Of a DNA stretch of 64,000 nucleotides, positions 1 to 64,000 are shown piece by piece. This stretch comes from Clavelina lepadiformis (lineage: Eukaryota; Chordata; Ascidiacea; Aplousobranchia; Clavelinidae). The notes below the pieces were generated by a model that was not told the origin of the DNA, did not search any database, and worked only from the letters and a program-made list of their open reading frames with translations. The stretch is from NCBI RefSeq assembly GCF_947623445.1, contig NC_135241.1, positions 24,430,501-24,494,500 of the forward strand. The letters run 5' to 3'. Made by a program: the position numbers and the translations under genes. The stretch's first letter is position 1. Each line of letters opens with the position of its first letter.

Positions 1-209
1 TTACAAAATTTTTTCAAAGTTGCAGAATCTAGACACGCAAAAAATCAGAGATTACGAAAAAATTGTTAATAACAATCACAATAAGAATTTCACCATGTGA
101 ACAAACGATAACAACTCCTTACAGCAATACAATCAAGTTAAAAGTATTTATGTACAAATATACAAATGCGCTGAAAGCATGATCGACCATCAAAAAAGAA
201 TATACTTAC
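1..209. other. Left edge, R1 intron sequence
   Basis: AT-rich sequence downstream of the last R1 tail exon seen. I see no further exon or repeat here. Confidence 0.4.
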
Positions 210-1331
210 CAAAGACATAACATAATTTTGCACGAGTATTTAAAATCAATTTTGCAGGTTTCTGTTTCATCAGTTTTGTGAACTGCTTTCCTTGCATGTT
301 GGACTTTGAGCAAGACAACATAATCTGCATTATCATATAGAACAAATAATAAGCAACGGAGGAGTAAAAGAGACTTGAATCACAAGTAATAAATTTTTGT
401 AATAAATACCAGTTTTCATGTGAAGTTTTGTTTTTCTGCAACAAAAAATGCATAAAATAATACGTTTGCCTTTTTGGATAATGGCTAACAAAATTTTTAA
501 TCACTATGCAGCTATTACCTAGATATTTTGTCCCCACATGACGGGTAAGTGTGTTTAAAAGTTCACAATACCAATTGGATTATCAAACGACGCATCATTT
601 GCACACCTACTTCATTTTTTTCTCACCTTAGGAGAACGAACGTTGCTACATTCTTCGTAAGTACCTCCAACATTTGCATACGATGAACTTTCTGCTGAAT
701 TCTCTGGTTTGGTGAACTTAACATTGGATCCTTCACTCAAGACAACATAACCTGCATTATCTGCATATCAAAGTGCACAAAAATTTAATTCCAAGCCTCG
801 TAACATTTCTAATAAACAGTGAATGTATGACAACATAATTCTCAAAAATAGAATTCCTGAAAGTGTCGAATAAAATAAACATATCACCAATATTTTTATA
901 ACAAATACCAGTTTTCAACTGTAGTCTTGAAGTCCTCTGCAACAAAAAATTTGTCTAAAATTGCAAGTAACCAAATGACCATTTTTTGTTAGAAGTTTTC
1001 ATGAAAATGATTAAATTTTAATTTAGTTCGTATTTGGCTTTATTCTTTCTCACCTGAGGAAAGGGAATGCCGCTACATTCTTCGTAAGTACCTCCAACAT
1101 TTGCGTACGATGAACTTTCTGCTGAATTCTCTGGTTTGGTGAACTTAACATTGAGTCCTTCACTCAAGACAGCATAACCTGCATATCAAAGTGCACAAAA
1201 ACATGCATCTTGCGTGTATATTTTTTTGGAATAATGAAAGGATAAATTGTTTATCCTGCGATTCAGTACCACACACATACCACATAAATTTTTGTAAAAA
1301 TACCTGTTTCCAGCTGAGAATCTTTAATTTT
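210..1331 (-). CDS. R1 distal tail: triplicated mini-exon plus tyrosine-exon cassette
   Basis: Three successive pairs of a mini-exon and a longer exon. Pair 1: 1331-1304 (28 nt) and 1178-1054 (125 nt). Pair 2: 936-909 (28 nt) and 760-627 (134 nt). Pair 3: 435-410 (26 nt) and 324-210 (115 nt). The long exons of pairs 1 and 2 are near-identical (YxVLSEG, SSSYANVGGTYEEC). Pair 3 is diverged, and its mini-exon has lost two bases; splicing it in would put a TGA at the next junction, while skipping it leaves the last exon open. The donor at 208-209 implies further exons to the left. Confidence 0.68.
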
Positions 1332-4300
1332 CTGTCACATTAAATATATTTAAAAATAGTGCAAATTTATAAATTTACAAGCCGCATTTCTTGTTTTTTA
1401 GCTAACTTGTATATATTTACCATGTGGCCAGAAGTGCCTACTCTCATATCAAGATATCCATTTGCATTATCTGCCAAGATTCAAAAACTTATTAACATAA
1501 CGTTGCGGATTTTGATGCCTCCATTTTGTGAAGAAAATAAAGTTTAAGCTTTTACTCAATGTCAGAGTAAGTAGATAATGACAAATATGTTTAACATAGA
1601 TGTATGCAAAATACCTGGATTGGGGCCAGCTGCTTTATGTTGTCTTTTGCTCTCAGCTTCCTGTTGTTGCAACTGTGTGAAGGAAGTAGTTCAAATCAAT
1701 AATAGATTACTGGTAACAAAATTTAATTGATTGAGGTTTCATATTAAACCTAAACGGTCATCGTTTATCTTCGAATATTTTTTGCCTTTGAACGAGATAG
1801 TGGTATAATTACACAATGTTGTTTTGGTAAAATTATTCCAATATGACTTAGCGAGCCATTGCTAATTGGTTGTAGGTTGACCAGAAAAGAACACTTTGCT
1901 AAATTGGCGTAGCATATCTAGCCAATTATGACTGATAAAGAAATTATAGTAAAAACAATATCCACAATAAGCAAAATTTGAGTTTTTATCTGTACAATTG
2001 TGATTCTTTGCACTTCATGGGAACACGTCTACAGTCTACCTTCTACAAAAAGAATAAACTCACCATACGAGAGATAACAGTGTGAAAAATTAAAATATGT
2101 CAATAATTTCAATTAATTTATCAAATTTTTGCAGTTTCCATTGTTTGAGCTATTTCGGATTAAATGAGCAGCCGCAGTTAACACTACTTAACGCAGTTAG
2201 TTAGAACACTTGTTAATGCTTGCAACAAGAATCTCATTTGAATCGGCTTACATGCTTATCAAAAATATTTCGCTTACTTGGTTGGAATCTTTTCCAGTGT
2301 ATTCGATGTAACTTGGCTGATCTGGAAAATAACCTTTGATTTAAGCAAATGTTAAATGACAGAAACGATTATGAGTGAGTGGGTGATGACACGTCATGCA
2401 AATTGCTTTTTGACCGTACTGCCACAAACCATAACTTTTCAATAAACACATAACACCTGGTATAGTCCAAATGAGTACTTACCTATAGGCGCTTGATCGT
2501 TTTTTGTGGTTTTACTTGCGGGTACATCTACAACAATTATGCATTGCGACAAAAGCATAATATATTACAGAATTACTATATGCGCTTACATGTTTTATAT
2601 TCTGTGCAATAACACAAAAGTTAGGCAACCATATCAAGTTGTACATTTGCACCAATGCATATAAAACCAATCAATATCGTATATCATAATGACTCACAAA
2701 GATTATAAGTCAATACAGAAGTAGTGTTAACACCGCATGCAACATAGTAACTTACCTTCCTTTGCCTTTCTTTGTACAATTACAAAAATCACAACACATA
2801 AGCAAATTGCAGCAACAACAGAGCCACCAATAATTACAGGTTGAAGCCAGACCAAAGGGTTGTCGGCAACTACAATGATGAAGTTAATTAAAGCATTATT
2901 GGGGAAAGAATCTTCATCTAAAGATCTAACAGTGAGTGTATATGTTCCTTTGTCTGAGATAGATGCCTGAAAGGTAAAAAAAGCTTCATCGAACTACATA
3001 AAACTTGTACAAAGATTTGATTTTGATATTTGGAACGTGTAGAATATTTTGGTTACTTTAGCTTTGTGGAAGGTGAAAGTTTGTTGATCACCACCAGATT
3101 GTAAGGTCGTTGACCCATCATGTGTCACTGGTAAATCTGGAAAATAGGGTGAAGTTATAAAATTGTAGGTTTTCGTTTTCGGTTCCAGAAATGTTTGAAA
3201 GCTGGGAATTAATGCAAAAATGTTGACATTTTATCAAAGACAAATTCCAATTCAACATGTTGGTGAAAGTATTTGGAAAACATTTTTAATAGTTATCACC
3301 AATAACCTGTTTAAAAATATAATTAGCCTGTGCCAAGTTATATAAAATTGTAGGTTTTCACGGTGAACTAACATTAATTTACGTAAAGTAAACAGACTAA
3401 AGCTAAAATAGATGCAAACATTTAAATTTTAGATATTTTTCAACGGCACTATTTCAGATGACTGATTGTGATATGTTTTCTAAAGGTAAAGGGGGATAGT
3501 AGAGAAATGATGAAAGCATTTTAAAAACATTTTCAGTAGTTGAAGAATTATCGCCAATAAAATTAAACAATAACAAGCAACACACCATTTTTGGTCAATG
3601 CTACAAAGTGAGACTTTGGATTTGAGAAGAACACAACAACACAGCTTCCACTTTCATTGATATTCCAATTGCAAGTGATAACTTCATGTTGTCGAGCAGC
3701 ATCTGGAAAATTTGTGTAATCATTTTTAATTGAATTCAAAATATAATAAAATGAAAACACGTTGCAATCAAAACTCACATATTCGCATTAGATATGATAA
3801 TAATTTCAATGTTTAAACTTGTCTCGTCGACTTTTATAATAGAAGCAAAACGAGTATTTTTAGCACTTTTTAAGTTACATAAAAATATAAAGTATCAAAA
3901 GCAAAACCATGCCTGCTATTAAACACTTCAAACTTACAAAGAACATCAAGATATATTGATGAGCTATAACTTCCAAAGCTGTCCTTCGTCGTGCAGAAAT
4001 AATATCCTGTATCAGAAGGCCCCAATAACAATTCAAACGATTTTCGAGTTTCGTGTCTTCTACCAGGACGTTTCAACAAAAATGTTGTATTAAGTCGATC
4101 GCTGTACTCAATGCTGCAGGAGAAGGTCACATTTTCTCCAAGATATGATGTGATGAATCCTCCTGTATTTGTGATGTTGCTGCCAGTCACTTTGAATTCA
4201 AGACTCCCTAAAAAAATAAAAAAAATGCTTGTCCACCAAATTACATTTCCTTGCATTTGCATAAAATAGTCGATTTTATCGATTGCAAACTAAAAAATCT

Positions 4301-7300
4301 TGCTCACTCTGTGCAGGAACCACAGTGACGGTTTGGCCGCTGCTTGGCTTGGAACCAGCTTCATTTTCAGCAGTGCAGTAAATTAAACTTGATTGGTCAA
4401 GATTATAACTTATATTGCAACCGGGGATTGAGATTTCTGAGTGCGAGTTCAGTGAAAAAATTGTCCAGGTGCAAGTTGGAGATGGATTTGCTTCACCATA
4501 TATGCACTGCATGGTGAGAATTTCATCTGATCTCAAAAGATATCCGTCTTCTGCAACTATTGTGTATTGAGAAAGCTCAACTTTGCTGGTAACTGTGTCT
4601 GGTGCGTCTGTAGAATAAGTTGTAATGTCACATTGTAAATTGCAATAACAAACAGCTTATAACTAGGAGACCAACTTAATCAGGATACATTCAGAGACAT
4701 TACTTAGTGCATTTCAGCAAGTTTAAGTGAACATTAGGCAAACATGAATACATTTGTATACTAGTGGTTGGTCCATGATAATTACGCAAACAATCATGAC
4801 GGGATAAAATTTGTTTTCTACATGCAAAATGCATCATAAGTAGTCGAATAAATAGTCAAAGCACTTGTACAAATAAATCGCAATAAAACATCTTTAGAAC
4901 GCAATATGAGCTGTAGGCACTCAACTTGTCTCAGAATTAACCTATCCACATGTTCATGCAAATGTTAATACTTGGCAAGATGACACAACCTTGTCAGTTG
5001 CGGCCGTTCAATAGAATGAAGCAACTCAGCAAGGTGCGCTTATGAGGTCACAAACGAACAGACAAATGACACAATAAAGGACATTAATGAAGAACAGTAT
5101 GAGTGGCATATTAGGACATTGAGACTGAAGAAGCGAGCCATTGCAGAGCAAACTAGAAAACCCTTTACAGTTCAGATGGTAACTGTGTTAAATCATTAAC
5201 ATGCTGTGTAACTGTTCTTTAAATAAGAATTTCCACTTTAAAATTTCTCCTGCGTATTGACAGCATGCATGATTGCACATTATTCCTAATGCACAGGAAA
5301 CACCTTTATTGTGAGGCCAATAAAATCCAAATAAAAGGAAGTATCATGGTTTGTGATTATGATGCTTTACTTTCTTTCATAAAATAAAACCATCTCAAAG
5401 TAAGTCGTTTTATCTAGTTAGCAGATAGCAAAAATATAATTCCAAGAAAACGTTAAATACTTACGAAGAACATCAAGATATATTAATGAGCTATAAGTTC
5501 CAAAGCTATCGTTGGTTGTGCAGGAATAATTCCCAGTATCAGAAGGCTTCAATGTCAAGTCAAAGGACTGCTTGTTATAGCGCCTTTCACCAGCACGTAA
5601 CTTGTACGTTGTATTAAGTTGATCACTAAAGCCAATGCTGCATGAAAAAGTAACAATTTCCCCAACATATGATGTCATTATCCCATCATCTTTTGTGACA
5701 TTCTTCCCAGTCACAATAAATTCAAGTTTTCCTAAAACCACAGACAAAGAAAACATGCCAGTCTGTCAAATTGTTCTGTCAAAGAAGTCCAAATAAATAA
5801 AAATATCTATAATGAAAACTAAAAATAAGAATATCTCAAATGTGTCAAAATCTCAGAGTTGACAGATACCGTGTTTGCATAGAGTAATTAATTAGGCAAT
5901 TCTAAAATTATCACTGCAAGATATTCTATTACTTACGTTTCTCTGGAACCACAGTGATGTTTAGTTCATTGCTTGAACTTGAACCAGCTCTGTTTAGAGC
6001 AATGCAAGAGACCACGCTTGATTGACTGAGATGGTAAGATATTTTGCAACCCTGGGTTGAACTGATTGGTTTAGATGTAACTGAAGGAAAATTCCAGGTA
6101 CAAGTTGGTGATGGATTGGCTTTACTGGGGTAACACATTATGGAAACTTTTTTATTTGATCTTAGAAGATATCCATCTTTAGTAGGGATTGTGTATCTGG
6201 AAAGCTTCACTTTCATGACAACTGTTTTAGGTTTATCTGTAAAAAAGTTGAGTTGCTGTAATCTCAATACAATATAAGATCAAATGATTTAGGTGATATT
6301 CTGTAAATTTGCTTGATGCATATCAGCAAGGAACAGAAACCATAAAAATCACGAAAATAAAAATGCAATAATCTAAACGCTTGTGTAAAAGTGAACATTT
6401 CCAATCCACTAAAACTAAATGTTTTAAAATGCAAAGTATTGTTTTGACCCAAAAAAGTTGTTTAACTATTTGAAAATAAAAAACAATGGAGAACTAAAGA
6501 AATAAAAATCAGCAAAATTTGTATTTGTTAATTTGATTCAGTTTTAATATTTCATTACACAGTTTGTTTAACAGACAAAGCATAAAAAGATCTCAGTTTG
6601 TACGCATTAGCCTGTGTTGGATAAACAAATACCAAGATTTATACACACTCCGAACAAACAAAACTAAAAATAAGCACAGTGACACTCCATGAACATACCA
6701 CAGTCATCTTTATATCATAATTAATAATACTCACATAAGACATCCAGTTCATATTCTGATGATCTTCCACTTGTAGGATAAAGATCAGTATAAGGAGTGA
6801 CAGCCTGACACGAGACTACTTTGTTGTTGTCACTTTGCAATGAAGACAATGTGAAAGCTCGTCCCTATGTTAGTGACGAGTATGAATAATGTTTAAAAAT
6901 AAGGGATCCAACAAATGTATGTAAAATACCTTTGCTTGATATTTTCTCGTTGGATATGCTAATACACATTCTTAAAAGTAACTCGCCTGTGTCTTAGTGT
7001 AGCCTTTTCCTCCCAAATAAAACTGAGAAGTATTTCCAACAGGAATGACATCATTGTAACTACAAGTCAGAATCAAATCATTTCCTTCAACCACAGTCAG
7101 TTTTCTGCCTTTAATTAAACTGCTTGCAAGGGTTACACTGGGAGCTGGATAAAAAAGTTAAATTTACAAAACTTTATTTTAGAAACTTTCTACTACCAGA
7201 AAATCATCAATGCATGTAAAGTAATTAAAACAGCCCATAATATATATAATAATACTGCCAACAAGTAGGAGAAAAAACATTAAACATTTCATACAATAAT

Positions 7301-10300
7301 TTAGTGATGCATGCATCTTATTTGCATGTTGTACAAAAATCATGCAAAGTACATGCAAATTATTTTCAGGAAAATGATTATCAGTCAGCAATTATCACGC
7401 GATTTCACAGCAATCACGCAATATCTATCACACAATTATTCATGTACAATAACAAAGCATAGCCTCATATCACAAAAAGTGCAAATAAAAAGTTAGTGTT
7501 AGATTAAAATAAAAGAAAACTTTCCTGTGATGTAAATTATACCGGCCTTAACAACGCCACTTCAGAGATAGACGTTTTTATAACCACTGGTCTCATCCAA
7601 CCATACTTTTAATTACCCGACAGAAAAATTCCTTAAAACAACCATCACACTTACAACAGGACCCAAACAAACTTTGTCATGAAACAAGTTAATGTTTTAC
7701 ACACCATGATAAGAGAGTAGAAGTAACGATTTAAATTTTAAACATATGTAGATATAAAACGTGTAAATTTTTACAAGATATCAGATGCTTGTACTTAGTT
7801 CAAGCTAATTATTGGATGTTTTGTTGTTAATGAACCGTATTGTAACAATGATAAACTAAAAAAATGAAAATAATTTAGTCCAAGCTATACAGTTAGAAAA
7901 TAATATATACTGTATTGCCTATGATGTCTTTGCACATATGACAAATTATTTTAAAATGCCAAAAAATAACAAAAATTGCTGCCAAATAACCTGTCCAACA
8001 TTGCAGATTATCCTGACCACTCCATTCTGAGGAAGCCAGACAAGTTGTGTCACTAGATGTCAACATTGCACCATTTGAGTAATACAACTTTCCTCCATTA
8101 GAACATGCAAACTTTCCTGGTGAGTTGAATATTCTGGAAATTGCATCCACTTTAACTCCATCTGATAGTGATTCGTGGCAATCTGTGTTGAATTAATTAT
8201 CCAGTTAACTATAACAAAAGGCCCATAATTATAATTGGTAACATTGCAGACATATTTTCCAATTGAACTACAGTGTTGACTTGTGTAAACCATGAAATAC
8301 AGCCAGTGCAAAAGGATGAATCAATTAAACACTACTAAACATACGATATCAACTTGAAAATTATGTAACTATAAATAAATTGGTACTATGACACTTTATC
8401 GAAAGACACTTTATCGAAAGACACTTTATCGAACGACAGCTGATCGAAACGACAGATGATCGAACGACTCTTTATCGAACGACAGTTAATCGAACCGACA
8501 GTTGATCGAACGACACTTTATCGAACCGACAGTTCAAGCAAGATTTTTGCGTGTTTCTCAAACATTGATCCTAAAGTTGACGATTTATATTTTATATCTA
8601 TATTTTAGATTTGTATCATAAAGTTGACGATTTCGCATGGCGGCCGGCCCGAAACATATTAATAAGTTATCACAAGAATACGGCCCGCCGTTTCTTATTG
8701 AGTTTCAAACTGCAGTGTTAGCTCTGTTTGAAAAAATTGTGGTATTGTTACGCCATAAAACTGGTGCGAAGGCGGTAGACCAGTATCTCGTACTAAGTAC
8801 GAGATTGTCTGTACAGTAGACTAGACTAGTCGTTATAGATACAAAGAGTAAGGAATTGAAGGCAAAATTTCATAGCAAGGGGCATATCGCTGCCTGACTT
8901 TTACACAAAGTAGCTTCTTGAAAGTGGTCTTTATCCCAGCTTTTTCAATTCTTGTTGTACAACGGTTCGAGGACTTCCTGGCCACGTTCAGTGACGACGA
9001 TGAGCAGCCATTGTCTGAATACATTGAATATTTCGAAACTACTTGGATTGGACGTTTGTGTCGCAGGAATCGTCGTCAACCTCTATTTCTTATCCGGTGT
9101 TGGAATGTCTTCCACCGGGTTCAAGATGACCTTTCACGAACGAATAATAGCATTGAAGGATGGCACAATGCGTTCAGCAAGCGTGTCTCAATATCCCATC
9201 CGACGCTTCGCAGACTCGTCAAAAAAATTAATCAGGAACAAGGTTCCAACGAAATGTTTATTGAGCAATTGAGTGCTGGAATTGCTGGCCCACCTCGGAA
9301 GAAGCGCTACGACGCTGTCAACCAACGGCTGAAGAGCATAGTCGAAAATTATGACTCAACGAATATTGACATAAAAAGTTATCTTCGAGCAATTGCACAC
9401 AACTTGTAATTAAATGAATGCGATTGAAATGTGCACTTCGTCAGTTGTCGTGCTTTTAACAGTGCATATCGTCAGTTGTTTCGATAAATTGTGGTTCTTT
9501 TAATAAATTGTCGTTCTTTTAACCGTGCATATCGTCAGTTGTTTCGATAAATTGTGGATCTTTTAACCCTATCCTAACCAGGCTCGCGAGTTTACTAGAA
9601 AACTATGCGTCGTAGACTGATGAGATTTTTACAGGTTAGTAAAAACATCATCTGGCTTCCTGTATACATCATAATTGTAAAACTAAAGAAGGTGAATTTA
9701 GTGTAAATTAGGTATTTCTAAAAGTGACACATTTCTAGAAATTCTTCTTGTTACGCCGTGCCCCCGCTGTGAGAAGAGAACGAAAGAGAATAGTTAGTCA
9801 AGTTATTGGTGCGTAAATGAGTAAACGAAAACGTTATGCTTCAATGCGGAGAAAGCAAAATTATATAAATATCACAATATCTCAAAAATTACAAAATCCA
9901 ACTTTATCAAACAAACATGGACAGATAGCTGAACAATTTTTATGAAAAGTCACCAAATTTCAATTTTCTACAGCAAACAATGCAACTGTACGCCACGTTT
10001 TGCTGTGACTGTGTGCGGGAGAAGCAACAGTCGATTCGATCAACTGTCACTTTGATCAGCTGTCGGTTCGATAAAGTGTCGTTTGATCAACTGTCGGTTC
10101 GATAAAGTGTCGTTCGATCAAGTGTCGTTTCGATCAGCTGTCGTTTCGATCAGCTGTCGTTCGATTAAGTGTCGTTCGATAAACTGTCGTTCGATTAAGT
10201 GTCGTTCGATCAGGTGTTCTAATACCAAAGATAAAAAACTAAATATTAAATCGGTTTTAAAACTATGATATAAATAGTTTACAAACACAAGCTAAAACTC

Positions 10301-13167
10301 TGATTGTGGCAAAACTCAATTTTACAACTGCATAAAAATTTAAGAAAGCAAATTGATCCTGACTAAAATCCAAATTGTTGAGATTTTACAGCTTTCTAAT
10401 CAACAATGCGTCAGCGGAAGATGATCTTAAATGTTCCATACATCACCCTTCTTGTGTGCCAATTAATGTACATGAACAATATTAATACCCAGGCTTGTCC
10501 ATGGGACATTTTTTTCTGTCCCATCCCATCCTATCCCATAGCAATTCATGCCTGTCCCATCCCATCCCATGGAATTTTTAAAGTTTATTTAATTTATTTA
10601 TTTATTTAATTTTAAAGTTTTGCAAGAAAAATTTCTGACAATTTGTCTAAAATATTTTTAAATAAAAAATGCCTAGCTACTGTCCTATGGGAATTGCAAT
10701 TCGTTCTGTTCCATCCCATCCCATCCTATGGGACATTTCCCATGGGATTCTCGTGGGAATCCCATTCCCATGGACAAGCCTGTTAATACCTCAAGTCTGA
10801 GCATATGTGGAAGTATTATCACTGTAAAAAAATTTCTACATGAAGGGAGATTTAATAAATGTTTATCAGAAAATTGTTCTGACCCTAATCATAATAAACA
10901 AAGATGTGATTGGTGTTTGAGCATTGACGAATGGAGAATTATGCCATTGCTGAATTTTTGCTGTCAAATATTTGCAAACGAGGAAACTACAACACACAAC
11001 ATTTGAAACTGCTTCTTGCTTTTTTATCAGTTCAATATCACTTTCAGGTTACCGCAAACTAAAATAAAAATATCAATAAATTACCATGAGTAAATAAATA
11101 CTCAAAAGACTTTCATCAAACCTCGAATGGTAAGCTTCAAAGATTTTGAATAGCTTCTGCTAGCAGCAAGCTTCACCAGGCATCCATCTTCTTCAGCTTT
11201 CAGGTGTGAAATGGTTAGATGAGTTGTGAACCTTGTATATGATATGTCAGTTGCACTAATAAAAGAAAAATATTAATTCAAAAAAAACAAAATATTTCAA
11301 GCTTAAGCAAATCAAATCATTATCAAGACAGCGACACTTTGCAAAATATATATGAGTAAATATATATGTGAGCCAGCAAAATATTAATTAAAATTTTAAA
11401 TAGGAAAACACAAGGGAGTCAAGCAATTATAGGCTTAGAATCTTGAGAAATTAATATTAACCTGATGTTGATTCTTTCTGAATAGTTGGAAGATGATATA
11501 ACAACAGTTTTAACGTTTGGGTGTGGAAAAAATCCCAATTGAGCAACTGGTGTCTGCAAAACTTTGTTTGATCAATTACGAAAAAGCTAAAACGTTAACT
11601 TGCTCAATAACACTAATATTCAGTGATGGCACCACTGGGACAACACATCAACTTTTTAAACATTAAATTTAAATTTGTAAATACCTTGTTAAATTTCCAG
11701 GAAATAATCCAGTTTTGTCCTGATGAAATTCGTGTTGGTGAAGCTATAGCAGTGATAACTACAGTGGAGTTGGTTGCTTGTACAGGATGTGGTGTTGTGA
11801 GAGGTGATATGTATTGTCCATTACAACTTTGCAGCATGGCTGGAACCAAATCACATATCGTATTCAAAAACTTGCATAAAACATCAAGATCAGAGGTTTC
11901 AAACATATCAACACAGAAAGGTTCCAATGTATCCCGCAAAATGACTTTGCAAGTTGCAAAAAAGTCTAAGGAAAGCTGTAATTTGTGCAATGTTATTGCC
12001 TGTAATTGCTATCGCCACAGCTGGGCAGCATTGTTAAAACAACTTGCATAAGACCAAGATCTAAGATGTCAAACATATCACCACACAAAGGTTCCAATTT
12101 GGTCTACAAGATGATTTCGTAAAAAGTCAACAAAAATTAATGTCAGGAGATTTGAAAACGTGATTAGCCGGCAGTTTTGTGCTTGTCCAAACACAGGTAG
12201 ATTACAGTATTTGTCGTAGAAGTTTATTGATTTCAACAGCCTACACTTGCAGTATATTTACATGGAAAGTCTGTGATTTAACATCATACTAGAACATGGA
12301 ATGGGACCACAAAGGTTAAATTTACAAAACTTTAGAAACATTCCAATACCAAAAAATCATTATTGCATGTAAAGTAATTACAACAGCCACTTGACCACTT
12401 GCCTTTAATTTAACAAGTAAGATAAAAAATATTAAACTATTGTTACTGTGCTATAGCATCATATTACGAAAAGTGCAACTAGAAAGTCAGTTTTAGATTA
12501 AAATAAAAAACAAACTTACACCTTTGTAAAACTGTTAGTTTTTGTCAGTACGGTAACTATGTACCTGAGATGTTTAAGATAAGTGATTAAAGCTGATATG
12601 TAAGCAGCATATTTCATCCTTACATTTAAAGATCATGCAAAACAATCAAATTTGTTTGATATTTGAACATCATACTTTTAAAAAGCCAAAGGAGCAACTT
12701 ATATAATAGAATTATCAGTAGTATTTGTGGTCAATTAACTTTTCAAAAGCAATTTAAAAATATTTTAGCACACCTGATAACAACAATCCAAGATACCTCA
12801 TCGTTGAAGTAAAAAGCATTTTCGATTTAACAAAACCCTGGGTCTTATTCTATTTATCTGTACAATTTTTAATAATAAACAATTTTAATAATCAATTAAA
12901 AACGGATTATTTTTGAAGTTCTGAAAATTAATCAACACAACAATTTTTACTGAAGTTGAAACTAAAACCACACAGATTACCAAGCCAATTCACTTAGTTT
13001 AAATTTTTGTACAATGTTTAAATTTAACTTCTCTTAAACTACCTTGAAGCTAATTTGAATTTGCTGTAAATCCACATACCATAAATTTCCCTCAGAAATA
13101 TATAAACGCAACCAACGGATAGTACTAACTCTATCACCCTTTGCATAACAGAACTTTTCATACTCAT
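210..13167 (-). CDS. Receptor R1: multi-Ig/CCP membrane receptor, 3' end beyond left edge
   Basis: Single-pass surface receptor, largest of four paralogues here. Exons in transcript order: 13167-13080 (candidate), 11839-11685, 11553-11462, 11255-11122 (D1), 8182-7991 (CCP), 7144-6987 and 6864-6735 (split Ig), 6236-5937, 5731-5465, 4607-4308, 4207-3938 (two Ig pairs), 3702-3586, 3136-3057, 2966-2756 (membrane-proximal part and helix), then tail exons 2527-2483, 2321-2278, 1672-1615, 1470-1421, 1331-1304, 1178-1054, 936-909, 760-627, 435-410, 324-210. Phases are consistent down to the exon at 627. No final stop was identified, so the 3' end probably lies left of the window. Ligand unknown. The intron before the CCP exon holds a MULE and a hAT MITE. 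Recognition or immune function is inferred from Ig plus CCP domains and tyrosine motifs. Confidence 0.85.
1421..2527 (-). CDS. R1 proximal cytoplasmic tail exons
   Basis: Exons 2527-2483 (45 nt), 2321-2278 (44 nt, DQPSYIEYTG), 1672-1615 (58 nt, RQHKAAG) and 1470-1421 (50 nt, NGYLDMRVG). The second and fourth carry tyrosine motifs YIEY and YLDM. In R4 the exon matching the third reads SHYEVVG; here histidine and lysine replace the tyrosine part, so that potential phosphosite is lost. Acceptors and donors are all canonical. Confidence 0.72.
2756..3702 (-). CDS. R1 membrane-proximal Ig-like segment and transmembrane helix
   Basis: Exon 3702-3586 (117 nt) contains ITCNW and SGSCVVVFF. Exon 3136-3057 (80 nt) contains GGDQQTFTF. 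Exon 2966-2756 (211 nt) contains DKGTYTLTV, an Ig F-strand motif with leucine where cysteine is usual, then a helix (VIIGGSVVAAICLCVVIFVI) followed by the basic stop-transfer residues QRKAK. The helix sequence differs strongly from the GAIIGIS-type helix shared by R3 and R4. Confidence 0.85.
3938..6236 (-). CDS. R1 two tandem Ig-pair modules
   Basis: Two copies of a two-exon module. Exons 6236-5937 and 4607-4308 (300 nt each) encode an I-set-like domain with a C...NPSPTCTW...C pattern. Exons 5731-5465 (267 nt) and 4207-3938 (270 nt) encode a V/I-like domain containing a TFSCSI motif and a DTGxYxC motif. All four are phase 1 at both ends, so the pair can be gained or lost without a frame change. 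R3 and R4 have one pair; R2 has none. Confidence 0.87.
6735..7144 (-). CDS. R1 split Ig domain (two exons, GC donor)
   Basis: Exon 7144-6987 (158 nt) carries the B-strand cysteine in VVEGNDLILTCSYNDVIP. Exon 6864-6735 (130 nt) carries the F-strand cysteine in KVVSCQAVTPYTDLYP. Together they form one Ig fold. The first exon ends CAG then GCGAGT, a GC donor, where R4 has a standard GT at the same place (56227-56228). R2 equivalents: 26354-26197 and 25732-25600. Confidence 0.85.
7150..7500. repeat. Dispersed repeat, copy 1 (others near 12315-12500 and 35590-35940)
   Basis: Intronic sequence just upstream of the R1 exon at 6987-7144 shares long stretches with 12315-12500 and 35590-35940. One shared block starts TTTACAAAACTTTA and includes CATGTAAAGTAATTA. 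The block with GATGCATGCATCTTATTTGC occurs at about 7308 and 35737 but is missing from the 12.4-kb copy. No coding capacity or clear ends were seen. It could be an old MITE or shared receptor-gene intron sequence. Confidence 0.55.
7991..8182 (-). CDS. R1 CCP/sushi domain exon
   Basis: A 192-nt exon, phase 1 at both ends, encodes one complement control protein (sushi) module. It has the first cysteine near the start, then SPGKFACSNGGKL, SSDTTCLAS, and a closing W-x6-LQCW. The four cysteines and the tryptophan fit the CCP pattern. All four receptors have an exon of exactly 192 nt here (27095-27286, 46699-46890, 56785-56976). Confidence 0.9.
8380..10228 (+). mobile_element. MULE (Mutator-like) DNA transposon with tandem-repeat ends
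   Basis: Both ends are arrays of short units of the form CGA(A/C)CGACA(C/G)TTTATCGA. The left array is about 8386-8535 and the right about 10030-10222, in inverse orientation. The outermost ends also pair (TTGGTACTATGACAC against TTGGTATTAGAACAC in reverse). The interior encodes a MULE transposase fragment. Direct repeats with TTTCGATAAATTGTGG lie near 9478-9565. No clean target-site duplication is visible. It sits in the R1 intron between the D1 and CCP exons. Confidence 0.85.
8918..9409 (+). pseudogene. MULE transposase, C-terminal fragment
   Basis: A 163-codon frame has the family signature WNVFHRV followed by RTNNSIEGWHNAF and then a SHPTLRRLVKKINQEQ stretch. This matches the C-terminal part of animal MULE transposases. 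The catalytic core and zinc-binding N-terminus are absent. An upstream 60-codon frame (8637-8819) may be another remnant. The element cannot move on its own protein. Confidence 0.8.
10490..10782. mobile_element. hAT-type MITE with perfect 8-bp target duplication
   Basis: The ends are inverted repeats starting CAGGCTTGTCCATGGG and ending CCCATGGACAAGCCTG. The element is flanked by identical 8-bp copies TTAATACC (10482-10489 and 10783-10790), as expected for hAT elements. The 293-bp interior is low complexity, rich in CCCATCCCATCC and its complement. No coding region. It lies in the same R1 intron as the MULE. Confidence 0.93.
11122..11839 (-). CDS. R1 D1: N-terminal Ig-like domain, three exons
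   Basis: Exons 11839-11685 (155 nt), 11553-11462 (92 nt) and 11255-11122 (134 nt). The first carries ATNSTVVITA and the strand-C-like tryptophan in WIISWKF. The second begins TPVAQ. The third ends in LTISHLKAEEDG, an Ig E-F-strand-like stretch. I see no convincing cysteine pair, so the canonical Ig disulphide seems absent. R2 has the same three-exon layout (155, 80, 134 nt). R3 and R4 use a single cysteine-rich exon here instead. Confidence 0.75.
13080..13167 (-). CDS. Candidate first (signal peptide) exon of R1
   Basis: An 88-nt exon opens with ATG, encodes 29 residues with a hydrophobic stretch (VIELVLSVGCVYIFL), and ends in a GTATGT donor in phase 1. That is the phase needed to join the D1 exon at 11839. 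A copy at 36522-36609 keeps the same length, frame and donor although the flanks differ by indels, which argues for selection or recent duplication. Against it: an acidic residue sits in the hydrophobic core, and no transcript evidence is available. Confidence 0.5.
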
Positions 13168-14120
13168 AAAAGGAATTCCACTGAAACACATCAAAATTAA
13201 AAAAAAATTCATCCGTTGTTATCTCAGAAGCGTGTGAATGCGTCCCTGGTGTTGTATCTTGTTTTAGACAGGAAAGAAATCTGCATACAGCTTATTGTTG
13301 TCATTTTTAGTTTTTCGATTATTCTGTATTCAGACGGTTTTACTAACTTCTAACAACTAACTTGCAATTAACATAGTTGCCATACTTCATTACTTTGCCA
13401 TTGTTTATGAAACTTAAGTAAGTTTAAGTAAGTTTGAGTCCTTCTACATCAGAGAGATAACGCTGAATGAATGACACAAGACAGTATCACTTCCTTTGAG
13501 TAACTAAAGCAATTTGCAATTCATAAAGTTTTACTTCCTTATTCTCTTGATATGTGCTAAAAATAATCACTTTAATGTCATTATGTGAAACAGCTTTGAT
13601 TATTAACCACAATTTAATTAACTTAACCACCACATAGTAATAAACAGAAATCCAATATTTTGGTAGCAGCAGCATGTTCTTTATTATATTTATAAAATAA
13701 AATACAGGTATTATTTTAGCTACACGGCACAGATGCGAAAACCAAAAAGGTTTCATTTCAGGCCCAAAACTAGATTCGCTTTTACGTTATTACACCACTT
13801 TAACAATTCTTTGTGACTAAATGTTCCGAGATCAAAGCAAAAATAAGGTATAGTTGACAGATAAAAGTAGCATGGTATATCGACATTAATCAAACATCTA
13901 CAAAGAGATGGTAAAGTGTTTATTTAAATATTGTGACTAAGTTGAAATATAGGCCTACAGCAGATATATTGAAAAAAATTAATGCATTCATAATTATTTT
14001 TAAACTGTAGGTGACCGACCAATAGAAAATCAATAGTGTGTAAAATACAATACAGCTCCAAGTTCTGAGCAAACGTAAAACTGAGACAAAGATTTATTGC
14101 ATTACAAATTTATATGATAA
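13168..14120. other. Spacer upstream of R1
   Basis: About 950 bp of AT-rich sequence between the candidate R1 first exon and the 6.6-kb transposon, duplicated at about 36610-37560. It probably holds the R1 promoter, but I see no motif that marks one. The short minus-strand frame at 13487-13756 looks like chance. Confidence 0.4.
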
Positions 14121-14612
14121 CCCAGATAGCACGTCGCTCGAGGGCCGACGTCGAGCCGTTAGCTTGCTTTTGGCGGCCCACAAACGATAATCGCTGAAGG
14201 GCCAACTTCTTTTTGTCCAGCGGGCCTAGGTCGGGTAGGGAGCAACAAAATCTTTGTCGGACCTCGGTCGGCGCGTTAGCTACGATCTCCTACGAGCCGA
14301 CTTTGGGCCTACCAACAATCTCTAACACACAGGGTTTTTATGCAGTTCAGCAAAAAGTTTATTTTTTCAAATTTGAAAGTTCCCTTACCAGCAAACACAA
14401 TATTTTATTATAATCACTATCATCATCCGCTATCATCACTTGTAGAAGATGAGTCGAAATTCATGAAATACAATTGTCTGCGCGTGGCTTCATCTTTCCG
14501 CCCTTTATCTAAAACATTTTTGTAATGAAATATATTGCATAATGTTTGTTAACTATCTACAAAATTAAAAATGCGAAGTAAAACGTTCTGCAATACATGA
14601 TATGAACATCAC

Positions 14613-16358
14613 ACACGCATGCCACACAGCTTACCCAACTTGTTCTTCATTCTTTTTAGCCGTCCCCCTTCCCTATCACTAGCATTTTTTAACCATTTCT
14701 TGATCTCGCAGATACTCTCTGCTTCCTTAATACCCGATTTCTTGGCAGCATCTAGAGTATAATGACATAAAAACAAAATACTGGAGTAAACATCATCGAC
14801 AGATAATAGTAAATAACACTCACAATACATCTTAAAACAATTAAGAAGCGGTAAGCAACCTAAAAAATCAAAACATGACTAAGCAAAACCATCAACACTC
14901 AATTTCGACTTATTCACCTATAACAGTTTTTGCGAGTTGTGATGAATGCATTCCTGTCTTATGAGTATGACCCTTTCCCATCCAATTACAATTGGTTGCC
15001 AGTTCACAGGTCAACAATTTGCTCAACATCATGCTGATAACATCTTTTGCTGTTATGCCACCTATTGTTTCTAGATAGGAAATCTAAAAAAAATCCTGAT
15101 AAGAATCATTTGTTTGGCGGCATTATGTTACTGGTTACATGTCATGCTTTTACATGGAAGCATTATCAAAGTTGAAAAAATGTCAACATAGTCCCCCATA
15201 GCAATTAGATAAAAGAGATGAAAATACTCAATATTCGTATTATTATCAGTAACTTGCATATTAACCTACATGTTGCACTTACAAAAACACGCGCTTGTGA
15301 TTTCTCTGCTAGCAGTGATTCCACCCTATCAAAATCCTCAAATGAATCTATCGGCAAGTTGAAGTGTTCCACCGAAGAAGTGGACGGTATCTGCCCTTCC
15401 ACAAATTGGCGATGAAGAGACTGGAGCATTACACTGTTTTGTTTTACTTGTCCCCAAATTCTTTCAAGTAAGAGAATAGTAGATGGTCTCTCGCTGTTCA
15501 AATATTTGCGCAACATCACCAAGAGCTTGTGACACATGATAATTGGTAGCCCACCAAAGAGTTTTACAAAACCACTTTTACTTTACTCCTTTTTACATGC
15601 AATTATTCCGGGAAAATTTATTTAGTTCTGTACAACTTAAACTTACCGTTCTGTGGGCAATTGATGTGACGCACTTGCCTGTACATCAGTTTCTTGAGAA
15701 GTCACAGAACTGCAAAAAACATGAAGTGTGTATTGTTAGTATTAAATGCGACATTTAGTGAAATACGCATATTATAATGGTCTGATACGGGCACGACAAA
15801 TAAAGATTGCAGTTAGTACAGTACTGGAAATATTGCATGTCAAATTTGTTTACCTTGCAACTAAAATGGGTGTTGTAAAAGAAGTATTTGCACTGCCAAA
15901 ACAAAGAAATTGGTAGCATAGCTTATCACTTCTAAATTTTGAAGATAAAATACTTTCATTTTTTTACCTTAAACATTAATGTAAAGATTGGTAACTTTTA
16001 TATGTAGCCCATAACTATTTTAAAAAATTACATATTATTTATAATAACAGCAATATCGAGAATAATGTATACAGTACTTCCTCGATTATCCGGTCAAGTT
16101 GGGTCAATATTTTCAAAAATCTGACCGGATAAGCAAAAAAAACGGATAATTGAATTTGTATTTTTACCGAGCACGCACGCAAATCGCCGCCATGGGCCTG
16201 ACACCCGCTATGAGACGAAGCCTCGATCAGAAGGACGCGGGCGATCCGCGACGCGCGCAAGACGAATTCTTTACGCCACAATTCCGGAGCGCTCCAAAAG
16301 CGACCGGATTCGGCGATGGGCTCATCCCGCTTCACTCGCCGTTACTGAGGGAATCCTC

Positions 16359-16405
<47 letters not shown>

Positions 16406-17032
16406 AGTCTCGTCCGACCTCAGGCCGAAATGTAAGAGACGTCACACGTGCCGAGGATCGACGACGTTCGCGATCGATCGCGGCGACTTGGCGAAACGAG
16501 GACACCTCTTCGAGGTCGATCCGCCGCCGCCGCGCTCTACGATCGCGTGCCGGACCCTTGCTGACTTCGACGGGACGGCGGAGACACAGGTCTCCGTCCG
16601 ACTCCGCATTCGCCCGGGCGACGGGCGCGCCGGGATTGCTTTTCAGACGACCCTGAGGCGGGCGTGGTCCCGGGATTAACCCGAGGCCGCAATTCGCGTT
16701 CAGAACGTCGATGCTCAATGTGTCCTGCAATTCACACTAATTCACGCAGCTAGCTGCGTCCTTCATCGACTCGCGAGCCGAGTGATCCACCGCCAAGAGC
16801 CATCATCGTTTATCGTTTCAGCTTCTACGAAGCAGTCACAGGTTTGAATGTGAGCGCCGAGCGGACGATCTGACGACCGTCACTTGAAACCGCGGGGGTA
16901 CTCGACGCCCGTGAAAGACTTGTGCCTTGTCGAGCGCCTCAACGGGCGCGTCTTGACCTCGACAAGCGCGAGAGGCGGCCGGTTTCCCGGCGACGCCGCC
17001 GCAGCTCGAGCGGGAGCCTCCGTTCGTTTCGA

Positions 17033-17090
<58 letters not shown>

Positions 17091-18284
17091 AATGATCAAG
17101 TTAGATCGTCTTTTCGGACACCGGTTCGGCCGTTGCCAGCCGCTCCGGGTCCAATCGGAGGACCTCACTAAACCATTCAATCGGTAGTAGCTACGGCGGC
17201 GGTTCAACGTCAATTGAAAAATAAAAACCAGAGTAATCTCACGCATATGATAGTTGCAAGTTCAATCATGCGAAGTAAAACAACCTCCCAAAGTCATTGA
17301 TCACTCGGCCGGATAATCGAATGCCGGTTAAACGAGGGACGGATAATCGAGGAAGTACTGTACCTTCTTTCCTGGGTGTTAGGCATTTCTGGAACAACAG
17401 GTGGTGGTGTTGAATGTTGTAAAAACAATTTTTTCCTTTTGGGTTTGGATTGGTCTGATTCCCAGTGGTTACTGCAGTAAATATGTTCACTAATGTGCAA
17501 ATCACTACTTTAGACAGTCATAACATGTATAATAATAATTAATCAGGTAATTTATCAAGCATTTGCACTTTGTTTATTTCATCATCCAAGGTCAATTCTG
17601 TTTACTTTACCTGGCATCATTGTCAGAATTTGATTCTTCAAGTCGAGATGGAGGTCGAATTCTGATAAAAAATATGTATATGTTTTTGTTTCAACAAAAT
17701 ATTTGAAAAATGTGCGAGTTTGAAAACTGTAGACTTCATTACAAATAAATTATGTAATGTATTTAGTCAGATATTTTTAGTTGTCAAATGCTACTCACAG
17801 AAAACCTATCTTCATTGCTTAAATTGCTAAGTGTCCAACCGCATAATTGTTTTTTTATCTGACTTACTTCCTTTTACTTTCAACGTCGGTAGTGTCTAAA
17901 TCTTCTGAGCAGATATGAGTTGCATTTACTGCTTTTTCACACTTTTTTCTAGCACTCTTATAATTATCTGGGAATAATTAAAAAACATGTTTAATTTAAC
18001 ACAGGCGATTGATCCATTGAAACAAAGCAAGTAGGCTTTGCTTTACAACAAATTTAAATATAACTACCCGTTTCCTTCAAGATTTTAGCAGCAAATTGAT
18101 TCCAATCTCCACATGGTGGAATTCCTTTTTCTACTGCCCTGCAAACAGCTGTTCCCTTGATTGCACCTTTAGGGGGCCAGAAGCAAGTTATTCCATCCTT
18201 TGTAGCCTTTATCCATGACTTATGAACGACGGCGACACTGTCTTCTTCATAGAAGTGCACAATTGCAAACTTTTTATCACTCAT
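14613..18284 (-). CDS. DUF4806-like accessory gene of the 6.6-kb element
   Basis: Spliced gene starting at the ATG at 18284. The first exon 18284-18068 encodes an FAIVHFYEEDSVAVV-type N-terminus. Further exons lie near 17968-17885, 17665-17612, 17473-17364, 15713-15650, 15530-15290, 15085-14925 and 14752-14613. The late exons encode ERIWGQVKQNSVMLQSLHRQ, then SYLETIGGITAKDVI, then a KSGIKEAE-containing end with a stop near 14613. Order and motifs match DUF4806 proteins, often found beside animal DNA transposases. Role unknown, possibly DNA binding. Intermediate exon borders are approximate. The pogo element lies in one intron. Confidence 0.6.
16165..16427 (-). rRNA. 28S rRNA 5' end, captured fragment
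   Basis: The complement contains the conserved 28S start: CTACCCGCTGAATTTAAGCA, TATTACTAAGCGGAGGAAAA and CCCTCAGTAACGGCGAGTGA. About 260 nt are present before element sequence resumes near 16165. Confidence 0.93.
16428..16647 (-). other. ITS2 copy inside the pogo-type element
   Basis: GC-rich spacer of about 220 bp between 5.8S and 28S. Confidence 0.85.
16648..16800 (-). rRNA. 5.8S rRNA, apparently full length
   Basis: The complement starts CTCTTGGCGGTGGATCACTC, contains GCAGCTAGCTGCGTGAATTA and GGACACATTGAGCATCGAC, and ends near CGCCTCAGGGTCG. The length of about 153 nt is normal. GGACACATTGAGCATCGAC resembles chordate and other deuterostome 5.8S more than cnidarian 5.8S. It lacks the rDNA promoter, so transcription is doubtful. 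Confidence 0.93.
16801..17032 (-). other. ITS1 copy inside the pogo-type element
   Basis: GC-rich spacer of about 232 bp between the 18S end and the 5.8S start. It stands out sharply from the AT-rich surroundings. Confidence 0.85.
17033..17205 (-). rRNA. 18S rRNA 3' end, captured fragment
   Basis: The complement reads through the conserved 18S 3' terminus: CTACTACCGATTGAATGG, GTAACAAGGTTTCCGTAGG, and GAACCTGCGGAAGGATCATT. Only the last 170 or so bases are present, so it is a fragment, not a gene. The upstream border is blurred by diverged sequence near 17195-17210. Confidence 0.93.
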
Positions 18285-18586
18285 TGTTAATAAATATTCC
18301 TAATTTCCTATGTTATAAAGAATCAACTTTGGTGAAAAACATGAAACATGACAAACTTGATTTGACAAGCACTTTTTTAATTCACCCACAAAAATTAAGA
18401 ATGGTTAATATACATCATTTAAGTTTTACGCAGAAATCAATCTTTCAGCTGACACCATAAGCTATATTTTTGGTCGTACATGCAAAATAGTTTTAAATAC
18501 TTAAACTATTATATCATCACGTGTCAAATACAAACCTAAATAGCTAATGAATATATATATAAGTTAATGAAAACATGCAAATAACA

Positions 18587-19645
18587 TTACAAAAGCGGTA
18601 TAGAAACAAATTGACTTTTGTTGGGTAGCAATACACATTTTGAACAAACTTCTTTTAGATTTATCACACACAGACGATTATTTAGATCTCGTACAGACCA
18701 GATGTTCAGTCTGCTTGAATGAACTGGATAGGAAAAAAAGTTATCCTTTACATAAAATGTTTGGCAAACAAGCTGGGTTGAGTTATTATAGAACAAAATA
18801 TTTTGAATTAGATAAATGCTTTCCTGTACTTGTACACAGTTATCTGGACTTTTAGTACGTAAAACATAATCAGATACGTACAGTTCATGGTATTGCATAC
18901 AATCATTAACATCTATGTCTGCAGGCAGAGGTCCTGTACAGTGTCTTTTTTTGTAATGTGTGCCCTTAGTTTTGTTTGCTTTAGTGAAAGGCCTATGCAT
19001 TTTCTCTGATAACCGCCGAATGGCCTGAGGTAGTGGTGCATGGGGCTTCCTTAAAAGCCTTTTGAGTGACTGCAAATAATTTTCAAATGGAAAGCTGCAA
19101 AATGAATGAAGTGGTCCAAACTGCTCAGCATGCTTAGCTAGATGTGTAAGTGCGTGAACATTATATATTATTTGATCTGATCCATATAAATTACTCATGT
19201 GTTCAATAAATACAAGAAGAAGTTCACCAGCATAATTACAAAAATTAAAGCAAAGAGTGGGACTGCATAAAATGGTTATGCTTACATGTAACAGCATGAA
19301 ATTGTCATATAACGAGCTAGGCAGCTTGTCACGAAAAACAACTGGGCCTGAATACAAAAGAATTGTACGAAACTCAGTTGCTTTCCAACGATCTAACTCT
19401 GAAAGCGATCTACCTTTTCGAAGAAATTCTCTGGGTAAAAACTCTTTTAGCATTTTTAAACTGTCAGAAATGGACGAGAGAATATTGCCGCCAAGTCTTG
19501 TTTTCAATGGACCACTTGTCCATAAACACAACAATTTTCTTATAACTCCAAGGCATACAAGATGCATATAATCAAGTGGAAATTGTGACACCATTCCTAT
19601 GTTTAATAGCGTCAAACATGATTCTCCGTGTTGGGTGATCTTCAT
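18587..19645 (-). CDS. Transposase-like protein of the 6.6-kb element, 5'-truncated
   Basis: A 352-codon frame contains MVSQFPLDYMHLVCLGVIRK, then ELDRWKATEFRTILLYSGPV and VHALTHLAKHAEQFGPL. This arrangement is common in uncharacterised transposon proteins of Hydra, amphioxus and other animals, and resembles the tnp2-like part of CACTA-type transposases. Family sequence (RTDVKFKEMAYEDHP) continues upstream near 19650-19690 in another frame, so a frameshift separates it. No long N-terminal frame follows up to the element end. It is probably inactive. Confidence 0.7.
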   Translation of the reverse strand: MKITQHGESCLTLLNIGMVSQFPLDYMHLVCLGVIRKLLCLWTSGPLKTRLGGNILSSISDSLKMLKEFLPREFLRKGRSLSELDRWKATEFRTILLYSGPVVFRDKLPSSLYDNFMLLHVSITILCSPTLCFNFCNYAGELLLVFIEHMSNLYGSDQIIYNVHALTHLAKHAEQFGPLHSFCSFPFENYLQSLKRLLRKPHAPLPQAIRRLSEKMHRPFTKANKTKGTHYKKRHCTGPLPADIDVNDCMQYHELYVSDYVLRTKSPDNCVQVQESIYLIQNILFYNNSTQLVCQTFYVKDNFFSYPVHSSRLNIWSVRDLNNRLCVINLKEVCSKCVLLPNKSQFVSIPLL

Positions 19646-21428
19646 AAGCCATTTCTTTAAACTTTACGTCAGTTCTTGGAGCGAAATTCGAAATTTAGTG
19701 GATGTCTTTTATATGCCAAATGGTTTGAAATATAGGCTATACTTTTGTTGAATATTGATTTATAATCCTGAAACGGAAAACAACCTGCCTTAAGCAAATG
19801 ACGCAGCAGTAGGCCTAGTCGAAAAACACACGTAGGCTACGTGACTAAGGCCATTAGCCTATACCAAACTCTTTACGTAGCCTAGCGTGCAGACAAAGAT
19901 GCACATCAACCGATCAACGAGTCTCGTGCATGTGTATGTTTCATGATAAGATCTAATCGAACTGCAATTGGTGCATATAACATTTGGATTTGTATCAAAT
20001 CTCTAACCACTTATCAGCAGCAATACTATATAACAAACCGAACTATAGTTTAAAATCCACCAAAAAACAATTTTTGCCTGCCTTCATATCTTTTAAATGT
20101 TACATCCTCAATCCAAACTATTGTATCGTAGGCCTATGTAAAAACTGTTAACTATAACCAACTATATCCTATCGCATTGTTCAAACTAGACGGCGTACTG
20201 GCTGGCGACGATCAATAGATAGCCTCAAAGCAGTAAAAACATTAAAATGATATCGATTTGATAACTTAGAAATAAATGTTTATTTAAGTGTTAAACAAAA
20301 ACTCAGAATAAACAAAGAAGTATAATACGTGTTATATTCAAAATATCTGAATAAAAAAGCCAGGGGTGTTATTACTATAGGAATTACTATAATTATTATA
20401 ATTGTTACCAACATTTAGTGATAAAACCTTTCCGACTGTTACGAACCTCATTAAATAATAACATTTATATTTTAAAAATATTAAATAAAACTAACTTATG
20501 TATGTTTAATCATTATTTTGTTCTAAACGGTTTTACGGCATCATCTAACATCACTAATGGACCTCCGTCGGCCCGACAAAGATCTTTTGGACAGCGTAAA
20601 AACACCGTGTCTAGCTTGCTACCCATTAGCGGCAGAGGAGCTACAATCGCTATAGCGAGAATAGCTCGTTGTAGCTGTCGGGCCGACAACTACGTGCTAT
20701 CTGGGAAAATCTACAAAAGTTATGACAGTTTCTGACTAGCCACCATTGGAAGCTAAATCAAAACAGTCACATAATTTTGTATTACATTACCTAGGAAATG
20801 ATACATCTCGCAAGATCTAAAGCAAACACGCCAAAAAAATGCTTCATTAAATTTCTGCAAACCAGTTTCATATGACAAAGCAGATTTCAATCAACACACA
20901 GCGTTTACTTGCCATAGTAATATACAATATATGTTCTAAAGCAATCCAACAAAACTGACAAACGTTTTGACCACATAACAACTTTCATGCAAGGAAGTGA
21001 ACACAACAAATATGGTTCATTACTTGCCATTGCACATACTGCCAAGATTGGGCAGTAAATATCAACGCAATACACTAAAAAAAGCGGTTAAATATCAAAC
21101 ATAGTGGAAACATTTTCAAAGCTTAAGGTGTACAGTGTTTCTGCTTACCTAAAAATTTCAAGTCATTAAAACGTACTGTTTGTTATTACAACAAACAGGA
21201 ACCAAAAGAAAACAAATAACATAGAACTAAGTGCTTTGTTGTCCATGTATGAGAAGCTTGAAGAAAAGTGAAATCTTGACATTGCTTGCAAATCAGCTTC
21301 TTATAGGCTGGTGATTCGTTGCTAACGGCTTTCAATGTTTTCATATGTTCTATTGCTGTCTGGGTGAGCACGACTGTGAAGCTACAGATAGTGAATAGTT
21401 TACTTGTTTTAACTAATTTTAGAAGCTA

Positions 21429-21434
21429 TTTATT
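21429..21434 (-). promoter_or_regulatory. Candidate poly(A) signal of R2
   Basis: AATAAA on the minus strand, about 23 nt after the R2 TAG. Position fits a cleavage signal, but the hexamer is common in AT-rich DNA. Confidence 0.4.
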
Positions 21435-21456
21435 GATTATTCTTTGGAAGCACAGT

Positions 21457-22447
21457 CTACTTAAAACAAAGCTGGTTTATGTGTCCCACCCCCATATTGT
21501 TGGATCTTGAGGCACTGATAACTTCATCCGAACAGCCTTCAACATTTTTGTAGTTTCTAGAACAACTTGCAACATTTCCTTGGTTGCGAGGCTGCAAAGA
21601 AAGAAAATGGAAATGTTTTTACTCTGTTCTGGTATCTGAGTTTGATTATTATTAATTTCAAATAATTATTTTTAAATCATTTTCCTCACTTGAGCATTAG
21701 CTTGTGGAGCACTGATGACATTTTGATAAGCACCTTCAATATTCTCATATTTTCTTGAACTACTTACTACATTTCTTTGATTAATCGACATGACAACATA
21801 ATCTGGCTCCCTCTTGGTTGTTAGATTCTGCACACAAGACAACATAACTTGCATTGTCTGTTCATAAAAAGTATGAAACTACACCCTTTTAACATTGGTT
21901 ATGCCACAAGTCTGAATGATTAATAAATACCAAAATTAATGGTCGATTTCAAAAAAATTATGACTTGGAACCACTTAACAACTGTAGAATTCCAAGCTGA
22001 TAATTATGTTTAAAAATCAATTCAAATTTCCAGTTGTGACGTTGAAGTTTCATTTCTCTACAACCAAATAAATACAACACAAGAAGTCTCTTTTTTGTAT
22101 CAACTAATATTAGCAGTTTTAATCAGTAAGCGAAAAGAAAATTACCACATGACCGGGAGTTCCCACTTTCATCGCAAGGCAATTATTCTCATCTGAAAAT
22201 TCAAAATGCAACAGCATTATGGATCTTTAGTCATTTAACATGATTGATCAAAACAATTTTTGACAAGAGGTATTTTTTCTAAATAACATTCTAATCTAAT
22301 AAGACATGCGATCAATTTCTTGCCACATTATGTATTTTTCTTGGCCATTTTGGTGTATTATAAACATGTACAGATATGCTTAGATCGAAATATTGTATTT
22401 ACTCAGGGACTTAGTAATTTGAAGTTCATTTGTGTTATTGGGTACAT
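21457..22447 (-). CDS. R2 cytoplasmic tail exons
   Basis: Exons 22447-22403 (45 nt), 22192-22146 (47 nt, NNCLAMKVG, cysteine replacing the tyrosine seen in R1 and R4), 21857-21690 (168 nt) and 21591-21457 (135 nt, NYKNVEG, stop TAG). A mini-exon relic near 22057-22031 has GAAATT in place of a GT donor. Skipping it puts the 168-nt exon in frame 0, giving EPDYVVMS and KYENIEGAYQNVI. The other frame begins DNASYVVL but stops. Reading through 21690 would instead end at a TAA at 21672. Confidence 0.75.
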
Positions 22448-25400
22448 CTGCAACAACAAAACAGCAGGTAGAATAACCTCACATACTTTACTTTGTATGT
22501 GCTGCTACACATTTATTATCACCAACTACAGAAAGCCACAAAAAACATTCACACAGCCCCGACATGTTTGTATTTAGTCAAAATAAACCTATTGAGACAA
22601 TTGAGTTCAACACTGTGACTACTTTTGTTGTACAATTAGTTGACGTTGGCTATAACCCCGTAATCTGTTATTATGCTACTACCAAATGAGGTGTGAATTA
22701 GAACAATTGCACATATTATAAGATGCCTTTGATTTGAAGGTGCATGTAATAATTTAAAAAAAATACCATTGTTTAGAAAGCGTATAAAATGATCAGTGTG
22801 CTAAAATACTGTACTATTTTGGGAGTATAAAACTGTTGTCTTGCAGAGGTTGTTGCACTGCTTGTCAGTCTTAACTTATGATATTCGGACTTAATTTACC
22901 TGCCGAATTAATGATCTGACTCCGTGGTTGCGTGCGGTTAGAATTCTCTAACCTAACGTTTTACTAGCCGAAAGCTCTTACGATTAACAGATACAGTTTC
23001 TCAGAAACGGTCCTTTATTGTAGGAACTGTACAGGTTCCGAATATGACACAATCACAAACTTAGCATTCACCATTTAACACAAGTCTAACGAATTACAAT
23101 TAACACGACTACCGTAATACGTTCGTACGATTCTATATCTCTCCGTCTCTGAGCGGTTACTCGCGTATCAGCTCGAGTTTATAAAGCGGAGCGATGTGAG
23201 CGGGATTATTTAACATAATATACACGAACATTTCAGTATGCGCGAACGATAAAATAAAGCGTTGGGCAATGGGGATTATTTTCAGTTAAAACTCGGATGT
23301 TATGAAATCACCTTGTAACGTACTAAACGGCGCTTTCACATAAAGTTATTTAGAGAAAGTTTCCAAATATTAAGCGACAATTGCAGTTTCATCAATAAAC
23401 AATACTTCAATAAATAACTGGCAAATTCTTTCCCACGAATGATATAAAGGTATTAAAAATGCCTCCCAGGCCACTACAGTCTTATCAACGAAAGAGACTC
23501 AAAAAAGTGATCATAACTACCAGATGTACCTAATTACTGAGCAACAGGACTTAGCGGCTTGTATTGCGGCTAGTAATTTTAGAGCATAAGGTACTAGTCA
23601 AATAAATTTATTATTGTAGAAAAAATATAAAAGGCTTTCTCGATTTGAATCCTGCACAAAATATTCTCAAAAAAATAGAAACCATTTCGAGCAAATATAG
23701 CACAAGATCAAATTATTTACCACCAAACAGGCCATAGTCAATATAAATGAAACTGATTTACTTTCATTTCCCATCTTAGTTCCTCTTCTCCACCTAAATA
23801 TTGCATATGCTGCGACAATTATAAAAATGATGGCAGCACAACCACTGATGCCAATGATTGCTCTTATGGAGAGTCCAGGAGTAGGAGGAGGTTCATCAGC
23901 AACTATGATGTGGAAGATGATTTGGACATTATCAGGAAAAATATCCTTGTTTGAAGATTTCACAGTGAGTGTGTATGTTCCATTGTCTGAGCTAGTGACC
24001 TGTGTAAATGAAGTAAATAAGTAAATGTTATGTAAAAAATATAGATGTGTTGTATCGAACACGAATCTGAATATTACTCATGAACCTCAACCATTGAATC
24101 TAAATGTCAGCGGCAGATTTGGGACAAATATTTTTCGTGTGATACACTGATTCAACAAGACACTCAGTTTATGCATTTAACACCGTCTAAAACAATATTT
24201 GTTAAAATCGAATTCAATACTGAGTTAGTTTACTCACCATCAAGATAAACAGTGAACTACCAAGCCTTTCTTAAATGAATATCATGCTATTGTGCGTTAA
24301 AACCCTAAAATACCTCATTTTTGTAGAATTCAAAAGTTTGTTGATCACCATCAGAATTAAAAGTCATTGATCCATCACTTGCTGCTACTTGGTCTGAGAT
24401 AGAAAACAAATTATAAACAGTTGAGTAAAGAAACAAAACAAAAGAAGCAAAGCACTTTACTGAGATAACCTTTTTGTTAATTTTATAACAAAAACAGAAG
24501 AGTATAATCAGAAAGTGCAACAAAGAAAAGAAGCACTAAATGTTGCAAATCAGGGTGCATAACAATAAACCAACCACACTACACGAATGCGTAACTCTAA
24601 AAGTAATTCCCCTTTAATGAAACTTGTACCAAAAAATCCAAACAGCAAAATCCAGTTCTGTTTTTAAAGTAAAACCTCCCAATTGCAGAATTGTAAAGTT
24701 TTAACATACGCTGTAATTCTTTATAAAATCTGAACAGCAGTGGTTAAAAATCTGTACTGCTTTGTTATTTACAAATTAAATTGTATCATGTGGTCCCAGA
24801 AGTTTATACATTGCGAGACTTTTTCATCAGCTTTAAGGGACAAAACTTTATATTATTATTCTGCTTTGTTTGGAAAGATACTTCGCAGCAATACTTTGTT
24901 TATAAACCTTATAACGCTGTACATGTAAAAACACATCAGAGATTGGGATTATAAAGATAAGAGGGGCAAGAAACCTCACCACTTCAAGGTTAAGTTAACT
25001 AATTCATGTTGTCAGTAGTTCAAAAGCATTAGTGAAAAATCGAAAACACATATTTTATCTGGTTTGCATAATCCAGTAATAAATTAAATTTCTATATTTT
25101 AATAGAAAAGTTACTAAAGTTTTTCAATTCATGAAATTTCATACTGCTGTTCCAAACATACCATTTTTGGTCAATGATGCAAACTGAGACCTTGGAATTG
25201 AGTAAAACACAACAGAACAACTCGCATTATTTTGTCCAACGCACCAACCTATACAATCATCACTGGTGGTAGCAGTGTCTTGCTGTGGAGCATCTGAATC
25301 AACATTCAAATTATTTTCTGTACCATCTAAAACTAACTATATAAGAACCATTGTTATGCACCAAAAAAAACAATATAAAAACTTTGGATACTAGTTTAAA

Positions 25401-28400
25401 AAAATAAAACAGTCAGCATTTAATCACTAATAAACTATAGAAAAACTGTTAGATACAAAAACTGCTTTTGAAAAAACTATGTTGTAAATATTTTTACTTT
25501 CCTAAGAACTGGTTGTCAAAAACAAGTTTAATTCCCATTAATAAAGTAAATCCACAAACAGTTAGAAAGGATTAAAGTTATGTGTATCATCATACTCACA
25601 TAAAACATCCAGTGTATATTCTGATGATCTTCCACTGTTAGGATAGAGATCAGTATAAGAAGTGACAGCCTGACATGAGACTACTTTGTTGTTGTCACTT
25701 CTTTGCAATGAAGACAATGTGAATGGTTCCCCCTTTGAAAGTAAACGCGATCATTATGTTACAGTTCATTAATGTGAACGCTTTTCAAAAAAACAAAAAT
25801 GAAATTTTGTTGACAAATAAGTTGTCACTTCTTCGTAATAACGGCGATATAATTGGTTCATTCTTTGTGTATAAACATTGTCATCATGGTATAATCATGT
25901 TGTTGTCATGGCTTTTCAAATAAAAGCACAAAAAATATTAGTTAAAAGTTGAACAACAGTTAAGCTTTGGCTGCGTTACTTTCGGCTCTGAATCTAGTAC
26001 TTAAAATTTTAGCAAATTAAAAATATCAAGTACTTTAAACATGTGATGATTCTTAGTTTACCAGACAAAGAAAGTTTGATAAAGTTAAACAAAGAAAGCT
26101 ACAGCTACACGATCCTCCATATCAAGTAATGAGTTTAACAACCACTACAAAGTGGGGGATTGAAGCACAAGCAATGATCATAAAAATTAAAATCACCTTG
26201 GTTATCGAAAAACTATTTCCTCCAACATAGAATTGAGAAGTCTTTCCAGCAGGAATGACATCATCGTAACTACAAGTCAGAGTCAAATCATTTCCTTCAA
26301 CCACAGTCAGTTTATTGCCATCAATTGAACTGCTTGCAAGGGATACACTGGGTGCTGAAAAAAATGTAGTGTTATAATGGAATGAAAGTATGCTCTAAAC
26401 ACATTTTTACAAAAGTAGAAGTGTTTTAAACATAGTAAAGCAATGCAGTTAAAAACGGAAAAAGAATGTTGAAGATTTAAACAAATGTATGAAATTATAA
26501 TAAAATTTGCGTTTATTAATAACAATAGCTGGTTCAATGGCAGTCAAAGGTAGGTCATCACCAACCTGATCAACCCAAATCTAATTAGCTGACCATCAAC
26601 AAAAGTCTATACTGTAACAAGGTAATCTACAATATGCTTGGCACTGTAGGGTTATTTCATAAAAAGCAGATTGTAATGTTATAAATTGCAGTTTTTACTA
26701 ACATGGTTGTAATACTCCACTTTATGTAATAAATATACAACTGCATTAAACTTACATTTACTTAAGTCAGGAAACTGCATTGACTGGAGCTTATCGATCA
26801 AAAAATTAGACATAAAACAAAGTCGGAGGTTTTATTGTTTTGTATTCTTCTTACTCATTTCCCAACATTTTAAATCTCCCCCCCACCCCCCAACATAAAT
26901 ATACAATAACACTGAACACTGAATTTAGTAATATTGAATATAATCTTATGTCATACTGGCCCAGAAGCAATAAACCCGAAATCCTTCCCATTTTTTTCAA
27001 TTCCTTCTTCGGTGAACCAAGTAGCTCCAATTGAAAGTTAATGACTCCAGACAATGAGTGATTACAAAGCAACATAAAATTGAAAATAACAAACCTGTCC
27101 AACATTGCAGATTATCCTGACCACTCCATTCTGCTGAAGCCAGACAAGTAGTGTCACTAGATGTCAGCATTGTACCATTTGAGTAAAACAACTTTCTTCC
27201 ATTAGAACAAGCAAACTTTCCTGGTGAGTTGAATATTCTAGAAGTTGCAGCCACAATAACACCATTTGAAAGAGAGACATTACAATCTGTTGATAATCAT
27301 ATAAATTATGCATGGTACAGGCTAATTGTTCAATTATTTTAATTTTCAAAGACAAAGACTTTTGTATCATACTTATTTGAGTTTGAATTAGAGGCTTTTA
27401 CAAAAACCTTAATTGATCTGGCAACTGTTGTATTTGTTATAATTACAAAGCTTTTTCGGCTGACTTCATACGGCATTGTATTTTCAAGATTTACTGGCCT
27501 ACTCACAAACTATTCATGTGGTGATGAATACGTAAAAACTGTGTTAAAAGTAGTTTACGTATGTGTTTTGCATAAAAAAAAAAGATGTTGATGGTGGTAG
27601 TAAATGGGAATTTTATGATGCAAGTAAAAATGATAAAACATCTAAATCAGTTGTGTTACAACAAACAACACATCTGTTTTAAAAAAGCTTCAGTGAAAGC
27701 TGTTGGAACACTAGCAGATGATATTGTTTGATAAAAGATGGGATTTATGTGGTGAACAACATTTGCTTTAATATCGCCATTTCATTTGTAAATGTTTGCG
27801 CTATGATGCATTTTTATTCCTATACAAGTATTTTATATCTGTATTAACAAACTAGAGGTATCTATACATTAACTTTGAAGAATAAATGAGCATTAATGAA
27901 TAAAAATATGTTTTTTTACTTTTTATGGCAAGATTCAAAGACTGCTTCTCAACACCAGCACTATACAGTTGGACCTCATAACCATCTTCTTCAGTTTTCA
28001 GCTGTGCAATGGTGAGTTGTGTGGTGAAGCTTGATGCTGACGTTGAAGTCGCGCTGATTGAAATAAGCACATTAAGCCATTGAAGAATAACATTAAGCTA
28101 ACATTTAATTTGAAAGTCTACTCCATTTGTATTTGTGTAACATTTGTAATATTACACAAAATTATCCAACAATTTCAATTGGAGATTAATATAAGGTTAG
28201 TGGATTAATATGTTTTAAGTTAACGCAATTTAAAAGTCAATCACTTAAATGACTGCAAGAAAATGGCATTAACTGCTGCACCATAAAATCACCTGACAGT
28301 TATTCGATTGAAGCCCTCATCAAGACTGCGAACAATAGGATATGGAGCATAACCTACTTGAGCAACCGGGGTCTGTAAATTAAATGTAAGAATTCCATAA

Positions 28401-29409
28401 ACTGATAATAATCATAACAGTTAATAAATTATCCTGCTTGTGTAATCTATACATGTAGATACTAACGTTGTTTAAAAAAAGATTTGATTATTACTGTAAA
28501 CGAACTCAGTAGTCAAATACTGAACTCATAACTAGGAACTCGAAATAATGTCATTAGTAATGACGAAATGAGGTAGAAATACCTAGAAACCCAACAGTTT
28601 ATAACTCAGGATTCACATTAACCCTAGTACAATGTACCATGCTTTACATTACAACAATATTGCCGATCCATCAAGTTATATATCCTGAAATAACACTATG
28701 GTAATATTTGCTACAACGTTTCCAGTTCAACAAAACCAAAAAGTTAACTTGAGTTTATCCATCCCATTAAATTTCCAGGAAACAATCCAGGTTCGTCCTA
28801 ATGAATTTTGTGTTGGTGAAGCTGTAGCAGTGATAACCACAGTGGAGTTGGTTGCTTGTACAGGGTGAGTTGTATTTGTATTTGTAGTTTTGTTAAATGT
28901 TATAGTTTCAGGTTTAGAACTTTTATGTAAATAAAAAATGAGCAATATGCTCACATACTTTATTAAGCTTCCAGGAAAGTATCCAGGTTTCATTGTTTGA
29001 AATGGCCGATGATGATATCGTAGCTGTGGCAGTGATGACCACAGTGGAGTTGGTTGCCTGTATAGGGTGTGGTGCAGTGAGAGGTGATATGTATTGTCCT
29101 TGTATTATCATAGCTGTTTGTAGAAAAACTGTAAAAGGAGTGTTACAACACCATTTAAAGATCTGAGATGTCAAACATATCACCACACAAAGGTTCCAAT
29201 TTGGTCTACAAGATGATTTCGTAAAAAGTTATCGATCGTTAATGTCTGAGCTGGGCAGCACTTGTTTAAAAATTGCTCATTATAATTATAATTCAATATA
29301 AAATTTGACATTCCATTAAAAACTAAACAGAAACGATTCTACACATTGCACCACACTTACTTGCAACTGCAATCATGTCCATAAAATGAAATGTGTTGAT
29401 GAACTTCAT
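21457..29409 (-). CDS. Receptor R2: Ig/CCP membrane receptor without the Ig pair
   Basis: Exons in transcript order: 29409-29361, 29113-28959, 28372-28293, 28053-27920 (D1), 27286-27095 (CCP), 26354-26197 and 25732-25600 (split Ig), 25293-25162, 24393-24314, 23999-23762 (membrane-proximal and helix), 22447-22403, 22192-22146, 21857-21690, 21591-21457 (tail). Joined, they give 582 codons with no internal stop. It lacks the Ig-pair module found in R1, R3 and R4. The membrane helix RAIIGISGCAAIIFII is followed by FRWRRGTK. The first exon (MKFINTFHFMDMIAVA) is a weak signal peptide; the conserved exon at 36522-36609 is an alternative start. Function is inferred from architecture. Confidence 0.85.
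22917..23478 (-). mobile_element. Possible solo LTR, fossil
   Basis: A 562-bp block in the long R2 tail intron starts TG and ends CA. Read on the minus strand it has a TATAAA box and further on an AATAAA. Its base composition differs from the flanks. No coding region and no matching second copy are present, and flanking duplications are not clear. Family unassigned, Gypsy-like at most. Confidence 0.35.
23762..25293 (-). CDS. R2 membrane-proximal segment and transmembrane helix
   Basis: Exons of 132, 80 and 238 nt, the same lengths as in R4. They encode SDDCIGWCVGQNNASCSVVF, then DGDQQTFEFYKNE, then TSSDNGTYTLTV and a proline-rich linker (ADEPPPTPG) before the helix. The last exon can also read through its donor to a TAA at the 5' part of the intron, giving a form that ends just after the membrane. 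Confidence 0.85.
27095..27286 (-). CDS. R2 CCP/sushi domain exon
   Basis: A 192-nt exon, phase 1 at both ends. It contains FNSPGKFACSNGRKL, TSSDTTCLASAEWSGQDN and LQCW. Four cysteines and the tryptophan fit a single CCP module. It is very close to the R4 and R1 equivalents, closer than their D1 domains are. Confidence 0.9.
27920..29113 (-). CDS. R2 D1: N-terminal Ig-like domain without cysteines
   Basis: Three exons (155, 80, 134 nt) with the R1 layout. Motifs: ATNSTVVITATA, WILSWKLNK, TPVAQVGYAPYP, and LTIAQLKTEEDGYEVQLYS. The last is a typical Ig E-F stretch with tyrosine but no cysteine. I count no cysteine in the three exons. The second exon is 12 nt shorter than in R1, an in-frame difference. 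Confidence 0.8.
28740..28915 (-). pseudogene. Duplicated R2 D1 first exon without a donor site
   Basis: The sequence repeats the core of exon 28959-29113 (HPVQATNSTVVITATASPTQ, then WIVSWKFNGM). It lies between that exon and the next D1 exon. The reading frame is open, but where the donor should be the sequence reads GATGGATAAAC with no GT. It is probably a dead duplicate, unless a cryptic site is used. Confidence 0.65.
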
Positions 29410-31076
29410 GCTAAGTTTGCTTTATAGTATGTCAAGAAGGATGCCTTTGGCAATGATAGATGGTAAAAAAATAATGAATATTCTTATCAAATTCTTGATG
29501 AAAATGTAATAACAGGCTATTGCTGTTAAACTTTAATCATATTTTTGCATTTTTTTCACCAGTATTTTCTATTTAAAAATTATTTTATCCATAACAAAGC
29601 TGTAAAATCTTGAAAACATTAAAATCAGTAATTGCAAGTATTTTAATGTGACAGTGGAAACTAAAGTAAGAAGTAAATGACAATGAGGTAATGTTTTGTA
29701 ACAATCTGATCATAGTTTCGGTAATGTTTATATCACTCTGTCACAACGAGACACAAGTGTTTAATCGTTTTAAAGCAATTCTCCAGTGTAAATTGCCCAA
29801 TTATACTTCCGCAAGTTTGTTCAAGTAAATACTGACCTGCTATAACTACTCAATTCAACAATGTATTTGAAGATTCCTGTTTCATGGTCAAATATGATCA
29901 TGTCCCAAATAAACAATTATCTTAATTCGATCATTAAACAGTAAAATTACTCACACTACTCAATTCAACAATATTTCATCAACTCATTGGTCCTTGTTGT
30001 GAGACCGATGTCAAAAAAGAAATTACCCAAAGCAGTTCATAAACAAAATGCAATTTTACAAACCTGGGAGCATAAATCTCTGACAATAAGCATCCAGCCA
30101 GGACCAAACAGGGACTTACACTAGCTCACTTGCAACAGAAGCTACTCTAAATGAGAGTTTAAGCAAGTATCAAGACATGGGTCAGTAAGTAAGGTATTTC
30201 AAGTTTCAAATATCCAGTACTTAGCTGGTACTGACAGGCTTAAGGAAATTATGACACAGCATTCTCATTGTGTGATAAACACGTTGTTGAGAAAATGTTG
30301 GCCATGCTGTGATGCAAATTTTCATTGTATTGTTTGTTTTCGCAATTGACTGTGGGGAGCGAAGTTATGATGCTAACCTCGTTGTAGACTGGTTATACAA
30401 AAAATAATACGCTCACAGACAATGAACGAGAAAATGGTGAAGGCTGTTGAAGCTTCGATAGCATTTATTTATTTATTTACATAGTTCAGCTGCTAATTAT
30501 GAGTTTTGCAAGCGCTGAGCGCGGTAGTTTCTTGCTCAGTGGTTGCATTTTTCACTGTAACACCATTCGCGCATTTTGCCTTGCTAAGTGAAAATTGTAA
30601 CAAATAATTTGGTTTTGTTCAAGGGAATTCCCCGAAAGCAATTTTGATTATTTTTAAAGTTTGTAATTAGTAAATTGTAACACCAAATCCACCTAAACAC
30701 TTGTATGGTTGATTTAGTCACCACAGATTAGTGATTACCATCTTAACAAAACTTTTGCATTATTAACTGAAAAGGTTCAATTTTGAACTGGCTTTTGTGT
30801 TTTCTGGTAATCTTATCTTGTCACTTCAAACCTAGACAACATCGAAAAGCATCGAATGAAAACAATCGCTGTATCTAATCTTGGAAAGACACCGCTGTAT
30901 CTAATCTTGGAAAGACACCGCTGTATAATATCGTTGAAATAAACACAAGCACAAAATTGCATAGCACAATAATTTCTCAATTAGCCTACGCTATCAGTCG
31001 CGTATTTAATAATTTAATTAGTTTTAAACTTTGCTTTGTCGAGTTCATCAAGCTCAACTATTAACCTTAAAACCTA
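29410..31076. other. Spacer upstream of R2
   Basis: About 1.7 kb without a gene I can support, probably including the R2 promoter. Sequence around 29165-29250, inside the first R2 intron, matches 12060-12140 upstream of R1. A short tandem duplication lies at 30867-30918. Confidence 0.4.
30867..30918. repeat. 26-bp tandem duplication
   Basis: Two perfect copies of a 26-bp unit beginning CGCTGTATCTAATC, followed by a partial third copy. Confidence 0.85.
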
Positions 31077-31410
31077 ATAGTCCTGTAGAATTTGGTCTAA
31101 AAATGGGTCAACCTAGAAAAAATTCTTATAAAGACTTATTATATACTGTTGGAAAGATAATTTTATCAGCTTTTCAATGATAGGTTTTGTCATTTTTTTT
31201 TACCTTGGGGAAAAAAAGTTATGACCAAAAACGTGCCAAGGGGTAAAAATTGAAATTAGGGAAAAAAATTTAACATAAAAATATGAACAAAAGGCTAAAA
31301 ACTAATGAATTATCAACAGAAAAGCAGGATATAGATGCAAAAGGTATAAATGAAAATAAAAATAGAATTATAGGCCTATATCTGTTTAAGGGAGTAAGAG
31401 TGAGCAAGAC

Positions 31411-31431
31411 GGGGGGGGGGGGGGGGGGGGG
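31411..31431. repeat. Poly-G run
   Basis: Twenty-one consecutive G in the 5' part of the 4-kb transposon, a site prone to length errors in assemblies. Confidence 0.95.
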
Positions 31432-31530
31432 CGGGGCACCAGTAGAGCTATCGTTGTTCGTTATAACTTCATTATGTTATTGTTTACTTACTATGGTCAG
31501 TTTTATTTACCTTGCTTGTTTTTTTAGATA

Positions 31531-34469
31531 ATGCTTAGTCAAAAAGAAACAGCAATTTGTGTTAAGTGTAGAAAAGGCTATCGAACTGGTGATTCACTGT
31601 GTCATGTTGGAGCTTATTTCTGCGAGAGTGATAGTACCATACACCCTTTGGACACTATAATTGGTCATGCTTTGAAACTGGATTGTGAAACGCTGGTCGC
31701 AACTTTGCAGAAAAATAAAGAAAATGGCCATATTACGTACATCCACACATCATGCCGTAATTTCTTGAGAAACCATGCGAGATCCAAGAAACGTCCAGCC
31801 TCAAGCACTAAACAATCCAGTAGCAAGAGAGTATCGACCCGGTCAGATCAACAGTCGTTTGACTTTAAAAAGCAGTGTTTTTACTGTGGATATAGTTGTA
31901 TGTTTGATGAACGGCACCCTGATCGAAAAAAATTTGAAGAGGTGCGGACAAAATCGTCAGGAATATATTACGTAACACTTGCTTTATGCCAAAGTAGAGA
32001 CGATGAACTTGCTAAAACTGTTCAGGCACGACTGCTTACTGCATACGACCTGGTGGCTGCTGAAGCCAGACACCATGTACCATGCAGAACAAGGTTTGAA
32101 AATCCTGCACAGTATTCAACACCTGGTCGTCCAACATCCACTGAAAAAATGACATTGTTTAATGCTGCGTCATCTGTTAAATTTAGGAGTGAGTTGGCGC
32201 CCGGAGAGCAGAGTGCCTTGGAGAAATTGTATGACTCAGACAGTCCTTCTGATCATAATAATGACAGCATTGGGCATAAGATGATGGAATTCTTCACGGA
32301 AAAAAGGAGCAGCTCACACGGGAATCACGTACATCAGCTCTGTGGTTGAGCTATGTTAATTACGTTTCAGTTGTGCAGGAGTTTATTCGAGCAGAGAGAA
32401 CAAGCGACTGGTTACTACACATTTCTGCGTCAAAAAGCATGCTGAACCTATTTGCTGCCACAGGCCACAACAATTATGCAAAAACATGTCGCCTGTATCT
32501 TCAAACAGTTGCAGAATTGGAAACAAGTCACCCAGATATCTACCAGCAATTTATGTACGGTAATCACACCGTCAGGCGTTCTAACAAACAATGGGCAGGA
32601 ATCTGGACTGATTTGTCTATTGAACAGATTCTCATGAAATCTCTAAAAGGAAAAGGCGGAGTCATCGACAAGGGCATCACCCATAATTTATTAAGGGTGT
32701 AGACTAAAACCATGCACAGGTGTGCAGAAGTGACAGATGCACTCAGTACAGTCACGTCATTGTCAAATTCTGATGATAAACACAAAGAGGCATTTGCTGG
32801 AAGAATCAAACGTGATAATGATGATTTTGAAAAAGTACAAACCTGGTTTCGTTCACACAATCCATTTAAAGTTGGAGTTCAGCTTATGGCTCTAGACTCA
32901 GGGTTGGTTGATGACAACAACAGTGTGACCTGTGACCGAGCTGAGGAGATAGGGGCGTCTATCCAAGCTGAACTTGATGGTAAAACCTTTGCCAGCTATT
33001 CCTTCAAGAGGAAGAAGCAAATACGTGCTATACAGAGCCTTTATTCCCGTGTGAAAATTGACCATGATACTATCACAATTGATCCATTAATACTCTTTTT
33101 GAGATTGGTTGTTGTCATAGAGAGAAAGCCAGAAAACGAAATTGCAGACTACGTCTTCTACGAGTTATCACCGTACCCAATGTCACTGTTCAAAGATGGA
33201 GTTCTACGAACTGCGCAAAAATCAAAACTAAAGTCACACATCTTGGACAAAGTTAAAATGACTAAAGAACCGGACTCCACAAAAATTATTGATGGCGGTG
33301 CCTTGTTGTGGTGTTGTGACTGGAAGAAGAATGAGAAGTTCCATGAGATCTTCAAAAAGTACATCAGTTTTCTTCAGCATTTGCGCGCCAATGTTATTGT
33401 TTTTGATGGCTACAGGGTGTCAACCAAAGATTCGACCCATCAAAAACGCTCGGGTACGACGTCTCAAACTGTTGAATTAAATAATCAAAATCCTTGCCCA
33501 ACTGAAAGGAACATCTTTTTCTCAAACTATACAAACAAACAAAGATTTGTGGTGGCTTTATCGAAACAACTGGAGTTGAATGGTTTCAAAGTTCATTTGT
33601 GCCCTAGTGATGCAGATACAACAATCGTTCAAGTTGCTTTTGATTCGGTAGGTGGGACACCTGTAACTGTGTACTCCGACGATACTGATGTCCTTTGATT
33701 GCTAGTGCATCATGCTATGCACCGCGACTATCCTGATATCTTCTTGAAAAACATTACAAGAGGGAAAAACTGCCAGCAAAGACAGTGCTGCAGAGTTAGA
33801 GATATTATTGCGAAGGTAGATGTTATTGTTTTGGAGTACTTGTTATTCGCTCATGCATTTACGGGCTGCGATACAACTTCAGCAGTTCATAAATTCGGCA
33901 AGATATATGTATTTGAGAAGTTGAAATCAAGCAGTTTGCGAATTGTTGCCGATGTTTTCTACGAAGACGACGTGTCTCCAGACCAAGTTGGCAGGGCTTC
34001 GATACGGTTCTTCGTATTTTTAAACTCGTCTACGTATACTTTATCGCAAATCAGGAAACAGAAGTACGAGGAAATGGTCATGTCTAATCGTTCTCACGTT
34101 GATCCAGCTCTCCTTCCACCATCACCACGAGCTGCATATCACCACGGCCTCAGAGTATATCACCAGCTGAAAGTTTGGAGAACTTTAAGCAACTCAGATT
34201 TGAAACCCTTGTCATGGGGTTGGCAAAAGAAAGATGACATGTTTTCTCCAGTGATGACGGATGTAGCTGCTGCACCAGAAGATGTCTTGAAAATCATTCG
34301 ATGTAGCTGCAAGGGATCATGTAACAGACGCTGCTCTTGTCGGAAAGCGGGCTTAACATGCACATCGTCATGCAAGGAATTTTGCGGAATGACATGCACA
34401 AATACTACAGTCGTGTTTGATGACGAATTGGGAGAAGAAGAGAAACATTTTATGGATGCGTTTGCATGA
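31531..34469 (+). pseudogene. Transposon protein with GCDTTSA motif and CXC-like C-terminus, broken
   Basis: Frames 31531-32349, 32346-32702, 32712-33698 and 33699-34469 read as one protein broken by a frameshift near 32346, an in-frame TAG at 32700-32702 and an in-frame TGA at 33696-33698. N-terminal part: cysteine pairs CVKC and CFYCGYSC. Middle: VYSDDTDVL, recalling acidic PIN/FEN-type nuclease motifs. Then AHAFTGCDTTSAVHKFGK. C-terminus: a Tesmin/TSO1 CXC-like cluster (CSCKGSCNRRCSCRKAG). It probably acted as the transposase; this is inferred from position. Confidence 0.72.
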
Positions 34470-36521
34470 TTTTGATTGAAATGTGTTTATATTTTATTAG
34501 AACTTAAAACTGTAAATATCGTTTTTACATCTTTACAGTTGGTTTAACCCTAGCAAGACCGGGCTTTTTTGGCACTCCAGGACTGGGGGTGTACAGAGTT
34601 TTGGTGTATTTTTGTAACAAAATACCCTATGAAATAGCATTTTAACTAAATACATCTTCACTACGTCTTAGATAACTTTTATGTGTTGCTTACATGACCT
34701 TGCTTATAAAAGAAAAACCTTTTATTTCGGTGAAATCTCTCCTATTATCTCCGTCTCGGTCAACTTTTACCCCCTTAAACGTGTGATAAATACCTCTTAA
34801 TAAAGTTATATTTTATTTTTTTGCTGTCCTATTGTTAGTTTGCTTTGCTGATAGTAATATTCCAATTTATGGTGTTGTATTCTGTTACGAAGGTATCGTA
34901 TTTTAGCTTATAATTGTATTATAATGTTAGGCAAAATAGTGTTTTACCCCCTGGCACGTTTTTGGTCATAACTTTTTTTCCCTAAGGTAAAAGAAATGAC
35001 AAAACCCATCATTGAAAAGCTGATAAAATTATCTTTCCAACAGTATATAATACGTCTTTATAAGAATTTTTTCTAGGTTGACCAAAAATTCTACAGTACT
35101 ATAATGCCAAGTTATATTTTAACTCAAGTTTACCAACAGAGTAGTTTTCCTTCTTGTCACTAACCTGACTGCGTATCCTTGACAGCAACGCATAGAGTAG
35201 GAGTTCTAATAGTCCTATACTATGGACTAAACAAAAGACCAATGTACTTGCTTTGTGTCTTTATAATACTTGGTATGGTTCATGAGAATAAGGGCGGCTT
35301 ATAATCGCGGAAGTAGGTGCAGTTTCGAACTTTCGGAAAGTTTAACGTTTCATGTTGACTTGATTCCACTCTATTTTTAGAAGAACGTCATTAAGTGTTT
35401 AAGAAATTCATATGCAACAGATAGGAGATTTGAAAACGTGATTAGCTGGCAGTTTTGTGCTTGTCCAAACACAGGTAGATTACAGTGTGTGTCGTAGAAG
35501 TTTATTGATTTCAACAGCCAACACTTGCAGTATATTTACATGGAAAGTCTGTGATTTAACATCATACTAGAACATGGAATGGGACCACAAAGGTTAAATT
35601 TACAAAACTTTAGAAACATTCCAATACCAAAAAATCATCATTGCATGTAAAGTAATTACAACAGCCACTTGACCACTTGCCTTTAATTTAACAAGTAAGA
35701 TAAAAAATATTAAACTATTGTTACTTTGCTTAAATGATGCATGCATCTTATTTGCATGTTGTACAGAAATCATGGAAGTGCATGCAAAGTACATGCAAAT
35801 TATTTTTAGAAAAATGATTATCAGTCAGCTACTATCACACATATTTATCCCACATTTATTCATATACAATAACAAAGCATAGCATCATTATACAAAAAGT
35901 GCAACTAGAAAGTCAGTGTTAGATTAAAATAAAAAACAAACTTTAAACAAAAAACAAACTTACACCTTTGTAAAACTGTTGGTTTTTTGTCACTACGGTA
36001 ACTATGTACCTGAGATGTTTAAGATAACTGATAAAAGCTGATATGTAAGCAGCATATTTCATCCTTACATTTAAAGATCATGCAAAACAATCAAATTTGT
36101 TTGATATTTGAACATCATACTTTAAAAAAGCCAAAGGAGCAACTTATATAATAGAATTAGCTGTAGTATTTGTGTTCAATGAATTTTTCAAAAGCAGTTT
36201 AAAAATATTTTAGCACACTTGATAACAACAATCCAAGATACCTCATCGTTGAACTAAAATGCATTTTCAATTTAACAAAACCCTGGGTCTTAGTCTATTT
36301 AACTTTACAATTTTTAATAATAGATGATTTTAATAATCAATTAAAAACGGATTTTTTAAAGTTCTGAAAACTAATCAACACAACAATTTTTACTGAAGTT
36401 GAAACTAAACCACACAGATTACACAGCCAATTCACTTAGTTAAAATTTTTGTACAGTGTTTAAATTTAACTTCTCTTAAACTACCTTGAAGCTAATTTGA
36501 ATTTGCTGTAAATCCACATAC

Positions 36522-36609
36522 CATAAATTTCCTTCAGAAATATATTAACGCAACCAACGGATAGTACTAACTCTATCACCATTTGCATAACAGAACTTTT
36601 CATACTCAT
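36522..36609 (-). CDS. Copy of the candidate first exon, upstream of R2
   Basis: 88 nt, same length, frame, ATG and GTATGT donor as 13080-13167, with three amino-acid differences. Splicing to the R2 D1 exon at 29113 would be in phase but needs a 7.4-kb intron spanning the 4-kb transposon. It may be an alternative R2 start or a leftover. Confidence 0.4.
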
Positions 36610-38310
36610 AAAAGGACTTCCACTGAAACACATCAAAATTATCAAAAAATTCATTCCTCGTTATATCAGAAGCGTGTGAATGCGTCACTGGTGTTGCATC
36701 TTGTTTTAGACAGGAAATAAGTCTGCATACAGCTTATTGTTGTCATTTTTAGTTTCTTGATTATTCTGTATTCAGACGGTTTCACTACCTTCTAACAACT
36801 AGCTTGCAATTAACATAGTTGCCTAACTTCCTTGCTTTGCCATTGTTTATAAAACTTAACACAAGTAAGTTTAAGTCCTTCTACATCAGAGAGATAATGC
36901 TGAATGAATGACACAAGACAGTATCACTTCCTTTGGGAAACTAGAGCAGTTTGCAATTCATAAAGTTTTACTTCCTTATTCTCTTGATATGTGCTAAAAA
37001 TAATCGCTTTAATGTCATTATGTGAGACAGAGTTGGTTATTCACCACAATTTAATAAAATTAACCACCACATAGTAGTAAACAAAAATCCAATATTTTGG
37101 TAGCATCAGCATGTTCTTTATTACATTCATAAAACAAATACAGGTATTATTTTAGCTACACGGCACAAATGCGAAAACCAAAAAGCTTTCACTGCAGGCC
37201 CAAAACTGGTTCCGCTTTTAAGTTATTACATGGCTGTCACTTTAACATTCTTTGTGGCTAAATGTTCCGATATCAAAGCAAAATAAGGTATAGTTGACAG
37301 ATAAAACTAGCATGGTATATCAACATTAATCAAGCATCTACAAACAGATGGTAAAGTATTTATTTAAATATTGTGACTTTGTTGAAATATAGGCCTACAG
37401 CAGATATATTGAAAAAAATTAATGCATTCACAATTATTTTTAAACTGTAGGTGACCGACCAATAGAAAATCAAGAGTGTGTAAAATACAATACAGGTTCA
37501 AGTTCTGAGCAAACGTAAGACTGAGGCAAAGATTTATTGCAATACAAATTAATATGATAAAATCTACAAAAGTTATGACAGTTTCTGACTAGCCACCATT
37601 GGAAGCTAAATCAAAACAGTCGCATAATTTTGTATTACATTACCTAGGAAATGATACATCTCGCAAGATCTAAAGCAAACAAGCCAAAAAAAATGCTTCA
37701 TTAAATTTCTGCAAACCAGCTTCATATGACACAGCAGATTTCAATCAGCATACAGTGTTTACTTGCCATAGTAATATACAATATATGATCTAAAACAATC
37801 CAACAAAACTGACACACATCTGACCACGTGAAAACTTTCATGCAAAGAAGTGAACACAACAAATATGGTTCATTACTTGTCATTGCCCATACTGCCAAGA
37901 TTGGTTAGTAAATATCAACGCAATACACTAAAAACACCCGGTTAAATATCAAACATAGCGGAAACATTTTCAAAACTTAAGCTGTACAGTGTTTCTGCTT
38001 ACCTAAAAATTTCAAGTCATTAAAACGTACTGTTTGTTATCACAACAAACAGGAACCAAAAGAAAACAAATAGCATAGAACTAAGTGCTTTGTTGTCCAT
38101 GTATGAGAAGCTTGCAGAAAAGTAAAATCTTGACATTGCTTGCAAATCAGCTTCTTATAGGCCGGTGATTCGTTGCTAACGGCTTTCAATGTTTTCTTAT
38201 TTTCTATTGCTGTCTGGGTGAGCACGACTGTGAAGCTACAAATAGTGAATAGTTTACTTGTTTTAAGTAATTTTAGAAGGTATTTATTAACTATTCTTTG
38301 GAAGCACAGT

Positions 38311-38631
38311 CTACTTAAAACAAAGCTGGTTTATGTTTCCCACCTTGATATTGTTGGATCTTGAGGCACTGATAACTTCATCCGAACAACCTTCAACATT
38401 TTTGTACTTTTTAGAACTACTTGCAACATTTCCTTGGTTGTGAGGCTGCAAAGAGAGAAAATGGAAATATTTTTACTCTGTTCTGGTATCTGAGTTTGAT
38501 TATTATTAATTTCAAATAATTATTTTTGAAATCATTTTTCTCACTTGAGCATTAGCTTGTGGAGCACTGATGACATTTTGATAAGCACCTTCAATATTCT
38601 CATATTTTCTTGAACTACTTGCTACATTTCC
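38311..38631 (-). pseudogene. Orphan receptor tail exons
   Basis: 38631-38545 and 38445-38311 match the last two tail exons of R2 (KYENIEGAYQNVISAPQ, then KYKNVEGCSDEVISAS and the same ending NQLCFK plus TAG). Homology breaks off inside the first of them, and no upstream receptor exons follow before R3's own tail at 41958. They are the remains of a receptor gene lost from the array. Confidence 0.8.
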
Positions 38632-41600
38632 TTCAACACCCAGCTAGAAGTAGTACCACAAGAAAAAAAGATCTCTTCAGAAAGACGCAATATTTTTGTC
38701 ATTTTTGGGAAGTTCGCTGTGATTTAAGTCTTTTTCTATACTAATGGTTTCACATTTTCAGCCACTGCCCTAAAATTAGATGCTGAGTTGTAACCAAAAC
38801 ATAATACTTGAGTTACGTTTTAAGTCAACTAGTCAAAATTATATACAAAAGTAACAATACATTTTCAGTGTTTGCAATAAAGTACGATATTAAGAAGTTC
38901 TTGCACTTGTACTGTGCATATTTGTTGGACTTTTTTGAAGTTTATTTACTTGCACTTTTTTCTCCCTTTTGTTCACGTTGTTGTGAGTGTGCTTTTATAC
39001 ACAACTGTTTTTTCTGTCTGTTGCACCTTGTGTATCTATGACATAAATTGATTTCGTATAAGGGTAGCCTACTTTACACACCCACACTACCTCAAAGTTT
39101 CTATCAAAATTAGTATTGTTGCTTTCTCTTGCATCACATGCCACTCTACATCTGTTTACTCTTTATGTTGATTATTCTTTAAATAACCACTGTTTTAAAA
39201 TCAAAGTCCAGTACTCTCTCCTGCGTTGTAAATATTGTGTTTCAGAACACAAACGGAAAGACTTTGGATTGAAAAAAGTGATTTATTCACACCCTGGACC
39301 CAACCATGAAGAATGGATTTTCAAGATCGCTTACTCCAAGATCCAACCGGGCATCAGATATGTTCATCTCTTCCTAGCACTTACATCATTGTCGATGTAT
39401 GCATATTCAAAGAAACTGATCAAAACATTTGGCTGGGCATGACTGACGTGTCTGACCAGCTTCTACTTCCGCTCACAACCGACTTGTGAAAAAGATTCTT
39501 ACCGTGTACACAGGCCACCTGAGCCGGACTCTGGTCCCATGGATGGAGTTCATTTTAGTGATGTTTTTCTTCTTCCACCCAGACACACAGGTCGGCTCCA
39601 TCTTGACGTTGACACAACACGTATGTCCTGCCAAACTATTAGCGTAACTTTTGTTTCATGTTAAATGTGTTTAAATTGCGTGTTTTTGTGTTAAATTATG
39701 TTTAAATAATGCGTTTGTAATTTGGGTTTGGTGGCTGTGCTGACGCTAATAACTTTTTTACTTTCTTTTATTGGTCCGTAATGCACGTTTTTGCCCTCGA
39801 GGTGTTGTCACATTTGCCCCTCCATTTTGTGAAAATTATTATCATCAATTGTTAATATGTTTGCGACCACCTCAATTTTTTTCCTTAGGCATAAATTTTT
39901 CCTCCCCGCATTGAAGACGAAAAATAAGATGACTGAAGAACTGGCAAACTGTGAACTTTTCCCCGTGGTTACGAAAACTTTTATTGCCAACATCCCTCAG
40001 TGCAATCCCTAACTGAATTCTAAAAGTAAACACTAGGCGAATTTTTATCTATCTCTGGTAGACCCAGACCTCCAGTTTATAACAAGGAATAAGCAATCGT
40101 TTTTTCAGTTCGGTTTTCTCAACTTGTCACAAACAATATATCTCACAACAGTGGAATAACCTTAATCGAAAACTGATTTTTAGACATCGTATGTACGAAT
40201 TAATATTTATGGTTAAAAAATTTAACGTGTGAGTTTGGCATACACCATATGATCAAACGATAAAAGTTATCAAAGTTTAAAAATTGTATCAACAAATAAA
40301 AGGCTATTCATATATTAGAATTACTTTATAAATACCAGTTTACCGGTTTATTGACGGTAACCTAACCACATATGCTGTTGATTTAACTTGTGATAATATT
40401 ATAATTAAAGTAATATACAGATTGTGTAAGATATAGAATTCTCGTCTTTAAATATCGAATCAGCAAAGCATAACACTGCGTCATGATAACTTCCTGAGTA
40501 TTGTTTTATAGTTGTGACGCGGCGCGTTTGCTTTTTTTTGTATGCGTTTAGCTTGCAGTAAAAACTTTTTAGTAGTGTTTACCATTATCAGTATCAGTAA
40601 TATTATAAAGTTGATAATAGCAAAAAGTCTACTAAGCTCAATGCTGTAAAATGGACTGTTGAATAGAATGCTGTTGATGTGCCAATGTTCTGTTCAAATG
40701 TAATCGTTTAAAGAAGAATCAATATAATCAGTTTATACATTTTTCATTCTTGTGAAAACTACTTTTGAATTCAATTTGAAGAAGTTCAGTGTCAAGTTAG
40801 ACAACTTTGTTGTCACCTTCACAAGACAATAATTTATTAAGGTGAACAATTAAGTCTAAGGTTGTCAAAAGCAGACAACGACCTTATGAGACTCATATAC
40901 CATCGAGCGCAATAAACAATTCGACAACCAAATATTGTAGTTAAGTGGGTCAACCTGTCAAGTTCAACAACCATATACACCCATTCCATTACAAACTTAT
41001 GATTTTTTTCTGTGATGAATTTGGTACAGTATCATAAAGTTAATGTTGGGAAATTTTTTTTGTTTATTACCTATTGAGATATTTTTCAGATGACATAACT
41101 TCTTCTAATTGCGGGTTTGGTAAGAAATTTTTGTTATTCTGTTAGGTTTTCATGATTTTTATTTTTCGTTGTTTGCTTAAAGAACAGTGATCAGTCTGAT
41201 CACATATTCAATGATCTATGTTAGCCCAAAACACGACGTACTATAATTCTATTATTATTAATTGATAAGAAGCTCTTTAGTGTGATGATTAGAACACCGA
41301 CCTCTCAAGTCAAGCAAACTTTAACGGTTGGCGCTGTCAATACAAACTTTGGAGCAAAGCTTCTAATCTTAGAACGCAAACTACGCACTACAACTGTGTT
41401 ATAACAACAGAAGACTTGCACACGAAACGATGATCAATACGTTTGTAGTTGAATGCTCAACATCAAATAAATAAATAAACACATAATATGCTAAAGAAAC
41501 AAATTAAACAAAATGTAAGTAAGAGACTTACTATTAATTACATTTTAATCGAAATGTTCTTAAAGTTTTGAGCAAAAGTAGGAAGCTGTGCTTATTGTGG

Positions 41601-41957
41601 CTTTACTTTGCCATGATTATTATCTCATACATTTCAAAATGTAGAGCGTAAAGAAGCATTAACACAAAAGTATATAAATAGATTATATTTAAATAGTGTC
41701 TTCTAACTTGGGCCATTAAAATTTTCTAGGGGTTTCTGAATATTGGTGAGGCAATCCATATGATGTCAGCTATAAAAAACGTGATTAGCTAAAACTAGCT
41801 AAGAGAACATAAAAAAATTGTATAGTAAGATCTGGAGTAAGACAATCTAACACCCAAGCAAATAACAGCAATATTAAAACCTTGAATAGTACTAAAATAT
41901 CGCATTAAGTTCATATTCGGACCTTGCAACTTTGCAAGAACTTATAAACCAAAAAAT
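38632..41957. other. Gene-poor spacer between orphan exons and R3
   Basis: 3.3 kb of AT-rich sequence. Plus-strand frames at 38808-39041 and 39116-39442 resemble nothing I recognise. The more GC-rich patch around 39290-39640 could be an old element, but I see no ends or motifs. Confidence 0.35.
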
Positions 41958-43564
41958 TCACAAGTTTTTAATTTCTTGATGAGGACCTTCTTCATTTTCA
42001 TATATTTTTGAGCCATTTGATGGTCCATGACTAAGATCCTAAAAGCAATTAACTAAAAATTTACTAACGTATTTTTATTATTACTTTTTAACTTAAAATA
42101 CGGTTTTTACTTCATTTTAGTTTCCATTTACTTGTTATTCCTTGTCACTTCAATTAATTAGTCGTAAATATTTTCTCTGACCTCAATATGAGTCTTTGAG
42201 GTATTGATGACTTCTTCATAAGCACCTTCAATATTCTCATAACTTTCAGTACTAGTTACTCCAACTTCTTCATTGTTTGACTTGGCATTGGTTAGCTTCG
42301 ACATGACAACATAATCTCCATCATCTGCACGTCAAAGAAATTTAGTGAATTTGCTCCAAAAGCAGCTAATTTAAAAACAAAGCCTTTTTGAAATTGAAAA
42401 GCGCTATTAATGAAAACAACTGATTAAAATTTTGTTTTTAAAAATTAGTGTTTATGAAATTATCGCCAACAGTTAATGTTTGTTATCCTGTAGGCTAAAT
42501 CCACTGTAATCCAGCTGCAATCCACAAAGTTTACAATCTGGCGGATGAAAGTTAAACTTAGAGTAGCTTCAACAAAATTTGCCGTTTGCACCACAAGAAC
42601 ATTATTAATGACAAATTATTGAATGAGTCATTACAAGTCATCAAAATCTTTTTGTCAACGCAAATACATTATGCTGCATCAATTCCTCTAACTAATCATT
42701 CAAAATCATTCCGTTTATTATGCTCTTTGACTATAGATAAACTTCTTTTTTCAGCAACAAATTAACCATAAAAAACAAAAGTTATTTCCTGTACAGTATC
42801 TTACAAAGAAGAAAGTTAAACTCATTAAGCTGCTTACTTATTACTAAACTATGATCTGTTTTGTTTAAACTAAAATTGCTTGTTCTTCATTTTTGAAAGA
42901 TGACAATTATTAGCTTAATATTATCAAAAACGTAAAAATTATTTTATACAATGAAACAAGTGAACTCTCTAAATGTATTATTCTTAACAAAATTTATTCA
43001 GTAGACCTACCTTTTGCCGGTACAATTACTTCATGTTGTTTTTTATTATTAGTATCGGAGTTTTTCTGCAGTAAAACATACTATCTTTAACTTAGAAATA
43101 GATTAATTTCAAATCATTTAATATGAACCACTAGCACGCACAAAACCATCAACTTTAAAATATTTTTCATTCACTTTGGTAAAATCATTTCCAGGTGATT
43201 CAATGTAACCAGGTTGATCTAAAAACAACCGTAATTGTTTGTCATTCGTTGCTTTTCAATAATGTCATAAATATCAATTTTAAAAGTAATTGTGTATTTA
43301 GTTTGCACTGAAATGTGCAATACTAAGGATTTTTCACTGTACGTTAGGACTTTTGTAAAGGGACAGGAACAGTTAAGAGTGAGTAAAGTAAAGTAAAGTA
43401 AAGTAAAGCTACCTTATTGTAACATTACTTTTTGATTATAAATTTAACGTTTTCAACATTTAACCAAGTGGCATTACTATAATCACTCACTGCACATATC
43501 ATTTCGCATGAAAACTTACCAACAGGTATTTGAATGTTGTCCCTGCTTTCACTGGTGGTATCAT
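41958..43564 (-). CDS. R3 cytoplasmic tail and alternative last exon
   Basis: Exons 43564-43520 (45 nt), 43218-43175 (44 nt, GYIESPG), 43065-43011 (55 nt, KKQHEVIVP, histidine in place of the R4 tyrosine) and 42324-42158 (DGDYVVMSK, then SYENIEGAYEEVI, stop TAA). A donor at 42181 would instead join 42038-41958 in frame, adding KIYENEEGPHQEIKNL and a TGA. Two C-termini with different tyrosine motifs are therefore possible. Confidence 0.72.
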
Positions 43565-46500
43565 CTACAGTACAATAATCAAGCAATGTGTCAAAATGTT
43601 TATGACATGTTATGTAAAAAATTTTATGATTTTTTTACATTTTATTTTCTTTTTAAATTAAAAATAAACCAAGCACCGCATACAGAGTGCAATGACACAG
43701 CACATCTTAGACATCACATCTAGATAAAAAAGCGCACATATGATATCAACAAGCGAGTTAAAATTTTAGGTAAATGCAACTTACTCCTACTTCTTTTCTG
43801 AAGTCCTTTTCTTCGTCTAAATACTACAAAGGCTGCTACACTTATTATAATGATAATAGCGACAACGCAAGAAATTCCAATGATCGCACCAAAGTGTATC
43901 GGATCAATTACTGTATGTAAAAATCATTGAAATATTTTTTGAAAAAGAATCCTTGTTTAGAAATTACACAATTAGTACATTACACGTCATACATTTTCCT
44001 CTTTCCAAATATTGTAAGTTTTGTACATACTTACTGAAAAAAATTAGGTAAACTGTTGAACTGAAGTTTCCAAATTGGTCATTTGTATTGCAGACATAAT
44101 CTTGATCGTAAAAATTTGGTACAGTGGAAAACTGTATTGAAGACTGTGGTATGTTAGTGTTGTTTGGTAATTTCAAGTTGTATGTGGTGTTCAGTTGATC
44201 TTGGTATGAAATGCTGCACGACATCAAGATGCTTTCTCCATAAGGGATTACAAATTTTGCATTGCCATTATTTACAACATTGCTGCCAGTGACATTGAAC
44301 TGAAGTTGTCCTGTAGGAAAAATCATAAGTTACATTTTTAATTTAAATCACACGGACATGCACTTTTTTAGCTCACTTTCAACTTTGCTGCCAGTGACAT
44401 TGAACTGAACTTTTCCTGGAAAAAACAATAACAAAGTTTCATGCGTTTCAACAATTTCAATTTTTGTGTTAAAAAATTAACTCACTTTCAACAGGAACCA
44501 CATCAATACTTTGCTCTGCACTTGTGACATTGCCAACTATGTTTTCAGCAGCACAAGTCACAGTGCTTGATGCATTGAGATCAACAGTGATAAGACAACC
44601 ACCATCTGAGGTGAGTGTTTGGCAACTTGAATCTGAGCACAGTTGCCAGCTACAAGTTGCTGGTGGGTTTGCATCACTTGGAGTGCAATTCATTGTGAGT
44701 TGTTGATCTGATCTTAGCAGGTAGTTGCTTTCTGATGCTTCAATCACATACTGGGATGTTTCTATCTTGTTAGTCACTGATGATGAAATATCTGGTAAAA
44801 TACAAGTTATATCAAACATAAAGATAAACGTTATGCCAAAACATATAAAACACAATACTAAAATATTACTATTAAAATATTGCTTATGTAAACATATTCA
44901 TTCATTCATTTATTTTATTTTTCACCATAATTGTGGGGGATGAAAAACTATGCTGACGTTGAAGACATTAGAAACAACAATAATACACCACAAGAAAGGC
45001 AGAAAAATTCATTAGCCTTCATTAAAAAATGCTTGCATCATTAAAGTTTAAGACAAAATTATACCAAAAATTTTTTGCAAATAACACCTTCATTAAAAAA
45101 ATTTTGACAATCTTGAAAATTTATTTAAAAAAATGTGTGATAAACACTTGAAAAGTACGTCTTTAAACTCACATAACACATCCAGTTCATATTCTGGTGA
45201 TTTTCCACTTGCAGGATAAAGATCAGTGTAAGGAGAAACAGCCTGGCACGAGACTATCTTGCTGTCGTCGCTTCTTTGTGCTGGTAACGCGAATGGTTCT
45301 CCCTGTGAGTAAAATGTAATTGCCAATGTGATAGTTTTTGTTGTAGTTTCTTTTTATGTACCCAGTGGTTAAAGGCAGGTAAAAGCATGAATAAAAATTA
45401 CTGCAGCAGTTATGAGTAACAGAATAATTGTGATCACAAAGCGAGAAAGACTAACTTTTATCCTAGTGAAGCTATTCTCTCCAAAATAAAACCGCGAAAT
45501 ACTTCCTGAAGGAATGACGTCATTGTAATCACAAGTCAGAGTCAAATCATTTCCTTCAACCACAGTCAGTTGATTGCCGCCTTCAATTGAGCTGCTTGCA
45601 AGGGTTACATTGGGTGCTGGATAAAATACAATTCAACAGTTAGAATAATTTGCATAAATTAAAATGTACTTCATCATTAAACTAGGGTTGGTCATTAAGG
45701 CCATATCCAGTCACAAGTTCCTCAGGAAATCCATGATTTCTGTAAGAACCATCACTCCCGTTGAAACACCAAGAATGGCACTGATCATGTTATGTGCAAA
45801 GAACGACTCAGGTTTTCAAGTTTTATCGTTAGCATTTACAACCATACAATGATGTAAGCAAGTTTGAGATGTTTCATCAGCAACGTGTTGGTTGAGTCAT
45901 CATTGACGTAGATATTTTGTTGCTCATCTGCAAACTGTTTTAAGGCCAGCACTTCTAAACTATGTAACCATATACTGAAGGGAAACAGGAGTACATTAGA
46001 TCTAAATCGTCATCATTTTAACGCCTAATGCGAAACAATAGGATGAGCCACAATAGGAAGTTATTATGCAATAGAATATAATGTATGAGACAGACGCAAA
46101 CATTACGGTAATGTTCAATTGGGCTCATTGTTTTTGATTTAAATGCAATGTCTCACTGCAAATTACAAAGCCGCATTATGTCGAGCACTTAGTACTTTGA
46201 ACAATGTACTGCATTTTGCAATACCTAAACTTACGGTGTGTCTTGACACTTAATTCCTAGTTTAATAACGTTCAACGCTTTCGCAAGTAAAAATGTTAGA
46301 AAACCACTTTTACAAAGTAAAAATACACAAACACTGCCAATCATAAAATTTTTAAACGAATATTTCAAACTTTGACGGACACTTGGTTGAAAATTGTCGA
46401 TGTGAAGTAAAAGTGAGGCGGCAAGCTTTTGAATAAGGCCTTTATATTTAAAAAAATCTAATCGCATTGTACTTCTGTTTACTAATACTATGAATTACCA

Positions 46501-47877
46501 CTTTAAAAGTAACCTGCTGTGTACCACTGCACCCTCGTGTTTGCTTTCATTTTATTGCCAGTTCTCTCAAATTGAATGTTGTTGATGTTTTTTTAGGATT
46601 AACACCGACTACTGGGTTTCAAAGATGGATTTCAGCTACAACGACAAGCTACCATATCTCCTCACCTATTATTATACTGGATGCTGTACTATACAAACCT
46701 GTCCAACATTGCAGATTGTCCTGGCCACTCCATTTTGCTGAAGCCAGACAAATGGTATCTTCAGATGTCACCTTTTCACCATATGAATAAACTAGTTCTC
46801 CTCCATTGGAACAAACAAAGTATCCTGGAGAGTTAAATACTCTGGAAGATGCATCCATTATGACGTCATATGGAAGTGAAGAGTTGCAGTCTGTCAACAA
46901 AAATAAGCAACAACGATTGAGTGAGTGACCACATAAGCAATGTTTCATTGTTAACTAATAATAGTTTAAGCTGATTTTTTCTCAAAGGTATTTTGCATCA
47001 CAATGTAACAGAATTAGGATCGATGATAAAAAAAACATTCTGGTTGTGAAACAATGATTTACCTTCTGGGTAATGGGAAATGCATTCTCTAGTACTCAAT
47101 GACAAAATTAATATTAAATATTTGACAAATTTATGGTTATTTATTCCTATTTCTATCTTTTAAAATCATACCATGCCTGGTTTTATGCTTCGCTATTGCA
47201 TAGTTTAAACTAAACAATTAAAATCTCTACAATCTTCTGCTGTTGTATATAAATTTATAATTAGTTAATTTAAGTTGCACCAACTATGTAAAAAGTACAC
47301 CAATATAAAAAACTTACCTTGTACTGTTCTAGAAATAGGGCCTGGAGTTGTAGCAAAAGAACATCTCACTTCAATATTTCTTTCACCAGAATGCAATGGT
47401 TGAGTGATAGTCAGTATTGTTACGATGTGGTTCCTTCCATCAGTTGTTTGTTCAGTGCAAGTGATGCTGTCGTATGTGCCTGGATCTGGAGGTGAACAGC
47501 CTTTAGTGAAACCTGAGTAAAACAGAGCGCGTCCTTCACTATCCAGCTCTCCTCCGTAATACCAAGCACATGAATCAGTATTTGATGTTGGTGCTGGGAA
47601 CTGGGCAGTTACAATGAGATTGTTGAAACCAGTTGCCAGTGGATCGTACGGAGGATCAGTGCTGATTGCTGTTGATGTTGCTCGTAGAATATCTAGAAAT
47701 TAATGCTTTTCATTATAACTGTTCATCTTCTACCAAAACTTGTTTATTGGTTAGCTATACCAAAGTTTAGCTGTTGTTTTATTTGAATTACCATATTTTA
47801 TAACAGTTTTATTACAACCAAACAATACCTGTTACGGTCAGTAGCAGAACAAGCAAAAACCTATTGCTTACTTTCAT
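41958..47877 (-). CDS. Receptor R3: Ig/CCP membrane receptor without the membrane-proximal Ig
   Basis: Exons in transcript order: 47877-47829 (signal peptide, MKVSNRFLLVLLLTVT), 47692-47318 (D1), 46890-46699 (CCP), 45616-45456 and 45302-45173 (split Ig), 44791-44486 and 44310-44035 (Ig pair), 43910-43785 (helix), tail 43564-43520, 43218-43175, 43065-43011, 42324-42158. Joined: 642 codons, no internal stop. The three exons encoding the membrane-proximal Ig-like segment in R1, R2 and R4 are absent. The Ig pair splices straight to a 126-nt helix exon (FGAIIGISCVVAIIIIISVA, then RRRKG). A 39-nt micro-exon at 44415-44377 could be inserted in frame. Role inferred from architecture. Confidence 0.87.
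43382..43408. repeat. GTAAA microsatellite
   Basis: Five tandem AGTAA/GTAAA-type units in an R3 tail intron. Confidence 0.9.
44035..44791 (-). CDS. R3 Ig pair
   Basis: Exon 44791-44486 (306 nt): LTMNCTPSDANPPATCSW and STVTCAAEN, I-set-like. Exon 44310-44035 (276 nt): SILMSCSISYQDQLNTTY and DQDYVCNTNDQFG, V/I-like. The first exon is almost identical to its R4 counterpart at 55127-55432, while the second is clearly more diverged. Confidence 0.88.
44377..44415 (-). CDS. R3 micro-exon between the two Ig-pair exons
   Basis: 39 nt with a CAG acceptor and a GTGAGC donor, phase 1 at both ends, encoding KVQFNVTGSKV-type residues. Its 5' part copies the start of the next exon (44310) and its 3' end copies the end of the previous exon (44486). 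It therefore looks like the product of an unequal exchange. It may be spliced or be a relic. Confidence 0.5.
46699..46890 (-). CDS. R3 CCP/sushi domain exon
   Basis: 192-nt exon with SSLPYDVIMDASSRVFNSPG, FVCSNGGEL, SEDTICLASAKW and LQCW. CCP cysteine pattern as in its paralogues. Confidence 0.9.
47318..47692 (-). CDS. R3 D1: cysteine-containing N-terminal Ig-like domain
   Basis: One 375-nt exon. Motifs: ISTDPPYDPLATGFNNLIVT, SNTDSCAWYYGGELDS, GTYDSITCTEQT, and NIEVRCSFATTPGP. It has several cysteines (SC, GC, TC, RC), unlike R1 and R2. The start (PPY...AT...IVTA) still resembles the R1/R2 D1 start, so the two types probably share an ancestor. Confidence 0.8.
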
Positions 47878-49496
47878 TTTTGTTTTTAAATACAAAACGT
47901 CATATAAAAAATTGTGCCTATGGTTTGAAATGGAACTGGAAATGAAACTTTAATGTCTCAGAAAGGTTATTAAACAAAACACTTCAAATATTTATGATCA
48001 ACTTGATTTTCGATTTTGTTCAGGCCTATTTATCACCTTGCTTCAATAATAAACTTTCAAAAGTTTAATCATTGCACACGCAATTTCCTATTAAGTCATT
48101 ATGTTTCGTTTTACATGACGTCATGAATACAAGCTTTAAAAGCATCCAGGAACTAACCTATCAATTTATCGACTGATTTGTTTTCGCTACGTTTAATTTC
48201 GATAACAAAGCAACTCGTACTGTACCGATAGAGAAAAGTTATTTTCCTTAAACTACGTCTGCGTGATCTTTAATAGCATGCTTTATGATGATAACGGTAA
48301 CATGAAGGTTTTATCTTTGAACGTTTATAAAAACTATCTCCGATGTTAACTTACCAAGACTTACTCACACACTCAAGGAAATAAATGTAGGACCTAGTAA
48401 GCAAAGCTCTTTAAAGGGATGCCATGTAACCAAATCTACAATAGGAACTTATTCACAGATGCTTGATTGTTCATTGTTAATACATTGTCGTTACACAGTG
48501 GTACTGTATGTATATTAGCAAATTGCCTCAATAACTGCGGAGATTCATCATATACAATGAATATACGTGCATTGACATATTGTATACTGGGTAAAACAGA
48601 ACGAATCATACCGATATAAACTGACTTAATTGCGATAACAGTTGTATGAAAACTACAAAACTGATCCACAAACATGATTGTTTATGTATTTAAATCGGTT
48701 AAATTAAATGCTAACCGTGTCGTAAATTTGTGACTTGGTTTTCTTTAAGATTGAGACATGTTGAACATGACCAACTTGACTTGGTAATGCATGGTACGGT
48801 GGTATAACTTTTAGCCTCGCACTGAGGAAAGTCTTTGACCGATTTAACCCCGGCCATGATTTCTCATCGCTTAAGCCCAGTTATTGAGCTTGCCTTGGTG
48901 AAAGTACCGTTTAAAAACTAATAATTAAACTTGTAAATAGTTTATTACTTCAAGCTTGGCCCAAAATACAAGAAAAAAGTTCATGCGTGATGTCATTTTA
49001 CACGAACAGCGATAGACAGATTTGAAGCAGCTAACAGCGCGCATTTTTTTATGGAAATCAACACTTCACGTTTTATGTGACCTGGCCTACCGCTTATCCC
49101 AAATTCGACAAATCCTTGAGAATTAGGTCGTCAGTGGCGGTGTTGGCAAGATGCTAGAAAGAGTATTGTAAACATCTATAATAACTTTAATGGGTGTTGA
49201 GTGAACGGTTTTTTCCAAAACCTGTTTGTGGAGTGTTTGCATATTTAAAAGTATGAGAAGTAATCGTATGTTTGCTATACATGCAAGCCATGCTAAACGT
49301 TATATACCTTGTTCAACTAAGCTTAACTAATCCCTTTCTATCACCATCGCGCGTGTAAGTCATGCACACATTATAAAAAACACCATTACATAAGTTTTGT
49401 GCAATAAAGTTACATACCTACATCTGACGCCATTATTAAAATAAAGACAAAACAATGTTTATCATGTTCAAAATCAGTGACCATTTTATTTGTCAG

Positions 49497-49625
49497 GTCG
49501 GTGGCGGAGCAGTTAGGGCGTCTAGTTCGATTCTCAGATGCGTTGTTGTTGTGATTCTCTTGAGCAAGGTATTGAACGACACTCGCTCCTGTTCAACAGT
49601 TCTGATGAATAGTTCCAAATTTTGG
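49497..49625 (+). mobile_element. tRNA-derived SINE-like fragment
   Basis: GGTGGCGGAGCAGTTAGGGC resembles a tRNA A box, and GTTCGATTCTC soon after resembles a B box. Then comes CTCTTGAGCAAGGTATTGAA, like the conserved part of several animal SINEs. The A-to-B distance is shorter than normal, so this copy is deleted or decayed. No flanking duplication identified. Confidence 0.5.
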
Positions 49626-50655
49626 CGATATAAAAAATTTGCAAAAGAAGCAAATATAAAAACGTGGCTCCACCGAAACGATTACAAACTTAAGCTCGGT
49701 ATCTGGGGCTCGAGCGGTGAGCAATCATTCTTGAGTTAAGTCGCGCGTGAATAAAGATTTATTCAATATCATTTGAAATATATGAATTTTATTGTATTGG
49801 CTGTCCAAAGTTTTTAATAACCGTGGTGAAATTGTGATTAATATTTTCAGTGTTTACAATAAACTCATATGAGGGCCCAGAAAGAGGGAATCGTTGCACA
49901 TCTGGTGTTTCAGCGTCATGACGTCAACATGTCATCATGACTGGAATTTATGTGATGGTGCTTTTGTTTATTAGTATTCCAACAGTGATAAAATATTATT
50001 GAAAAGTGGCTTGATTGATGATATATTATAACTAATTACAATAATTAATTTCTTGTTACAGAAGTTGTGCATAATTTCTAATAAACAGAAAATACATCAG
50101 TAATAAAGTTACATGATATATGGAAAAGACCAGAATAAAGTCGCAAAAGGTCACAGAAAGTACCACAGTTAATACAACAATACAATGAATGCATGCTGTT
50201 AAACGAATGGCGTTATTTGAACGACATCGTTTCGATAAAAGTGTGCAACAATATGAAAAAGAAGGTGTGTTGGATATGTAGAACAAGTAAAAAGAATGGG
50301 TTGATTAAAAAGTATCCAAAAACACTCGCTATCAAAGGCTGGCTTCAACCTAAACCGCCACAGGTTTTCTTTAATCGAATTGTTCATTGCTAAAAAACAA
50401 ACAAGTAAAACCACTACGTATTGGTGAGAACAAAAGGCAGCATAATATAAAAGTAGACTCGACAATAAATATAATTAAGATACATACATTAGTGCAAATT
50501 TATGAAAGAAATTATGTTATTCTTACACACCTGTACGTCTTGACGTACATCAAACGTCATGATGTTCAATATTTTCATATGGTTTTGATTCATTCCGTGG
50601 TTGACCATTGTGAAACTAAACGCAATTAAAAATATAGTTTTTACGACAGTTTTCA

Positions 50656-50661
50656 TTTATT
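50656..50661 (-). promoter_or_regulatory. Candidate poly(A) signal of R4
   Basis: AATAAA on the minus strand about 9 nt after the R4 stop. Close for a poly(A) signal but plausible in a compact gene. Confidence 0.35.
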
Positions 50662-50669
50662 TTTTTGTT

Positions 50670-51874
50670 CTAGAAACTCAATTTATCCAGCCTCACTTCT
50701 GTATGAGGATGTGGAGCAGTGATGACATCATCATAAGCACCATCGATATTCTCATATCTTTTGGAACTACTTGATTCATTTCCTTGATTGTTCGACTCAG
50801 CATCGTGTCTTCCATTCAAGACAACGTAACCTGCATTGTCTGTATATTAAATTGCACAATTGAGTAGACCTTGGCAAATTACTTACAATCTGTATTAATG
50901 TAAACATGTATTATTCAAGTGAAAACTGAACATTTGTGCCACTGTATTGTAATTGCATTAAATCTAACACGTCTAAAATATTAACATGATAATATACCAG
51001 TTTCCGGTTGAAAATTCGACGTTTCCTTTGTCTGAAAAATTAAAATCAACGTAATTTCAAAGCAGTGCAGCTACGTGTAATATAAAATGAAGTAATTGAC
51101 TTATTACCACGTCACCAGATGTGTTTCCATTAACAACAAGATATCCATTGTCATCTGCAAAATTATGAAAACAGAGTTCAGATCATAAGTCATTTATTCA
51201 CGAACCAAAACTCAATAACCAAAACGGATTTTAACCTCATTAATTTACGACAAGTTACCATTCAGCTTACAATTAAAAACTTCCTTTTGCTTTTCACTAG
51301 ATCAGAAGCCGCGAGAGCAATTTTTGCATGTAAGGTTTACAAGGTAATTTGGCCCACAGAAAAAAAAGCTTTATTTGATTCAATTAAAATCAAAAGTGTT
51401 CATCAAATTTTCATATTTTGATTCACGTTAGTATCACTGATTGATATGAGTACTGGTCTATTACGTCAGAATTAGCCTTATCATGTAACTTATTTTGACC
51501 ACAAGTAAACTGCTACTATTTTGTATTGTGTTTTAATTGTGAAGGTTGCAACAGTGCAGTAGCTATAATTGAATTGGTTAAATATACACATATTAAATAG
51601 TCTTGAGTTTTATTAAGTTTGACCACTTACATGAGTACTTTTAAAAAAACAAAAGATTTACTATCACTTAAAACTATTCAATCAAAGCAAATACATAAAG
51701 TTACCTTGAGCTGGACCAACTACTTCATAATGGCTTTGGTTATGAGAGTTCATCTGTTGTAAAAATCAATTTAAAAACGGTTTTAAGTTCACAGCAGATA
51801 GGTTGTAATAAATTAAACTCATTTCCATACTTGGGTAGAATCATTTCCAACAACTTCAATGTAAGCAGGTTGAT
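50670..51874 (-). CDS. R4 cytoplasmic tail with five tyrosine motifs
   Basis: Exon 51874-51831: PAYIEVVG. Exon 51753-51705: SHYEVVGP. Exon 51154-51108: NGYLVVNG. Exon 51031-50998: TKETSNFQPET, no tyrosine. Exon 50839-50670: AGYVVLNG, then RYENIDGAYDDVI and stop TAG. The YxxV/L motifs resemble ITIM or SH2-binding sites. The last pair has YxxI and YxxV only three residues apart, closer than a standard ITAM. Confidence 0.85.
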
Positions 51875-54800
51875 CTGGAAAAATAAAGAATGGTTTTTGT
51901 CAACAAAATAAACTAAGATACCAATATTTTGGCATTGTTATTATTTTAAAATAACAGGATTGAAAACTCGGGTAAAATACTAACAACACTAATATCGCAA
52001 CGTTAACACTAGAAGGACGGCAATTTTCGTATACCTAGAAGGACGGAGTGCGTCAATTGACGCAAAAGGTCAAAACGGCGCAAATCTAACGTTTTTTGTT
52101 GAGAAAACTGTGCTGTTGCTCCGAAAAAACTACTTCTATCGCATGTCCGCTTTGTGCATTTTAATTAACAAAAACAATCGCATTGAAAATACAAGCACTC
52201 GTGCCTAAACACTTCTGTTTCACGCAACTCCTTTTTCTTCTTGCACTCTTCCGGGACTTCTCTCCTGTTCTGGCGCATTGTCCCTACGAGGCTGCACTTC
52301 TTTTCCGCAAGTCGCAACGCCAGGTCAAGTGAGGTGAAAAAATTATCGCAAGTGACGTTGTAACCTCCTTGAAAAAGCGGAGCCATGAGTTTCAGTACAA
52401 CGTCGGTGGGCACACTCACGTGGGGGCTCCTTGCGTCATCTTTTCCAACGTAAGGAAAACCGTTGAATAAATATTTGTTTTCAACGTCAACTGCCAGCCA
52501 GAACTTTAGACCAAACTTGTCTGGTTTATTGGCCATATATTGGATGAACTTGCAGCGTGCCTTACACGGCAATAGTTGCTCATCCACAGTTATCTTCCAC
52601 TGTGGAATGAATGCTTTTTGGCAGTTTGATATAAAACTGTTCCAAAGTTGTTAAGTGAGTGCAAATTTATCATGCAATAGATTCCTACGCCTTTCCGTCT
52701 TCAGATCGAAGCGAAGGAATCGTATATGAGCTCCAGAAACCTGTCTCTTGCCATGGTTTGGGAAAACATCGGACATCCCCACGACTTCCCCCACAAACTC
52801 TTCACAGGGAAGTTGTGCCCTCCTATCACGCCACGAGCAACCACCAAGCCGACGAATTTATCTAATTCATCTAATTTATCTAACTAAGAAACTCTTACTA
52901 CACTTACGCTTCGATAAACTTCAAAAATTCCGAAATTAGGCTGCGCTTGTGACGAAACTTCTCTGTTTTGCGGAAAAGTCGACTTGCATAGTTTGTCGAC
53001 ACGTTTGTCACACCTCTGTGTTGGCAGCTGTGACCTAATTCGATAAACCTGTAATTATCAGCAGAAAGAAAACGATGCTCTCTATCGCGAGAACTGGTTT
53101 TTGTACTGTGAAGTAACAATGCGTCAATTGACGCACCCCGTCCTTCTAGGTAGTGACCACGTTAATTATCTCTACCGGTAAAATAAAAACTTCATATTCA
53201 TGGGTTAGTTACCTAACACTAATGTGGGAAAAGTCAGGAAATATCACGGTTTTGCGATGCACCACTTAAAAGTTATAGATGCACTTAGGTTGAAAATGCG
53301 TCAATTGACGCGCCCCGTCCTTCTAGTGTTAATTTATTTTTGAAATTCATTAAAAGTGATACTTTTCTACAATAACTTGTAAAAACTAGTTAAAAATTAA
53401 TCAATGTCAGTTATTGTTTTACTATTTTATATCTTTATTTATATTATATATCTTTATATTTATTATGTTTATATACTTTATAAATATATATACTGTATAT
53501 ACTTTATATTTTATTTTACCATTTTATTTATTAATTTTCTTTGCTGGTTATTATATTTTTACGAACATGCCAAACAATTAATTTAGTATTCACCCAGTGG
53601 TATTTGGTTGTGATGTTCATTTGTATAAATAGACCCACCTGCAATAATGTGACAACAAGAGAAGTAAAACCACAAGATTTACAACAGTTAGACATTAAAC
53701 AGCGCTCACAAATAATTAAAATAAATTTTCAATTTTTATTTAACACAAGACACAAACTTTCACGATTAACGATGTCATCAGGAAAGTTTAGATTATAAAT
53801 GAAACTGATTTACTTTCATTTTCCATCTTAGTTCCTCTTCTCCATCTAAATACTGCATAAGCTGCGACACTTATAAAGATGATGGCAACACCGCAACTGA
53901 TGCCAATGATTGCTCCTATGGAGAGTCCAGGAGTAGGAGGAGGTTCATCAGCAACTATGATGTGGAAGATGATTTGGACATTATGATGAAAAATATACTT
54001 GTTTGAAGATTGCACAGTGAGTGTGTATGTTCCATTGTCTGAGCTGGTCACCTGCAGGAAAAAAGTGCACGAATTAAGGATAGATGGAGAATTAAAGATA
54101 GAAGGCAAATAGCAACCAATAACATTTCCATCCATATTCTGAATAAGTCTTGGACTCTGCCAAAACTCAAATAAATTACCTCATTTTTCTGAAATTCAAA
54201 CGTTTGTTCATCTCCATTAGATTTTATTGTCATCATCCCATCAGTCGTCACTGGTTGGTCTAAGCAACAACAAATTAGCAATGATTTAAACAGCTGGAAT
54301 TAAAAATAAAAAATTGCTATCATGAGTTATGATTATCTACACGAATGTAACAGAAATTCAAAGTTCTGAAAATTAAAAACTTGTAGCAGAAATTGCTAAA
54401 ATTTATAAATCTCTCGACTGCTCTATGCAAACCATTGTTGGTCAATGACACAAACTGAGAACTTGGATTTGAGTAAAACACAACAGAACAACTTGTACCA
54501 CTTTGTCCAACATACCAACCATTACAATCATCACTGGTGGTAACATCATCTTCTTGTGGAGCATCTGGAAGGAATCAATTTATAAATCATTTTGGTTTTT
54601 AAAACCATAGTTTTATTACCACCAGCACTGTTATGCAACAAAGCAACTATTTAAACATCAACAATTGAAACATTGTAAAAATTATAATAAAGTTATGGTC
54701 ACAAACTCCAGAATCATTTTTACATGGATTGCACTTAATTATATCAAAAGTATGTTTTATATGTATTGCATACAAACTTACATATAACATTTAAGTAAAT

Positions 54801-57800
54801 AGCTGCATTGAAGCTTCCAAATTGATCATTTGTGCTGCAGATATAATCTCCAGAGTCATCACGTGTTAAAGAGGAAAATAACTTTGAAGACTGAGATATC
54901 ATTGAGTTGTTTGGTAGTTTTATGAGGTATGTGGTGTTCAGTTCATTTTCATATGAAACACTGCAAGAGATCATGATGCTTTCTCCAAGATAAGTAGTTG
55001 AGTTGATGCTGCCGTCATTTGTAACATTGCTGCCAGTGACATTGAACTGAACTTGTCCTGGAAAAACATTAACAAATTTTCATGCGATTCAACAATTCAA
55101 ATTTTTGTGTTCAAAAATTAACTCACTCTCAGCAGGAACCACATTAACAGTTTGCTCTGCACTTGTGACATTGCCAACTATGTTTTCAGCAGCACAAGTG
55201 ACATTGCTTGATGCATTAAGATCAACAGTGATAAGACAACCACCATCTGAGGTGAGTGTCTGGCATCTTGAATCTGAGCACAGTTGCCAGCTACAAGTTG
55301 CTGGTGGGTTTGCATCACTTGGAGTGCAATTCATTGTGAGTTGTCGATCTGATCTTAGCAGGTAGTTGCTTTCTGATGCTTCAATCACAAACTGAGATGT
55401 TTCTATCTTGTTTATCACTGATGATGAGATATCTGTTCAAAATAGATATGCCATAGAGATAGAAGAAGTTGCAAAAAAACTCTACATATGAAACTTTGTC
55501 ACATCAAAGTTGGTTCATTACTTGCTAACAACTTCAATTTACAATTTATTTGACTAACAATTACGATTAATTAATTACAATTCAATTTAGGAAATCCCGA
55601 AGCTTCCCCAAGGATTTTTTTCTAAAATGCGTTTGACGAAATAAATACCGACACAAAAACGAACAAATTTTGCAACAAAATGTCCAAGGTGTGTAAACTC
55701 AAATTTAATTTAAAATTTAATTTAAAATTAGTTAAAACACTTACAAAATACATCCAGTGTATATTCTGATGATCTTGCACTTGCAGGATAGAGATCAGTA
55801 TAAGGTGTAATAGCCTGACAAGAGACTATTTTATTGTTATCACTTCTTTGTATAGGAGACAATATGAATGGTAATCCCTTTGAAAGTAAACACAAATATG
55901 CAAAACTGCATTGATGCCAAAGTGTTTCAAAAAAAAAAGAAATTTATTTTAATAAAAGAACGTATTAAACAGCAGTTATGTTTCTCTCAACTTTAAACCT
56001 TGATAGCAATGTCTAAGCTCTAGCTTCAAACCTAGATAGACTTAAGCTCCAGACCCATCGCAATTACATATGCACAGCTTAGCCAAAGCTGGAAGTGTAA
56101 ATATTGAGTGGAAACAGATAGTTACCAATAAACAAACATTTAATAACATGAAATAACCTGAGTCCTGGTGAAGTTATCCTCCCAACAAAAATTTGTTAAC
56201 TGTCTCCAGCTGTGAAGTTTTAACTTACCTGTGTCCTAGTGTAGCTATTTCTTCCAATATAGAATCGAGAAGTATCTCCAGCAGGAATGACATCATCGTA
56301 ATTACAAGTCAGAGTCAAATCATTTCCTTCAACCACAGTCAGTTTATTGCCATCAATTGAACTGCTTGCGAGGGTTACATTGGTTGCTGTGTGAAATGTA
56401 GTGTTAATTAAAGCAACATAGATTCAGAAAAGCAAAAACACAAGCAAAGTATGTTGAATAGTTCAGGTAAACACATTTGTCATTCAGGTAAACACCAGCT
56501 TGACCTAACTCAACTGAAACTAAAAAACCGTAAATTTAATGCGCATGAATTCGACTGAAGTTCACCTTACCAACTACCGACTTACATAACTAAATCATGG
56601 AGTTGAAACTAGCTAATTACCAAATAGCATATATACATACATTGCTGCAATTAATCTATATGTTACGCACAGTAACTTTGTAGCTCACAGAAAACAACAA
56701 AAATTGCAAATTGTACTAAAATAAAAATTTGGCCACACTTTGTGGCCAAGGATTTTCCATTATTATCAGTTAGCAGTTGCAAACCTGTCCAACATTGCAG
56801 ATTATCCTGACCAATCCATTCTGCTGATGCCAGACAAGTAGTGTCACTAGATGTCAGCATTGTGCCATTTGAATAAAACAAGTCTCCTCCGTTAGAACAA
56901 GCAAACTTTCCTGGTGAGTTGAATATTCTGGAAGTTGCATTCACAATAACATCATATGGAAGTGAGGAGCTGCATTCTGTGTTGTGTGCAGAACAGAACA
57001 TGTGTGAGGTGCCAGGTCTATTGATCCTACTCGCAATCAACCAGAAACAAATTTACAATTATTTATTGTTGAATGTTTTCTTATTCGTTCTAGCCTCTTT
57101 AAAAATTGGTTACAACAGAAGAATTTTAAGGAAAATATTGATAAAGGCCAGCTAACGACATCTCAATAAATAATAAAAACAGCTTCGAAAGCAAATAGAT
57201 TAACAAGTTTTGAAAAGTATTCAAGAAAAAATGCCCGCACTAAGTATCACAAGTTTGCTAAGTCACAGCACATTCTCTGTTGCAAGCTCTCTCTTGGTTC
57301 AAGGTGGAATTTGGCACAGTGCATGAACTATGAGTTTAACATTCTTTATACAATGTAAATAACCCATTTTGTACATCTCATTTGGCAACAAAAGCAAAAT
57401 TTAGCTATGGTTAGGGGTGTTATTATTTAAAATACTCATTTGTATTTAATTCTGTTTAATGAAATGTTCCTTTATAATTCAACAAATCTTCACGTGGTTA
57501 ATGGTTTATTTCACAAATCGAGCTTGTCAGACACAATATATCTTAAGGAAATAATGTATACGCCAATAACTAGATCAAGAACAAAAAAATTCTTAAGAAA
57601 AAAATAATGAAGCCATTTATGAATCCCTCAGACCTTTACAGAATCCTCAGATAGATAGTTACAATAATTAACCAATGAAGTAAACTCATGCATTTATAAT
57701 TAATCGACAATAACTCTATTTCAATAACAAAAGGTGCTCAGCTGGTGAATAAATTCTCGTATGAACCAACTTTTAGCAAACCCATGTGGGTCTGCTTCGT

Positions 57801-58725
57801 CAGGGCAGATTACAATAAGAGAATCTCTGCCCTGACGAAGCTCCCACAGACCCACATGGGTTTGCTAAAAGTTGGTTCATACGAGAATTTATCCACCAGC
57901 TAAGCACCTTTTATTATTGAAATTATGATAACTCTATTTGTTAGTTCCTAGTAAATAACCAACACGTTTCACAGATTTTTGCATGAATAAACAAATATGC
58001 TGTTTCATTTTGTTTCTTTACAGTAAACCCATGAATGCCATCTAAATATAAATACATTTATGTGAGTAAATTAATGATACATGCAAATGTTTATACTAAT
58101 GATACATGCTTACCTTGCACTGTTCTATTGATAGGACCTGGTGTGTTGGTAGCAACAATGCATCTAACTTCGATATTTATATCCCTAGCAACAAGTGGTT
58201 GAGTGATTGTCAGTGTTGTTATTGTGTGATTTGTTCCATCAATTGTTTGTTCAGTGCAAGTGATGCTGTCATATGTGCCTGGTGATGAAACAACACATCC
58301 ACCAAATATTCCTGAATAAAACTGAGCACCACTTCCACTGTCCAGCTCTCCTCCATAGAACCAAAAACATGCATCAGTATTTGATGTTGGTGTTGGAAAC
58401 TGAGCAGTTACGATAAGATTGTTGAAACCGGTTGCCAGTGGATTATACGGAGGATCAGTGCTGATTGTTGCTGATACGTCTGCAAAAAAATAGAATTAAA
58501 ATATAATTTTAAGGTTAGAATTAAAATTAGAATAGAATTAAAATTGATTTACAAAATTGAAATTTTTTGATTTCCAAACATGGCTTTAGACAAACTTCAT
58601 TTATGACTTAATTTTAGCTGCAGGTTACTTAAGTTTCCCAACAAGAGTTGTGCTATCTCTTGTATTAATAATGATATAATACCTGTTATTGTCATTAGAA
58701 CTCCTAACAAAAAACCAATGCTCAT
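50670..58725 (-). CDS. Receptor R4: complete Ig/CCP membrane receptor
   Basis: Exons in transcript order: 58725-58683 (signal peptide MSIGFLLGVLMTITG), 58479-58114 (D1), 56976-56785 (CCP), 56386-56229 and 55877-55745 (split Ig), 55432-55127 and 55057-54782 (Ig pair), 54564-54433, 54259-54180, 54051-53814 (membrane-proximal and helix), tail 51874-51831, 51753-51705, 51154-51108, 51031-50998, 50839-50670. Joined: 756 codons, no internal stop, all canonical splice sites. It is the clearest full-length member and has the most intact tail. A piggyBac remnant lies in the intron between helix and tail, and a hairpin element in the intron between D1 and CCP. Predicted surface receptor with phosphotyrosine signalling; ligand unknown. 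Confidence 0.92.
52007..53328 (-). mobile_element. piggyBac element remnant
   Basis: Flanked by TTAA (52003-52006 and 53329-53332). Terminal inverted repeats are CACTAGAAGGACGG. Subterminal copies of CCTAGAAGGACGG and the palindrome GCGTCAATTGACGC lie inside both ends. It carries a partial piggyBac transposase. Intact ends and TTAA duplications suggest a fairly recent insertion into the R4 intron between helix and tail. Confidence 0.95.
52165..52650 (-). pseudogene. piggyBac transposase, partial
   Basis: An open frame from just after a TAA near 52650 encodes LWNSFISNCQKAFIPQWKIT, then VDEQLLPCKARCKFIQYMAN, FWLAVDVENKYL, GYNVTCDNFFTSLDLALRLA and SLVGTMRQNRREVP. These are central DDE-domain blocks of piggyBac transposases (DDE_Tnp_1_7 family). 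The N-terminal third and the C-terminal part are missing, so it cannot be functional. Confidence 0.88.
53404..53530. repeat. AT-rich low-complexity run
   Basis: TATATT/TTTATAT-type sequence in the R4 intron next to the piggyBac remnant. The plus-strand frame here is spurious. Confidence 0.8.
53814..55432 (-). CDS. R4 Ig pair, membrane-proximal segment and helix
   Basis: Exon 55432-55127: LTMNCTPSDANPPATCSW, NVTCAAEN. Exon 55057-54782: IMISCSVSYENELNTTY, DSGDYICSTNDQFG. Exon 54564-54433: DDCNGWYVGQSGTSCSVVF. Exon 54259-54180: GDEQTFEFQKNE. Exon 54051-53814: SSDNGTYTLTVQSS, ADEPPPTPG linker, helix GAIIGISCGVAIIFISVAAY, then RWRRGTK. Read-through of the donor at 53813 reaches a TAA at 53788, a possible tail-less form. 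Confidence 0.88.
56785..56976 (-). CDS. R4 CCP/sushi domain exon
   Basis: 192-nt exon: SSLPYDVIVNATSRIFNSPG, FACSNGGDL, SSDTTCLASAEW, LQCW. One CCP module. Confidence 0.92.
57719..57922. mobile_element. Near-perfect hairpin (foldback) element
   Basis: Two arms of about 90 bp are almost exact reverse complements: TTTCAATAACAAAAGGTGCT to TCGTCAGGGCAGA on the left, and TCTGCCCTGACGA to AGCACCTTTTATTATTGAAA on the right. A spacer of about 16 bp separates them. The right arm has six extra bases near 57841. A 12-bp direct repeat ATAACTCTATTT flanks it (57710-57721 and 57928-57939). It lies in the R4 intron between D1 and CCP. Confidence 0.88.
58114..58479 (-). CDS. R4 D1: cysteine-containing N-terminal Ig-like domain
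   Basis: One 366-nt exon, close to R3's. Motifs: ISTDPPYNPLATGFNNLIVT, SNTDACFWFYGGELDSG, GTYDSITCTEQT, NIEVRCIVATNTPG. Differences from R3 cluster in the middle (after GGELDSG and around FGGCVVSS), as expected for an exposed variable face. Confidence 0.82.
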
Positions 58726-59548
58726 CTTAATTATTTTACTTAAATATAGATTTGCTAAAAAAATTAATTAGTAAATATAGTTTGACATCAACTTAAAATG
58801 CTGATATGTCAGTTGAATATTTTCATGAACTTACAACTTTAATGCTTTCAACTGGATATTTTGTCATGCAACATTTTAAAACAACAACATTATAAACTGA
58901 CTCGGCATTGCTGCCTCGCTTCTATAGAACTGTGCCTGGATGAAACATGTATTGACTAGCTTCCTTCTGCAATAAAACTTTATAGTAACAATTGGTTTTA
59001 GAGTAGTAAACATACTTTCAAGTGTTTTATACCTATTAATCAATCTTATGCAAGACCTATCTTCTTCTTAAACAATTTTCTGCTTGGCATAAAGTAAAAG
59101 CCATCTTGCGCTACTCAACTACTTCCTCATTTAGCTGAGTCAGAAACAAGTAAATCATCACACACTCTCCAGCCATGACGTTTGTTCTATGTTTAGTCAT
59201 TCATGTGGGTTTTGATTGCTCTCAGTGACCAGTTAACCAACTGGTTAACTTCCTTCTACACTAAGTATCAATTACAACGTATCAGTGGAAAACGTTTAGG
59301 TTTATTTTTGTTTTGTTTGTTGTCAATGGATTCATTGTCATCATAATAAAAAAGCAACAATTAATGCAATTGTGGATGAACACCACACGACAAGAATATT
59401 TCTTCTTGAGGAAATAAATCGAACACATGATATTACTGTTGTGCTTAAGTTATATTAGCATTTGGGGAAACAAATTTGTCTCACACACATGTAAAGTGCA
59501 CAATGTAATTTAAAATTTTTGTTATGATTGAGAGTTCATATTCAAAGT
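58726..59548. other. Spacer between INTS7 and R4
   Basis: About 820 bp between the INTS7 stop and the R4 start codon. It must hold the INTS7 3' end and the R4 promoter. No clear TATA box or other site was recognised. Confidence 0.45.
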
Positions 59549-62500
59549 TTAATGGCGATTATGATTTGATCTGTTCGTCTGTTGTTGTAAACGAGTCACA
59601 TCGTCATAACTTTTCACGAGAATAACTTCCTGGGGTCCGGTCTTCCACCAACTTCCATCACTGTCTTTGACACTTGTGTCTATGTTTATGTTGTAAATAC
59701 CTAGAAGAAAAAAACAAATGCAAAATGATCACGAATAAAATTATACTTTTCTGATCCTTCTCACCACGAAGAAACAAGCAATAACAAAGTAGTAGGAGAA
59801 AAAAATTGGAGTGACGACTCACCTGGCACTGGGAAGCTGACTAGAAATTGAGAACTGAAATAATCATTGTGAGGTTCAACAATCTGCTCCAAATCACAAT
59901 CATTTTCCACTTCCTGTTTTATTTTGCAAATAAAGAAAATTGTGAAAGTGATCACTTGTGTTTGAGATAAAAAAGAATTATTACTTCAAAATCAAAAATA
60001 TAATAAATTGAGCATTTGGTATATTGACCATAGTTTTATAAAAAGTTCCAAGCCATTTAGACAAACCTTTGTATTTTGCATCTTTGATTGCCCCTGTTTG
60101 GTTTTCTTCATCTGAAGCTTGATCTTTGCAACGTTTCGAAACTTTTCTTTTACTGAAGTTTCTGCGTCCTGGTATGATGAGGCAGCAGCGCCATCTTGTG
60201 ATTGTGTATTTTCGTGTTGAATAACCCCCTCGACTTTCAATGCAAGTTGCTGGTTTATTTCGACAGAGACAGGCTCGTTTGATGCATGTTGGTTGGGAGA
60301 TATCGCCAACTATAAAGTGAAAAGTTTTCTAAATATGAATGCTCGAAAGGACGCCACACAACGTGAGCTCATTTTGAGTTTCGAGAAAACCTCTAACTTC
60401 TATTTGCAAAGGTTGACGCTGATTTTCCACCTTGGTGTGTTACCTTTATATTTGTCGTTTGCAGACTCTGATAGAAATATCTCGGGTAGGAATGTGGAAC
60501 TGACAGTAATATGGAGGAACACTGCATCAAGCAATCTGCTTGCTGGAAACAAATTGAAACAATTTCAATCGATTTTAAAGCTTTTTATAGAATCTTTAAA
60601 TTTCCTTGCACATTGATCATAATAATAGCAGAAAGTTGTACGTAATTCACTTAAATATTAACTCACGACATGCGATATAGGTTGGGCTGGATTGTCTGTT
60701 CGTAAAACATCTTGCAATTTTAGTAGGACACTTGCAAAAGCTTTTCTGACAGCCTAAAAAAATAATAAAATAAGTAATAAAAAAATATCAATTCAGAATT
60801 GACCAAGATTGTTGAAACGATTGAAAGTTGCTTAACACCAGTGCATGTGTGTGTGAGTGTGAGTGTGAGTGAGAGAGAGAGAGAGAGAGAAAGGATACAA
60901 ACAGAGAAAAAGTTCATCCTACCTTTGTATAATGGTCATCATCATCACTTTGGGGAAGATTTTCTAAACCACCATTTTGTAAAACCACATTCCGCTGCCC
61001 AACGCTAAACAAGCAAAGTAATGTTTGATGTTTTCTAAATATGAACTAGAAGCACTAAAACAAAAATTATTCAAAATTAATTGTCCTTTAACTGCATATC
61101 TTCCTACGTAAGTTTGCAAAAACTCTTCTTAAAGTTTCAATTCAATTTCATTGACAAATTATGAGTTAAAAGCATCAAAACATATTAAATAGTCGAATAA
61201 ATGTTTGAAAAGTCACCTTAGCCTAATATCATGAGAACAAAAATACCAACTCTAATACAATAGTCTGTAATTTTCTTATCAGTAGCCAAATGCAGTTTGT
61301 AATATGACATTCAATGCTTGTAACTATGCGTGAGATGGCACAAGCTCTTTACACAAAAGACAGCAAAGCAAATTTAAAATCTGTCAGAGTTTTAACATAT
61401 GTGGGTAATTTGAAAGTTTAGGCATTGATATAAATACTGAGTATAGGGAAAACATGTCAACTATTTTAACCCAAGCTACATTTGTCGTTGCACAGCTCGG
61501 AATGTTACAGTGTTGGTGATAAAGACCCATATAAATGTGTTAAATTACTGTTTGCAAGCGATAAAGAACAGTAATCATGTTAACAACTGCATTGGATTCA
61601 ACGATTCAATTCAAATACTTCAACAGGAAGTTATTCTACTACAATGGTTCCCAACACTTTTCAGCAAATACAATTCCATGGCTCCATAAATCGTGTGCTA
61701 ATTTTTCTTTTCGGAATTCTTAATAGCAAGCTGGGCATCGGTGGTTTGAAAAGGTTAACTTCGCAGCTTTTATAATAAAAATTTTTGTGACTGTAAGATT
61801 ACGCTGCTTAACCCTTTGTTTTTGTCCGAAATCTCGTGGCACCCCGGTTAGCAAACACTGCTTTATTTTACTAAACATCTGATCGTAAAACACATAAAAT
61901 ACCTTCTTGACAAAACCAAAACATCAATTGCTTGGGCCATAACAGAGCAGGATTGTTGCAATCTACAAAAAACAAAATCGTAAAATATCAACACTTTAAA
62001 CTTTGGCATGTACAATTCAATAGACATCTTACATGTTAATATTGATGAGCGTTCGTGGATCCGAGTCAAAAGAGGTCATGTGAAGTTCACTGTAGCCAGT
62101 GGCAACAGAAAGAAACCAATCAGCACACGCCTTCATCTAAAGCAAGTCATGCATGAGTGAACACCAGACAACAATCGTCACATAATAAACCAACTGTAAA
62201 CTATAGACGATAAAACAAACAGGCAGATAGACGACAAACAAGCATTTTCCATAATAACTTTCAATGAAATAATCTGTATATTAAGGATTTAAAGGTATTT
62301 GTGACTCAAGAAATAAATACCTGCGTCAGCAAAATGCTGCTGGATGTAGAAGGCGAATCGCTTGACGAGCTCTCCAGGTTAACTGTGACCGACGAGATAG
62401 CAGGAGGAGGACACGTGCGTACAAGTGAGCAAGCGTGCACAAGCTGAGAATGAGCCTGAAGCATTTCACAACGCAGCCTGGCGTACGTACATTGAAAGTG

Positions 62501-64000
62501 AAGTGTATGGTTTGGTGTCACTGCTGCCTGCAAAGGAAAATGTTATTTTTTATCGCATTATTTTTCTGTAATATTTCTTTTATATTTCTCCCTGAAGACA
62601 GGAAAAAAGAAAACGTTATGTTTTAAAGTTATTCTTTATGGTACTAAAACAATTTCAACTCTAAAACTAAACTGAACTATTTAAGATAATAATCAACTAA
62701 ACCAGGCCTGGCCAACCCGCGGCTCTTTGCCCGGTATTATGCGACTCTTTCGTTCATATTGAACCTCCGAAAGAGAGCACATTTTAGGCAGACAAATGAT
62801 ACAGAAAAGTAATCTCTACTGGCTAATGTTGAATTGATATTTGCTAAAAAATGACTGATTACATCAGACTTCGACCCAGAATAAAGATGATGAAACTGAA
62901 ACAATATCTGATGCAGTATTATGACGTAATAAGAAAAAGTGTCATAAGTCATAATGTTTATGATGTGGCCCTTCGCGGTTAACACAGTAAGAAGTGAGGT
63001 TCTTAGTCTCTGACTGGTTGGCCACCCCTGAACTAAACCATCAACAGGTATAAAAAGGTAAGAACTTACTGTCAACGATGTCATTGCTTGATGGTAATGC
63101 TGGATGACTTTTGACAGCTGTGTGCAGTTCTCTGCTTTACCTGTGGTCTTGGAACCAGAATAATGTGCACAGATCGTCGATTCTGCCAATGACAAACTTG
63201 CCAGAGCTTCAAGCCAGAAGTAATGATGCTCAGATGCGACGGAATTGAATATGTGTGAAAATAACTGGTGAGCAGTCCCGTGTTGACCCTAAACACAAAG
63301 GAATCTCTCAATAAACCTTTTAGGTTTTACGTACCTAGCAGTACGTCCCTGCAGTTTTACGTACCTAGCAGTTGCAATAAGCGCCACAAAATCATGTAAA
63401 ACCATTTTATTAAATAAAAGTTATGTTAAATATGTTTCAAACAACAAATATTCCTTCTTACAATCAATTCACCACAATCAATCAAAACAGTTGAGTGACG
63501 CATTTAAACATTTAAATGGTTGATAAATGCACATCACCGACACTTCTAATTAACTTTCAACTCACCATTCTAGAAGCTTGTCTTGCTATTCTATAGACTG
63601 TCCAGTGGTTGAGGCAAGATAATTGGACGAGATCAACCAATTGGTTCTGCTGAGATGATTGTCCTCTCTCTTGATTGGATAGAAACAAAAGAACACACAA
63701 AAGTGTCTGAAAAAAAGGTTGATTTTAAGCGATTCTACAGTATTCGCTGTGCAATATACACAGAAAAAGGGCACAAAATACATTGGTTAAAACTGTGTGT
63801 ATTATAACAGGGTATTTCATGCATGGTGGCTGTCGTACCACAACAAAATGTTTTCAGCAATATCACACAACAGGAGTTGATAGAAAACATTTCCACAATT
63901 TGATAAAAACATTTTTCATGTCTCTCACCGCAACAGCTTGCTGAGTTTCTGCCTCACTTCCGACTAACTCCCGCTTAAGAAGAGATTTTATCAACGAAAG
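59549..64000 (-). CDS. INTS7: Integrator complex subunit 7, C-terminal half, 5' end beyond right edge
   Basis: INTS7 is a nuclear subunit of the Integrator complex, which binds RNA polymerase II and processes snRNAs and other transcripts. Exons in transcript order: 64000-63929 (cut by the edge), 63706-63566, 63288-63070, 62527-62321, 62136-62033, 61962-61903, 61004-60923, 60753-60667, 60309-60067, 59913-59823, 59700-59549 (stop TAA). Recognised by order and motifs shared with vertebrate INTS7: SEHHYFWLEAL, LRCEMLQAHSQL with CPPPAI, LQQQSC-type start of the 60-nt exon, NQQLALKVEGVIQH, VEPHNDYFSSQFL, and KDSDGSWWKTGPQ near the end. It ends RLQQQTNRSNHNRH, a shorter glutamine-rich end than in vertebrates. 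It marks the border of the receptor array. Confidence 0.93.
60839..60891. repeat. TG/AG microsatellite in an INTS7 intron
   Basis: A TG-rich run passes through GTGTGAGTGTGAG units into a pure AG run. Confidence 0.95.
62703..63030. mobile_element. hAT-type MITE in an INTS7 intron
   Basis: Ends CAGGCCTGGCCAACC and GGTTGGCCACCCCTG are imperfect inverted repeats of the hAT-Charlie style. Both sides carry the 8-bp duplication AACTAAAC (62695-62702 and 63031-63038). It is 328 bp with no intact transposase; a minus-strand frame through it is partly shared with the INTS7 exon at 63070. Confidence 0.93.

Follow-up and report, generated by a model that had tools for sequence, protein, structure and literature searches.

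In mammals, the FCRL, CD22 and LILR proteins are chains of Ig domains with tyrosine-motif tails, many of them encoded in gene clusters; to our knowledge they have no CCP domain, and their first domain is different. Nor do we know of a sushi domain in the plan of the Hydractinia Alr receptors. The latter are clustered allorecognition candidates with ITIM-type motifs, according to the accessible part of one account (PMC12065747). The closest described plan is found in the same text, where the fester co-receptors (FcoR) of Botryllus schlosseri consist of a signal sequence, a V-type Ig domain, a sushi domain, two C2 Ig domains, a transmembrane (TM) segment and a tail with ITIM, hemITAM or YxxI/L/V motifs. 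They are 520-610 aa long and occupy 53 loci arranged in clusters; fester genes are their partners, and HECT ligase genes lie nearby (PMC12065747). Fester itself has an Ig and then a sushi domain at its N terminus, three TM segments and a short tail, and lies beside the longer receptor gene (PMC12065747).

Clavelina lepadiformis is a colonial aplousobranch ascidian. Its family, the Clavelinidae, is given in the available part of PMC7344649 as one in which allorecognition has not been studied, which counts against reading the genes described below as recognition receptors. A literature search that left preprints and most subscription papers outside its scope, and saw its sources in part, returned no report of such genes for Clavelina. 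The window analysed here is the whole stretch of 64,000 nucleotides at 24,430,501-24,494,500 of contig C2 (chromosome 2). The original prediction for this window was a tandem cluster of four Ig plus CCP receptors with tyrosine-motif tails, all on one strand and next to INTS7. This picture held, as CCP, Ig-type, TM and tail exons were found in order in each of the four genes (R1-R4), all four lie on the minus strand, and INTS7 flanks the cluster beside R1, outside the receptors. The single plan attributed to all four stood as regards the order of the parts and failed as regards the number of domains and the type of the first domain (D1), which differ among them. The 17 exons of R1, from 58725 to 50550, form one open frame of 783 aa from ATG to stop, with all introns GT-AG and all phases matching. 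The product reads signal peptide, D1, CCP, IgA, IgB, IgC and IgD, followed by one helix and a 154-aa tail, and it has a single hydrophobic stretch apart from the signal peptide.

62740-63288, minus strand: INTS7, adjoining R1
58683-58725, minus strand: R1 signal-peptide exon; ATG at 58725, top-scoring hydrophobic start in the stretch, fitting phase
58114-58479, minus strand: R1 D1 exon, of the single-exon type D1V, with four conserved Cys
56785-56976, minus strand: R1 CCP/sushi-like exon
56229-56386, minus strand: R1 IgA, first exon; Ig-like in form, weak in Pfam
55745-55877, minus strand: R1 IgA, second exon
55127-55432, minus strand: R1 IgB, C2/I-type Ig, as judged from profile matches to Ig domains of solved structure
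54782-55057, minus strand: R1 IgC, Pfam ig above cut-off
54564-54433, 54259-54180 and 54051-53814, minus strand: R1 IgD, three exons; Pfam V-set above cut-off in the joined protein
within 54051-53814, minus strand: R1 transmembrane helix, in the last IgD exon
53638-53594, minus strand: R1 tail exon t0
51874-51831, minus strand: R1 tail exon t1
51753-51705, minus strand: R1 tail exon t2
51154-51108, minus strand: R1 tail exon t3
51031-50998, minus strand: R1 tail exon t3b
50839-50697, minus strand: R1 tail exon t4
50615-50550, minus strand: R1 tail exon t5, with the stop

Small tail exons carrying YxxV/I/L motifs had been expected, and the R1 tail is indeed divided into seven exons in which seven of the eight tyrosines stand in a YxxI/L/V motif (YIEV, YEVV, YLVV, YVVL, YENI, YDDV and YENI). 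Shuffled versions of the tail held on average 1.03 such tyrosines, and none of 200000 shuffles reached seven. Two of the motifs can be placed further, SHYEVV being ITIM-like and DDNGYLVV hemITAM-like. In its wide sense the ITIM admits S at position -2, which SHYEVV fits. The accessible part of PMC11484026 gives the ITIM as I/V/LxYxxI/V/L and prints the hemITAM as DEDGYxxL, a pattern that DDNGYLVV meets only in part. No canonical ITAM was seen by eye in the R1 tail.

The second gene, R2, comprises 13 exons from 47877 to 41958 on the minus strand, open from ATG to stop (656 aa) and without the membrane-proximal IgD; its introns are GT-AG throughout, with consistent phases. R3 was modelled as nine exons over 23762-29113 (minus strand), open, without a stop and without IgB and IgC, and it has a second copy of D1a that is without a donor. 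In R4 the IgB-IgC pair occurs twice, and the join is open from the second D1 exon (11553) to t3 (1421), with no stop. Both R3 and R4 have a D1 of another type (D1s), spread over three exons.

47877-47829, minus strand: R2 signal peptide
47680-47318, minus strand: R2 D1
46890-46699, minus strand: R2 CCP
45616-45456 and 45302-45173, minus strand: R2 IgA
44791-44486, minus strand: R2 IgB
44310-44035, minus strand: R2 IgC
43910-43785, minus strand: R2 TM
43564-43520, 43218-43175, 43065-43011, 42324-42182 and 42038-41958, minus strand: R2 tail exons
38515-38643, minus strand: t4-like exon lying downstream of R2; 97% identity to that of R3 over 33 aa
29113-28959, 28372-28293 and 28053-27920, minus strand: R3 D1s
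27286-27095, minus strand: R3 CCP
26354-26197 and 25732-25600, minus strand: R3 IgA
25293-25162, 24393-24314 and 23999-23762, minus strand: R3 IgD-TM
21675-21878, minus strand: R3 open stretch with t4-like tail exon (YVVM, YENI, YQNV)
near 11821-11684 (acceptor not placed), 11553-11462 and 11255-11122, minus strand: R4 D1s
8182-7991, minus strand: R4 CCP
7144-6987 (GC donor) and 6864-6735, minus strand: R4 IgA
6236-5937 with 5731-5465, and 4607-4308 with 4207-3938, minus strand: R4 IgB-IgC copies
3702-3586, 3136-3057 and 2966-2756, minus strand: R4 IgD-TM
2527-2483, 2321-2278, 1672-1615 and 1470-1421, minus strand: R4 tail exons; 1178-1054 lies outside the join
615-767, minus strand: second copy of the R4 t4-like tail exon (YVVL, YANV)

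The t4-like exon at 38515-38643 sits in a segment duplicated between R2 and R3. After its first IgA exon, R4 has a GC in place of the GT donor, and no acceptor could be placed for its first D1 exon, whose own frame is open. A scan for hydrophobic starts yielded no signal exon for R3 or R4. The best-scoring candidate for R3 was dropped as it falls in a repeat, and those for R4 were dropped as they are located in distant stretches.

The extracellular parts differ in how readily they are recognised. The CCP exons of R1-R4 carry four Cys and one Trp in sushi order, and those of R2, R3 and R4 are 72%, 84% and 78% identical to that of R1; Pfam Sushi matches two of 12 CCP members, with a best E of 0.0077, and the CCP falls short of Pfam's cut-off. 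The joined R1 protein exceeds the Pfam cut-offs for V-set, Ig_3, ig, Ig_2 and I-set, and the best stretches are IgC (ig, 34.7 bits, cut-off 21.8) and IgD (V-set, 35.8 bits, cut-off 26). IgB does not reach Pfam's cut-off; profile searches against proteins of solved structure identified it as Ig, contactins being the best matches. The many matches of the IgB and IgC profiles also include FCRL5 and CD22, with no single stretch passing alone in the case of FCRL5. IgA, its two exons joined, gave a Pfam E of 0.037 in R1 and no match in R2; it is Ig by form only, and in Pfam at most weakly Ig-like. D1 produced no Ig match in Pfam, NCBIfam and PDB profile searches (best PDB E 0.46, a nanobody), and its profile did not match the cluster's own IgB, IgC and CCP profiles. 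This lack of Ig recognition counts against reading the genes as recognition receptors. The place of D1 and the form of its last strands suggest that it may be V-type. Among nine D1V copies examined, out of 48 D1V places on C2, C37, C61, C74, C106 and W39 are invariant. When the distant ninth copy is left out (n = 8), variation lies in three stretches between invariant ones, and pN/pS is 0.90 in columns 27-66 vs 0.35 elsewhere, these columns having been picked after viewing the alignment.

The original prediction understated the cluster, since R1-R4 are only the edge of one of about 50 genes (about 51 counted, lone exons left out), a size that is a reading of exon hits and not of gene models. 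Related exons were searched for in a genome assembly of one haplotype, with 95 contigs totalling 209,060,895 bases; the alternate haplotype of kaClaLepa1.1 (GCA_947623165.1) has also been deposited, according to the available part of PMC10884593. Of 75 candidates scored with the R1 CCP exon, 72 places had E <=0.01, of which 67 lie on C2 at 24.43-26.26 Mb, the window's four included, four at C2:20.39-20.41 Mb and one on C1. The D1V probe found 52 places (48 on C2), and the places found with the R3 D1 (19), TM (32) and IgC (46) probes are all on C2, as are the 22 at E <=0.1 for the t4 probe, R1 included; all these counts are lower bounds. Fourteen other t4 places are 69-81% identical to that of R1 and have no stop. 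Grouping the exon hits by order and strand gave at least three ectodomain plans. Class A is D1-CCP-Ig-TM, in many cases with t4. In class B the D1-CCP unit is mostly repeated two to four times, and the one gene inspected shows three units, one TM exon and the tail-like stretches YIEF, YEDI, YLKV and YETI. Class C has CCP and Ig, most with an R3-type D1; the t4 probe found none of these genes and the TM probe matched one, but in the one inspected both a TM stretch and a stretch with GYLAV are present. Several lone exons also appear on the map, and repeats and rDNA pieces occur within the cluster.

Among 37 minus-strand genes at 25.30-26.01 Mb, an A is followed by a B nine times vs 4.46 expected, a number reached in 145 of 100000 shuffles, with the reservation that block duplication makes the counts dependent and that among the class calls, made from exon hits, one A is doubtful, two B have a single D1-CCP and one B has a D1 between two CCP. 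The cluster contains a 121-kb repeat, in which 15 hand-aligned hit pairs, two mistaken pairings having been set aside, lie 120.7-122.2 kb apart (25.60-25.64 vs 25.72-25.77 Mb) and a 3.26-kb stretch is 98.8% identical; an uncollapsed haplotype in the assembly could give the same appearance.

Conservation of the tail was followed in a paralogue at C2:25.454-25.464 Mb, about 1 Mb away, which retains six of the seven R1 tail exons (t1, t2, t3, t3b, t4 and t5) in the same order. Its t1-t4 motifs are YIDV, YEAV, YLAV, YIVL, YENI and YDDV, with t3b in between, and its last exon has YENV and YDEI. Two observations on this gene count against the recognition reading, namely that a search of the stretch examined revealed neither t0 nor a signal exon and that SHYEVV is not retained, being replaced by RNYEAV. 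The dN/dS ratio between R1 and the paralogue was computed for D1V, CCP, t1, t2, t3 and the t4 core. It is 0.14 over the 34 codons of the t4 core, 1.41, 1.84 and 1.93 for t1, t2 and t3, each of which shows a single synonymous difference, and 0.57 over the 81 codons of t1-t4 pooled. Constraint is therefore clear for t4 and is not shown by dN/dS for the other tail exons. With values of 0.27 for D1V and 0.50 for CCP, there is no sign of diversifying selection in this pair. Both results count against the recognition reading.

The original prediction knew of no described family with this exact architecture, but FcoR has been described with nearly the same order of parts, as far as the accessible part of PMC12065747 shows. 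The order of parts and the kinds of tail motif agree with those of R1 and R2, compared by description only (PMC12065747). R1 and R2 both have a signal sequence, R1 shares the one TM and the long YxxI/L/V tail, with the hemITAM partial, and in both animals the loci are many and clustered. In contrast, the Botryllus proteins have 520-610 aa in that description, compared with 783 for R1 and 656 for R2, and two C2 domains where R2 has three Ig-type domains and R1 four; in addition, Clavelina class B repeats D1-CCP. A HECT neighbour for each pair of genes was not found, since among 68 HECT matches only those at C2:24.81 and 26.38 Mb are in or near the cluster. Class B resembles the fester family in that its N terminus reads D1 and then CCP and that a longer receptor gene adjoins it, but the one class B gene inspected shows a single TM exon and tail stretches with tyrosines instead of three TM segments and a short tail, which leaves class B neighbours unsupported as fester genes. 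At 24.826 Mb, a D1-like exon on the minus strand, adjacent to a gene on the plus strand, was considered as a fester-like partner and set aside, having no sushi and no clear gene model. No partner with Ig, sushi and three TM was thus found at the two places inspected, one class B neighbour and the 24.826 Mb locus. Because length and HECT neighbourhood disagree, no fester partner was found and the comparison is by description only, the Clavelina genes are not filed as FcoR. They form what we call an FcoR-like receptor cluster, whose members resemble FcoR and probably work in a similar way. As for the proposal of an undescribed recognition system, the receptor plan has a close precedent; the aspects that seem new are that an aplousobranch has a cluster of this kind, how large it is, and that D1-CCP is repeated in one of its plans.

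These genes may be viewed as one family of type I cell-surface receptors that is encoded in the germline and has been amplified in tandem. In each receptor the D1-CCP module at the N terminus would be the variable and presumably ligand-binding part, kept away from the membrane by a varying number of Ig domains behind it. A Src-type kinase would phosphorylate tail tyrosines, including those of the ITIM-like SHYEVV and the hemITAM-like DDNGYLVV, to which SH2 proteins would then be recruited. The cluster would sum activating and inhibitory inputs for microbial or allogeneic self/non-self recognition, as proposed for FcoR. The sequence itself shows the exon plan, the open frames, the tail motifs, the copy number and the clustering; what we infer is expression and its tissue, ligand binding by D1, phosphorylation and function. 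Recognition is supported because the multi-exon frames are open and encode Ig domains and a single helix between a signal peptide and a tail with tyrosines, because about 50 genes are found with the 121-kb repeat, the D1V variation pattern, conserved tail exons and constraint on t4, and because the order of parts and kinds of tail motif are nearly those of FcoR. Some role in self/non-self or microbial recognition thus seems rather probable, and allorecognition in particular is put forward tentatively.

A possible reading is that the genes encode innate blood-cell receptors that detect microbes or altered self, akin to the LILR, FCRL and teleost LITR clusters, without a role in colony recognition. 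Large birth-and-death clusters are usual for innate receptors, and the matches of IgB and IgC to FCRL5 and CD22 agree with this reading, whereas we know of no CCP behind the first domain in the LILR, FCRL and LITR families and the parts follow one another as they do in FcoR (PMC12065747). Receptors for gamete self-incompatibility or another self-marker are improbable; ascidian self-incompatibility systems are known, as the available part of PMC7344649 states, but about 50 genes with signalling tails would seem excessive for such a system. The best IgB matches, contactins, would fit Ig-superfamily adhesion or neural recognition molecules. Since adhesion families rarely form such megaclusters and the combination of CCP with tyrosine-motif tails favours immune-type receptors, this origin of the cluster is very improbable. 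The GC donor and unplaced 5' exon of R4, the donorless second D1a of R3, the lone exons on the map and the repeats and rDNA pieces inside would suit a cluster in which most copies are decaying and few genes still function, a reading made unlikely by R1 and R2, open from ATG to stop, and by the 14 further t4 exons without a stop. An innate or allorecognition role remains the best reading of the tandem Ig plus CCP cluster.

An FcoR-like receptor megacluster occurs outside the botryllids, and its presence in Clavelina makes the age of the receptor type directly testable. We tentatively consider that an FcoR-type system may already have existed in the ancestor shared by Stolidobranchia and Aplousobranchia, predating coloniality in both, and that in Clavelina it was kept or re-amplified to about 50 receptors with modular D1-CCP repeats. 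If so, allorecognition in both orders would rest on one ancestral receptor kit and not on separate inventions. Clavelina also provides a second species for studying how self is distinguished from non-self by germline receptors whose tails are ITIM- and hemITAM-like. The GYLxV form of the hemITAM-like motif recurs in DENGYLAV of the paralogue, GNDGYLKV of one class B gene and RDGYLAV of one class C gene, and its R4 counterpart reads GYLDM.

Within the window, positions 12145-14120 and 20706-21778 match 35423-38633 at 92-98% identity, which marks a segmental duplication shared between R3 and R2, two of the four minus-strand Ig plus CCP receptor genes (R1-R4), and extending into tail exons that resemble t4, one of the tail exons with tyrosine motifs. 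One copy of the duplication is broken by a 6.6-kb stretch (14121-20705) that contains rDNA and a transposon-like frame. The transposon-like frames, the displaced rDNA and a repeat are located as follows:

16067-17203, minus strand: displaced rDNA fragment that covers the SSU 3' end, 5.8S and the 5' part of the LSU, within 14121-20705
18590-19663, minus strand: transposon-like frame, Pfam match to DUF4218 below the cut-off
31528-34469, plus strand: three transposon-like frames, none with a match in the Pfam search at E 0.01
52165-52650, minus strand: transposon-like frame, DDE_Tnp_1_7 (Pfam, E 1.8e-34)
57718-57923: within the intron 3' of the R1 D1 exon, an inverted repeat matching at about 86% across 213 bases

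In R3, the first of the three exons encoding D1, the N-terminal domain, is present again at 28867-28766. The two copies are 61% identical, and the additional one lacks a GT donor at the usual position.

Elsewhere on the chromosome 2 contig (C2), three diverged D1-like exons (41-47% identity) are each oriented head to head with a receptor gene on the plus strand, at distances of 2.5-9.2 kb:

C2:24825674, minus strand: D1-like exon; facing receptor gene at C2:24828232, plus strand
C2:24924194, minus strand: D1-like exon; facing receptor gene at C2:24931687, plus strand
C2:24957183, minus strand: D1-like exon; facing receptor gene at C2:24966422, plus strand

It is possible that these exons belong to partner or secreted genes. 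The exon at C2:24825674 is followed by a cysteine-rich stretch, and no sushi domain was seen beside it at that locus.

The receptor family may continue beyond R4, to the left of the window, where a weak t4-like match (42%) is found at C2:24397874 on the minus strand. Outside the cluster of about 50 related receptor genes, relatives of the CCP (sushi-like) or D1 exons occur at C2:20.39-20.41 Mb, on C1 at 25.50-25.52 and 24.65 Mb, and at C4:23.45-23.47 Mb. Ordinary sushi domains form further dense clusters at C8 17.8-18.9 Mb, at C1 19.2 and 7.8-8.0 Mb, and on C3 and C5, according to a genome-wide search in which 150 matches were scored among 1412 candidates. A duplicated neighbouring block was also observed at C2:24.572-24.584 and 24.610-24.622 Mb; it has a frame that looks fibrinogen-like, and long frames in two copies.
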